From Isoetes taiwanensis (Eukaryota; Streptophyta; Lycopodiopsida; Isoetales; Isoetaceae): a stretch of DNA of 64,000 bases. The DNA lies in the NCBI GenBank assembly GCA_021234155.1, contig JAJEKV010000005.1, positions 9,852,572 to 9,916,571 on the forward strand. The letters are read 5' to 3'. The notes below the pieces were generated by a model, which saw nothing but the letters and a program-made list of their open reading frames with translations, searched no databases and had not been told where the DNA came from. Of the stretch, positions 1 through 64,000 are shown one piece after another. Within the stretch, counting starts at the first letter, position 1. Every line of letters begins with the position of its first letter. Both the position numbers and the translations under genes were made by a program.

Positions 1-143
1 AATTGATTCTAAGCACGCTTTTTACAAACCAGAGACCCCATAGCCTTTGAAGTCCCAAAACTCTAAACCAAAGGTGTGCTCTCGATCAGCGATTTCATCC
101 CCAAATTGATTCTAAGCACGCTTTACGTACCAGACCCCATAGC
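1..143. repeat. Two-copy direct repeat, period about 103 bp
   Basis: A sequence beginning AATTGATTCTAAGCACGC at base 1 recurs at base 104, and both copies run into ACCAGA..CCCCATAGC. The second copy ends near 143 and differs by small indels. The repeat lies at the left edge of the GC-richer LINE, so it may be the end of a longer array or a flanking repeat cut by the window boundary. Confidence 0.75.
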
Positions 144-2211
144 ATGCCATACATACCGGAAAACTAAGGCGTAGGGCCGCCACGGTAAACCCGGCCCCCG
201 CCAAACCATCATGGGAGAGTCATCTCCGCGAAGAAGGAGGCTCGCTAAGGCTAAGGTCTCGGCCACGGGCCAGCCCCAAATGGAAGGGATTGATTGCTCG
301 CATCATTACTGTGAACTCCCGGCCCGCCGAGAATTCAGAGCTTACCGCCAAGCCGGGCGTGGAGGCTACCAGCGCCCGTGATTGAGGTTAATAGCGTTCA
401 CCGGCCGCATGGCAAAGGGAGATGGAGTCCCTGCGAACCCATGTGCTCGTAAGGCACCTGGGTGGTTTGAAGAACCCACACCACAGTTCCTCAAGACCCG
501 CATACGTTACGTGAAGATGGACTTGGCTCCGCACACTTCGAATCCAAGCAACAGCCGTGCAGATACCATCGACATAAAGTGCCCGCTTAGGCTCATTGTG
601 GTTCACTCACTCGATGACAATGAGAGGGAGCTGCAATGCACGAGACAATGGTCACCGTTCCCTGGCTTCACCAGCTTTCATAGCCACCACCATATACCTG
701 GAGCGCAGTCAGCTTCTGCGCATAGCCGCCATTGTGCTCAAATTTTCGTAGTATGATCGAAAGCAAAGAAGCCCAACTCGACGCAAATGTTTCGAAAGTA
801 TCACATCACCCATTCCGTGAGTTGCGTACCATTCATAGACAGGCTGTGGTCTCCCTATCGAGGTTCAGTCACCGCAATGCTGCGCATGTGATGCGCCAAG
901 TAGCAAAGAAAGCCCGCAAGAGCTGATCTCGACCAATAGTATCGAGGACGCCGCCTTCGCATCAAGCACCGCGAACCCCCGCAAGATGTACGTACCGCAC
1001 GGTGAAGTCGACCTTGATCACAGCCGGTGATCAAGCCACCCCATCGCCATCTCTCAAACACTTCACCACTACCACCTAACACGCCCCGCCTCGCCCACCT
1101 TTTGACCCGCAGTCGCTAACCTGTGAGCTGCATCAGAGCCGGCCAATCCGTAGTCCGAGGTACGCCGTGAAGAGGAAGGGAGAGTTCACCACAACATCCG
1201 AACACACATTCTCGACGGATGACATCTCGCCAGCTTCACATTTCCCCGAAAGTATTCGGCCATGGGGCTCACGTTGTAACCGCGATTGTCATATTCATAT
1301 GGCGACGCGAAAGGTGGATGCCATATTGCGCCATGGCAAGATGTCAAGGACGCCCTCAGACGTGGACCGACTCAATCTTCGCATTACCAGAGGCGCACGC
1401 AGACAGAGCTTGTCACCGTAGATATCCGCCACCAAGGTGCCGCAGATTGGTTCGCGTGATGCACATTTTCGCCAAACAAGCATCAAATGGGCCAGAGGAC
1501 CCCGCGAAATTTCAATCGCAATGGAACGTGGCCCCGCTTCGCCTCTACCGCTAGCCCCCTTCTCCTCGCCCTACTCCCTTCGCCCCCACGCACTCCATTC
1601 ACCATTAGCGTCAGCCCGCTTCCATCTAATTTCCTTCATCAAGGACAGCCTCCTCAACTCCACATGGCAGCGCATATGATCTCATCTTTCCCCATGGAGA
1701 CATGGGAGCATGCCGCACGCTACCCGGACCGTTGCTCAACATTTCTATTCTTCAATGCCCTGCATTGTGACAGTAGGGGTCATGGTGGGGTTGCTTGCTA
1801 CTACCGGACAACCTTAAGTACATTCGGGTCACCCTCCGTATGACGTATTGCACAACCGGTAATTTGTGGGTCTGTGGCATAATACCAAGGCAACCCTTTT
1901 TTTCCGGGTCACTGTTATTTCCTTCACGCAGAGAGCACCTTCTATCGCAGCCCACTGATGCGGATAGGATGGACCTTATGTCGATTCATATGATGACATA
2001 CAGAGCACAAACAAATGGGTAGGTCGCCCGGGGATTTCAATGCACCTGACAGAGTAGAGTAGCCCATGAAACTTGACTCTCACGACGATGTCCTATTGCC
2101 TACGCCTCGCAGAGGCACCGCCAATGCAGGATCTGGATGATAGCCGCTTCACTCGCCATGCATAGCTTGCCTCAAGGAGCGAGACATTTTCGACTTGATA
2201 ATTCTGTAATG

Positions 2212-2531
2212 GGGTAAAAGCATGTTAGGGTGTCCCTTTAAAAGTATTATTTAGTGACCAAAAGTATTCTAAAAAGGTACCTGTGGACTGGTAATCGGGT
2301 CCTCGTGGTAATATCCCAAAGGTACATTCTAGAACTTTTATATATATTTTGGTCTCCTGCAGAAAGTATCATCTTTAATCTTAACTTTGAATATTAATGC
2401 TGCCCCTGACTTTTATTTTGATATTTGTACTAGTTTCTTAATGAAAATAAAAATGAGAAAGTACCCGGGCCTGGCACGGTGTATGTACTTTTGCAGTTCC
2501 AAAAGTGGTACACCCTAACATGCTTTTACCC
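2212..2531. mobile_element. 320-bp MITE with perfect 21-bp terminal inverted repeats
   Basis: Bases 2212-2232 (starting GGGTAAAAGCATG) are the exact reverse complement of 2511-2531 (ending CATGCTTTTACCC). The element is flanked by AATG at 2208-2211 and AATG at 2532-2535, a probable 4-bp target-site duplication. The interior is AT-rich and non-coding, unlike the GC-rich LINE on both sides, so this is a small non-autonomous DNA transposon nested in the LINE. The TIR start and short duplication do not fit a superfamily cleanly: PIF/Harbinger normally makes 3 bp and Tc1/mariner makes TA. Confidence 0.85.
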
Positions 2532-3429
2532 AATGGCCTCGTCACAAGGGTCTCACGTGCACCGCGTAATGCAAATAACCGGGGAGGTCTAGTGTAGTGG
2601 ACGGCGGTGCTCAGAGTTCGCAAGATGGCGGTCTCATCGGGCCAAGCTTCCAAGGGCACCGACAGCCGATGAGGAGGTCGACTCGTATCACTCCTAATTT
2701 TATTTGGACATGGTCGGGTAAGCTAACTCCCCACTATGCCAGCCCTTCGCCTATCCCTCGCCTGCGACCGGATTATGAGCAAAGGTAGATTACGCCGAGA
2801 TGCTCATGGACGCCAAAGAATTCTCATGGACTCCCCACACTTGAGCAGCCAGGATGCATCTGGCCTGACTGAAGCTATTACGGATGCAAATGGACAGTGT
2901 TTTGGCACTTCTCCCTCCCCCTCGCTGGCCGCCAGTGGACAGCAACCTTTCGCAGAACTCCCAAGTGGTTTGATGCGCTGCGTAAAGAACGCAAGCGCCT
3001 CCGCCACGCTCGATCCGTGTACCCGCCAGGTGTTAATCGCGACGCATCAGCCCCATCCGGCGCGAGACAAAGCACGGCATCTGCCGTGCATAAGGGGAGA
3101 TGTTTGGTCACTGACACTCATCCTCGAACCTTTTGGCGAGTGCTTCAAGGCCAGCCCAGCCTATGGACATCACACCCGCAAGTTGGGAATAGTACTTGGC
3201 GCTACCTCTATGACCCACCGGATGCGACGCCTACACTTCTTCTGGCCAGATGGCCCCCATTGGTTCTCGCTGGAGGAGGATGTTGTATAGGGCCTTAAAA
3301 ATCCATCGCCTAATGGGCGTTCACCCCATGGTATGCAGTCGAAGCTACTTCCAATGGGTGTATCGCGCCATCCTCACTACCCCCTGCTCAACAGAGCATT
3401 GCAGAAGGTTTCCATAATGGGACCATAAG

Positions 3430-4210
3430 TAGGTTGTCCTCATTCACAAGGCGGCGACTTTACACCGTCCTACCACTACCGGACGACATGGTCGGGCTCA
3501 AGATTTGCCAAACCGCTATCGCATTCCTCGAAGCAAGAGTTGACCACCAAGCGAGGCGCAGATGTGCGAGCCCTCACAATAAGCAAGCTTTAGACCCCGC
3601 CACTCAACGGGTTGACTATATCTTTACATCAGCGGCACTGATTGAAGATACCAAACCATCGCGTGACTTGTATTGCCGCTTGTGGACTTCGCGAAAGCTT
3701 TCGATACCTACCCCCGAGAAGCTATGGGCTAGGATCAAGGCCAATTGGGCCGCTACCGCCGTGCGTAATGCCATATACAGCCGTATGAGAGTTGTTTCGG
3801 GCGTGATGCAGCCGACGCGCCAAGCATTCACTCGCCGCAGTATCGGAAGGCCCCGCTTGTGGCTGCCCCTCCTCACTCAACACTTTGGCCTCTACATTGG
3901 GATCGGGCCATTAAAGCCCTCGCCATCGGCATGGGGGGATGGCATGTACTTTTGCACTAGGTCATCCGCCTATCTATGCTGACGATGTTGACCTTCCTCG
4001 CCCACACCCCGTATTTCATACGCTGTAAATTTCATCTAGATGTCCTGTGACATTCCCCGCCGCTACGTACATGCGCTGCGACCGCCAAGTCCGTGGTGTA
4101 TTTTCATATCTCTTCAATACCACCCTTACGCCCTTTGCACTCACATATCAAGGATATTCAGGAGGTCACCACCTACAAGTACCTAGTGGAGTTCCTCCTC
4201 GCCACTAGAG
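3430..4210 (+). pseudogene. Reverse transcriptase relic of LINE copy 1
   Basis: A frame around 3700-3800 reads KLWARIKANW..VRNAIYS..RVVSGVM, the layout of the LINE RT segment after the first catalytic aspartate region. Near 3968-3990 another frame gives PIYADDVDL, containing the YxDD polymerase motif. Near 4150-4200 comes IQEVTTYKYLVEFL, matching the region after the palm in LINE copy 2. The pieces are in different frames with stops between them, so the enzyme is dead. The role in an intact element would be target-primed reverse transcription. Confidence 0.6.
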
Positions 4211-5076
4211 ACGCCCATCCGGCTATGGATGATGCTAGCCGAAGGCTTTATGTCATGCGTAACAACAATCACCAGTAGCTCTATGATTGGGGCCATCAAC
4301 ACATCCGCTTCCGGCTTCTGGCCTGTTCCTCGTTTTTGTATGGGTCGAGAATGTATCCGGCCACTTTCATGACATCGGGAATGACTTGGAGCTAAAAAGT
4401 GGCGCATTTTGGCATGCTAATTTTGCGAAACCTTCAAATTCCCCATCGACTTCGCTGCAGAAATCGATTCTTACGCCATTTCAAATGGGTACTCTTGATG
4501 CATTACATCGCCTACTTCTCGTGAAGTGGTTAATGGTGGTGATGCTCTCTATCTCGCCGCGACCTGGCTTACACTGTAGCAATGGCCCACAGCTCGTAAT
4601 TGCTGGAGGTAAGAGACGCTGGTTCGCCGATGAACGCGGCAGGAGCACGATGCGCGTGGACACATGAGGCCGATCGTGATAAACCGCTGGAATACCGACG
4701 CTGTTTCCTTTGGTGCTTCCCGGACCCCTACTTCCATTACAAGGAACACATCAACTCATAATTCTAACCCACAAATTTACCTCGCTCCTACCGCTCCTCA
4801 AAAGCGCAGTTCATTGCCTCCATTCAAGACAGTACCTACCCATCTCCGCGATTGACGGCGTGGATTTGGGAGCCCCGCCAGATGTGCTTTGTCGGGCGCT
4901 GATGAACACACCGCCAAGACGCGTTCGGGGTCGCATATCTGTGAGGTAATCGGATCTCAGAGCTCCACCTTTGCCCCTCGCCGTCAGCTGGATCGTGCAC
5001 TATGGGTACCTGACATGAGTGTATATATTTGTGTGTTTTGCATTTCGTGATGTTGGAACAGCTTTGTCTAGGTGCT

Positions 5077-5220
5077 GATTGTTGCCACGCTTTTCCCTAA
5101 AAACCCCGTGGATTTTTAATCCGGTAGTAATCCGCTTGTCAGCGCTTTGTATCGGGTCTCATAGACCGATTGGTCTCCTCGCGGGATCGAGTAAAAATAT
5201 CTTCCTTCCTTCCTCCTTAC
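5077..5220 (+). other. LINE copy 1 3' stem-loop and short-repeat tail
   Basis: GATTGTTGCC (5077-5086) can pair throughout with GGTAGTAATC (5123-5132) if G-U pairs are allowed as in RNA. The loop carries TTTTCCC..AACCCC..TTTTTAATCC. The tail GTAAAAATATCTTCCTTCC at about 5191-5210 is a CTTC microsatellite. The equivalent stem-loop and a TATTC-repeat tail end LINE copy 2 at 55038-55198. I infer an RNA structure read by the element's own reverse transcriptase. Confidence 0.6.
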
Positions 5221-5221
5221 T

Positions 5222-6599
5222 CCACAAACCATCTTAAATTATAATTTCATTTCATTGTACTCAAGAAGTCGGATTTGCCAAGTCAGCCATGAATAAAGAG
5301 CATGTGGTATAATTCTTAAAAGGGACAAATGCATTCTCGATGGCGTATCGAGATAAATTATACATGAGGATTTATAGCTGGTAGTCACATACCCAATAGG
5401 TCTAGAATTGCAACTACTTAACCGCCAGATAGAGGCTAGAGGTTAGACGCCCCTACAAAATATACCTGCGATCCACCGCACACTCTCAGAGGAAATCCCC
5501 ACCGGCCCTCCGACCGCATCTGCTCCCTCCGCCTATCCCGCGACTCGATCATCACCTAGTGCGGAAGGGGACACGGCGGTGTCTTTAGCGCTCTTCCTAT
5601 GGGCTCCTATCAATGAAGCATAAACAACGTAATCCAGCAATAACAACACATCATATATTACCCTCTAAGGGTAGTCTATCCACATATCCATAGCTAGCAA
5701 AGAAGATAAACATATGCCATAAAACATGAGAGCTCCTACCCATGGTTCAATTCATGGGGAGGTTGACCGACCGGGCTAGGCCTCAAGATATTTTTCGCAC
5801 TGAAGTCATAACAATGGCGGGCCGGGCTATAGACAATGGCTAGGGTTGATTCACTCCATCCTCTCCCTCGCGTGCATATTTTGCAGATGGCTAGATCAAG
5901 CTCGCATGACTCTAGCCTTCCGGATACGCAATCCCACATCACCCATCGACTACTCCAGTTGCATCTCCTCGGGTCCGGCCGGTGCGGTGAACGGTTGCAT
6001 CTCCCCTTCCTGGCCCAGAGGTTCCACGACGCCAGAGAATCGCGGGCGCATTAACAATGACTGCACCCTCGAATTTAACCCCCAAAAATAAGAGCCAAGC
6101 CAACACTTGCAACTCTTGAGAGGCGTGGCGACACCATTGCCCCTGTGGGTGTTCCGACCCATGCCCTCGGCCACACGGCACGACCATAAGCTCCAGCCCA
6201 CTATGGGATCCCCTCAGAAGCTCCCCCGCCCCAGTGGATCCTCCCTCCCATCAGCCCCAGTAGTACTGAAGTCACATCATAGCCTATAGCCCGGGATGGG
6301 TTCCTGTATGCACAAAGCCGCGATAATAATAGAACTAAGGGCTCCGTGACTAGGAGCATACTACGAATGGCTACTTCAGGTCTATACCCCTTCCAATACA
6401 AGAGGAGCAAACATGATCAACCAACATCACATAACATCATATCATGATAATCATCATAAGAACATCTTAACCTAATCATACATATCTAACTTACAGCTAG
6501 GGTTCCTTTGGATTAGGGTTCAAGATGTTGAACAAGGGTTCTAGGATGGCTCTACCGGGTGTGTTTATGCTGATATGCGCCATTTTCCTACCGGGCTAC
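5222..6599. other. No gene recognised; GC-richer patch at 5.74-6.4 kb
   Basis: I see no supported gene. 5740-6400 is richer in G and C than its surroundings and encodes only short frames on both strands with no motif. The short palindrome CCCATGGTTCAATTCATGGG lies near 5739-5758. GGGTTCC and TTAGGGTT words occur near 6500-6530. The patch could be a piece of an unidentified retroelement terminal repeat, but no second copy lies in the window. Confidence 0.4.
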
Positions 6600-9130
6600 A
6601 GCTTCTTTTAGCACTTTATTTTCGCTTTTTTTACACTCCATGTCCGCGGATCGGCAAGAACCCCGACGAGCCGTCACCATAAAAGTTGAAGGGCAAAGTT
6701 GACGGCCTGGAGAAGGCCACCGTAACAGAAAGTTTTGGGCTAACTTCGCAAAGAAGGTCAATCCATGATGAATCAATGATTAATTCTCCTGTCACAGCTA
6801 ATGGACGGGAATCGTCCCACCCATCGCTGCAAAAGATCTTCAATGAATTTGGAAATAATTCATGTTTTGAGTTTACAAAACTCGCTTTTTTGATCTGAAT
6901 TCAAGTACTTGAAGCATGGCTGTAATTCAAAACCAATTCCGCAGGTAACAAGCTCCCTTGCATTTCTAAATTTTTTAAGGACCAAATCCAGAACTCGGTT
7001 TTGCGTGAGTTACTTTTTGCAAGAACACTCCATTGAGTTTTCAAAGAATCGGAAACTTCGGGATGAGGGAAAGAATCCAAGAAGTATCAAATGGGCGATG
7101 TTCCGCGGGCCGATTTTTTATGTGTCCGAAAACCTATGCCCAAACCGCAAGATACACACCGTTAATCAAGCCCCAGCCAAGACAAAGACTCGACGATAGA
7201 GAGAGTTTATCGTAAACCGCTTCCAAATAATGAATTGAGAACCCCTTTGCAAGGGCTTTGCCCCGTCACATACGTAAAAGGCATTGCATCCCGACGAAGT
7301 TTAAGGTTAATTGGGTAAGTCTTGCGCAGATGCTTACGTGGATTGGCCAAGCTCACCAACAAAGAACATGTGAATTGCTTTCTAAAGAACACCACTGCAT
7401 TGCTGAATCACATCAGGTCACTTTCCCATATGTATGAGGACAGCAAGAAGGAATTGGTGCGTAAATGTGCCGAATTGAGAATGGAAGGTTCCATCGCCAA
7501 CTCCACTCTGCAAACTTCAAGGATCTAGAAGACGAGATAAAGGAGAAGAGGCGATGTGGGATGGATTTGCAAAATGCCTCAAATTCTCATGAGGAAGAAG
7601 GAATACAAGAGTTGCAAGGGATGGCAAGCTCTCCAAGCTTCTAGACAAGGCATGTCGAAGGTGAACACTTCAGTTTGCAGCAACTAAAGAAAGAAATTTC
7701 TATTCTCAATTTTGATATTGAAAATTATAAAACTAACATTTAGTTCCTCGGCATGCCAAGTGCAAGCATGTGGCTCACTAAGATCAAAAATGAGAAATCC
7801 AAGAAGAATCTCCTTAAAACCGGAATGGGAACTTATAATTTCAATGTCCATATAGGGGCAACTACATGAGGGTTGTGGCCTCTTCGCTGTGAATATGAAT
7901 TCGTTAAGCTTAATTCATGGTCATATTTACCATGTAATATGTTTCAAGGTTAGGCCGGAAGGCATGCATTGTATCATTGCATCCTGGTCAGGATGTTGAG
8001 GTTCCTCCAAGTATTCTTGATGAACTTGGTTTCAAGGAACCTGCCACCAGGTTCGCACATGAAGAAGAATCAAGGAAGAAACAAATGTATTAGCGAAAAC
8101 CAAATAGAAGGAAAACCAAATAGAAGAAGTAGAAAACCAAAGAAGATCGAAAAAAGCGTATGAGGTGACAATTCCAAGAAGAGATCCAGAGAAGAAACTA
8201 GCCTCGAAAGCACCTCTATGTATAATGATCCACCTCAAAGTTCGATTTCAAAATTGCCGAAAGTGGCAAAGAAAAAGAATAAGGAGTGCCACTAAGTCAT
8301 GGTCAAAACCCATAGATCTAGGTACTATCTCAAGATTTTCTCAAGTTAGTTAAAGCCTGTTTTGAAGTTTGCTTCTATTCCTTGCAGATCCAATTGATGC
8401 GGACAAGCAAGTTAGTCCTAATGAAGTTTTCTCACTTAGCCTCGCGGAAGATAGTCCTCGATAGGCAAGAAAGCAAAGCAGGTAAAAAATTAATAATTAC
8501 GTGTATTTGAGTACAATACTTAAGATTTTTTTGCTCAAGATTTTTGTCGCATGGTGTTGTAGGATGAACTTGTCCGCGACTATTTTGCAAAGGCATGATT
8601 TGTCTCCAAAAATGAAAAGGTAAGCAACATTTCAACATATGTATCATTTACTCATGTGCATTTGACTCACATCAGCCTTTTAAATGCGTAAAAAATTCTT
8701 CAAAAGTGGTTGGACAGATGGTGCCGCGGGAAACCGATGCTTCAAAGGAGGGCTTATCCTAAATGCACACTCCGCTTAAAAAGGTGTTACCCTTTTTCAA
8801 AGACATGTGTTCAATAGTTTTATTTTAGTCCGACCTAACTTGTATTATGCATCCTCCGCCCAGCTTTGCATTGTTCAAAGAATGCCAATTACCTTGAGCA
8901 CTTGTAAGTGTTATCTTGCAAATTTGGTTTGCACAAATAGCCTTAACATTAACTTGTTTTGTTTCAGAAGTCGAGAGTTGAGCACGCTAAGGATCCCACC
9001 AAGATCGAGATATTCTCTCCGTGACGAGGAAAGGCCGAGTCTCCACAAAGCCCATGTTCCATGGAAGATGATGTTACCATGGAGAAGTGGTTGAGAAGAA
9101 GATGCATAAGAAGTTGCAACTGTAATCCCT
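6600..9130 (+). pseudogene. Multi-exon coding relic A, coiled-coil-rich, unrecognised
   Basis: Several stretches read like exons of one lysine- and glutamate-rich protein. Near 7333-7510 a frame contains SLSHMYEDSKKELVRKCAEL, and a frame from 7506 to about 7866 continues with KDLEDEIKEKRR and LQQLKKEISILNFDIENYK, heptad-like and probably coiled coil. That second frame is broken only by TAG codons. Towards the 3' end there are convincing splice sites: donor AAAGCAG|GTAAAA near 8480, acceptor TTGTAG|GATGAA near 8562, donor GAAAAG|GTAAGC near 8622, acceptor GTTTCAG|AAGTCG near 8967. The last exon reads KSRVEHAKDPTKIEIFSP and may end at a TAA near 9125. Frameshifts and in-frame stops prevent a full protein. 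I do not recognise the family. Confidence 0.45.
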
Positions 9131-9899
9131 CATGTTGGCAATACCGCTTAATCTCCATGTTGACAATACCTTTTTATGTTGATTAATATCGCTTTTTATC
9201 GCACCAATTTTCCCCTTAGGTGCGAAGTTTTGAACATTTTGTGTAACACTTGTATGAAATGACGAAGTTTCTCTGAATCGTAAAATGATATGTTTGCTTT
9301 GATATTTTGCACTTTTGTTATGAATATCCATGTATGAAAGCTAGAAGTATATCAAGGCCACAAATTCCTCAATGCAAACACACTTCAAATTCATTTTCAA
9401 TCAATAACACAAATCAAAAGACATCTAACTAATTGACAATCAAATTCAATCTCAAACCAAACAACACAATTCCAATTCATTACACGAATGTGAATTTCAT
9501 TACAAAATCAATGACCATATAATACAATGGTTAAAATTTCATCATAATGGTTTGTAACAATGGTTACAATCATAGAATGGTATACAAATGTACACCCTAA
9601 AAGAATTAGGTTGTTCTTCTTTTTCCCCGAAGTTTCTTGTCTTTGTTAAATTCAAATAATTTGATGCAGTTCATCCGAGTTTTGAGCTATCAATGCAGTA
9701 ATCGCTTTGTGGCAAGCTGTCCAATATTTGGTTATGTGTATCTTTCCAAGTGATCAAAAACAATACCACTAATCTCGTCAACTCAAAACAAAGAGAAGTA
9801 AACTAAAATGACTATAACATTACACTCCCTCAAGTCATTTACCAACTCATATCCGCGTCTCTAAGAACTTGTGAATAAACCAAAGGACAACTACTCATT
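9131..9899. other. AT-rich intergenic DNA between two convergent coding relics
   Basis: No gene or named element is seen. The stretch is rich in CAAAT, AATTCA and TTACAA words and could hold the 3' flanks of relics A (+) and B (-), which point at each other across it. Confidence 0.5.
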
Positions 9900-12800
9900 T
9901 CCCAAGTAAAACTTTTTGGCCCCATGGATCTTTGAACGCTTCTCCACCACATGTTTCACCTTTTGTGCACTTCAAAGACATAGAAGTCCACATTCTCCCT
10001 TGTTGTCCGGCTCTCGCGAACTACGTAAAAAATTCATTCCAACCGCAAGAATATCACTTCCATTGAGGATCACCTTCAAAAATGTGGCTATCCACAACAT
10101 CTTCCACATAATCAAGACCTCGGTCTTAGTTTCGAGTATTGCTATGCCTATTCCTACCTTTGTTAGCACTCGGCATGTTTGCCTAACCAACAATTATGAT
10201 GTAAACAATCAGAGTCCATATGAGCAACTTGTGTAGGATTCAGAGGCTTGAATTGGCTCGGGATGGAATGGAACTTGCTTGAACCTCGAAAGTGTAAGGC
10301 CAATCATACCTTTCTCGGGAATTCCTATCAACCTCGCTCTACTCCAATTTCCCTAAAACCTCGCTTTAGAAAGAAACCAAGATTTCAACACACAATAACA
10401 TTCAAACAAAGCAAGATTTCTCAAAGACACACTAACAAGAAAAGCAGATTTCAAAGATACCCAACCCGCTTTGCCCTCGACAGAGTTGTCCATGAAATGC
10501 TTGGACTTAAAACCATGATCATGTGCATTTCAGTGGTATCGATCCTCTTTCAACATCTCATGTAAGAGCTCGCTTAATGACAACAAAGACTCATCATGTT
10601 CAATTGCTCTATTATTAGTCAAGAAAAAAAAAAAAAAAAAAAACAAATTAAAACTATAAATCCATTGACAAAGAATGTAGCTACTTTTGCCATGATAGGA
10701 GGCAAAGTAATTCAATTTATTGGAATGCCATTGGTATGGTAGTTCCTACCAAGGAAATAAAAGTTCCTTGCTCCTCGAACTCAGATGAGCAAACTATTGT
10801 GGGGACCACATGATGTGTCCATATACTTTCAACATCAATTCCGCTTTGTCGTAAATACATGATGCTTGTTCAAAACAATACCGCACAAACAAGGTATCAT
10901 GGTCCCTCGCTATCCCGATATGTAGAAATGAGTCTCTTTATAATTCTCTCTATTTTCATCCAAACTTGGATCATCCTCGACAATGCTGCATGTCTCAGGA
11001 GCGTATTACGTACCAAAATTGTGCATCGATCATTCTTCCAAAGGTAGACTCTCAGATCTCTTGTCAATCTTAAAAGTATAATTTCAGCTAGACCCATGAC
11101 AAACTATGGTGTCCTTGAAATGTTGCCAAACACTCCCTCGAATTGTTCGGGTCACTTACTTCCTTCATATAATTATGTGGTATAAACTCTTTAAGACACT
11201 CTCGGGCTTCCCCGGATAATCTCTAGCTTGTGTGATTTGTAAACCAAATTTCTTGTAACGGGTTTAGTAGAAATCTTGTACCTCCCTTTACATCGTGCAC
11301 GTGTTCTCCAATGGGTTCAAGTACCGCAATGGTAATGACAGATCAATGATATAACTTGGATAAAATAAAGCCTAATTCTAACCTTGTCATAGGTCTTCCA
11401 TTCATCGTTGTGTCCTCGGAATGTACTAACTATTTGGGCAGGTTGGTAACTCAAGGTGTCCACAATTTTGCACTTGAGAGTCAAATCAGCCACGCTGCAT
11501 GCCACTCTCTATTTCATCATCCTTCGACAAACCAGTTGATTTCCAAAGCTCACCGTAGAAGAGTATGTACATTTATTTGCTATGCAAGTTGGCCTGTGGC
11601 CACAAACCACACAAGTGCACTTGCGCCTAGCTCCATGTAATTTCTCATCATGCCTAACCTTATTTATCATTGCCTAATGAACTGCTTTTCATGTGATACA
11701 CACAAATGCCAGTTTCTATCCCCACCTTCCTTACATATGGTGGTTTCAGAGCATGAAACATCTAAAAAAGACAAGTCAAACTTGGGATATTCAGCAAGAA
11801 ACGCTTATAGAAAGTAACCCGCAAGTGCAAATTCACAAGTTATAAAAAAAGAATTTAAAAGGCCAACAAAAAAAATCAATATATAGAAACATCTTTACTT
11901 GAGTTTCTAGAAATGCAAGGGATGCATTATGTCTACCTTTGCCTAGTCCGACCTTCTTCAGCCACATGTTTTTGCAAGGTGATACCCGGTGTTATTCCTC
12001 CAAAAGTCAACCACAAGTTTCCTCCATCATAAGAAAGCTTGTCACTTCGAAAGTGCTTTTCTTGAACATTGACCATGGTCCTTCCCATGTTCAAGAAATA
12101 AGCCCTCTTTTTTAACAAAGAATGAGACAATTCTTCTATTCAGTTTAGCTGTTTTGCAAAGGCCCTTCTATTTGTGTCAAAGATTGATTGCAGTGCTTCA
12201 TGGCGACTTCTTGCTCTCCATATGCATCAGATCCTTTGCATATTTGTGGCTGCAAAATGAATCCTTCCAAGCTGTCCACTATAGCTTTATTGTCTTTGAA
12301 TTTTGGTGGTTTGAACACCTAGACCAGCAACCATTTGGTCGCGACTCCTTAGAATATCTTCCTATCTTTTTCATCAGCATTCCTACAAATATTATTAACA
12401 AGTTTGCCAACATCTTTTGACAATCTTTTCTTTTTTTGTGCTGAAATCACCATTCACCTTTGGCTTGTTCATCACCGCATTTCTCTCTCTGCCTTTGTCT
12501 TTCTTTTCTTTGTTCAAAATTTCTTCCAAAAAAGAACACCTAAAGAAGCTAACAAAAGTTAATTTGTAAAGGATTCATAAAAACAACCGGAGATACAACT
12601 TTGACATACCTTCAATATCCATTGAGCTTGTGCTCATTTGCTATAATTCACCATGTGAAGTCCTCGCCATAAAAATCACCGCTTCTTCATAACAAAATTC
12701 ACCACTAATTTCGAAAGATAAATCAAGAACTATTACCGCGAAGTTTCTTTTTACACAAAACAAACAACAATATAATAAATCCTTTAATTACCCGGATCCT

Positions 12801-13490
12801 CTACATCTCAGATTTGTGTCATTCTCCGACAACTTCAAGATAAGCTTTTCACGTAAACATCCACCACCTTAGATGAAGTTTACATTCAATATCATTTCAA
12901 GATTCACTGGGTTATTACAAAGACTAAACAAGCACTACCAACATACCTTCATATCTCGCTTCATGTAGAATATCCTCTCGGTTTTGTTTCATCTTGGACA
13001 GCTAGGTTCGCTCTCCTATCAAGGCAACAGCTTAAAAATTAGTGTCCACGCTAGCCAAGAAATCGTGCAAGAAGCTTATGGCATACCTCTACCAGAATCA
13101 TCTTGTCATCAAAATTTTGTCGAAACTAAGGCACTCCATAAATCTTCTGATTAATAAATTGTTGTAAGCCCTATAGAATTGTGCCAGATCAAATTGCACT
13201 CCTGGCTCTGGCCAAAGAAGACTGTGAAGGCGGAATCTACCCATAGTGGGATGATGAATGAATTGCAAAAATTTTGCAAGAATACCGACACATTAACACC
13301 GCCATTTCCTATTTCCCTCAATTCCAAAATTCAGCTCCGGCGCTTCTAAACGATCCAAGAAAAGAATCTCCTCCCGCCGTGAATTTTGCATATGACGGCC
13401 AAATGGACAGGCGAAATTCCGTGACCCGGTGGGGAGCGAGCGTGAAGCGTCGTTAATGAAGTTGGCAGGTTTTTTTGACATGGGTGTCAT
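9900..13490 (-). pseudogene. Multi-exon coding relic B, unrecognised
   Basis: Reading the - strand from the right, separate coding-like pieces appear in order. About 13267-13104 reads LHSLLWPEPGVQFDLAQFYR. About 12535-12410 is Lys/Glu-rich with KEKKDKGRERNAVMNKPK. About 12410-12150 has LVNNICRNADEKDRKIF, then FKPPKFKDNKAIVDSLEGF, in one frame interrupted by TAA and TAG. About 12149-11936 lies between an AAAACAG acceptor and a GCAAAG|GTAGAC donor. A cysteine-rich piece with CTCVVCGHRPTC lies at 11637-11545, ending at ACG|GTGAGC. About 11500-11380 has KIVDTLSYQPAQIVSTFRGH, ending at AAG|GTTAGA. About 10130-10000 has YVVRESRTTRENVDFYVFE. Spacing and splice-like borders suggest a real nuclear gene that has decayed. 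Alternatively the sequence carries uncorrected indels. The cysteine spacing hints at zinc binding. No family is assigned. Confidence 0.45.
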
Positions 13491-13499
13491 ACATGCTTT

Positions 13500-13830
13500 T
13501 GCATATGTCGAAAAAACACACCCTACTCTAGATCACCAGTACTAACCCGCTCGGAGTGCTAGCTTCCGGATGAACTACTAAACACTACTCTACATGCACG
13601 CTCGAGGCTCCCTCTCGTCGGCATCTCCATGAGATGTGAAGTGTTCGAGGTAGCTCCGCTCTCGCGGAATCGCTCAGCTCACGGGGAGGCTGCCATGCTG
13701 GGTACCCTGTGAGCCCGATTCAGCGGAGTTCAGCTGCCAGCGTTCCAGGCTGTTGGAGCCCGAGAGAAAAGAGGCCTAGGAGGTTAGGGTTTGAGCCTTT
13801 ATAGGTTAGGGTTCCTACATGTTAGCATGC
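13500..13830. promoter_or_regulatory. GC-rich island upstream of relic B
   Basis: 13530-13780 is markedly GC-richer than the AT-rich DNA on either side and lies immediately 5' of the - strand relic B. At its edge are GGTTAGGGTTTGAGCC and ATAGGTTAGGGTTCC, telo-box-like words common near plant transcription starts. On the - strand an ATGGCGGTG near 13303 has a typical plant start context. It could be the promoter or 5' leader of relic B. No core promoter element is certain. Confidence 0.3.
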
Positions 13831-13839
13831 CGATGAAGC

Positions 13840-16520
13840 CAATAGAGTATGTGTCGCGTTGTGGCGGGTGCCCATCAGAGTTAAGGCCGTAATGAAAATG
13901 GTCTTAACCTAAGGTTAACTAAGTTATATGAAGATGGCAGGTCATTGCCACAATCTATGGTATACAAGGTATGAAGATAGGAGCTTGTAGTGAGCGATTC
14001 AAGAAACATATGCGTGTTATGGTATATTTCTTTGGAAGAGCGTCACGAGGAGCTATGCTAGAATAAATATAAAATTTCAAAATAGCCAAAGGAGGCGCTG
14101 AGAAGGGGAGGAGCATTAAGAAGGGAAGTTAGAAATAATCCTAAAGATCTAATTGGTACTAGGGCTGCCAAGAAGAAAGTTTGAGATCTGATGTAGTCCA
14201 CTCTACCAAAACATCCGCACCATATGTTCAAGCATGTTATGTCTGCTGCATAGGCAATTCCAGCGGCTACTTTATTCTGAATTTCAATAAAATTGACCAA
14301 TTAAGAGGTATTTCCGGTGTAAGGTACTCTTCATAATTTGGCTCTACACATCATTGCTATTATTAGTTCCATTTGGCCCTCCATACTATTTACGGCTTAA
14401 TTTGTTTTGCATCATAGATCAAAGTGAGATAGTAATATAATAGCACGTTTTACGTTAGCGCACATTCCCACATTATGTGGTTATCAATTGGTCTAAGAAA
14501 AGAAATTACCTCCCTTTATTTGATTTCTTTATTGAAAAGTTTTCAAGCGAAAGTATGTATGTATGTAAAGTAGGTAAAAGTAATAATGTATCACGGCGTA
14601 ATACAAAGGAAGAGCATCGGAGTTAACTTTTCCCTAATATTACCAACCATAAGGGTAGCTTGATTTTACCTTGGTAATGTTGCCTTATTGTATTCTTCTT
14701 TCTTTTGACTAAGTGTCTTGAGCACGCAAAATTTAAAAAGCACAAACTAAACTTTGTAATCTTTAAAAGTATTGCACAAAGCATCACGAAGAGCGCAAGC
14801 GATAACACATAGTCAAACTAAGCGAGTTTCTATTGTACATTATAATGATCGCCGAGAACGCTGTTGCTTTGCTTTCGAAGATTGTAAAGCCAATCATTTT
14901 GTTAAATTAAAGTGTAAACAAATGTAAATATCTATCAAATCCTAAAATTTAATGAGGCCATTGCCCACATCATTTTAAAGAAATATTAGGTTTACCAACA
15001 TTTTACCATTACCTTGTATGGACTGGTTTTTGAAATGCATTGATAGTCATAAGTTTTTATGATCAACATTGATAGCGTAGAAATATCAGAAACCGAGAAT
15101 AATTTGGATGGTTTTCTTGAAACATAATGAGCTTATTCACAATTCATTGACATAAATTGATTTTTCATGATATAAAGAATGATGCTTACCAGCTCAAAAA
15201 GCGCTTTCTTTGATGCTTCACGGAATTTGCAAGCGTGTTACTATTATCCACGAAGCTATGAACACTTTTGGTAGGCATCGGCATAGGCAATCGATAAAAT
15301 CATTTGTTAATCTGGTGACGCTTATGTCGTGCATTATTTTGTTATTTGTCGAGGAGTATTCTAATCAATAAAAGCTGCCCCGGAGAAAAATATACATACG
15401 GATCTGCAAACTAGCGACCCTAGCTGTTGGCGGTTCGTTACAATGCCACAAATCATAAACTCAGCGAGATTCCGGTAAAGGATCTAAACTGTCGAGAAGG
15501 AAAACAATAGATCCTCGGGAACAACTAAGATAGTACCTCACGGAAGCGAGAAACGTTTAATCAAAATTGCAATCGAGAGCCACCACAACAAACCCGAGAA
15601 AGAAATTCGCCTCTGTGAACTCGATCGACCAACCCAGGGGTTACACTAACTGGTTCTTCACTGCTTCTCAATTTGTATGATGACACACATCTTACCCCAA
15701 TGGTAACCCCTCCCGGTTGCATCGTTTTCTAATGTCTTGAAGCTTGCCAGTTCACGCGTCGCCGGATCGCGTTCAAAGAAAGGTGAACCACGCGCTTTGA
15801 TCGCCGCTTGCTACCCACAGTGGAAGAAACAAACCGGCTTTGATGATGACCATTTGCTAAGCGAGATGCCATAAACCATAATATGCTTGCCGGACCATCA
15901 CGGAAGGAATGAGAATATAGCGGTTTATCAAAACAAACATGTAAGGAAAGAGGAAAAAGAAGGGCTTCTTATCTTGCTCCAAGCTCCTAATGGCATCGGC
16001 TCCATCCGTAACTTTCTCCTTCCCTTCCTTTAACTACATTAAGCAGAAGATAAACCACCAGGGCCCCGGTCACACCATGCTATGCTTGAGGATTGGCCAA
16101 GCGAGTAATATTTGAAAAACCTACAAATGATGGATGCGGGTTTTTGTTAGGTGCGCGATTTTCGCGAGAATTGCAAAAAGGGATGCTACTTGGTCCACGA
16201 GTGCTGCGGCGATCTTGAAGGATTGATTGCACCCAACTCTGATGCCGACCGGGGCTAATGCGGTGACAAATTTTAAGGCGGGGAGTAAAGCGAGCGATGA
16301 CCTAACCTTGAATTTTGTATACTTGCGCCCTTGATTTTTGTATTTGCCACATGGGCATATAAGCCAACATTGCATCATTTGGCCATACGTCATCAACCAT
16401 GCCATATCATCCAAAGCGTATCATTCTCCATCTTGCGCCCTTACTAGGTTCTTTTCAAAGCTGGGCTTATGAAGTTTTCCCCATTTAGGTGTAACAAGGT
16501 GTTTTAATATGCGCCCGTTG
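13840..16520. other. No gene recognised
   Basis: Short frames only. A - strand stretch at 14300-14060 containing CLNIWCGCFGRVDYIRSQ has a protein-like texture but no recognisable domain. 15.4-16.1 kb is somewhat GC-richer with a possible - strand splice donor near 15708 (TTGG|GTAAGA). I cannot build a gene here. Confidence 0.4.
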
Positions 16521-16527
16521 GGTTGGC

Positions 16528-16767
16528 TCAGGTGAAACCCTTCCTGACCTCATGGAAACCCTTCCAGAGGAATTTCCATGGAAACCCATCCTTCAGTTCA
16601 TTAAGGCAAGAAGGGTTTCCACTTAAAACCGTTCTAATTTTTAGGTGGAAACCCTTAAATTTCTAAGTTTGGAAAATAGGAAGGGTTTCCATGAAATAAG
16701 GAAGGGTTTTCCATTTTAAAAGCTAGGAAGGGTTTCCCGCGAAAAATAGGAAAGGTTTCCACCCTTT
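16528..16767. repeat. Cluster of GGAAACCCTTCC / GGAAGGGTTTCC words
   Basis: Within about 240 bases the word GAAACCCTTCC or its reverse complement GGAAGGGTTTCC occurs about nine times with one or two changes. The left part carries mainly the GGAAACCC orientation (near 16532, 16554, 16579). After about 16608 the opposite orientation dominates (AGAAGGGTTTCC, AGGAAGGGTTTCC and so on, to 16760), with one reversed copy near 16651. The cluster can therefore fold into several hairpins. No function is known. Confidence 0.8.
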
Positions 16768-16769
16768 TT

Positions 16770-18200
16770 TAATATTTATAATGTTCCGCGCGGCTTTTTC
16801 AATGGACCATGCTTTTTCTAGGCGGATGCCCATTAATGGGGCAGCTCATAAATATGCAGAATCACAGAAATTCAAAATTTAATTCATATGGGAAACACTT
16901 CACCTTTTGCTTGGCACTTTTTAGGGCTATGATTTGTGGTTTTGAAAATCTCATGGCTTTTGGCTTATCACGATTTGAAATTTTTCATGGACACGGCTTA
17001 TCCATAACGTAACCCTTACGATTCCTCCACGACATATCGTCCCATGGCAGGTCTTTCGAAATGCGATACGGTGGTATTAGCATTGAGAGGCAGCGGGAAG
17101 GCGACTCATAGAGGGAGAGGGTTTTGGTACCACCATTATCTTTTTATTTTTTCAAAGAATATTGTTAATTTGGAAGGCTTCTTTTAGCCAATTTTGTTCC
17201 TTTCATGAGAGGTCAATCTTGTAGACTCAAAGATCGACCCACATGCTATCGGGCGTTCAAAACTTTGGTACTCAAAGAGTAGAGCCTTTTCACATTTTGT
17301 TTTTTTGTTCAAGGGAATATTAACTTGCATTGACATTTATGCGTTTTATTTGTCTGAAGACTTTTTGAAGCTACAACTATTCGCGGTTTTCTTCAATGGC
17401 GGGTTAATTGATGTCGGATATACTAAGTGAACTTTTCCTGCAGTATGAGCCGCGCCATTTCGTCCGAGGAAATTTGTTGCCTAAATTTGTCCGCGGATGA
17501 AGATGAAGATATTGTAAGGTTTTACTTGATGGTGCATCCTTTTTTACGTATATTTTGTTGGCCTCCCAACTATCCGCTCTTTGCTATTAGCTCGACCCTT
17601 AGATATGTGTCCACCATCTTTTTGTTTTTACTTCATGAAACTTCTGTTATGATTGTATTTGCTTACTTTGCCAAATCATGAGTTTGTGTTTCATCATGGT
17701 TATTTATGATGCAAGATCATATGGCGTCATTACTAGGCATTGTTTGAAGTGATGTGATTATTCTTGCAACTTTTTAGCGACTGCTATTATGTAAGGAGTA
17801 ATGCTGACTCTCAAGTGTTAAAGCTACATTGGAATGCGGCGGATATCGTTTGTGTTTACAATTGATTTGGTTTGATAGAATCATGCACATCTTGGGTGTT
17901 TATTCTATGTTAAATTTGCTTTAATTTATAAGAAAATGGCACCTCACCGCATAGTTATCATTTTTTTACTTGAGTTTGAGGAGGTTACTACTTGGCGGTT
18001 GATCAGTGATTTTCTTTTGGTCTAAATCACACCTTGATCAGTGACTCACAATAGCTTTGAAATTTTGCGAATTCATCACGAGGTTATACACATAATGCCA
18101 ATATTTAGAGTTCCCTTAAGGTATCTCAAAATTCTTTTAGCGGTGTCAATGTTCTGGGCCGGGGATTATTGTTATTACCTTAATATGTTTTACACTCAAA
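16770..18200. other. No confirmed gene; one possible short exon near 17.44 kb
   Basis: A + strand stretch at about 17443-17513 follows TTCCTGCAG and ends at GATATT|GTAAGG. It contains MSRAISSEEICCLNLSADED, so it looks like a small exon between an acceptor and a donor. Nothing around it completes a gene. The right part may include the 3' end of the copia element, but no 3' long terminal repeat was found. Confidence 0.3.
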
Positions 18201-21200
18201 AGGCTATATACGGTCTTATGCAGGTTTGCTAGATAAGACAAACATCCAATTAGTGACGTAAAGTGTATTTTTCCATTTGCCTTTTTCTCTTTCTGCGTTT
18301 TGGACACGCATATGAGCTGAGATCTTGTGCCACGGTACTAAAGAGTGCATTGCTATGTTACAATCACTCATATTAAGTACCGGCATATTTACAACCATGA
18401 GTTTCGGCATTTCAATGTCGGCAATTTATTTTCGATCTGTAATATTTCAATGCCCGAGAAACCTCTTAGAAGCTCACCGTCGTCATTTGAAGCGTTTGTT
18501 GGCAGCACAATGAAGGCCAAGACCTTTGTGCATTTTTGCAACCATGATATTGTCATCAACATAGAGCTATATAATACACCATTGCTTCCCATCATTGTAT
18601 GCGTACAAATTCCCATCACATTTTAACTTTTTCAATTTGTTGTTCTAAGAGATAATTATCAAAGCACATTTTACCCACTCTTTTGGTATTACCTTGTCTC
18701 AACCCACTTAGCCCCGCCCTATTTAATCTCTAAACTTTCCTTCTTTTTCCTCAAATCTGATGCGAACTTTAAATGAATTTCTTCTTTAAATTTTTGCATT
18801 AAGAAACTTCTTTGTGCTTACATCCATATAATTGAATTTCCATGTCACATGAGTTTGCAATATTTGCTTGTTCTCAAACTATTAATTTTGACTAATGGTG
18901 AGAATGTTTCGGCATCAAAATCTAACCCTTTCTTGAGTAAATCCATGCTACAAGCCTTGCCTTGAATTTTTTTTGTTTTCCCATCAATGCTGGCTTTATC
19001 CTAAAAATCATTTATTGCCAACTTAACATTTTTTACCTGGTGGCTTATCAACCTTGATATAGGTCTGTTCTTTTGAATGATTGCCTCTCGTCCTCCATGG
19101 CTTTGCTCCGAGTTTTTGAATCATCACTTTTTATAGCTTCTTTAAATTGTTGTAACTTATCAGTTTCTAACACTAGAATATCAAATACAGAGTGAATTTC
19201 ACCTTTATCATGATGTCTTTTACTTCTACACTTCAGGTTCTACCATGACACAATTCTAGTTTATAGGCTTGCTTTCCTTGACCAAGATGCAGGCCTCGAG
19301 TTCTTGGCTTTTCCTCTTTGGCTTTTCCACTTAGAGTCTGACTAGCTCGGGGTTACACTATCTTGGTTTTGAGGTAATGGGCTGTCTGAGGTTCAAATTA
19401 CCACGATGGAGCTTTTTGGCTATCTTGTGCCTCGGTTTGTCTTCATCTCCATCCTCACTATCGCATGAAGGAATTTCCCTTTGTATTCCTTTTTTAGATT
19501 GATCCGGCGGTATGCTCAGTTGTTTCTTCCACATGGGTGTTAGTTTAGTCGTGCTTCAAAGATATTATGATCATTAACATTAGGAATTGTTTTCATTTAA
19601 CACTACTCTCTACTAACCAAGATTTTCTATGAGCGGGATCATACAACTTTGTAATAGCTTTTGAATGCAAATCCTTACCCTACCATATATGCAATATACT
19701 CGGTCATCAAGATTTTTCCTAATTCTTGAGGAATGTGAACAAAACCCAAACAACAAATGACCTAAATGTTCCTTAGCAGGAGTTTTTTCTTGACCCACCC
19801 ATTTTGGTCACATACCTTTTATGTATAGATGGCAATATGTTTTGAGACATGAACTCTTGCTTTCAAGCTTCACTCCATAAAAAATTTGGTAGACACGAGT
19901 ATTTTAGCATGGAGCAAGGCGGCGTGAAACAGAATCTATTTTTTCTCAGCACTCCCATTTTGTTGTGGAGAATACCTACAAGTCAAGCTGCCTTTTAATA
20001 CCAGTTAGCACAATACCACTTGAATTCTTTTGACCCATTGTTCCCCTCCTGCAGCCACGATCTTATGCATTTAACTTTCCTTTATGTCTCTAGCTCTACT
20101 TTGCTTCAAAATAGTTCAAAGCTTCGAAAACACAGTCTTTTGTCTTCAACAGATAACATCTTGTTCTTCTGCTAAAATCATCTATGAAGGTCATAAAATA
20201 TTTATGTCCTTCTATTCCTGTTATATTAATAGGCCCACAGATCTGTGTGTATTAGATCTAACGCTCTTTTAGCTCTTTTTGCATTTGTTTTAAATGCAAG
20301 CCTTGACAACCTGCACACAACATTTTTCCTTCATCTACTTTTGCTGTTATAAACTTGTTTTTAATGAGCAAATCAATATTGGATGAATGATTGTGGCATA
20401 ACCTATTGTGCCAAGTTGTCTTTGATGGATATTCAACAAGGTTGATAGACAAAGTATGATCTTCATCAAAACCAAACAAATTGCCTACTCTCCTTCCAAT
20501 AAACTTCAAAATATTATTAAGAAATATTTTGCATTCGAGCTTCTCAAAGACAACCTTATAACCAAGATCTGGGATTGTGGCCCAAAATTAAATTTCTCTC
20601 ACAAGTTTTGGCACATAAAAACTTCTTTAAGCATCACACTTTTTCCATTCAAAATCAAAGCCGGTTCTAATATTCTAGAATCTCTAATCTTTTTGCACCC
20701 ACCATCTCCAGCTGAACTTGTCCATTCTCCTTTTTACATTCTTTTAAAATCTTAAAATCATGCACTCTTGACTTTTACGCTCCACGAATCTATATTAAAA
20801 CTTATTTATCATTTTGTTAAAATCCACGAGAAACATTAAGTACATGTTTTACCTCAATGTCATCGAGTTTTTCTTCATTTGTTTCTTCCATAATATTCAA
20901 CATTTCCTTTAAACGAATACCCCTTCCTTTTAGAGATCCATTTGTGCTCTTCCTCAAACTCTCCTTACTTCCTCAATACCCTTTGGACTTGGGCAGTTGC
21001 GGACATATAGCCTTTACCATCACAATTAAAGCACGCCGGTGTACCTTCCTTGGACATTCATTTTCGGATGGCGATCTGGGTTACGATATAACCCAGGGCC
21101 CCAATCTTTCTTTTACCAAAGCTGAGTACCACCTCCCTCTTTTCTGCTTCAGCATAAAACAACACTTCTAGAGATTGATCATCCTCTTGCATACCCTTTG

Positions 21201-21881
21201 TTGCTCAAATTCGGTTCAGAATGATCCTCAAGGCATGCTCTCTTTTTTGATGTGGCCATATTTCTACTCACTAATGTTGCGAAGGCTGGGTGTGAGAAAC
21301 AGCTCTAGGCAGTGCCAATGTTTGAGTATTGTTCACTTAAAACATTTCTAGCTCCTTTAAGATCTGCCACAATTGAATCAAACTTCTCAAAATGCATTAG
21401 ATCATCTTTTCAAATAACTTTGGCTTTCTTAGTTGTTTTTCCAACAAATCAATTTGAGATGAACTCTTTACCTCATATTGATTGCAGTCTTGCTTACATT
21501 TCATGTGGCTAGCCACATCTTAGCCCTCGGGTTTGAAAATGGGGTTTCCTACATTGCTCAAATTATACGGTGTGCTGCTTGACTGTGGTTTCGTCGACCA
21601 CACTGACAGCGTTGAGTGCGAGAAGATACTCGAGCCTTACGCTCCAGCCTCTCTGGACCACTTGAGCGCTTTGGACTTACATTACAGGCCCGTTTGGCTT
21701 GGGTAGCTCTAAGCTTGACCACCATCCTCAGATGCCATAAGTTTCAAATTCAGAAACAGACTTATTAGATTCCTTCAAACTTGAAATCCGTTATCCCCCT
21801 TGAATACTTCCAATTTGGTTTAACAAATTAGGTTGCAAATCATGTATAGTGACTCAAGCCAAAGTGGCTCTACGATACCAA
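18200..21881 (-). mobile_element. Decayed Ty1/copia retrotransposon
   Basis: Reading the - strand, the domains appear in copia order. A gag zinc knuckle remnant (CFNCDGKGY, its last residues lost) lies near 21045-21005. GAG-pre-integrase is at 20509-20258 (TTWHNRLCH .. CAGC). The integrase core is at about 20255-19940, with HTDL, TFIDDFSRR and YSPQQNGSAE. The integrase C-terminal part is at 19798-19613, with RIRKNLDDRVYCIYGR. The reverse transcriptase is at about 19090-18500, with KARLVA, DFDAETFSPLVK and LYVDDNIMVA (YVDD at 18563-18552). RNase H would follow towards 18200 but is not recognisable. Frames change repeatedly and stops interrupt, so the element is dead. Integrase before RT places it in Ty1/copia and excludes Ty3/gypsy. 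Confidence 0.85.
21867..21880 (-). other. Copia primer-binding site
   Basis: On the - strand TGGTATCGTAGAGC resembles TGGTATCAGAGC, the plant initiator-methionine tRNA complement used to prime Ty1/copia minus-strand synthesis, with two extra bases. It lies immediately inside a sequence ending TTCCAACA on the same strand (the TGTTGG at 21882 on +), the expected CA end of a 5' long terminal repeat. Confidence 0.75.
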
Positions 21882-22680
21882 TGTTGGAATTAAAGCCTAC
21901 TAGATGTTCACCTTCACAATCTACTTGACAAACTTCTCAAACAACTTTACAAATGATATTCAAAGGTTTGCAAGTTTTATAGACAAGACAAATGGGCGAG
22001 ATTGATCCTTGCATCCAACAAGTCAAGTGTATACCAATATCAAACGCCGTTTCTCGAAATTCACCGCTTAAACAAAGGAGCCACAATATGGTCACTAATC
22101 CCACTTGCAATTATCAAGTATATTAAATAAAGCACATACCCAATGAAATCATGATCATTAATGCCCCAAAACTCACGGCTATGAGATTGGCTCAAACAAC
22201 ATAGCTACGATTGACGACTTGAAATAACCCTGTTCTTCTTGGTAACTCGGCTTAGATCAATGCAATGCTGGTCAGAATTGTTCTTCTAAGCCTCTTAATA
22301 CAATCGATTTATATTTGATTCCTCGATCGGTTTCGGTTGGATAAAGAATTCTAAGTTAGAATTCTTTAGTATGGAAATATATCCGCAGGCATCTTCCTTG
22401 AAATCAGCTTTTGAACCATTGGATTCAAAATTCTAACTTTCAATACTTGTTTTAATATTAGTTGCATCTCTTAACCATGTCATTGCATTTCCAATATAAC
22501 CTCAACTTCGAGTGTTCTCCCGCCTTTGTGACTATGGTTTATTGACATGAATCTACGAGATTCAAGCGCATAGAGGATTTCACATGACACCTGTTTCTAA
22601 CATTTTCTTGCCTGATGAAGCTTGTAGATTGAAAATATTTCAGACATGTTTAAGGAAGTCTTCTGTTTCAAAGGATTTGG
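21882..22680 (-). repeat. Probable copia 5' LTR and flank; outer end not located
   Basis: The inner border TGTTGGAATTAAAGCC sits next to the primer site, so the 5' long terminal repeat should extend rightward from 21882. I could not find the outer TG border or a matching 3' LTR left of 18.2 kb, so the length is unknown. No coding signal is seen here. Confidence 0.4.
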
Positions 22681-24959
22681 ATCTTGGCACCCTTACAAAA
22701 TTCACAATGTGGATTCAGGTGGAGGCGGAATATCCATGATTTGTCAACGTGCACTTTTGATTACATTGATGACATGAATCCGGATTACCACTTCCTTGAT
22801 TGCAATATTTCACATATGGCACTGAGGTTAGTTTTTCTTACTGTCAGTTGGCTATTTATAAAACAAAAGCGGTTAACATAATCTCTTTACGGTTTGTGCA
22901 AATAAAAGGGACCGGAATGGACAATAAGGTTTTTTTATTTCTCCATGTTGCAACTATCAAATTTGTGGGCAAATTTTTGCCTTTTTGAAATGATGCATAA
23001 GTAAGAGAGCTGCATTCATTTGTGGGAAATATTTAATGCAGAGGGGAGAATCTTGTAGTAGAATAAATGGACATTTCCACGTGTATAATTTGATGTGCCT
23101 TTATAAAGTGAAATGAAATCTCCCTTCAGTCCTATAGTGACTCCTATAGTTCTCCCTTCAGTCCTTCAGCAAAACCACATACACATCCTATAGTGACTCC
23201 TATAGTGAACGTAAGCTGCCTTCAATGTTTTGACTAACAACGTATGTCCTTTTTGAGCCTTATTAAACATGCAAGTGCATGAATATATGAACCATTGGCG
23301 ACATTTTGAATATAGCTTCCAAAAGCTATTGTTTAAACTGCACGAGTTCAACTAAAGCTTGTCATGCCGAATGAAGGTGCTTATTTGAGATTATATTCTT
23401 TAGATGTTTTATCTCTTCAGTCTGGTTGATGAAGACCAACAGAGCATAGAGCACTCCCATTTTTTTTTTTTTGGAGCAGGCATGCTTGGCGAACCAAGTG
23501 GACAATTGCTAAGAAGATGTAAAGAGCAACTTTACAAAGACAAATTCTTGATGTGTCACGAAGGAGATGCGCCGAGCAACTTCCGCCAATACAATTTTCA
23601 GATCTACACAGATGGTTTTTTTTTTGAAAAGTGGGGACGTAGACATTTAATGTTGCATGGTCTAAGGTTAGCTAAAGCAGTTTCAAGAAAAAGGCTATGG
23701 ACAACAAAGTGGTCTATGGAACTTTAAATGAAAGCATGGGTGAAAATAGAGGTTACCTACTAGGAATTTGGTGATATCTTACGCGGGATATCCCTTACAG
23801 TGCAACAAAAATCGATGGGTGGAATCACTTTCGACCAAGCTATGCGTATGGCCCAGGTTACTACGCATTTTTGGTGATTTTACGCCCTTTTGAATAGTTG
23901 AATTAGGGAGGCGGCGGAGGAGATTTTTGATTCGCGACAATCAACTCCTCTATCTCTCTCATTAGAGCCACGATGGGAAGTCCCTCGAGGCAGGTTGGAG
24001 CTATATTGGCTTAGAGATCCATGCCCTAAAAGAATTTGAGCAAAAAAAAATGGCTAAGGGTTAGGCCTTGATCGGCGTGGTTGTCACGATTCTTGTAATT
24101 TGGTGAGATGCGGAAGGGACTACCCTACGAATGTCGACAAAACCCAGGATAACCTATGTTACCAAAGAACATATACAACTTTCCCTAATGGTCTTGCACA
24201 TTACATGCGAGCATTATTTTTCTTTTAATTTAAATTTTATGACACCTTAGAATTTGAATGAAAATGTGTTTTTGATCTTTCATATTATGCCTCATTAACA
24301 TACTACAAAATTAAATTCACACCCTTCTAGAACATCACAACAAAAGAATTAGCCCTTCTTCTTAAACCATGTTGAGCATAATAATTCAACCCTATGATGA
24401 GACATCATGAACGCACCGCCTTCCTCACATGATAGTCTCTTGAACAGTGAGCCTACAGCGAGGATGTGATAATATTCCTTGTATATTACAAAAGATACAA
24501 TTAGTAGAACCACTAGATAACATGTAAAACTTGCAAAATTTAATGATGATTTACCCATGTCAAGAGACATTCATGTGAATTTATTAACAATTAGAAAGTT
24601 TCGGTTGTCAAAGTGGAATAGTAATTCGATTGTGATTCCAAATTAACTCACACTCATGCTTAAGAAAACACATAAAAGTCTGCACTTATTCTTTGTTACA
24701 ATCACTTTTGATGAATTATTACTTGCTTGGCACATGTTTTGTTAGATGGAAAATTCATTTATTGACACCTTACAATTCCTCACATAGGTTTGCACTACTT
24801 ACTTTGTAAATACTATCACAAATGCCTATAATGCAAGTAATCAATAGTAACAAAACATATTTTCCTATCGCTAAAACATCACAAACAGAAATTATACATG
24901 ACCAACAAGACATAGATATTCAATCACAATTACATTAATTCGATCGCACCATTGCAATT
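22681..24959. other. No confirmed gene; two protein-like stretches on the + strand
   Basis: 22690-22828 reads DLSTCTFDYIDDMNPDYHF and ends at a donor-like CTGAG|GTTAGT. 23480-23727 is an open stretch containing GEPSGQLLRRCKEQLYKDKF and APSNFRQYNFQIYTDG. Neither is recognised. At 23130-23214 a word CTCCTATAGT is repeated in short form. The remainder to 24.96 kb is AT-rich without features. Confidence 0.35.
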
Positions 24960-25123
24960 GCTCCCAAAAATTTGGGGCAAGAGGTTTCCCAACTTATACA
25001 ATTTTTTGCCCTAGATAAGTTAAATCTACCATTTTTTTTTACTTTTTAGCTTACGATTTTTTTTTTTTTACTTTTTAGCTTATGCCCGATGAAAAACCCA
25101 GCAAAGCTGGGCACTTTTTCTAG
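24960..25123 (+). mobile_element. Helitron-like 3' terminus at the duplication breakpoint
   Basis: The stretch ends with a hairpin, CCCAGC (25097-25102), loop AAA, GCTGGG (25106-25111), then CACTTTTT and CTAG (25120-25123), followed by T. A short GC hairpin about 10 bases before CTRR, inserted before T, is the standard Helitron 3' end. The duplicate at 52681-52691 reads GCTAA|TGTTC where copy 1 reads CTAG|TGTTC, an A|T empty site as Helitrons require. The 5' TC end was not found, so the element's length is unknown and only the terminus is called. Confidence 0.6.
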
Positions 25124-25223
25124 TGTTCTATAAATAACAAACATTCATGCCGAAAACTAGAGTTTTGGTTATATCGAATTCCAGTTTTTATCTCAATTAG
25201 CATGCAGAAGAGTCAATAAATAC

Positions 25224-25385
25224 AAAATATCGAATAAAAGATTCTTGTCACCTACATGACAATTACAATAGTGTGTAATTGCGAACGCGTCAACAACGGG
25301 AACATAAAATATCGAACAAAAGATTCTTGTCACCTACATGACAATTACAATAGTGTGTAACTGTGCACGCGTCAACGGGTCTTCT
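25224..25385. repeat. 82-bp tandem duplication and TATG microsatellite
   Basis: AAAATATCGAA..AAAGATTCTTGTCACC starts at 25224 and again at 25306, giving a period of 82 bp. The duplicate segment at 52.8 kb has only one copy, so this arose in copy 1 or was lost from copy 2. A (TATG)n run follows at about 25419-25439. Confidence 0.85.
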
Positions 25386-25679
25386 AATGGGCAACCCATT
25401 GATGCGTAACATGTCTTACGTATGTATGTATGTATGTATGATATGGAGCCCAAAAGGTGTTTTATAAAGATGTGACAGTCAGAAAGAAGACTAAGGGCCT
25501 GAGATACATATTTGACGAATGTTTGCTTTCTAGAAAAAATTTCAGCTGCAGCTCTCTGCAATGTACACAGTATAAATTCCAAAAATGATTGCTTATGAAA
25601 GAATGGTTCTCTGTACATTGTGTTGCTCTTGCAATTTTGTCATAGCCATAGCCAAGAAAAATTAGCTCTTGCAATTTGG

Positions 25680-28600
25680 TCATAAATGCTCCGAGATAAG
25701 AGGGCCTCTTATCTCGGAGAGGGTATGCAAAATTTCCCGCATACTTGGTCTGTTGACAGGCTCCCCACTGGTGCATAGCAGGGCTAACTTCAGTAGAATC
25801 ACCAGTTCTTCTTGTGTAGACTCATGGGCTATAACAGGATCGAGGATCTCATATACAGTCTGTGTTTGTTCCAGAGTAATCTTTACCCACATCTCACCTC
25901 TCAATGTCTTCACAAACTAGGATCAGCAGGGAATTTGCCTGTGAGGGTTCACCGAAATTTTACCCCACCATGCGTAAGCATCAATTTTCTCGTTCCTTTC
26001 ATTGTCATAGCGAGACCTCTGTCCTTAAAAAATTATTCTTCGTTTAGCGGACAAGATAAAGAAATTCGAGATAGTTGAAATTTACCTAGACAATATATAT
26101 CCAAAAGTGCCAACAATGCTTGACATAGATAAACCGTTCTTGTCAATCAGCTTTGCTATGCCAAAATCAGTGATGTGTGGTACCATATCAGAGTCCAGGA
26201 GAATGTTGCTGGATTTGATGTCTCTATGAACAATCTGGGGTCTGGCATCATGGTGCAAGTATGTCAGTCCCTGAGCAATCGCAATGCAATCTTTTACGTA
26301 TGCACTGTTTCCAATCAAGAATCGATTATTTGCTTGGGGTGCAGAGCATCATTTAAGTTTCCTCCTTCAAGGTAATCAAGCACGATGTAACCATTTTCTT
26401 CTCGAGTCATGAATCCAATAATTTTAGCTAGATTTCTATGCTTCATCTTGCTTAAAATCTCTATCTCCCTCTCAAATGTTGTTGCCACTGACTGACTTGA
26501 TAGCAACAATTGTTTTACTGCAAGAACCCGTCCAGAACTTGTAGTTACTTTATGTACAACACCATGACCACCTTTTCCAATAATATTGTCCTCTGTCAGG
26601 TTTTGTGTTGCTTCCACTACTTCTTCTACTGACAAATACCTCCTGTCTGCAAAAAGACGAATGGATTTTTGCCTTTTATGAGATGCGGTTCTTTTGTACA
26701 ATAGTAAAAGAAGTCCAAGGACTCCAAAACAGAATGCCACTGCTCCAAGGACAATCCCAGCGATGGCACCAAAACTGATTCTGATGCCCTTTTTAGTTTC
26801 CTTAGCATTATCTGCATTGCAAGATACATTTGAAATGCAAGTCCTGGGATTCCCCATAAATGATTCTACTTAGTGGCAACATTCTGAAGTTTTTCCATGA
26901 TTGAGGAACACTTCTGTCAGTTCATTAGATGACATTGACAGATATCAGAGACCGCATATCAGATAAACTTTCAGGAATAGCACCTAATTTGTTATATGAA
27001 TGAATCCTTTCTCGAGCTTTTGTATTCAGGGGCTTCCGCTCTGCTGATATACTGCCATCGAGCTCATTTAAGCTTAGGTTCAACATCATGCTTAGTTGGC
27101 CTAGCTTCCCAAACTCAGCAGGTATGTGGCGCATAATTTGTTTCTTCTTCCAATCTTGGCTCACGAAGTCTCTGAAACAGAAAGAAATAAAAGGGGATTT
27201 CTCCTTCAGACTATTCCTTCTGGATTCAACTGCTCCAAGGAACTCAGATTTTGTATTTGGACGGATATTTCAGCCTTCAAAAGTTGATAAGATCTAGAGA
27301 AGTTATATTTTTGCAGTAAGCAATTTCTGCTGGAGAATAGAACCATTCAGCTTATTATCAGAAAGTCAAGGATTACCAACTTGGAAAGACACTTAAACTA
27401 CTTGGGGCGGTCCGTAAAGCAAGTTGTTTTTAAACTTTAAATGGCTCAAGTTCCAGCATAATCCAGATCCCATGGAACTAATATGACCTTCTGATTTATT
27501 AAACCAGCAAAATCTAGTAAATATAGACTTTAGATGAGTTCAAAGCCTACAGGAATGGCGCCATTTAGAGGTTATTTGCCAGTTGCAAACATACGTACTT
27601 TTGCACCCTGCTAAGTCTTCTGGGATGGTGCCTGATAGCTGATTTCCTTCCATGTCCAAACTCCAGAGATGTCCAGAAGCACATAAAAATGGAGGAATCT
27701 TTCCTGTCAAACTGTTGTGATTAAAGTCAACCAGAGAGAAATTATTCAGCTTGCCTAATTCCTGAGGAATATCACCTTGCAGATTGTTGTTGTCAAGATA
27801 CAGTTCCTTCAAATGTGTGAGATTGCAGAACTGTATGGGTATGGAGCCATTGAGCTTGTTAGTCCGCAGGTTCATCACAATGATGTTACTTAAATTTCCA
27901 ATATCTCCGTGAATAGGACCTGTAAAGGCATTCTGATCTAATCTCAAAATTTCAAGCCTTGATAACCTACCTAACTCCCTAGGAATACCACCGCTGAGCT
28001 GATTTTCCTGAAGAAACACAGAAACTAAACTTTTGGCATTCAAAATCTCTGATGGGATGTTGCCACTCAAGTTATTGGAATAAAGGGATACCCTGTCAAT
28101 TTGAGACAATAATCCTAGCTCGGAAGGGATATTTCCTGTAAGGTTGTTGTTTCCTAGGGACAACTCTTGAAGCAGGCTGCAATTTCCCAATTCAGAGGGT
28201 ATTGAACCATTCAACCCATTGAAAGACAGATCAAGTATCGATAGAGAAGTGCAATTACCAAGCTTTGGAGGAATGCCACCTTGCAGCTGGTTACGAGACA
28301 AGTAGAGTATTTGCAAATTTTGAAGCTCACCAAGTGATGCTGGAATGTTGGAAGAGAATGAGTTGCTATTAAGATAAAGTATTTCCAGCGCGCCGCAGCT
28401 CCCGAGTTGTGAAGGGATTGGTCCAGTGAGGGAGTTGTAGTCCAATGCCAAATACGTTAGATATGCAAGCTCATGTGGGAAGTCAATCTGACCAGATAGT
28501 TTCTCATTCCAACCCAGATCCAAGTGTCGAAGCTCTTTCAGCTTAAATATGTCAGATGGAATTCCTTCAGACAGATAGTTGGCACGAAGAGACAAATATG

Positions 28601-29042
28601 TGAGCTGGTACAATCTTCCAATCCCTTGATGAATTGGCCCTGTCAGCAAGTTGAAGCCCAGATCAAGATATTCAAGTTTAGTGCAATTTTCAAGTTCTGG
28701 TGGTATGATGCTGCTGAAACTATTTTGACTAAGATCCAACCTTTTAAGCTTTGTAAGATTGCCTATATGGGGCGCAATATTCCCTCCCAATGATAAACTG
28801 GACAGATTGAGAGTTTGGACCCTTAAACCATCTGCAGTGCAGGAAATATGAAGCCATGAGCAGGGACTAGAATCAGAGGCATTCCAAGAATCAAGCATTT
28901 TCTGAGTGTCTATGATATAGGATTTCAGAGAAATAAGTGCTTCTCCATCTTGGGAGAGCTTGCAATTGACTAGAAATGATGGAAGAGTTACTGCAATGAG
29001 AAAGATTCTTGTCATCAAGTCGTTTATGGACAAGGCCGCCAT
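25680..29042 (-). pseudogene. LRR receptor-like kinase pseudogene (duplicate of 55302-58652)
   Basis: Reading from ATG at 29042, the first 500 or so codons are open: signal peptide, N-terminal LRR cap, then about 17 LRRs. A one-base deletion near 27580, seen against the intact copy, shifts the frame and stops translation at 27540. 27.5-26.9 kb is eroded by many indels. 26857-26315 is open again and encodes the transmembrane segment and kinase N-lobe, with GKGGHGVV and LAVKQL. 26318-26082 gives HRDIKSSNILLD and DFGIAKL, then a two-base insertion breaks the activation segment at GTFGYI. The intron is still visible at 26085-26019 (67 nt). The last exon has further frameshifts but keeps the C-terminus, ending ISEHL and TGA at 25682-25680. 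At least five lesions make a full-length product impossible. A truncated secreted LRR fragment could in principle still be made. Confidence 0.88.
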
Positions 29043-29264
29043 ATTGGGCTGTCTTTTTGATAAATCCACCAATCACACTATTTTCTATCTTGTGCTGCAT
29101 GTTTAAATAAACTGCTTATCAAGGACTAGGTCAGGTGAACTAATATTGTATATTGTATGAGCATCAATAAACTAAGACGATTTGGACTGTTTCCACTCAG
29201 AATATCAACTCGCATTAACTCGCTTGTCAAAGACACGAGCATATACTATACTAAAATATATAAA

Positions 29265-30525
29265 AAACCCGATCTGCCTTGCATGTGTTTTGCTGTATCT
29301 CTTTTGGCGGTAAGGTGAGTGTCTGAGACTCACTAAATACATTAGATAATATTCTAACTGTTTGACTCAATAAGTCATTTGGACAATATTTTAAGTATTC
29401 TCCAAATGGTAATGCTCTTAAATATAATTCTGATGTCATCTAGTTGATCCTCAGTTTTTAGGCCAAGTGTTACTTGCATGTGTATGCTGTATCTTTTGGC
29501 AATGGGTGGTGATACCAGACTCCTAAATACATTAGACAATATTCTAACTATTTGACTCAATAAGTCATTTGGACAATATTTTAAGTATTCTCCAAATGAT
29601 GATAACACTGATATAATTCCTGATGTCATCTAGCTGATCCTCCAGTTTTCGTTGTTAGTAACAGAAATGACAATCTAGAAGTACTCATAAAACCATTGAT
29701 GGTCTAGTTGTGAATGACGTTCTTGGCATTTCTTTGATATGAATTATTCTAGAAAAGTATTTGAAGTCAATGAGCTAAAATGGCCTAGATTGTCTAATCA
29801 AAATCAACTTGCATTAACTAGAACATCCCAGTTGGAGCGTACTAATATAAAAATCAGGTCAAGCTTTACATGTGCTCAGGCAGGTGGTATGCCAAATGGA
29901 ATAAATCTTTATCTAAATAGTTATAGTCAATAAGCTAAATCACAAAGATATACCTAGGACCCATGCTCCACGACAATACTGAAAAATCTAAACAAATATA
30001 GGGAATGTACAAATGTATGCGCCAATCCTTAGGAATATAGAAGGTGCAATACACAACAATCAAGAGCTTCCCAATCCCTAAGAATATAAAAGGTGCAATA
30101 CACAATGGTCATGAGCTTCCCTGGATTCATATCCGGGCTACACCACAGGACTAAATAATCAGAAGTAGACCATACCTAAGCTATACCCCAAGGCTAAATA
30201 ACTAGTGGTAGGACATGCTTGGGGCAAAGGGTGGGTTGCTCTCTTTATACGAAGGGTTCCTACTTGTATATGTCAATTGCTTATCTTTTGGCAATGGGTG
30301 GTGATGCACACTCACTAAATAATTGGGGAAAGGGGTGGGTTGCTTGTTTATGGGAAGGGTTACTACTTGTATATTGTCAATTGCTTATCTTTTGCCAATG
30401 GGTGGTGATGCAGACAATATTCTAACTATTTGACTCAGTGAATCATTTAGACAATATTCTAACTATTTTTCAAATGATGATAACGTTGATATAGTTCCTA
30501 ATGGTTATCAAGCTGATGCTCCAAT
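29265..30525. repeat. Diverged about 185-bp repeats upstream of the pseudogene
   Basis: Units containing TTTTGGCAATGGGTGGTGAT, then TTTGACTCAATAAGTCATTTGGACAATAT, then TGATGTCATCTAG recur near 29285-29455 and 29470-29645, and in altered form at 30285-30520. Between them a 104-bp sub-unit (GTGGGTTGCT..TTATCTTTTG) occurs twice, at 30231 and 30335. The same arrangement lies in copy 2 at about 58855-60100. The + strand of the units has a protein-like texture but no sustained frame. Confidence 0.75.
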
Positions 30526-32607
30526 TTTGGATGTTAGTAACGGAAATGACAATGTGGAAATAACTCATAAAAACATTGTGAATATCATCTTAACAACTTT
30601 GCCGATGAGATTATTCCAGAAAATGTATACAGAAGATTGTCCTCTGATATGCATAACTAGCGTATGGGTTCGTACTAAAACATCTTCTTTTTTATTTTGG
30701 GATGAAGTTGGGGTGTCCCGGGTCTGCGTGTTATGCGGCGTTCAGCACTAAATCTTGCGGACCACCTTTCTACGGGCGGGCTAGCATCATTGATGGCCAG
30801 TTTTTTAGCGGCCAAAGTGTTGAATCTTTGCCATCTCTAGCTTAATGATGCGACCATCCTTCCTTTAATCACCTTTCTGCCCACGATTTATGGCACTCCA
30901 AGTTCTCTCCGCGATTTTTGGCCCTCAAACTTGAAAGTTTGGAGTGGGTTTTGAGTTTTGTATAAATTTGTAAGCAAAACCATGATAGCATGAGCGCAAA
31001 TAAACCCTTGTTCTTTTCTGGGGCTCCCATCTACGAACCAAGGCTTCTAAGATCTCTGCGGACAAGCTGGGAAAAGGTTTGTTGGGCAGGGGCGGTTCTG
31101 CCATGTTAGTAAACCTCAGCGTGTCCCTACCATTTTCTTCATATCTTTGCCCTTTAAGGTCTTTTAGTTTAAAGACTCCAATCTTTGTCTTGGATAGAGT
31201 CAATGTGCTTGTGGGGGATTTGGACAAGCACATTTATAAGATGCCAAATAGACTTTTGCATTATACCTAAAATTTCTTTCTTCATATATAAAACTCTTTG
31301 GAGGCTGGAGCATTTTATTGTAGTTCGATGAACTGCACTTAGCTGAAGTGATTGCAGAGCCTAATCTTTTAGAAACCTGAAAATGACAAGTCATCCTCTA
31401 TCATCTATCATATTCAGCGTTAAACACGGCATCTAGATGTAAGTCGGTCAACAATTTCGGATATATTGCCATTGCTAAGCGGGAAATAGAATTGTGATTA
31501 AAGCGATGTTTTCATCAGTTACATCGCTAAACTTCTGCATTTGCCAAGAACCAAGTTGTGAAGGTAAATGGATAATTTTAGGTGTATATATGGCATTTGT
31601 CAAGATCAAGATTTTGTTTAGTATCTGAGGAATAAAGGAGCCTTGGATGCAGGAGCCTTTGGAGCTTCTCTCGGGGGAAATTGGGTATGTGAATGGGACT
31701 TGGAATATGAAGAAGTGAAGCAAGGCAGTATCAAGCGATTTAGGCGGTGGGCAATATTAGATGCAAGTCGAGGTCAATGAAAATTTAATACTTAAGAGTG
31801 GTTATATGGGTAAGATTAGACTTGTACTCTAATGATGTATATGTTGGATTGGATTGACAAGGGGAGAATTGTGCAATGCATAGGTGAGCTTCTTTAGATT
31901 TGCCATCCGATTGTACAAAGCAGAAGGTCTTCACTATCCATTGTTTTTGGCGTAACCCATGGTGGAATAGGATGCAAGCACAAGTTTGCATCTAAGTGAA
32001 TTTCTCTGCCATGGCTAATTTTCCTAATTGAAGCTGTAGCATTCATTTGATGATTAGATCATTGAAAATTGTTACACAAACATAGGGTTTAGGTTAGGGT
32101 TATAGAGTATACACATGCATTAGAAGAATAGAGCGTTATGAATAGTTTGCTATACAACTTTCTATATCTTTTGTAGACTCATACAGCATATGACTAAAAC
32201 ATTTGCTGTGTAAGCACACTACTCTTATTCTCTATTTTGCATCTTTTTAATATTTTTGAAGATTTTTAAAATTTTTGAAAAAAGCTTTAAGCGTATTTCA
32301 TATAAAATCGTTAAAATCTTTAAAATTCTTAAAATCATAAATCCTTAGATTGTGCTTTTTAAATCCAAATATATGATATTCTTGAACTTATTTATCTTTG
32401 TATTCTCCAACCTCTATAATAATGTTTTTCCTAAACTTTCTTGAGAGTTGCATGGCAAAAGCGACTATGATATCTTTGTACTTGAACTTAATAGTTTCTA
32501 ATAGCGGCATAAACTTTTGATTTACTTGTTGGCATGCTCGTCTTATAATTTGTAGCAAAATGTGCATTTTGACAATAGCAAATATGTCAATAAAGCATTG
32601 CAAAGGA
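30526..32607. other. Duplicated upstream DNA, no gene recognised
   Basis: Collinear with 60106-62219. No continuous frame exists in either copy. The two copies differ by many small indels in the same places where one would expect a frame to be kept, so there is no sign of selection on a protein. The short TTTAGGTTAGGGTTATAG near 32087 resembles telomere repeat but is not an array. Confidence 0.5.
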
Positions 32608-34215
32608 ATATTCAGCCGGTCAGCGTGGCGAAATCATTCTAACTCAAAACGAGCATGCATGCATGCATTGCATGCATCGCATGCGTTTGGGCCGTTCGAT
32701 GAGTTAGACATTTGCTACTTATTCTGATTCTTCATCGACATTTATGGTAGCTTCTTCTTCTCTCGTGATGCCTTATTCTCTTTGAACCCACCCTCCCCTT
32801 TCTTTTGTTTTACTATATTTTGTACAGGATTGCATTTGTCATGTTTTCCACTGGGTGGGTGATGCTTTTTCCATCCGGTTTGGATCAAAAAGCGGCGCCA
32901 TCGTTTTGACTTCTCCATGCAGCGGAGTTTTGGGAAGCGATTACGCCTTACGTTTAGCCAAGCGCAGAACTTATCACTAGGAGTTTTCCTCGAAAAGTAG
33001 GAATTTTTAATCCGGTGATAAGCTTTGGCAGGTATCAACACTCATCTATTAGCATTGTATTTGTTTTTAGGGTCCAAATGTATAAATTGGATTTTCCCTT
33101 TATTTTTTAAGTGGGTAGTTAGCGTGTGATAGGCTATCCTTGTCCTCATTAATAGAAATGTGGGGATAGATAAAGGAAGCCTATCTATCATCTCAACTGA
33201 TTTCTACAATGGTGGGCGGTGGATAGCGCACACATAGAACTACCCACGAAAAATAAAGGAAAAATCCAATTATAACATTTGGACCCCAAAAACAAATACA
33301 ATGCTAATAGATGAGTAAGGCGATGTGTACTAAGCTATCAAGGATTAAAACCCGCCCTTTGGGTTTTAGGAAAAACCTAGTGATAAGCCTTACGGCGAGA
33401 TAGACAAGCGTAAAAAGCGAATACCCAAAAACAGCGCGGAAATCAAAGCGGATGGCGGCTAAGCCAACACGGCGCATCACCAACAACAAGCGAGAAACAT
33501 ACCAAGAATAGCATCACCCGATTGGGTGGAAAAAAGCATCACCTTAGGAGTGGAAAAACTTGTCATGAGAACTTGTACGATATAGTAAACAAAGAAAGGG
33601 GAGGGTGGGTTCAAAGGCCAAAGATGCTGAAGAAAAGAAGCGCCCGATAAAATGTGATGAAGAACTGCGCAATAAGTAGCAGCCCATCACGGCGAGCGGC
33701 CCCAAAGCGCATGCGATGCATGCATGCGGCGCTGTATGCATGCATGCATGCTCAAATAACGAGCAAGAATGCCGATTAAGCTACGAATCCTGACAACATT
33801 CTTACTAGCATTTCGCATGAAACCAACAAAGCGCTGAGAATACCAAAGGACTTCCTTAACAAACTAGGATGAGGGCGAAGGTCGCAGGATGAAGGCTAAA
33901 AAGGCCGAAAGGGCCAGCCGGGAAAACAGCGCCAAATTAGCCAAACAGGCGGGGAAAGAAGCCCCTCCCACACTTGCGGGGACAAATCAAAAGAGAATAA
34001 AGATGCTGGCGAGGAAGCGGAGTAAAATATACCGATGAAGAACTTCTGCGCAATAAGTAATAGCCCATCGACGAAACTGACCCAAAAGCGTCACGTGCAT
34101 GCATGCGACACATGCAATGCATGCATGCATGCTTCGTCTTGAAGCAAGAATCGCAGATTAAACTCTGGCGAATGCGACAACGTCTTACTGCTAAACTCGC
34201 ATAAAACCAACAAGC
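32608..34215. mobile_element. Foldback-like inverted-repeat insertion
   Basis: Left arm 32653-33139 and right arm 33221-33752 are imperfect reverse complements around an 81-bp centre. The innermost part (CATCTATTAGCATTGTATTTG.. to ..AAGTGGGTAGTT) is the best matched. Both outer ends carry ATGC runs. A partial third copy of the right-arm outer portion follows directly at about 33960-34210, with its own ATGC run at 34096-34132. Each arm also contains a LINE-type 3' stem-loop (32970-33022, and 33331-33390 on -). Copy 2 of the segmental duplication lacks the whole block: it has about 30 bp of T-rich sequence at 62220-62250 instead. No transposase frame is present, so it is non-autonomous if it is a transposon. 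Confidence 0.75.
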
Positions 34216-34625
34216 GCCATGCAAATCATAAAAATTCTTTAAAAGCATTGAGATTTATAAATTGCACAAAAATAAGCAGGTCTTTTAACAACATTGTTTC
34301 CAATTTTGGGAGGCTAACAAATTTGAAGGAATATAGTTTGTCAGCTCTCCCTCCGGAAATGGGACTTCAAGTTGTACAACATGCGACATGTCTTAGAAAA
34401 TTTGTATTAAGAAATTAAGTGTCTTTATGCCCGGCCGAGAGAAATGGACAGCAACTTCAAGATCAAGAGCAAAATGAGGATGCTCTTGGAAATTGACCGT
34501 AGTCTAGAAGACACACACTTGTGTTAGAGATTGGAAATCATAGAAAGTTGAGATCAACCATTAACATTAAGGGCTACTTACATCTAGTTAGACGATTGCC
34601 TAATGATATAATGTCGTTAGATCCC

Positions 34626-34857
34626 CAATGAAGAGATAAGATTATGAGAGAAACTCATGGGCATGAAGATCATAGGAAGGAAAGGGAGGAATAGAATTTG
34701 AATAGAGGTGTGATGAACACTAGAGAGTGGGTAACCATCTTCCCAATGAAGAAAAAGATTGAGAGAGAAGGTCATGGGCATGAAGATCATAGGGAGAAAG
34801 GGGAGAATAGAATTTTGAATGAGTTATGATGAACGCACTAGAGTGGGTAACCATCTT
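34626..34857. repeat. 118-bp tandem duplication at the right breakpoint
   Basis: CAATGAAGAGATAAG.. at 34626 recurs as CAATGAAGAAAAAG.. at 34744, and both share CATGGGCATGAAGATCATAGG and end in GTGGGTAACCATCT. The first unit starts within two bases of where homology to the other segmental copy ends. Confidence 0.85.
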
Positions 34858-37800
34858 GGGTGTATTAGGAATGTTAAAGGCTTTACAATTCCTAATCTAT
34901 CATTATTCAAGGGCACTCAAATGAGGCAAAGATAACATAGGAAGATGTGAAGAGAGGGTGCAATTTAGAAATTTACATCAATCTTTAGCATGATGATAAG
35001 CTGAATTGTAAATCGTGGTTGTCACACTTTCAATCAAGAGTCCTAGTCGTGTGTCTCAGACGGGCGGCTCTTAATCATTTTGGATGATCATGGTAGCCTT
35101 GTAGACTTGATGTCATTTTGTGATGGGACATGGAAATTCATTTTTCCCTTGTTGCTTGCATACATTCATGGGCTGCAACCTTTGGATGTTGTTTCTTTTG
35201 TATCTTTCAATGCGGTAGCTTTTCAAGCATATGGGGTTGTATATATGGTTAGGAAAGGCTGAGGTTAGGGCCTAAGAGGAGGAGATTGTTGAGCTAGTCT
35301 CACTATCCATTAAGATAGGATTGACATCAAGCAACACAAGGCTAGATTGTTAGTGAAATTGGTATTTTGCCTTTATATTACGGAAAGAGTGAGATTAGGC
35401 TTGAAGGTTGTAGGTTTGTTAACCATGTCGCTGGCTTTACAGTGCATCTGGCCGAGGGAAGATGTGCAGATGGCAATGCCATGGGACTTGATGGCAACAA
35501 CCTTGATGAAGCATGTGTCTTGAATGTGCAAATGCATTTGGAAGGACCACAGGAGATTGTTCATCGATCAAAAGCCGGAGTTGGAAAATGTGATGTTGGA
35601 TATGCCTGTCGAGAACCTAAACATATGCAACATCAAATTGACAATGTGAAGGGCATGCATTGGATGCTCAAAGAGAAAAAGCCAGGAAAAAGGGCGGTTC
35701 GGGCTACACCTTAATAGGTATATATTTTACAAGGAATGGCCTATTATATACTTAGAAAAAAATCATATGTGGTACACCACCTTAAATGTATTATTGCTAG
35801 TCAGAAGAGGTTTTAGAGGAAGAACCTTGACACTAATATGTATCTTTGAGAAATTGTACAATGATACATTATGATGCAGCACCCAATCTCGCTGCGATAT
35901 CACGAGGGCATGGCGGGTGCATGCATTCGCGGTGGAATAGATTCTAGCACATCCCTTTGGGGTTGTGGTGAGTAGCACATGGTCTGTTGGTTAAGGAAGC
36001 GGGATCAACTCGGCCTGAGAGGGTGGATATGAGTGATGCCATGCAATCTTGCAAGTATGACATTCACCTTCAATAATGCCATGGTGGAAACAGCGGCATA
36101 TATTATTCTATCCTTCGCCTCCCGATCCCACTTGCCTACACACCAATTTAGAGGCAATGTGCATCTGTGCAAGTGAAGCTATCAATGCCACCTGCACTTT
36201 TTAGTGGCAAATGTATATGGAGGTATACTTTGTGGACATGGGGTTGATGAAGTTGGTAGTGTATTGTCTTAATATGTTCAAGACCACACTGGCATCCAGG
36301 CTTAGCGATGAAAGAAAGTATCAAGGTATGAGTGCGTAATGGCGATCCCTCTTTAATTTCAACACAGTATGCATTTGCGCTCTTGCACATATCTTGGGCA
36401 CAAGTCTCTCTCCACTTTGGGCTTTCGTCTCTCCTTGAGGCATTCTTGGAGCCCACATCCGCAGTATAAGCAAGGTGAGTTGATTGGTGCCCATATGACT
36501 ATCTTCAAAGTAGATAATGTATGGCAATCAGAGTCTTGTGCTTTGTAAAGTAAGAATCATGTCTCTTGTAAAGTATGGACTATGGATTTTACCTCAGTAC
36601 TTTGAGCTTCATTAAGGCTTTTCCTATTTCCAGGTGGCTAGGGTATGAGCCGGGCAGGAGTTACCGACTCTTTACAAAAGAGCGAGTTCTACCAAAACCC
36701 CTAAGCAGCATGAGATATGGGTCGATCGCCATAGCTGCATCTTTGTATTTATTTACTCGCATTGCATACAATGCCTTCCAACACAACTTGATAGAAATAC
36801 TAATACGTAGTGCAGGGAAACTCGTCCAAGTACTTGCAGGTGATTACACACCACATTTTGGTCGATAAGTGAAGAAAGGAACGCCGTGCGCCATAGAAGA
36901 TGAGACAAGCGATACCTCAATCTTAACCAAATTGGCCCACATTCCAATGGCTCGGTAGAGAGTATCAAGGACATGTAGATGTTGCTCCATGTCTTCAAGG
37001 ATCTTCCAATTGATTAATGTAGAGGCCAAACGACATTGAAAGAAGGCGAGCATCCACAGCGGACCTATACTATTGTTGGCGGGCTTTTTACGCCGATGTC
37101 ATTCCCACACGGCCGGAGTCTCATACAACATAGTACATACTATATTTTTGCAAACTATAGAGGCTCTCAATTGTCTTCTTTCCTACAACTTTTACGTAAT
37201 GTCCCACTGCTCATATCTGATGTTCCCATGGTATAGAGCAGGAGTTCATCCCTCGTTCCAAGCGTACATGTACGAGGAGCCATCCACCCAACATCCGAGA
37301 TCATACAACCAACAGGACTGTGAGTGAGATGGATGTGTCATTCATCTAAATAAGCCGCTGCTGGCCCAAATCGTTGGGCAAGGGAGAGTTACTAACTTGG
37401 GACCCAAATTGGGGTTTGTACCCCATTTGCCCCAATTGGTGGGAGGTTGGTGGAGGAGGAATTTCTTGTTCCACCCATGTTCCCGGTAGGAAGGATGGAG
37501 TACCCGGCGAATAGTGGACCTAGCTATGATCCGTTAGATGCGTAGATAGCTTGGATTCATGATAATCTCATACGCCTTTAATTCATCTTGATATGTTATT
37601 TGAACCAAAATGGTATGCGGTTATTGACCCGGTAGCATCATTTGCACCTTCTCTTGTTCCTTGAATGTATAATTCTCTGCAAAATCCCTTTCACAGGGCC
37701 ACGATAAATGCTGGGGATTCTCTAGGAAGCTCCTTGAAACATTTTACTGCTATATATTATAATATTTATTGTGTAAGGAAGTGTTGGACCCAGCCCTAAT

Positions 37801-40800
37801 TTAGGCCCAGTTTGATGAAATCAATGGAAGAGATGATGCACGTAAGATTCTAGGTTTTTGCTAGGGTTCGCGAGTTCCGGCATTTAGAAGAAACAAGAAG
37901 CCGATTCCGGCTATGTGGGTATTTAGAAGAAGGAAGAAGCAGCTTCTGGCTATAGAGAAGAACGTTGCCGCAAAGAGCGCCTCTTCTACCTGTCGCTTTC
38001 CTGCCATGATCAGAGCTTCGACAACTAATGGAGATGAAGCTGTTCAGAGCCACAGATCCATGTTAGAATCTCGCCGTTATTTGTGGCTATCGATTCTACT
38101 ATTCAATCTTCATGCCGGTATATGGCGAAGTATATTCCAAGACTTCCAAGGTTTTGATGGTGGGATGTGGCAATGCCGGTGAGTTTTAGGTATGGGACCT
38201 TCCCTTTGAATTTGGGTTGATGAATGGCGCAATCACAGGGATAGCAGGATGCATAGAGCATGGGCATGCAGGAAATTGGAGTGTTTGCAATGAATCAATG
38301 GCTGTTCAAGTAATCTTTTGCAGAAATAATTATACAATATGCAGATAAAGCTTGTGACTGTAGGCTGTAACGCTTTGTAGGGCTATCATGCAAAATTGTA
38401 AAAGTTCAGTCTTGCGTTAGTCAGGGACAATTGTTGTTGTAATTCTGGCAAGTATTATGCTGTTATCAGATGGGCAGGACACCCATGGCTGGCAAAATGG
38501 AACCCGATTCTAAACATTCACAAATTCTTTCCAGCATGGTTTTGCGGATTTATGGGACAAAGAAGAGACAAACACCCTATGCACACTTTTGGAATTGGAG
38601 GCAGATCACAATCCTGCTATTATACACTCCATAGCTAGGCAATCTGGCCGGAACTTTTTGGATTTATTGAAACGCTACTATGGTGCAGGATGATTTTGCT
38701 AGATGCATCGGAGGACTGCTCAGTGTTTTGGCCCAAAATGTCAGGCTGGATTTTCTTACAAATTACCATTTTTATCATGGATAAAGATAAGCTAAAGCAT
38801 AGCTTGGGCAATGCCATTGCGGCTGGACCAATGACGGTACATTATGGTGCTAAATTTCTACAAAACTTTTAGGTTCTGGAGATGTAGATGGTGTAAAGAA
38901 GTCTTCTGGCCCAAGATTTGAGATAAAGTCCTTTCATAGTCCCATTTCATTTTCCTTGCTTGAAATTACCTCAGGCTCCATTTATTGCATCTTCATTCCT
39001 CCAAAGAGGGCAATTTGTGTACAGACTATGATGTTCCACTCTGATCCTATACATACAGGTACTGCCCTTCCTCATGGATTTATAAATTTACACAACTTAA
39101 TTCCACGTTTCCATAGTTCAAATGATCTTGCAGAGATCCTTTATTCTCAACTCTATATTCAGGCATCTATACTCAGCCAAAGCTGAATGAGAAATGCAGA
39201 AAAGTTACAAAATGGTAGCTCCCACTTTTTAATACAGATCTATTAGGACATCAATACTGAACTTATTATATGGGAATCTGTACGAATAATATTAGTGAAA
39301 GAATAAGATTTCTCTGCTCTTCTGTTATTGCAGTCTGCTTCTTTCTCTCTTGCTTATTGTAGAATATGCATTGTCACCATAAGTGGCATTTATCAAATGC
39401 ATTACTAGGTGATCTATTTAAATTCTCCAAAAACATCTGACTCTAGATGTATCCTATCTATTTAGACTTCTCATTTTGAAAAGTTATTATGTAGCTTTTC
39501 AGGATTATAACTGGAGCTTGCTGCAAGGGATACACCACTTGAGAAATTTCATTCCAATAGTGGCCTCTACCCGCTTAAAAATGCTTGATTGCTTATTGCA
39601 TTTTGTTGTTTCATTTTCTGTAATTGCCAGGTTTTGATCATTACTTGAACTTTAGGCAGAAGGTTACAGGATCGCTTCATTTGGGTGCTTCATTGGGGTG
39701 CACTGATTGTCAAGGCGGTACAGGAAGCCTAAGGTTAAACCTACAAGACCTCCTTTGCTTCCTGCTTTGACTGCGATCAGTGCATATCCGCCATCAATAA
39801 ACTGGGTATGTCAGATTACGTACATCTCATGGCATTAAATTATACTGTGCTCAGCTAAACACAGATTTGCATGCAAATATTGATTGTACACGTTTGGTTG
39901 GAGCAATTATTAGGAGACACAAATTATGAAATACATGTTAGAGGTGAATCCCACTTGATTTCTACTTCAACAAGTTCATGTGACTAAAACCCATGCTTTG
40001 TTTCTATGGAAAGAGCCAAGCTCACGTATAGCTATAAAATTCTTCTCTTTAGTTTTTTATTGAACTTTTTAACATATCTGCAGATTGAGAAACATCATGT
40101 ACATGTGCAATGATGTATTTGCAAAAGATTCTTCCTATTATTCTAGATGTAGGATGTCATTTTGCTTGATATCCCAGAAGGTAGAAACGTTTATATAGGC
40201 ACAAGGTATGCTATTATTAAGCTCATGAAGAAAGGAGAAGAAACATGAACCACGACAAACAAAGTATTTTTAATGCTTTCTTTGAGGGAGAATGTAAAAG
40301 TGACGAAGCTGAACTACGTAGTTCCAATAATAATATTATGTTTCATGTTTCACATGTATGATGGACATCATGCACTCGATTAGGTACCCAATTTATGTTA
40401 TACCTAAGTAGCACATCTTAACCTTATAAAGCGCATGTTTGCTAGATCGTTTCTCTTTCGGCTTCTCTTTCTTTTAAGTAATTAGAAGTTCCTTTGCAAT
40501 TGCATAGGTACCAATGATATCTAGGTCCTTAGCCATATAAGGGCACGATGTTGAGCATGGACATAAGCGTTGTCTACATTCCTATTCTTCACGGGATCAA
40601 TGTAAAAAGTATTACAAAGCTTCTACATTCCTATTCTTTACAAGGATCCAATGTAAAAGTATTACAAAGCTTTTAAGAAGAAATCTTTTATAATTGAAGA
40701 TGCTAGGCTATAAAACAAATTAACATTTTCAAGTTCTCAACACACTATCGGTTAATATGTACTCCCAAATTAGGCCCGGCAAACAGCTTCCCTATTGTTT

Positions 40801-41636
40801 TTGATATTGTTTACCAGTCCACTTGGAAAGCGTTGTTAAAGCTTTGAAAAAAAAAATTATTATAATAAGAAGTTACACAAAAGTTGGCTTATTCTTGAAA
40901 GCCCTTCTTATTCGCGGCCAAAACATTCACAGGCGAACTTATGCCGGCTTAGCGGTAGGCACCATTAGTTGGTACCTAAAATTACTCTGATTGGAAAGAT
41001 CTTTAGGCGCTCTTTAGGTTTATCAGCGGGAAGCTCCTTGGGTTACTGTCTCATTATCTTGATGAGTCAATCTCTAATAGGAACTAAGGGCGTTGTCTTT
41101 TCATAGTCAATGTATACATTCCCTTTCCCTCGCACTTCCTTCCATGGGGCCAATTAAAACTTCTTGATTCCACGATACGTTTCCAAGGTGCGCCTTCTTG
41201 TGAAACTCATCTATTCACTCTTTGAACACAATATAGATCTCCACAAGCTTCACAATACTTGCAATTTTATGGCACGGTGTACTGCATTGACCAAGTTCAT
41301 ATGTAATCTACAAACATAGCGAGGTGCAAGTGCAATTCTTGAGATGTTTGGTTCATAAAATCATTAAGTCCATCCACTAGCATTTGCATCCTCACGTCTG
41401 AATGCAATACTTAATATTGAAGTCCTTCAATTTCACAACAAACCCGGGGTTTAACTATAAAAGCGAAGACAAATCTTAATTTAAGTGTTGATCCGAGAAA
41501 CCTCTTAATTTCAATAGCATGCATAGAAATGAACACTAAAATTTGTTGGGATGTGTATACCACACCAAACCATGCGCCATACCATGCCCCACACTCATCA
41601 TATTCACGACGGAGCACCTTAGTCTCTTTGTGTACA
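34858..41636. other. Gene-poor stretch between the duplicates
   Basis: No supported gene. 35367-35714 (+) is open for about 115 codons (GCRFVNHVAGFTVHLAEGR..) but lacks an early ATG and any motif. AAGAGGAGGAGATTGTTGAGC near 35274 looks like a polypurine tract followed by an LTR start, yet no partner LTR is seen. 37784 onward (TGTTGGACCCAGCCC..) likewise has an LTR-like start without a partner. A 49-bp unit CTACATTCCTATTC..ATTACAAAGCT is tandemly duplicated at 40573-40672. The rest is AT-rich with only short frames. Confidence 0.45.
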
Positions 41637-41637
41637 T

Positions 41638-42428
41638 TACCACACACCACACCACACCCCACCACACACCACCATTCACCACACCGCACACCAAATGGTG
41701 GAGTGTAGAGTGGTGGTGGGTGTGGTGGGGAAGGTAGTGGTGTGTGGTGGGTGGGGGGGTGAGTAGTGGTGGAGTGTGGTGTAGTGGTGGGGCGTGGTGG
41801 TGGGTGGTGGTGGTGGTGAGTGCATTGGTGGTGTGTGGGTGGTATGATGTGGTGTGGTGGAGTGTGGTGGTGGGGTGTGGTGGTGGTGGTGGTGTGTGGT
41901 GTGGTGTGATGGAGTGTGGTGGTGATGGAGTGTGGTGGGGGTGTAGTGGTGGTGAGGTGGTGGTGAGGTGGGTGTGGTGTTGTGGATTGGCGGTATGATG
42001 TGGGTGTGGTGGGTGTGAGGTGAGGTGGTGGTAGAGGGGTGTGGTGTGGTACCGGTTGGAGTGTGGTGGTGGTGGAGTGTGGTGGTGGTGGTGGTGGAGA
42101 GGGGTGTAGAGGCGTGGGGATATGTGGGTGGAGTGTGGTGGAGGGGTGTGGTGTGGGATATGGTAGAGTGTGGTGGAGTGTGGTGGTAATGGGCAATGTG
42201 GTGCATGTGGGTAGTAATGTGGTGAGTGTAGATGTGGTGGTAGTCTATGGTGGTGGGATAGATGATGGGGTGTGGTGGGGTGAGGGGGAGATAAATGGAA
42301 TTGAATCCACACATATCATACATTAGCATACACCTGCAGGCTTGACACCATGGACATAATGCACCCCGCCACACCGCACCACACCACCACCCGCGACACC
42401 ACACCACACCACACACCATCCACGACAC
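41638..42428. repeat. GT/CA-rich low-complexity block with two strand-bias flips
   Basis: 41638-41698 is built of CACCACA words. 41699-42292 is almost entirely T and G (GTGGTGGTG, TGTGGTGG). A 66-bp mixed spacer follows, then 42359-42428 returns to CACCACACC words. Frames that are long here, rich in His, Thr and Pro or in Gly and Val, come from the base composition and are not genes. The flanking CA tracts can pair with the GT core, so large hairpins are possible. Confidence 0.9.
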
Positions 42429-42429
42429 C

Positions 42430-43375
42430 CCATCATCACATCACCTTATCCTATTATTTAAATTCGACGCCAAAAATCTGCCTAGCACCGCTCTCATAAA
42501 TACTTACGAAATTGTTACACCACGATAATAATTACATTCTCTTCTAATGCATTTAGAAAGGATGGGTCTAAAATCACATTCCTAGCGCGTCGATTTTTGG
42601 CGTTTCATTCCCAATTGAACAAGTTCATTCAGGCAACATGGTAGGAGGGATGTTGAGAGATCACTACGGCTATTGTAGGGTGGCCGAGGAGCACTTTCGG
42701 CACATATTGCATGAGACTCGTGATCAATCTCACGAAGGTGAATATGCCTAAATCTACCTTCTTTGCTGATTTTGAATCAACCTAAAGGCATACAACGAGA
42801 CTGAATCTTTGGGCCTTCAGCGGCTATGCTTGGAGTGATTGGCGAGAAGTGAGCTCTTAGACAAGGTCATGAGCTTATGTTACATCTTTAACGCAGAAGC
42901 ATTTGGATTTATTTGTTCTCTACATCACTTGTAAAACGACTGCGCAATGGCGGGGAATTCTTGTGAGGTTGTGTTCTTACCACCGGGGATCACGGGAAAT
43001 GCGGCATCTGTTAAGTGCAGGATGGCGCAAAAGCTTGGGTGTAGTGCGGAAAACAATAATTTTGGATGCACGGTTCTCGAGCAAGTCATACCCGGCATTT
43101 CACATTTGCTTAGGAAATGCATGTAAATTTGGTTCACCAGTGCAGGCTTTTCAATGGAAGAAGCCAAATTTTTGTAAAAGCCAAATTTTGTAAGATCCTT
43201 TTTTAATATATTATACTCCAACAGTACGTGCTTGAATCACGACAAAATTGTCTTTATTCAACAAAAATTTGTATCTTAGGATCGATTAATTATCATTCTC
43301 AAAATATTTTAATTTGTACACACACTTTCGGTAAAAGGAGTACTCAATTACTGTCATGTTCCTAATATTCAAACA
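42430..43375. other. No gene recognised
   Basis: Only short frames without motifs on either strand. 42903-43221 is open on both strands over about 95 codons without recognisable content. AT-rich otherwise. Confidence 0.4.
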
Positions 43376-44260
43376 TTAAATGTTGCATTTCGATTTAGAG
43401 TCAACTACACACAATTCTAAAATAGCATCTGTTACACCACAATCCTTTGTACAACACAATAACCACCACATACCCACCACACTAACACCATAACTAAGAA
43501 ACATGAATAAGCGAGGAAATAAGCTAACCTTTGATTCCCTCCACATAGTAGGCAGCATATTCTTCTCTTACATTTCTCTCCAAATCTTCTAGTTCCTAAC
43601 ATCCTTTTGTGTTAGGAGACACTCACAGTGTTCTCAATCCAAAATTTTGAATCTTTTCCATATGTTCATAAAGGGAATTGCATGAATCTTTAGCCCTCTT
43701 GTAAGAAGCCATTTCCCACCATTGTGTCGATCTCTTCCCTCTTTTTCTTTTGCTTTCTTGAGGTTTCTTGGGTGAATACTGTACCTTTCAAGATCTTCTT
43801 TGGCTGATTTTGTCACTTGTTTTGAGAATGCACTTACTTGTGCATTAGTCTGGTTTATTGCAAGGTAGCTATTCAGCAGCTCTTCAAGTCATTCTTTGGT
43901 AGAGAGTTTGGCGGTCTGCATGGAGTCGAGCTCCTTATATACTTGATGCTCTTGGCTTCCAAATCCTTTAATTCTTCACCTATGAATTTTTCCAATGTTT
44001 TTATCCCTCCAGCTCAAGTAAAATTTCCTTCTTAGGTACTATCTCCATTCTTTTGGAGTACATTTATGGAAGGCGTTAGCAAATTAAGGACAATGGATTT
44101 CTTTGCTTGCACTTCTTGATAGGCTGGATCCTTCTACCAATTCGCACCAAGCTCAATTTTTCTTCTCTTCTTCTTTTCCTCTGGCGTCTTTTCTTCAGCA
44201 TTTCTTGTTCCTTGGTTCTTCTTAAGTTTTCTCACATGCGAAGTAATGCGGTTTGTGAAT
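43376..44260 (-). pseudogene. Coding relic C, coiled-coil-like, unrecognised
   Basis: From about 44222 leftwards one frame runs about 100 codons: a Lys/Glu-rich start (AEEKTPEEKKKRRKIELGAN), then KKSIVLNLLTPSINVLQKNG, then IKTLEKFIGEELKDLEAK. It is broken only by single TAG, TAA and TGA codons. After one shift the next frame continues with EELLNSYLAINQTNAQV and TKSAKEDLERYSIHPRNLKK (open at 43816-43634). A further exon-like piece, ELEDLERNVREEYAAYYVEG, ends at ATCAAAG|GTTAGC near 43530. The composition suggests a coiled-coil protein. A host gene relic is more likely than a transposase, but no domain is recognised. Confidence 0.5.
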
Positions 44261-46009
44261 GATTACCTCATTGACATCCATATCCACAATGGATTGGAGC
44301 TTACTTGAAGGAAAAGTAGCGGGGCATTAGGCAAAGAAGCAGGGAAGGGGCCAAAAGAATAGGAATTTGAATTTGAATTTTAGTTTTGAAATTAGAATTT
44401 CCCCACAAATTGGGACTCTATTCTTAAATAGTAGCAAGCTGGCGGTGCCATAATTATACTTTCATACCACAAAAGTGAGTGGATGCAGCACATTTTGGGG
44501 GAGGGGCAGGGGGACAACCCGAGATTGGAGCATACACTGACGTGCTTTTACCCATTGCAATGTCGGAAGATGGTCCGGAAGGCTATGCTTCAAGCGGCCC
44601 TAGAAATACTTTCATCCTTTGTTCCGTAAAGGAATATCTCAATATGCACCTCCATTCTAGCAAATCTTGTACATCAAAATTACCATTTTAATACTAATTT
44701 AGACAAGTGATAATACTTGCAAATTAATTACATAGTAGAACTACCAAAACTATAGAGTCTACGGCCGTGAGAGCAAGGAGATACTGGCATGCGATAATGC
44801 ATGAGGGCAAATGGATTCAAGAATCAGACTTATACTCATCAAGATACTCAAAACCTTTTCGAAACGGAATTTTAGTTGAGTCCTAGCACCCTTTTCATTA
44901 TTTGGAGCGTCAAGCAAAATGAAGCACGAAAAGGGAAACTTTTTATATGAATGAGACTTACTGTGAGAAGGGAGAAGATATGAATGATCTAAAGGATTTG
45001 AGATCTTACTCTAACAAAGTAATCATGGAAATGAAATTCAGGAGGAGAATTTTGGAGGCCTTGGTCATGAGAAGCAATAGTTGAGAACAGAAATCTTTTC
45101 GACTAAACCCCTCATTAATTAGTAACCCAAACATCATATTATTTATAGTTAGCATGTATGAACAATTAAACCCCTAGGTGAATGTGAAAGAGGAAGCTAG
45201 AATCTGAATGCCATTTTGCTATTGGAAAAAGATCTTAGAAATATTTGTTCTGAGTGAAAGATAGAATAGAATAGAAAGGTCCTTTAGTCCATATGTCCTT
45301 AAAATTTGGTACAAAAGCGATTTAGCAACAACGATGCTTGACTACATTCTAAAGCTTTTTATTTTGTCCCTTTCTAATTGTTGCTTTATCTGATGTTTTT
45401 TTTTTTCCTAAATCACATTCCACGTTTTTAAGAGCTAAATTAAGTGACATTAAGCTCCTCATGTTGGAAACCGTTCTTATATCTCATTTATTGTGAAAAT
45501 ACCTTCTTGTTTTGTGCTTGTATTCAAGTAATCTTTTTGACCTTAGTAACAAATTGGCAATAATAAATCCATTTCACGGAAAATCAACCCTTTGGGAAAA
45601 TCGATCTACAAACTTGTTTCTATGTTGCATGCTTTCTATTGCTTCTAGATCTTGACCTTTTGAACACCAGCACGGGCCGGGTTCACAAATCCGCCCTTGC
45701 AAAGTAGAATGCGTTGCCACTTATGCTTTCCATGAACAAAATTATTTACACTGCAACCGTTTGGAGCAAAGGGTTAGAGACTCAGGTTGAAACAGCGCCG
45801 GGGTTGGGGAGAAAGTGGATTCTTGAAATATGCGGCAATCTAAAAAAATCAATAACCAAAAGATTTTTACGGCATTTTTTTTGAGCCATTTTCCATCAAA
45901 TTTCACCAGGGTCTTCGAGGGTAACTATACTACAATGTGAGTCGGTAGTCTTATTATAAGCATGCATTTCTGGAGCATATATTTAAGTAATAATTTCATC
46001 TACATCCTT
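44261..46009. other. No gene recognised
   Basis: Short frames only. A + strand frame of about 70 codons at 44479-44691 begins MDAAHFGGGAGGQPEIGAY with an ordinary ATG but has no recognised domain. The rest is AT-rich, with a T run near 45399. Confidence 0.35.
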
Positions 46010-46560
46010 GAAAGTATAATATCTATTGAAGTTTATGAATAAGCACTATGAATAACCACCCTTTTAGTTGGGAATTATAAATAACCACCATGCTACAAAT
46101 CATATTGATTGTTAGTAGACAATTCTGCAGTAGAAAAACAACATGAATAACCACTAGATATTTATATTGGCTGATAAAAACAACCTTAAACTACATTAAT
46201 TTTTAATAAGCCATACTACAAAAGAAAACCAATGTGGTAGATTTTAATATAGACAATTTACGGCAATAGAAACCAACACTTGAATAACCACTAGGTATTT
46301 AAATTGGCGGTAGCGCCTTCAAACACTACACTAATTCTAGTAAATACATGCTACAAAGAAAACCAGTAGCGGAGAATCATCGTCTAGCATTGAAAACCAT
46401 ATATAAACCATTACCAACAACCAACGTGTTGTATCAATAAACTAACAAAGAAAACCATGCTAGAAACAGTATCCAATTTAAAATAAACCGTATTTGCAAC
46501 AAAAACTAGCATGAAAAACCACATCCTACTAATAAAAAGCCATATAATATGTGGTTTCTA
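46010..46560. repeat. Diverged minisatellite, period about 134 bp
   Basis: GACAATT..GCA.TAGAAA.CAACA..TGAATAACCACTAG starts at 46118 and 46252, with matching downstream text (TACTACAAAAGAAAACCA against TGCTACAAAGAAAACCA). Fainter copies are suggested on both sides by repeated AATAACCAC, AAAACCA and AAACCAT words. No coding role is seen. Confidence 0.65.
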
Positions 46561-47340
46561 TTAAAGATTATTATTTTTGCATAAGTAACCACATGTATAG
46601 TGGTTCCTTAGTGAAGTTAATTATATGGCGTTAAGTGTCAAATTGTTGACAATCACTTAGTCATTGTGCCTAATTCTTTTCAATTTCAACATTTCAAATT
46701 AAAGCGTGACAACTTAAGCGGCACCTTGAAGAACTTCTTTCCTCCTTTTTGAAAGTTTTCGACATACCTTATTAGCATGATACGCGGAAATCAACTTCGA
46801 CATTTGTTGTTTTCTTCTCTTGCTCAAAACATCTTCGGATCTTTGTCATCTTCTAACAATTCAACCCCGTTCTTTTTTCTTGCTCTCTGCTGCCTTTTCT
46901 TTGTGCGCCGATTTTCCTATAGATTAACAAATTTTCTTGTGCTTAGTTAAGCAAATAACTGCTTGATTATGAAAATAAGCCACGATTCTGCATAACAGGC
47001 ACCAAAAAGCGAGAGTCGATCTGACACCAATAACACCTTCAATTTTGTCATACATGTCTTTGGTCTTGGATGTCCTCTGCATAATCTTGGATATGCCATT
47101 GGACGAAATCCTCTTCTTTCTCTCTTCCGGGTTACGCAATTAATAAAACTTACGAAAATTAAACGTTAATTTTTATTGCCGATAAAGCAATGACACCTTC
47201 AACCCGTCCTCCATGTCTTTGTTCTTGAATGTGTACTGATTCAACACAGGCATCATATGTTGGCTGTGTATCTTTTCTCATTACGCCAGTGGAACAAATC
47301 AATATGAGGGCAAATTCAATGGCCCAAACACTGTGCTTTG
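46561..47340. other. No gene recognised
   Basis: AT-rich. A - strand frame at 47139-46924 containing KIMQRTSKTKDMYDKIEGVI is protein-like. Its KTKDMYDKIEGV portion is echoed by a second degenerate stretch on the - strand near 47235-47190 (TTCAAGAACAAAGACATGG..), so the two may be diverged repeats of one exon. Confidence 0.3.
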
Positions 47341-47341
47341 A

Positions 47342-47915
47342 TTAGTGAACTCTTTGATTACCATGAATGTATTCATATAGCCAAAGATTGTTACGGAACA
47401 TGGGAACATTTGCGAAACGGTATAAAGGTGTATTCAGCAATTTTGGAGGCCGACCGACCACCTGGTACTTAAATTCTTTGAGATTGCTCTTCAAAATTAT
47501 GCAAGTCTGATGGGGTCTTAGGGATCCAAATCTTGTTCCATTCTTAGAAATGGCCAAAAGGAATCGCCTTCCCATGCAAAAGAAAAGTAGCAGTACGCAT
47601 TACGCCAAATAAGCGGAGCTTTGGAAAATTTGCCCGTAATTGCAAATTCAAGCACCACCGAATTGCTACACATACGAGGATCGGCTGACTTGGACAAACA
47701 ATTGGTCGATCCTCCAAAATTGATAGGATCAACCATTCGGGAGGTTGGGAAAAATGGCGGGAGGAAAAAAGCGGTGTGGTGCCGGGGCGTCCGCGATGAA
47801 GAATCGCCGACACCGATATCAGTTTGCTTTTTTGTACACCACCAATAAAAAGACCCTTTAGCAACCTCATTTGCTCTTTTTGGTCACACCTAGACCTTTG
47901 GCCTACCATTCTCAT
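47342..47915 (-). pseudogene. Coding relic D, unrecognised
   Basis: Two overlapping - strand frames look like successive parts of one broken protein. 47736-47518 includes EFAITGKFSKAPLIWRNAYC, and 47575-47342 includes FKYQVVGRPPKLLNTPLYRF and ends at TAA. A third frame is open at 47915-47544. No start, splice site or family can be assigned with confidence. Confidence 0.35.
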
Positions 47916-50900
47916 GGCGTATGAAATTGTTCCATTCGTGCACCGATCAACCTAAGTTGTCCATATCTGATTGTGGAGGTACCAATGGGCTATGTAAAGG
48001 CATTGATAGTGGCAATCCTAATCTATATAGAATTAGGATTGAAAATATCTAACATGTACATAGGCCTTGATTTAAATATGAGATAAATATATTTGCAAGT
48101 AAAAGATCGAGGAGAGGAGGAAACAAGGTTAAAGTGTGTCTAAGGAAGTTAATAGAATGAGAACAAAATAAAGCTTGAGAAGTGAAAGCGTCTTTGGAAT
48201 AAACCAAGGTCATCTATTACTATAAAGTAATAGTTCCTATAAAATGATGCCCTACTGATGGAAGGAAAGAATATTTGCCATGCACATTTATAGTCTTTAA
48301 AGCATTCTTAATGTTCTAATAGATTATGTGATTTTTGAAAATCACGGTGGTGTTCTTATCCAAGCAATAAAAAGAGGCACAAATATGCCAACAAGCTTAA
48401 GGGAGTACCATTAGATTCACTCTTTGGGTGATTACGCTTCCATATTAATATGGTTTTAGGGGCTTTACCCAATATTTGTACTGAGTGGGCTACTTGATTA
48501 CCGATTATTTAATAGTTCCTTTTTTGTTTAATATTTTTGCTTTTCTTACGTTTATGTTTGGTTCTACTTGGATAGAATTTGTTAAGGGATGTACATTGGT
48601 CTAGCGAAGAAACCACGATACCCTTGTTAAGATGTCAAATAGGAGATCCTATAGTTTTATTAAATGCTTAATTTACGAGAAGTTAAATTTGGTATGAGGA
48701 TTTTCTTTAAACCCATTCTCCGTAAGACTATTTATGCGTCAAATTGTTGGACTAAGGACTCAAATTGAGGGAATTTGGTTTATGATTAGTCCAATAAACC
48801 ACCCAAAATTTTTCGTCATTGACCTTTTTTTTTTTTGGTATTATTGCTACTAGCTTGCAAAATGCATCAAGCAAAAGTCTCATGAGGCTCACCAAGAAAC
48901 CTGATCAAAGTGGTGGTGACAAGGATGGACATACCTTTGTGTGATGGGAGTCGGCAAGATGCGTCTGTAGTCTCACGAAGCGGGCTGAACAAGATACATG
49001 CATAGTGCGGAGTTAGAAGAGGATATTTGTGTAGTATGTGGTTCAGTTTGCAAAATGGCGGAAAACTTACACCTTGATGCCAACTTCTTATGAAAAAGAT
49101 GAAAACGATGCATGATATTGAGGATAGAGAACACACTTGCATAACCTTGGAAGATGCCAATGGGTAATGATTTCATATAGGAGAGTCATGTTTTATTTAT
49201 ACAAGTCTCTATGTGAAAATTCTTCCTTTTTCTCACTTCTCACTTAATAGATACCGTTTTGCTAAATGCTTTCTTCCTTAGCGGATTTTTCACTGTATCA
49301 GTTTTACAAACTTCCCTTTGAAGGTTTTGTTCAATATTTCAGTTTTCAACCACCTCGGTATGTTGATTTATGTTATAACGAGGGGCATATAATATTCCAT
49401 ATTCCCATTCATTTAAGTTGCTTAAATGGGTACATGTTGTTTTACACTAGTGAATTTGTATGGGTTAAACTCATCACTTTTGAGGAATAACAAATGAGGG
49501 AGGGCAAATTGACGATTAAGCGAAGAGGCTTAAGCGGGCCTCTTTGGAAAGAATTGTGATTGCTCATAGGACCACATTTTTGCATGCACCTCACACCTTA
49601 CGAATTATCATTATCATCTGCAAAGTGGTAGCAGTGTTGGTCATTCTCATTTGGCCGTTTATTCTATTCCCGGTCCCCTCACAGTGCGAGATATGCTGTG
49701 AGAGCAAGCCCTTTCATTTGTAGACAATTCACCAAATGTAATATCTGGTTGGAATTTCGTTACTTTGTTGTTTATCCTTCTCTAGGTCATTAATATTGCA
49801 CATAGGTATCCTATGAGGGTAAAAGAGTGGCTAGGCATATGATTTAAGATTCTCTCTCTCCCCTCCGCCCCCCCCCTCCCCCCCCTCCTTTTTTCCGACA
49901 AAGGAGACGTAACTTCTTTTGCCCACATCGATTCCGGACATTTAAGAATAAAAATGTCCCCATAAAGAAAAATCAAATCGATCCATGGTTTGAGCACTAC
50001 AATTGTCAAAGTCTTATACTTTGTAAAGAAACATTTCAAAATAGTCATATTATGACACCTTAGTAGTAAGATTTCCAAACTCCCCACTTGAGCACTTTCA
50101 ATACCACCAACCAATAGCGCTGATTTTCCTTAAGCATCCTTATGAATTAGGCCTTGTGATAAATTTCTTGTCTACACATATATAATTGTGTTTCCTTAGA
50201 TTCGATTCTTTTATACCTTTGATATTTTAGTAGACACATACCCAGTTTTTCACAGGTACAGCAGCCGTCAAAATTTTTAAAGGCGGTTGTAGATATACTT
50301 GTGGAAGCCACAGCAAAATCTTGGTTTGGGCATGGAAGCGACCCCAAACCAGCTGACCCCCAAACCCGGCTGACCCAATCCAGGAGCTTGAAGCGAGGTG
50401 GTTCTTTCTTAGATCCCTTTTTTTTTAATATGCGAGTTTTTCTTGAGTGCCGTTGGAGTTGACCGGCGGATTTAGTGGCCCTTTTTGTTTAGTTTCATCT
50501 CCTTCGATGGCAATGCGGGTGGTCTGGAAACATATGACACATTTTGGTATGAGCAGTGATTGATGATAGGCAATCCCGGTCGCCAAAAGGATCAAGGCTT
50601 CAATTGGAATGAAGTGAGAATTAAATTAATTACTTATTATGCTTGTCGGTTGCAAAATCGATGGAATTGCCCAAATTCAAGAATTTGTCTCGGCTTTTCC
50701 ACATATTTGTAGAAGCTGAAAGGAGCCCATAGTCCTATATTCCGTCGGCATCTGAAGGGATAAAGCGGGGAAAAGAGCATAAATAGAAGAATTTGAGACA
50801 AAGGGAAATTTAAGCCCTATTGCGGTTCACAGAAAAATGAAATTATTCGATTCAAAAATCATGATTTTGCATATGCTCAACGATTATTTCACGATTGAGA

Positions 50901-51930
50901 GAAAAACTTATCTTGGTATATGGGCTGGCCCACAGTAGGCTTGCTATACAAGAATTATTCCCATGCAAATAAAAGCGGCCATATGCAGTGGCTGAGCCTA
51001 TGACTCTCTGAACCCTTATAATTTTTATTTGTTCTTAGATGATCACCGGCTCTCAAAGTTTATCTCTTTGCCATAGATCTGCTCTCACAAGCGTTTTGCC
51101 ATAGACTGACCATCTTTGCTTTTTGATTGGCCGAAATTAGAGCACGGGGTGGGAGCCAGAAAATGGTCCTGCCTCCTACTTTCGACCTCAACAATCATCA
51201 ACAGAGACAACATTGGATTTGCCGGGCAAACAAATTGATGATTCACCCCAATAAACAATTTACCGGTTAAAAGAAAACCCGAGCAATATCCCGGATGTCG
51301 AGAGGGCAATTCACGAACCTCGGCCTCCAGCGCGGCAATCAACTCCCTTGCCGCCGATACAAACACAAACAATCCGATTACTTATGCAAAGGGGGCCAAT
51401 TTTTTTTCCGGAACCGTCTACGGGTCGGTATGGCCTTCTTTTCTGTTGCCTCGGATTTTTGGCTACTATCCGGCTATTCGGATACACTGCATCAAACAAA
51501 CTCGGCACAGATCCGAATTCAAAACGGCGCACGCTTGATATCCTTTGTGTGTTAAGTTATGTCGACTCTCTCATTCCTTTTTTCTTCTTCCGCGTCCCAA
51601 TGCTTATTCAACACAATGTGTCAATTATTACTCTACCAAATGTTCATGTGGCATGACTATAATTCAAGCATTGATTTTGTTAATTGATTTACTTGACAAA
51701 CCACCTATATGATTAGCGGATAGACAACATAAAGTCACTTGACATGGGTTCTTTACATTCCATTTACAACTACTAAAGATTTTCTTATATATTTGCCCTT
51801 ATGGCCTTGACAACTTATGTTCTAGAACTTACAATCCTTTTGTATTATGCTTAATTGATAGTTTTAACTTATTCTACCTATAACATCTCTAGCAATCACG
51901 TATTTGAATCTAGTGCTATATCAAGCTGCA
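47916..51930. other. Gene-poor stretch
   Basis: No supported gene. A homopyrimidine tract (CTCTCTCTCCCCTCC, then C-rich to CTCCTTTTTT) occupies about 49851-49895. 51085-51540 is slightly GC-richer and open on the - strand in two overlapping frames (ARELIAALEAEVRELPSRH in one), without a recognised domain. Otherwise AT-rich. Confidence 0.4.
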
Positions 51931-51931
51931 A

Positions 51932-52069
51932 ATATTTGGAGGTCCACTAATTGGACAATGTTTTGACTCCAACATGGAGTATATGCAAAATAACAACTCA
52001 TATTTGGAAGTCCACTAATTGGACAATGTTTTGACTCCAACATGGAGTATATGCAAAATAACAACTCAT
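51932..52069. repeat. 68-bp tandem duplication, nearly identical
   Basis: ATATTTGGAGGTCCACTAATT.. at 51932 recurs at 52000 with a single visible change (GGAGG to GGAAG). Each unit holds the near-palindromic CTCCAACATGGAGTATATGC. The high identity implies a recent event. Confidence 0.9.
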
Positions 52070-52883
52070 TGTTGAGACTAGAGAATTATTTTCATTAGAA
52101 TTGTTTTTATTATTTTTGCTAGATTCATATGCATGCTCTTAGGTTGCATCCCCCATAGTCTACTCTTGCAATGCTAACACACATCACTAGGACCTCATAT
52201 TATAGAAGCTTGACAAGTCTCCGCATTTTGGGGCATAAATAGAGTTACAGGTCTCTGAGGTGAGATTGTTATATTTTACAACTGACCTTATAAGATGGGT
52301 GTTATATCCACTTACGTCACAAAATAGTGGCTTAGAAGACAACAAGAGGATTAAAGAATATTTGAAGGATTAAATTATTTGATTACTTTACAAAATAAGA
52401 GCCTACAATTGATGAGCAATGTTGCAAATAACAAGCAACACCCTTCAACAACTATGGTAAAGGAGACCAAAGATGGGGACAGAGTCATCAAGTATTGTGG
52501 TATCGCTTGAAAGACAGCAACAGGCCTATATTCTCTGCTCAAGGCAACAAGGCATTCCTTCGCATCAATAATCTTTGCACAAAACATTGCAAGAGCCTTT
52601 ACAATTCTAATTGTAAGATAAATTGAGAGTAAATTGCTAATTAACACTTGAATACTCCATGGAGCAATCAAGTGAGACAAATCAAGCTAATGTTCTATAA
52701 ATAACAAACATTCATGCCGAAAACTAGAGTTTTGGTTATATCGAATTCCAGTTTTTATCTCCCCTGGCATACAGAAGAGTCAATAAACACAAAATATCGA
52801 ATACAAGATTCTTGTCACCTACACGACAATTACAATAGTGTGTAATTGTGCACGCGTCAATGGGTCTTCTAATGGGCAACCCA

Positions 52884-53083
52884 TTGATGCGTGACATGAC
52901 ATGTCAATTGATGCGTGACATGACATGTCATGTTTATGTATGTATGATATGGAGCCCAAAAAGATGTTTTATAAAGATGTGACAGTCAGAAAGAAGACTG
53001 CCATGGAAAAAGGGCCTGAAAAAATGTTTTATAAAGATGTGATAGTCAGAAAGAAGACTGCTGTGGAAAAAGGGCCTGAAATA
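52884..53083. repeat. Copy-2-specific short tandem duplications
   Basis: TTGATGCGTGACATGACATG is present twice around 52885-52928. A 60-bp unit (AAATGTTTTATAAAGATGTG..AAAAAGGGCCTGAA) starts near 52961 and 53021. Copy 1 has only one version of the latter at about 25455-25505, so both expansions happened after the duplication. Confidence 0.85.
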
Positions 53084-53132
53084 CATATTTGACGAATGTT
53101 TGCCTTCTAGAAAAATTTAAATTTGTAGCTCT

Positions 53133-55205
53133 TGTGATTTGGATGGGATCTGCAGTGAGCTTCTCAAATTGGGCGGGCCCCAATGAGTCTTGCGGTTCTC
53201 ACGGCACTCTTCAGCGGGCATTGCAAGAAGGCTTCCCCCCGCCTTTGGACTACCCCCGGTAGAGTTGTGCCCATATACAAAGCGGGGGACCCCCGCGGCC
53301 CGACCAACTATCATTTACCATTATGGTCGATTACATCTTTGCCAAGTTGTTTGTAGGGATTCTTGAAGCCGGCCCGACACTTTGGAAGGCGGAAGGATGG
53401 AGAAGTCTGCGGGCTCTCAGCGGTGACTTCGCCCAGGCATTCTACTATTGGCCATATCTTCACTCTGCGAACCTCATAGAGGATAGCGGAATCAACGCCC
53501 GAGGAACTGTCTTTGTTGCTTTATGGATTTCATAAAGGCTTTTGACCGGTGCCTCGGGATAAGTTGTGGGAACCCGATTGAGGCGGTAGGGGACCCCGTC
53601 GACTGAGAATGCTATATCACCAGGACTATCACGAGGCTTGCTTTCAAATTGCGTCTCACACTGCTCCGGAGGAGCCCGTTGTTAGTAACATTAGAGATGC
53701 GCGGTACGCCCTCTGTATCCCCGGCAGCTCTTACGGCTTGTACATTGACGGCTAGAAGAATGGCTAAATTTGAAACTGCGGGGAGGGCTGATTGATGCAC
53801 CACGCATAATCCGGCAACTCATATATGCGGATGATGTTGACTGCTTCGCATATACGAGGACGCCGCTAGCGCCACACGGATGCTTTGGACACTACGCCAA
53901 TTCCTTTGGCATGAGAGTTAACAGCCCGAAACTGAGAATGTGGCCCCAGAAATTCCCATCATCCGGCACCCACTTCCCTCATTCAACACGAGGTGTAGTG
54001 GAGGTGGCTCGATCTTATAAGTATTTGAGCATTGAGTTTTCTTGCCTTGGCAGGATGCATCCGTGAGATTCACAGTCTCACTTTGCAATTTTGCGACCAC
54101 ATATGCAATAAAACAACGGTCACAAAGCGGTTTGTATGCATAATGGGGGTCACCGAGCACACTTGTTGAGAGCCTTGGTTGAGCGATCCTCCTACATGGG
54201 GCCTTTGAGAGATTAATGAGGGGCAGTGATATACTCTGCAGGAAGAATCGAAGCGTCAGAGGCGCTGCGGCAGGAGTGAAATCCACGGTCCCATGTCGAG
54301 ATCTTGCTCCGAGAGCAGGCTTCCCTTCCATTACGAGCTGCGGTAGAGCGTCACATTATTTACTTCGAGGAGAAGGTGGTGGCTATGGATGAAGCCCGGC
54401 TGCCCAACCTTGCTTTGGCGATGGCGATGGGCCGCAAGCAAGCCAGTGGTTCTCAGCGATGGAATGTGCGAGCACACGAGATGTGGACGAGTGCATACAC
54501 AGAAGAAACCTTGGCCCGATTTGAAGCGATCTTGGATGCTTGCTTCATGGCCAAGCTTTGGGATCACGAGGAGGCCACATCACGTATCAAGGTAGCAAAT
54601 TGCTCGGCAATGAGGTTAATCCCATGCTCACCGAGGGGCCCACACACTACTGCGCACCACCTACCCACGTAGCCTTGAGGGTGCTTCCCGTTCATGAGGT
54701 CACACCACCTCGCATTGAGACATGGAGATGGATTGAGGGCAGCGGGAGGGAGCCAGTCTGTCGATCTTTGTCAACTGGTGCCATTGAGGATGAAAGTCAA
54801 GCCTCCCGGGCTTTATCCAGTACGAAGCGTATCCGGACTCGATATGCTCGGTTAGTTGTGCCCCATCGAGGCCTGCGCCAGGCCTCACGAGCCGCGACCT
54901 CTGTAGGCTTGTTGGGATAAATCTGCTCCGGGAGGTAATGGATCTAGCGAGATTTCGATTATGCCCCACGGCCCGGGCAGTAGCCTCGGGCTGTGCTTGT
55001 GATTATGTATATAATGCATTATGTAGAAAAGCATCATATTGCTACTAAGGTTTTCCCAAGAAAACCCTTGGGCGGGGTTTTAATCTAGTAGTAATGCGCT
55101 TTCTTTGCTTTCTCGCACTTTTTGTACTTGGAGTCCACATTAGGCGATTGTTCTCAGGTGAACTGATAAAATAAGTATTCTATTCTATTCTTTCTGATAT
55201 CTATG
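53133..55205 (+). mobile_element. 5'-truncated LINE, copy 2, inserted downstream of the kinase gene
   Basis: GC-rich DNA interrupts the duplicated 3' flank between GTAGCTCT and ATAAATTCC, which are close together in copy 1. It begins inside the RT N-terminal region, with VVPIYKAGDPRGPTNY from 53264, then IFAKLF. The polymerase YADD lies at 53824-53835 in LIYADDVDC, followed by VARSYKYLSIEFS near 54000. An open C-terminal stretch of about 120 codons lies at 54304-54672. The 3' end has a stem-loop (55038-55095) and an ATAAGTATTCTATTC tail to about 55198. Truncation at the 5' end is the usual product of target-primed insertion. Frames are broken, so no active RT. Its 3' end faces the 3' end of the kinase gene (tail to tail). 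Confidence 0.85.
55038..55198 (+). other. LINE copy 2 3' stem-loop and short-repeat tail
   Basis: ATTGCTACTA (55038-55047) pairs with TAGTAGTAAT (55086-55095) over ten positions, with one G-U. Inside, AAAACCC and GGGTTTT form a second pairing. The tail is a TATTC repeat. The arrangement parallels 5077-5220, though the stem bases differ. Confidence 0.65.
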
Positions 55206-55301
55206 ATATAAATTCCAAAAATTGGTTCTCTGTACATTGTGTTGCTCTTGCAATTTTGTCATGCATGCCATAGCCAAGAAAAATTATCTCTTGCAATTTG
55301 G

Positions 55302-58300
55302 TCATACATGCTCCGAGATAAGAGGGCCTCTTATCTCGGAGAGGGTATGCAAAATTTCCCGCATACTTGGTCTGTTGACAGGCTCCCCACTGGTGCATAG
55401 CAGGGCTAACTTCAGTAGAATCACCAGTTCTTCTTGTGTAGACTCATGGGCTATAACAGGATCGAGGATCTCATATACAGTCTGTGTTTGTTCCAGAGTA
55501 ATCTTTACCCATCTCACTATATCAATGTCTTCTGGAAAACTAGGATCAGCAGGGAATTTGCCTGTGAGGAGTTCAAGAAGTACTACCCCATATGCGTAAA
55601 CATCAATTTTCTCGTTCACTTTCATTGTATAGCAGATCTCTGTCAACAAAAAATTATTCTTCGTTAGCATGGACAAGATAAAAGTGCGAGATAGTTGAGA
55701 AATTTTACCTGGAGCAATATATCCAAAAGTGCCAACAATGTCTGACATAGATAAACCATTCTTGTCAATCAGCTTTGCTATGCCAAAATCAGCTATGTGT
55801 GGTACCATATCAGAGTCCAAGAGAATGTTGCTGGATTTGATGTCTCTATGAACAACCTGGGGTCTGGCATCATGGTGCAAGTATGCCAGTCCCTGAGCAG
55901 TACCCAATGCAATCTTGCATCTGCTGTTCCAATCAAGAATCCGATTATTTGTAGGGTGCAGAGCATCTTTTAGGTTTCCTCCTTCAAGGTAATCAAGCAC
56001 AATGTAACCATTTTGTTCTCTGGTCATGAATCCAATAATCTTAACTAGATTTCTATGCTTCATCTTGCTTAGAATCTCTACCTCCCTCTTAAATGTTATT
56101 GCCACTGGCTTTCTTGATAGCAGCAATTTTTTTACTGCAAGAACCCGTCCAGAACTTGTAGTTACTTTATGCACAACACTGTAACCACCTTTTCCAACAA
56201 TATTGTGCTCTGTCAGGCTCTGGGTTGCTTCCAGTACTTCTTTTACTGACAAATATCTACTATCTACGAAAAGACGAATGGATTTTTGCCGTTTACGAGA
56301 TGCTAAAACAAGTCCAAGGACTCCAAAACAGAATGCCACTGCTCCAAGGACAACCCCAGCGATGGCACCAAAACTGATTCTGATGCCCTTTTTAGTTTCC
56401 TTAGCATTATCTGCATTGCAAGATACATTTGAAATGCAGAGTCCTGGGTTCCCCATAAATGATTCTGGGTAACATTCTGAGAAGTTTTTCCATGATTGAG
56501 GAACACTTCCTGTCAGTTCATTGAATGACACATTGACAGATATCAGAGACCGCATATCAGATAAACTTTCAGGAATAGCACCACCTAATTTGTTATGTGA
56601 TAGATCCATTTTCTCAAGCATATTCAGGGAACTTAGCTCTGCTGGTATACTGCCATCGAGCTCATTTAAGCTTAGGTTCAACATCATGCTTAGTTGGCCT
56701 AGCTTCCCAAACTCAGCAGGTATGTGGCCTTGTAATTTGTTTCTTCCCAATCTTAGCTCACGAAGTCTCTGAAACGAAGAAATAAAAAGGGGGATTTCTC
56801 CTTCCAGACTATTCCCTTCTAGATTCAACTGCTCCAAGGAACTCAGATTTTGTATTTGAGACGGGATATTTCCTTCAAAAAAGTTGATGCTAAGATCTAG
56901 AGAAGTTATATTTTTGCAGTAAGCAATTTCTGCTGGAATAGAACCATTCAGCTTGTTATCAGAAAAGTCAAGGATTACCAAATTGGAAAGACTGCCCAAG
57001 CTACTTGGAATAGGTCCATAAAGCAAGTTGTTTTTAAGCTTTAAATGGCTCAAGTTCCAGCATAACCCAAGATCCCATGGAATATGACCTTCTAGTTTAT
57101 TAAATGACAAATCTAGTAAATATAGACTTTTAGATGAGTTAAAGCCTACAGGAATGGCGCCATTTAGAAGGTTATTTGCCAGTTGCAAACGCTGCATGCT
57201 TTTGCACCCTGCTATGTCTTCTGGGATGGTACCTGATAGCTGATTTTTTTCCATGTCCAGATTCAAGAGATGTCCAGAAGCGCATAGAAATGAAGGAATC
57301 TTTCCTGTCAAACTGTTGTTATTAAAGTCAACCAGAGAGAAATTATTCAGCTTGCCTAATTCCTGAGGAATATCACCTTGCAGATTGTTGTTGTCAAGAT
57401 ACAGTTCCTTCAAATGTGTGAGATTGCAGAACTGTGTGGGTATGGAGCCATTGAGCTTGTTAAAGCGCAGGTTCATCACAATGATGTTACTTAAATTTCC
57501 AATATCTCCATGAATAGGACCTGTAAAAGCATTCTGATCTAATCTCAACTTTTTAAGGCTTGCTAACCTACCTAACTCCCTAGGAATGCCACCACTGAGC
57601 TGATTTTCCTGAAGAAGCAGAAGAACTAAACTTCTGGCATTCGAAATCTCCGACGGGATATTGCCACTCAAGTTATTAGAATAAAGGGATAACCAGTCAA
57701 TTTGAGACAATAATCCTATAGCAAAAGGGATATTTCCTGTAAGTGTGTTGTTTGCTAGGGACAACTGTTGAAGCTGGCTGCAATTTCCCAATTCAGAGGG
57801 TATTGAACCATTCAACCCATTGGAAGACAGATCAAGCTGTAAGAGAGAAGTGCAATTACCAAGTTCTGAAGGAATGCCACCTTGTAGCAGGTTATCAGAC
57901 AAATAGAGTATTTGCAAATTTTGAAGCTCACCAAGTGATGCTGGAATATTGGAAGAGAATGAGTTATGATTAAGATAAAGTATTTCCAGTGCGCCGCAGC
58001 TCCCGAGTTGTGGAGGTATTGGTCCAGTGAGGTTGTTATAGTCCAATGCCAAATACGTTAAATATGCAAGCTCATGTGGGAAGTCAATCTGACCAGATAG
58101 GTTATTATAACCTAGATCCAAGTTCCGAAGCTCTTTCAGCTTAAATATCTCAGATGGAATGCCTTCAAACAGATTGTTGAGACGAAGAGACAAATATGTG
58201 AGGTGGTACAATCTTCCAATCCCTTGATGAATTGGCCCTGTCAGCAAGTTGAAGCCTAAATCAAGATATTCAAGTTTAGTGCAATTTTCAATTTCTGGTG

Positions 58301-58652
58301 GTATGATGTTGCTGAAACTATTATGACTAAGATCCAACTTTTTAAGCTCTGTAAGATTGCCTATATGGGGCGCAATAATCCCTCCCAATGATAAACTGGA
58401 GAGATTGAGAGTTTGGACCCTTAAACCATCTGCAGTGCAGGAAATATGAAGCCATGAGCAGGGACTAGAATCAGAGGCATTCCAAGAATCAAGCATTTTC
58501 TGACTGTCAATGATATAGGATTTGAGAGAAATAAGTGCTTCTCCATCTTGGGAAAGCTTGCAATTGACTAGAAATGATGGAAGAGTTATTACTGCAATGA
58601 GAAAAACCCTTGTCATCAAGTCGTTCATGGACAAGCCCGCCATATTGGGCAT
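55302..58652 (-). CDS. LRR receptor-like serine/threonine protein kinase, intact copy
   Basis: Plasma-membrane receptor kinase expected to bind a peptide or other ligand outside and phosphorylate Ser/Thr inside. Two exons: 58652-55709 and 55639-55302, giving 1093 aa. If the 69-nt intron is kept, the frame stays open at 1116 aa. Order: signal peptide with VFLIAVITLPSFLVN (about 16-30); LRR N-cap with PCSWLHISC; about 26 uninterrupted 24-residue LRRs with no island domain (about 95-720); a C-cap with GNPGLC; a transmembrane segment (ISFGAIAGVVLGAVAFCF) near 760-785; then the kinase. Visible kinase elements are GKGGYSVV, LAVKKL (ATP-binding Lys), HRDIKSSNILLD (an RD kinase), DFGIAKL, GTFGYIAP completed across the splice as APE, and DVYAYGVVLLELLTG. 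The third Gly of the P-loop is Ser. ATG at 58652 is the first in frame; Met4 aligns with the start of the pseudogene copy. The closest texture is the plant LRR X/XI subfamilies. The exact ligand and name are not recognised. Confidence 0.93.
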   Translation of the reverse strand: MPNMAGLSMNDLMTRVFLIAVITLPSFLVNCKLSQDGEALISLKSYIIDSQKMLDSWNASDSSPCSWLHISCTADGLRVQTLNLSSLSLGGIIAPHIGNLTELKKLDLSHNSFSNIIPPEIENCTKLEYLDLGFNLLTGPIHQGIGRLYHLTYLSLRLNNLFEGIPSEIFKLKELRNLDLGYNNLSGQIDFPHELAYLTYLALDYNNLTGPIPPQLGSCGALEILYLNHNSFSSNIPASLGELQNLQILYLSDNLLQGGIPSELGNCTSLLQLDLSSNGLNGSIPSELGNCSQLQQLSLANNTLTGNIPFAIGLLSQIDWLSLYSNNLSGNIPSEISNARSLVLLLLQENQLSGGIPRELGRLASLKKLRLDQNAFTGPIHGDIGNLSNIIVMNLRFNKLNGSIPTQFCNLTHLKELYLDNNNLQGDIPQELGKLNNFSLVDFNNNSLTGKIPSFLCASGHLLNLDMEKNQLSGTIPEDIAGCKSMQRLQLANNLLNGAIPVGFNSSKSLYLLDLSFNKLEGHIPWDLGLCWNLSHLKLKNNLLYGPIPSSLGSLSNLVILDFSDNKLNGSIPAEIAYCKNITSLDLSINFFEGNIPSQIQNLSSLEQLNLEGNSLEGEIPLFISSFQRLRELRLGRNKLQGHIPAEFGKLGQLSMMLNLSLNELDGSIPAELSSLNMLEKMDLSHNKLGGAIPESLSDMRSLISVNVSFNELTGSVPQSWKNFSECYPESFMGNPGLCISNVSCNADNAKETKKGIRISFGAIAGVVLGAVAFCFGVLGLVLASRKRQKSIRLFVDSRYLSVKEVLEATQSLTEHNIVGKGGYSVVHKVTTSSGRVLAVKKLLLSRKPVAITFKREVEILSKMKHRNLVKIIGFMTREQNGYIVLDYLEGGNLKDALHPTNNRILDWNSRCKIALGTAQGLAYLHHDARPQVVHRDIKSSNILLDSDMVPHIADFGIAKLIDKNGLSMSDIVGTFGYIAPGKISQLSRTFILSMLTKNNFLLTEICYTMKVNEKIDVYAYGVVLLELLTGKFPADPSFPEDIDIVRWVKITLEQTQTVYEILDPVIAHESTQEELVILLKLALLCTSGEPVNRPSMREILHTLSEIRGPLISEHV
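55640..55708 (-). other. 69-nt intron in the kinase activation segment
   Basis: On the - strand, GCTCCAG|GTAAAATTTC and TTGTTGACAG|AGATCTGC are good plant donor and acceptor sites. Splicing joins GCT CCA G with AG ATC, making Ala-Pro-Glu, the conserved APE motif, followed by a normal subdomain IX. The intron is a multiple of three and has no in-frame stop, so an unspliced transcript would insert 23 residues between Pro and Glu. The pseudogene copy has the same intron at 67 nt. Confidence 0.88.
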
Positions 58653-58854
58653 GTCTCCTTGATAAATCCACCTTGTGTTGCATGTATAAATAAACTGCTT
58701 ATCAAGGACTAGGTTAGGTGAACTAATATTCCATATTCAATAAACTAAAACAACTTGGACTGTTTCCACTCAAATATCAACTCTCATTCACTCGCTTGTC
58801 AAAGACACGAGCATATACTATACTAAAATATATAAAAAAACCAAGTCTGCCTTG

Positions 58855-60105
58855 CATGTGTTTGCTGTATCTTTTGGCAATGGGTGGTGATACAGACTCA
58901 CTAAATACATTAGATAATATTCTAACTGTTTGACTCAATAAGTCATTTGGACAATATTTTAAGTATTCTCCAAATGATGATAACACTGATATAATTCCTG
59001 ATGTCATCTAGTTGATCCTCCAGTTTTCGACCAAGTCTGCCTTGCATGTGTATGCTGTATCTTTTGGCAATGGGTGGTGATACCAGACTCCTAAATACAT
59101 TAGACAATATTCTAACTATTTGACTCAATAAGTCATTTGGACAATATTTTAAGTATTCTCCAAATATTGAGAATGCTGCTTGATATAATTCTGATGTCAT
59201 CTAAAGTCCTCAGTTTTAGATTTGTTAGTAGCGAAATGACAATCTAGAAGTATATATAAAACCATTGATGTGGTCTAGTTGTGAATGGCGTTCTTGGCCG
59301 GCTTTCTTGATATGGTATTCGAAAATGTTGAGCGTCAATGACTAAAATGACCTAGATTGTGTCTAATCAAAAAATCAACTTGCATTAACTCGCATTTGTC
59401 CAAGATTGGAGCATGTACTAATATAAAAAATCGAGTCCAAGCTTTACATGTGCTCAAACGGAAGTGGTATGCGCCAAAAGGTGGATAGTCTTTGTCTAGA
59501 TGGTTATGGTCAATGGCTAAATCCTAGAATATGCCTAGGACCCATGCTCCACGACAATACTGAAAAATCTAAACAAATATAGGGAATGTACAAATGTATG
59601 CGCCAATCCTTAGGAATATAGAAGGTGCAATACACAACAATCAAGAGCTTCCCAATCCCTAAGAATATAAAAGGTGCAATACACAATGGTCATGAGCTTC
59701 CCTGGATTCATATCCGGGCTACACCACAGGACTAAATAATCAGAAGTAGACCATACCTAAGCTATACCCCAAGGCTAAATAACTAGTGGTAGGACATGCT
59801 TGGGGCAAAGGGTGGGTTGCTCCTTTATACGAAGGGTTCCTACTTGTATATTGTCAATTGCTTATCTTTTGGCAATGGGTGGTGATGCACACTCACTAAA
59901 TAATTGGGGAAAGGGGTGGGTTGCTTGTTTATGGGAAGGGTTACTACTTGTATATTGTCAATTGCTTATCTTTTGCCAATGGGTGGTGATGCAGACAATA
60001 TTCTGATTATTTGACTCAGTAAATCATTTTAACAATATTCTAACTATTTTCCGAATGGTGACATCACTGATATAGTTCCTGATGGTCATCAAGCTGATGC
60101 TCCAG
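58855..60105. repeat. Diverged about 185-bp repeats upstream of the intact kinase
   Basis: Counterpart of 29265-30525. TTTTGGCAATGGGTGGTGAT and TTTGACTCAATAAGTCATTTGG units lie near 58870-59015 and 59055-59200, with altered units at 59870-60100. The sub-block 59534-60003 is nearly identical to 29953-30424, while its neighbours are clearly diverged. Confidence 0.75.
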
Positions 60106-62665
60106 TTTTGGATGTTAGTAACGGAAATGACAATGTAGAAGTAACTCATAAAACATTGTGAATATGCGTCTTAACAACTTCTTGGGTAAGGATTATTCGA
60201 AGAAATGTATCTGAAGATTGTCCTCGATATGCATAATTGGCGTAATAGTTTTACGTGCTAAAACATCTTCTTTTTTATTTTGGGATGAGGTTGGGAATTG
60301 TCCCACGGAATGCCGCATGTTACGCCGCATGCGGCGTTCAGCACTAATCTTCGCCGGACAGCCTGCTACGGGGCCTTGAGCTATATCATTGATGGCGGTT
60401 TTTAAGCTGGCGGAAGTGTTTCGAATCTTTGCCATCTCTAGCAATGAATACGAATAATCCTTCCTTCCATCTGCTCGCCCGCGATTCATGGCACTCAAGT
60501 TCTCTCCACGATTTTTTGGCCCTCAAGCATTTGGGTGGGGTTGCCTTGGTTTGTATCGGTGTGGCAAAACCATGATAGCATGAAGCGCAAACTAACAAAC
60601 CAATTCTTTTCACGAGGGGCTCCCATCTACGGAACCAAGGCTTCTACAGATCTCTTACGGACAATGGGAAGTGAGTTTTGTTGGAGCAGCGGGCGGGGAT
60701 TTCTGCCATATTTAGTAAACCTCAAAGCGTTTTCCTACATTTTAATTCATATCTTTGCTAAGGTCTTTTAGTTTAAAGACTCCAATGCTGTCTGGATGAA
60801 AGTCATGCTTACATAGGTGAGTTTAGACAAGCACATTGATAAGATGCCAAATGAACTTTGCATTATACCTAAATTTCTTTCTTCATATATAAAACTCTTT
60901 GGTGGAGCATTTTATTGTAGTTGAAATGAACTGCGCCCAGCGCAGTGATTCTGAGAGCCTAATCTTTTTTAGAAACTTTGAAAAATGACAAGTCATCCCT
61001 CTATCATCTATCATATTCCAGCGTTAAACTGGCATCCTAGATAGCAGTCAGTCAACAATTCGGATATATTGCTATTACAAGCGGGAATAAATTGTGATTA
61101 ACGATGTTTTCATCCACGAAGTTCTGCTAAAAGCTACTGTTTGCAAGAACCAAGTTGTGAAGGTAAATGGATAATTTTTAGGTGTATATATGGCATTTGT
61201 CAAGAGATCAAAGATTTTGTTTAGTATCTGGGGAATAATGCAAACCTTGGATGCAAGGCAAGACTACTCTGAGAAATTGGGTATGTGGATGGGACTTGGG
61301 AATATGAAGAAGTGGAAGCAAGAGCCTTGGCCCAGTATCAAGCCAATTTAAATGGCTGGAGCAATATTAGATGCAAAGTGGAGTCAATGAAAATTTAATA
61401 CTTCTAAGAGTATGGTTATATGGTAAAGGTTAGACTTATTACTCTAATGATGTATCACGTTGGATTGGATTAGACAGGGAGAAATTGTGAAATGCATAGG
61501 TGAGCTTCTTTGATTGCCATCAGATTGTACAAACAACGAAGATCTTCACTATCCATTGTTTTTTACATAACCCATGGTGGAATAGGATGCAAATGAAGTT
61601 TGCATCTAAGGTGAACTATACGCCATGGCTAATTTTCCTAATTGAAACTGTAAGCATTCATTTGATGATTAGTTCATTGAAAATTGTTACACAAACATAA
61701 GGGTTTAGGTTCAGGTTATGAAGTATACACATGCATTAGAAGAATAGAACGTTATGAATAGTTTGCTATACAACTTTCTATATCTTTTGAACTCCTTCTG
61801 CGCATGACTAAAACATTGCACAATATGCTTACTACTCTTATTCTCTATTTTGCATCTTTTAATATTTTTTGAAGATTTTTAAAATTTTTGAAAAAAAGCT
61901 TTAAAAACGTATTTCATATAAAATACGTTAAAAATCTTTAAAATTCTTAAAAATCCTTAGATTGTGCTTTTTTTAATCCAAATATATAATATTCTTGAAC
62001 TTATTTATCTTTGTATTCTTAACCTCTATAATAATATTTTTCTAAACTTTCTTGAGAGTTGCATGGCAAAACAGCTATGATATCTTTGTACTTGAACTTA
62101 ATAGTTTCTAATAGCAGCATAAGCTTTTGATTTACTTGTTGGCATGCTACGTCTTATAATTTGTAGCAAAAATGTGCATTTTAACAATAGCAAATATGTC
62201 CAATAAAGCATTGCAAAGAATGTGCAATTTTTTTATTTTTTATTTTTTGGCCATACCAAATCATAAAAATTCTTTAAAAAACGTGAGGATTTATAAAAGT
62301 ACTTTAAAAATAAAAAACGGGTCTTTTAACAACATTGTTTCCAATCTTGGGAGGCTAACCAAATTCGAGGTAGGGAGATAGTTTGATCGCTCTCCTCGGA
62401 GAAATGGGACTTCAAAAGTTGGCCTCAACATGTCTTAGAAAATTTGTATTAAGAAATTAAGGTGTCTTTATGCGGCCAAAATGGACAACCAACTTCCAAG
62501 ATCAGAGCAAAATGAGGATGCTCTTGGAAGTCGGCTAAATGATCTAGAAGACACACACTTGTGTTAGGGTGGAAATCATAGAAAGTTGAGATCAACCATT
62601 AACATTAAGGGCTACTTACATCTAGTTAGACCGGTGCCTAATGATATAATATCGTTATAGATCCC
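60106..62665. other. Duplicated upstream DNA, no gene recognised
   Basis: Collinear with 30526-34624 minus the foldback-like insertion. The site corresponding to that insertion is 62220-62250, a T-rich run. No frame is conserved between the two copies. Confidence 0.5.
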
Positions 62666-64000
62666 CAATAACCTGATTTCATTAAATATGGACAATACCT
62701 TGAATTGTGGACTTTTATAAAGAGGCGATAACACTAACATACATCCGGCAAGTCGCATATGCTTCTACTGACAAATTAGGAATCTTGGCGGTGTTTGGTA
62801 GCTTCTTCTTGACCGAAGGGATAGCGTGGTCGATGCTCTCTCTATCTCGAAATGCGGTCACTAAGCGTTGATGCGGCCTCCATCTCTTCTTCCAACAATT
62901 GACATAGTTGGTATTTTGGGAACACTGGTTCCTACTTGAGGGGAGGCTCCCACCAAGTGACTGGATAGTCGAAGTTGTCTTTTCTTACCATCCATTTTGG
63001 GGTTCCCTCTGTAGCATACCCTAGCCATGTTAGAGGAACAAGACATCATCGAGGCGTAATACAAACATGCCCTTCTTCAAATCCTTGAGAAAGGATTGAA
63101 TTAAATGCAGACTTATCCTTCAATGGACCAACATAAGCGGAGTGATGGTTGCAGGTGAAACCACCCGCGACCACATGAATGCGTCAAGTACATCACACTT
63201 TAGTCTTGCTGACCAAAAGTCCTCGTAAAAAGGACCTTCCACGTTAGTGATGTTGCGGATGCTCCGAGTCCCATCTAATATTCAATTGTCGTAGGGTAAT
63301 GTTTGTATATATTTGTAGTCTGCAGTGTGCCTTCTTGTTAAATGAGCATGCGACCCAATGGAGGGATATGCTTATGGATCTTTTGTTTGAGACTGACCAA
63401 TGTCTTTCACTTGGAGACTCTTAGGTGCTGGCATCTTCAGTTTCGGATGAGTAGGGGTTTTCCATCCTCTCCTTCTTTCCATTCTTATTCCACGGTAATT
63501 GTAATCCACGAATGTAGGGCAGGCCTTATATGGTACACTGTGAGGCGATCACCATTCATAGCAAACTTAAAGGTGAGGAGGCTGAGTGTGACTGTCAATC
63601 TATCTTCCCCATCAGGATATACCCTTCTATGAAACCTTTCCAATGCAGGAACCTTATGAACAACATATGGCATTGGCGTGTTGAGATTGCAGTATGAAAT
63701 TCATACAACAACTTCGGGCATGGTTAGCACTTGGCTTTCTTCAAGGTTAGATGAAAATTACCAAACATAGCATCTATATCATCATGTGTATGGCGGCATC
63801 ATAAAACCTAACTCAATCTCCTCGAAAACGCGGATATACAAGGTATGAAAGATATGAGAATACATACCTATTTTTGTTTTGTCGGATGCATTGTCTAGTT
63901 GCAACATCAATTTGGGAGAGCCTTCAATGGGGTCGAGGGGATGCTTGAGGGATGCTCTTCGAGCGGCGGCAACTTGGGCCTTCGTAGCGGTGGTATCCGC
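62666..64000. other. No gene recognised at the right edge
   Basis: - strand 63064-62861 (containing GKKRQLRLSSHLVGASPQVG) and 63673-63485 (MPYVVHKVPALERFHRRVYP) are open and protein-like but carry no recognised domain. Exons of a gene running off the right edge are possible. Nothing here ties to the duplicated segment. Confidence 0.35.

Follow-up and report, generated by a model that had tools for sequence, protein, structure and literature searches.

An ENE-like hairpin with two U-tracts at LINE 3' ends and in a foldback element family of Isoetes taiwanensis

Why should two LINEs and a foldback element, lying within the same 64,000 nucleotides of the Isoetes taiwanensis genome (the whole stretch that was analysed, termed here the window), carry the same stem-loop? 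An earlier note had seen in it the probable handle by which the LINE reverse transcriptase (RT) takes hold of its RNA, open to capture by non-autonomous elements. Our analysis points elsewhere: in transposon RNA the stem-loop is probably an ENE (element for nuclear expression), with a predicted triple helix that would protect this RNA, and it more likely keeps transposon RNA alive than serves as the copying enzyme's grip. In an ENE, the U-rich internal loop of a hairpin closes upon an A-tract to give a triple helix, and RNA ends are thereby protected.

The four copies announced in that note are indeed present. A covariance-model search of the window retrieved them at 71.9, 61.4, 50.9 and 37.8 bits (E 7e-16 to 3.5e-7), the next best match standing at E 0.48; the model was built from 29 copies, these four among them, and their matches alone are therefore no proof of them. 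Copy 1 (5077-5132, + strand; model match 5075-5139, E 3.3e-13), of LINE family A, has its arms at 5077-5086 and 5123-5132 and its two U-tracts at 5091-5094 and 5113-5117. Copy 2 (55038-55095, + strand; model E 6.6e-16), of LINE family B, has arms at 55038-55047 and 55086-55095 and U-tracts at 55051-55054 and 55078-55081. The foldback holds copy 3 in its left arm (32970-33022, + strand; model E 1.6e-10), with arms at 32970-32978 and 33014-33022, U-tracts at 32984-32987 and 33004-33008 and a degenerate upper part, and copy 4 in its right arm (33331-33390, - strand; model E 3.5e-7), with a decayed lower stem and U-tracts at + 33371-33375 and 33347-33350. Folded in isolation, copies 2 and 3 adopt the arm pairing that had been claimed for all four (z -2.06 and -4.12), and so does copy 1, with a z of only -0.37; the minimum-energy fold of copy 4 is a different one. 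No Rfam family reached its gathering score in a scan of the window, and a search of three loci by E-value returned four matches, all far below gathering. Two identities proposed for the hairpin by that search, mir-9413 (E 0.0063, 28.6 of 100 bits, opposite strand) and PsrR1 (E 0.46, 21.8 of 42 bits), were taken as chance likeness to a long hairpin.

Copies 1 and 2 do stand downstream of LINE RT remnants. A decayed ORF2 with pieces of endonuclease and RT (1664-4392, + strand; tblastn with the ORF2 of locus L147 as query) precedes the former, and a decayed RT region (53146-54917, + strand; tblastn, best E 5.4e-37) the latter. The ORF2 of L147 is intact, 1085 aa long, with AP endonuclease and RT; its PDB sequence matches are to R2 and L1 RTs. 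The foldback, for its part, consists of two copies of one non-autonomous element in opposite orientation: the left arm (32620-33189, + strand; blastn against locus L130, 4543-5170) stops some 36 bp before the element's 3' end (L130 position 5206), and the right arm (33188-34159, - strand; L130 4185-5152) some 54 bp before it. Copies 3 and 4, one in each arm of a single inverted structure, are therefore not independent inventions, and we rejected counting them as two cases. The end of this family is marked by subterminal inverted repeats, without a LINE-type tail, and the hairpin sits about 225 bp inside; the repeats, together with a terminal palindrome, are found in L128-L131, and a loose regex detects them in the majority of 20 further copies. 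Head-to-tail copies are common, the end of a unit lying within a few bases of a unit start in 13 of 20 (a looser regex gave 19 of 20 and was not relied on). The sense strand of L128-L131 shows no YxDD-type motif, and two ORFs had no Pfam match. Lack of a LINE tail, inverted repeats and head-to-tail copies led us to reject the family as a SINE, and the first two also speak against this family's sharing the stem-loop with LINEs through a common 3' tail. By these features the family resembles rolling-circle (HINE-like) elements.

The core of the structure, which the earlier note had missed, lies between the arms: two U-tracts with G-C pairs on their flanks (GG-UUUUU-CC ... GG-UUUUU-AAUCC). The corresponding pattern, GTTTTTCC-N8-36-GGTTTTTAATC, has 1014 + 1050 = 2064 matches genome-wide, against 1 + 2 = 3 for the reversed control; its U-tracts are fixed, and it passes over six-U families such as E, for which a separate pattern has 280 matches, its control 0. 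Sixty of 100 places listed from the 2064 were fetched, hand-picked for spread over contigs and loop types (the pattern-chosen copies). LINEs were also chosen through their RT, 20 of 150 RT matches listed being hand-picked by rank, and the hairpin is found downstream of the RT, on the sense strand, in 18 of these 20, the exceptions being L133 and L144, which have no hairpin match; all 150 belong to a single RT group (75-100% identity with the query), and the proportion accordingly describes that group and not every LINE of the genome. At least four U's occur on both strands in 15 of the 18 RT-chosen copies with a model match, out of the 20 examined, a conservation that is partly built in since the model that recognised them rewards U-tracts. 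CC follows the first U-tract in 17 of 18, as read with a regex (used both for the fold analysis of these copies and for the matching of arm families) that demands C at this place, and GG directly precedes the second in 17 of 18. One lower GG/CC position is unpaired in 13 of the 29 rows of a MAFFT alignment.

Where in the elements does this hairpin stand? Among 59 pattern matches that were placed, 47 lie at LINE 3' ends and 11 in a short element, and its presence in both is thereby borne out; the motif test used for placement was loose (it put L118 with the LINEs, and this locus, having foldback-type arms, was counted as foldback), and L075, absent here, was included later in the 60-copy shuffle test. 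The one intact LINE copy has the hairpin about 106 nt after the ORF2 stop, ahead of the tail. Instead of poly(A), these LINEs have DNA tails of (TTCC)n or (TATTC)n, as seen, with support from relatives' tails, at the 3' ends of the copy 1 LINE ((TTCC)n, 5202-5214, + strand) and of the copy 2 LINE ((TATTC)n, 55176-55191, + strand); just before the tail stands GATAAAA, with its tract of A4-5, and the U-tract hairpin is upstream of it. A hairpin so close to the 3' end of a LINE, with a microsatellite tail following it, is what one would look for in a stem-loop bound by the RT for target-primed reverse transcription and borrowed by non-autonomous elements, the more so as stringent-type LINEs are described as needing a 3' stem-loop for RT recognition (PMC5135761). 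Yet a separate conserved hairpin stands between the U-tract hairpin and the tail, with a central pair that is A-U, G-U or G-C in 45 of the 45 copies that match its regex; 23 others do not match, among them both window LINEs. Relatives help to place it in the copy 1 LINE (AGACC-GATT-GGTCT, 5154-5186, + strand), where an altered outer stem puts it outside the regex, and its decayed counterpart in the copy 2 LINE (55130-55164, + strand) is outside the regex as well. This terminal hairpin is the better candidate for the RT handle. Because it is nearer the tail, and because what LINEs and foldback element have in common is the U-tract core, we set the RT handle aside as the main function of the U-tract hairpin; the foldback family, devoid of a LINE-type tail, also speaks against this role, which we regard as quite improbable.

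The lower stem is a covarying RNA structure in the wider set of copies, and the claim that paired changes point to a selected RNA structure is borne out at this level. In 78 copies the arms pair with their own partners at -17.2 kcal/mol, against -12.0 with shuffled partners, and none of 5000 shuffles was as good; own-arm pairing also beats all shuffles (0/5000) for the 60 pattern-chosen and for the 18 RT-chosen copies. When eight arm families are compared, their natural matching gives the best total among 40,320 matchings, the own 3' arm family being the single best partner for only four of the eight 5' arm families: A and B pair better with the 3' arms of E, D/other does so with those of several families, and between D2 and A3 there is a tie. 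Pairing of the lower stem is weak in the mixed D/other group, only 7 of 20 copies reaching -10 kcal/mol. The 29-copy alignment has 37 cells with two-sided changes, against 13.3 in shuffles (0/500 as high), and a covariation score above all 500 shuffles; pairs with two-sided changes are 4, against 3.2 when shuffled, a value reached by 138 of 500 and hence no excess. By eye, LINE families A and B have a nearly identical 3' arm, and most of the differences in their 5' arm are shifts to G-U; it is the foldback family, together with LINE families lying beyond the window, that supplies the clear two-sided changes. Beyond CC/GG, the upper stem of the 60 pattern-chosen copies pairs no better with its own partner (-4.78) than with shuffled ones (-5.11; 4942 of 5000 shuffles at least as good).

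Between the U-tracts, the loop, left free by the pattern, contains AAA in 60 of the 60 pattern-chosen copies, AAACC in 56 and AAAACC in 44, and pairing of at least 5 bp between A-strand and G-U-strand is possible in all 60, as counted without a shuffled control. Both U-tracts are fully open in only one of these 60 minimum-energy folds, and constraining them to be open adds an average of 3.4 kcal/mol; they are closed because the loop AAAACC pairs with GGUUUU, in an energy model that knows no triplexes. Among the 18 RT-chosen copies, the second tract is fully open in 14 and the first in only one, mostly with three of its five U's open. Such loops may bring U5, A4 and U5 into one hairpin, making a triple helix that needs no poly(A) tail; the universal AAA, the possible A-strand pairing and the LINE tails other than poly(A) argue for it, and, if true, LINEs with microsatellite ends could still cap their RNA. 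This was our leading reading until it was lowered because of family E, which keeps both U-tracts in the absence of the loop A-strand, and we now consider it unlikely; that most elements carry such a self-contained triple helix, with family E as a derived form dependent on an A-tract outside the hairpin, is an unlikely proposition too. The folds of family E have, in 6 of 6 copies, a lower stem, a U-rich internal loop and an upper stem, with the second U-tract fully open and one to three U's of the first paired. They bear also on another view, namely a plain hairpin AAAACCC/GGGGUUUU that surmounts the lower stem, with an incidental 5' U-tract: this pairing is part of the minimum-energy fold in several copies, but family E, in which it cannot form, still has the 5' U-tract, and we hold the plain hairpin to be very improbable.

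The ENE is our preferred reading. It accounts for a U-rich loop on both strands with adjoining G-C pairs and for a paired lower stem with covarying arms; the upper stem is seen by folding in the six family E copies and has no covariation in the pattern set, and the hairpin lies near the 3' end, upstream of the A-tract of GATAAAA, in elements whose DNA ends in microsatellite repeats. Weighing against this reading are the closed U-tracts in nearly all minimum-energy folds of the pattern-chosen copies, the mostly part-paired first U-tract of the RT-chosen ones, the upper stem, the two-sided pair count of the 29-copy alignment, the partner counts of the arm families, the weak D/other group, the tails other than poly(A) and the absence of an Rfam family at gathering score. 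The U strands of the transcript would close around an A-tract as a U.A-U triple helix, contributed either by a poly(A) tail or by GATAAAA, whose A4-5 stands immediately ahead of the LINE tail. This helix would shield the 3' end from deadenylation and decay, and more RNA would then be available for retrotransposition. The foldback family presumably has the same module by capture or common descent. Transposon ENEs with at most five base triples were reportedly found by Tycowski, Shu and Steitz in 2016. In one plant genome, an ENE-like architecture belongs regularly to LINE 3' ends and also to a short element that is different in other respects. If the triple helix forms, transposons use RNA-end protection even where their DNA ends in a microsatellite instead of poly(A), and the ENE-like and terminal hairpins would divide the work at the LINE 3' end between them, the former serving RNA survival and the latter RT recognition.

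It is worth setting this arrangement against known systems. The foldback family is like DINE-1 / HINE, which are non-autonomous Helentrons (PMC4067079), in its subterminal inverted repeats, the palindrome beyond one of them and its common head-to-tail copies; it differs by an internal ENE-like hairpin, which is not among the DINE-1 / HINE features in the parts of PMC4067079 that bear on them. Like UnaL2, ZfL2 and SART1, stringent-type LINEs where the 3' stem-loop is needed for RT recognition (PMC5135761), the LINEs studied here have a conserved hairpin near their 3' end before a short-repeat tail, and the description given there fits the terminal hairpin better than the U-tract hairpin. ENEs were found in plant and fungal transposons by the computer survey of Tycowski, Shu and Steitz (2016), compared here through the papers that cite it (PMC12501189, PMC11411715); they are strongly associated with LTR retrotransposons according to PMC12501189, whereas the ENE-like hairpins described here belong to LINEs and rolling-circle-like elements. 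A close parallel is Copia93/Evade of Arabidopsis, whose 3' UTR contains an ENE that builds a triple helix with A20; its U-tracts and the G-C pairs beside them are required, and deletion of this ENE lowers RNA level and mobility (PMC12501189). The hairpin described here shares with it the stem-loop, the U-rich internal loop flanked by G-C pairs and the location in a retrotransposon 3' region; Evade, as presented there, is an LTR element with four U-rich tracts, whereas here the U-tracts are two, and their bearers are LINEs that end in microsatellites and a second class of elements.

The four copies of the hairpin stand where the earlier note had placed them, at 5077-5132 (+) in LINE family A, at 55038-55095 (+) in LINE family B, and at 32970-33022 (+) and 33331-33390 (-), both in the foldback element. 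A covariance model built on 29 copies, these four among them, recovered all four in the window, with E values, those of training members, of 3.3e-13 (5077), 6.6e-16 (55038), 1.6e-10 (32970) and 3.5e-7 (33331); the next-ranking match there had an E of 0.48. Support from folding single copies is uneven, with z values of -0.37, -2.06, -4.12 and -1.72 for the copies at 5077, 55038, 32970 and 33331, the last of which, on the minus strand, prefers another fold.

When sixty relatives were fetched from the genome and compared side by side, the conserved part proved to be more than a stem: between variable arms lies a constant core, GG-UUUUU-CC ... GG-UUUUU-AAUCC, whose U-tracts had been overlooked. 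In the genome assembly, 1,658,258,908 bases in 1110 contigs, the pattern GTTTTTCC-N8-36-GGTTTTTAATC has 2064 matches (1014 forward, 1050 reverse), against 3 for its reversed control. The hairpin is thus probably an element for nuclear expression (ENE), in which a U-rich internal loop clasps an A-tract as a triple helix, here a predicted one, and protects RNA ends. With this core conserved, and with another hairpin nearer the tail, a probable ENE replaces the role first proposed, that of a handle for the LINE reverse transcriptase (RT).

The observation that the arms change in pairs is itself confirmed and strengthened. Across the 29-copy alignment, paired cells make up 90.4%, where shuffled versions give 84.2%. 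None of 500 shuffles attains the number of cells changed on both sides (37, against 13.3) or the covariation score (0.342, against 0.241), but the counts of pairs changed on both sides (4, against 3.2) and of further pair types (15, against 16.1) do not stand above the shuffles in this way. Because this alignment leans on similarity, an alignment-free test was added, in which the two arms of a copy were scored for duplex energy and set against arms drawn from other copies. Own arms reached -14.25 in the 60 core-pattern copies (shuffled -10.36, sd 0.50), -17.21 in 78 copies (shuffled -11.99) and -27.09 in 18 copies chosen by their RT (shuffled -22.82), with 0 of 5000 shuffles as good in each set, kinship within families being left out of account. 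Once the arms are grouped into eight families, none of the 40,320 ways of pairing 5' with 3' arms gives a better total than the natural one. It counts against the covariation reading that, taken singly, just four families (A3, C, E and foldback) find their best partner in their own 3' arms: A and B pair more strongly with the 3' arms of E than with their own, D2 ties with A3, and the mixed group D/other pairs more strongly with the arms of several other families, only 7 of its 20 copies reaching -10 kcal/mol.

Clustering at the 3' ends of LINEs and in the short element, also anticipated earlier, is found: among 59 placed pattern matches, 47 lie at LINE 3' ends and 11 belong to the foldback family (L118 being assigned by its arms), with one unresolved. 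A TTCC or TATTC run starts 58-87 nt after the core in 37 of these 47. In a separate approach, the RT of a LINE copy served as query, and 20 of the 150 listed matches, all of a single RT group, were checked downstream: the hairpin was present in 18, always on the sense strand. One of these 20, the LINE at locus L147, has an intact ORF of 1085 aa with AP endonuclease and RT domains; past its stop codon come the hairpin, starting after about 106 nt, then a second hairpin, GATAAAA and a TATTC repeat. This second hairpin, between ENE and tail, has the form AGRCC-loop-GGYCT or a related one. A regular expression that left its central pair largely free fitted 45 copies, in which that pair is A-U (14), G-U (25) or G-C (6); 23 others, both window LINEs included, did not fit. 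By analogy, we infer that it is the candidate RT handle and the ENE the candidate RNA guard. The window also holds a third, decayed LINE RT fragment at 36627-36993 (-); on the same strand, some 0.8 kb further downstream, 35782-35840 gives a very weak model match (E 4.7, not significant alone), whose letters resemble a decayed ENE-like hairpin with the second U-tract lost.

All 60 pattern-chosen copies carry AAA within the loop (AAACC in 56, AAAACC in 44), and a self-contained triplex is accordingly possible in families other than E. In every one of the 60, this A-strand could form 5 bp or more with the G-U strand (a count without shuffled control), which is why predicted folds tend to have closed U-tracts: one fold of the 60 leaves both fully open, and forced opening costs 3.4 kcal/mol. 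No covariation was found in the upper stem beyond CC/GG in these copies. Among the minimum-energy folds of the 18 RT-chosen copies, 14 leave the whole second U-tract open; a single one does so for the first, where three of the five U's are mostly open. Family E, which lacks AAAACC, accounts for six of the 18, and its pattern has 280 matches (control 0). The minimum-energy fold is alike in all six: above a lower stem comes an internal loop rich in U, topped by a short upper stem. The second U-tract is fully open throughout, though in two copies it has only two or three U's. On these models, family E appears to settle much of the question of open or closed U-tracts. Since it keeps them without a loop A-strand, a normal ENE is favoured over the self-contained triplex. 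Six family-E matches on one strand, about 5.1 kb apart (G000 C446:344380-370074), look like a LINE tandem array.

The foldback elements measure 0.65-1.04 kb in four copies examined in full, none with a LINE tail. Their subterminal inverted repeats read ATTCTTGC ... GCAAGAAT, or ATTCTAGAATGGGAC ... GTCCCATTCTAGAAT in a subfamily; beyond one repeat stands a palindrome, and 13 of 20 copies show head-to-tail units. The distance from the ENE to the element end, measurable in three copies, is about 225 bp. Between a family A LINE (L121) and element copies at L128 and L129, similarity is limited to 42-47 nt of ENE core (87-88%), suggesting that this module alone was captured or shares a common origin. 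In the window, the foldback consists of two element copies tail to tail; the same arrangement recurs at L045, L054, L055 and L058, so that this inverted pair is no single accident. Elsewhere in the window there are LRR receptor kinase genes, which mark the genome as a plant's; near two LRR kinase-type genes, at 27543-29072 and 55305-58736 (-), one pair of tandem repeats recurs (30022-30412 and 59603-59993), which suggests segmental duplication, and 41639-42440 is a long GTG/CAC-rich tandem repeat with several frames open.

In the literature searched, no paper was found joining an ENE with a lycophyte, a non-LTR retrotransposon or a Helitron; a 2016 survey of transposon ENEs, outside that search, may already list LINE or lycophyte cases. 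The top-ranked papers of a looser search, judged by title and start of abstract, held no ENE in a LINE. The core of two U-tracts bounded by G-C compares with the ENE (PMC11411715); the foldback, by its subterminal repeats, palindrome and head-to-tail units, resembles non-autonomous Helentrons (PMC4067079); and the second hairpin recalls stringent-type LINEs, where a hairpin at the extreme 3' end serves RT recognition (PMC5135761).
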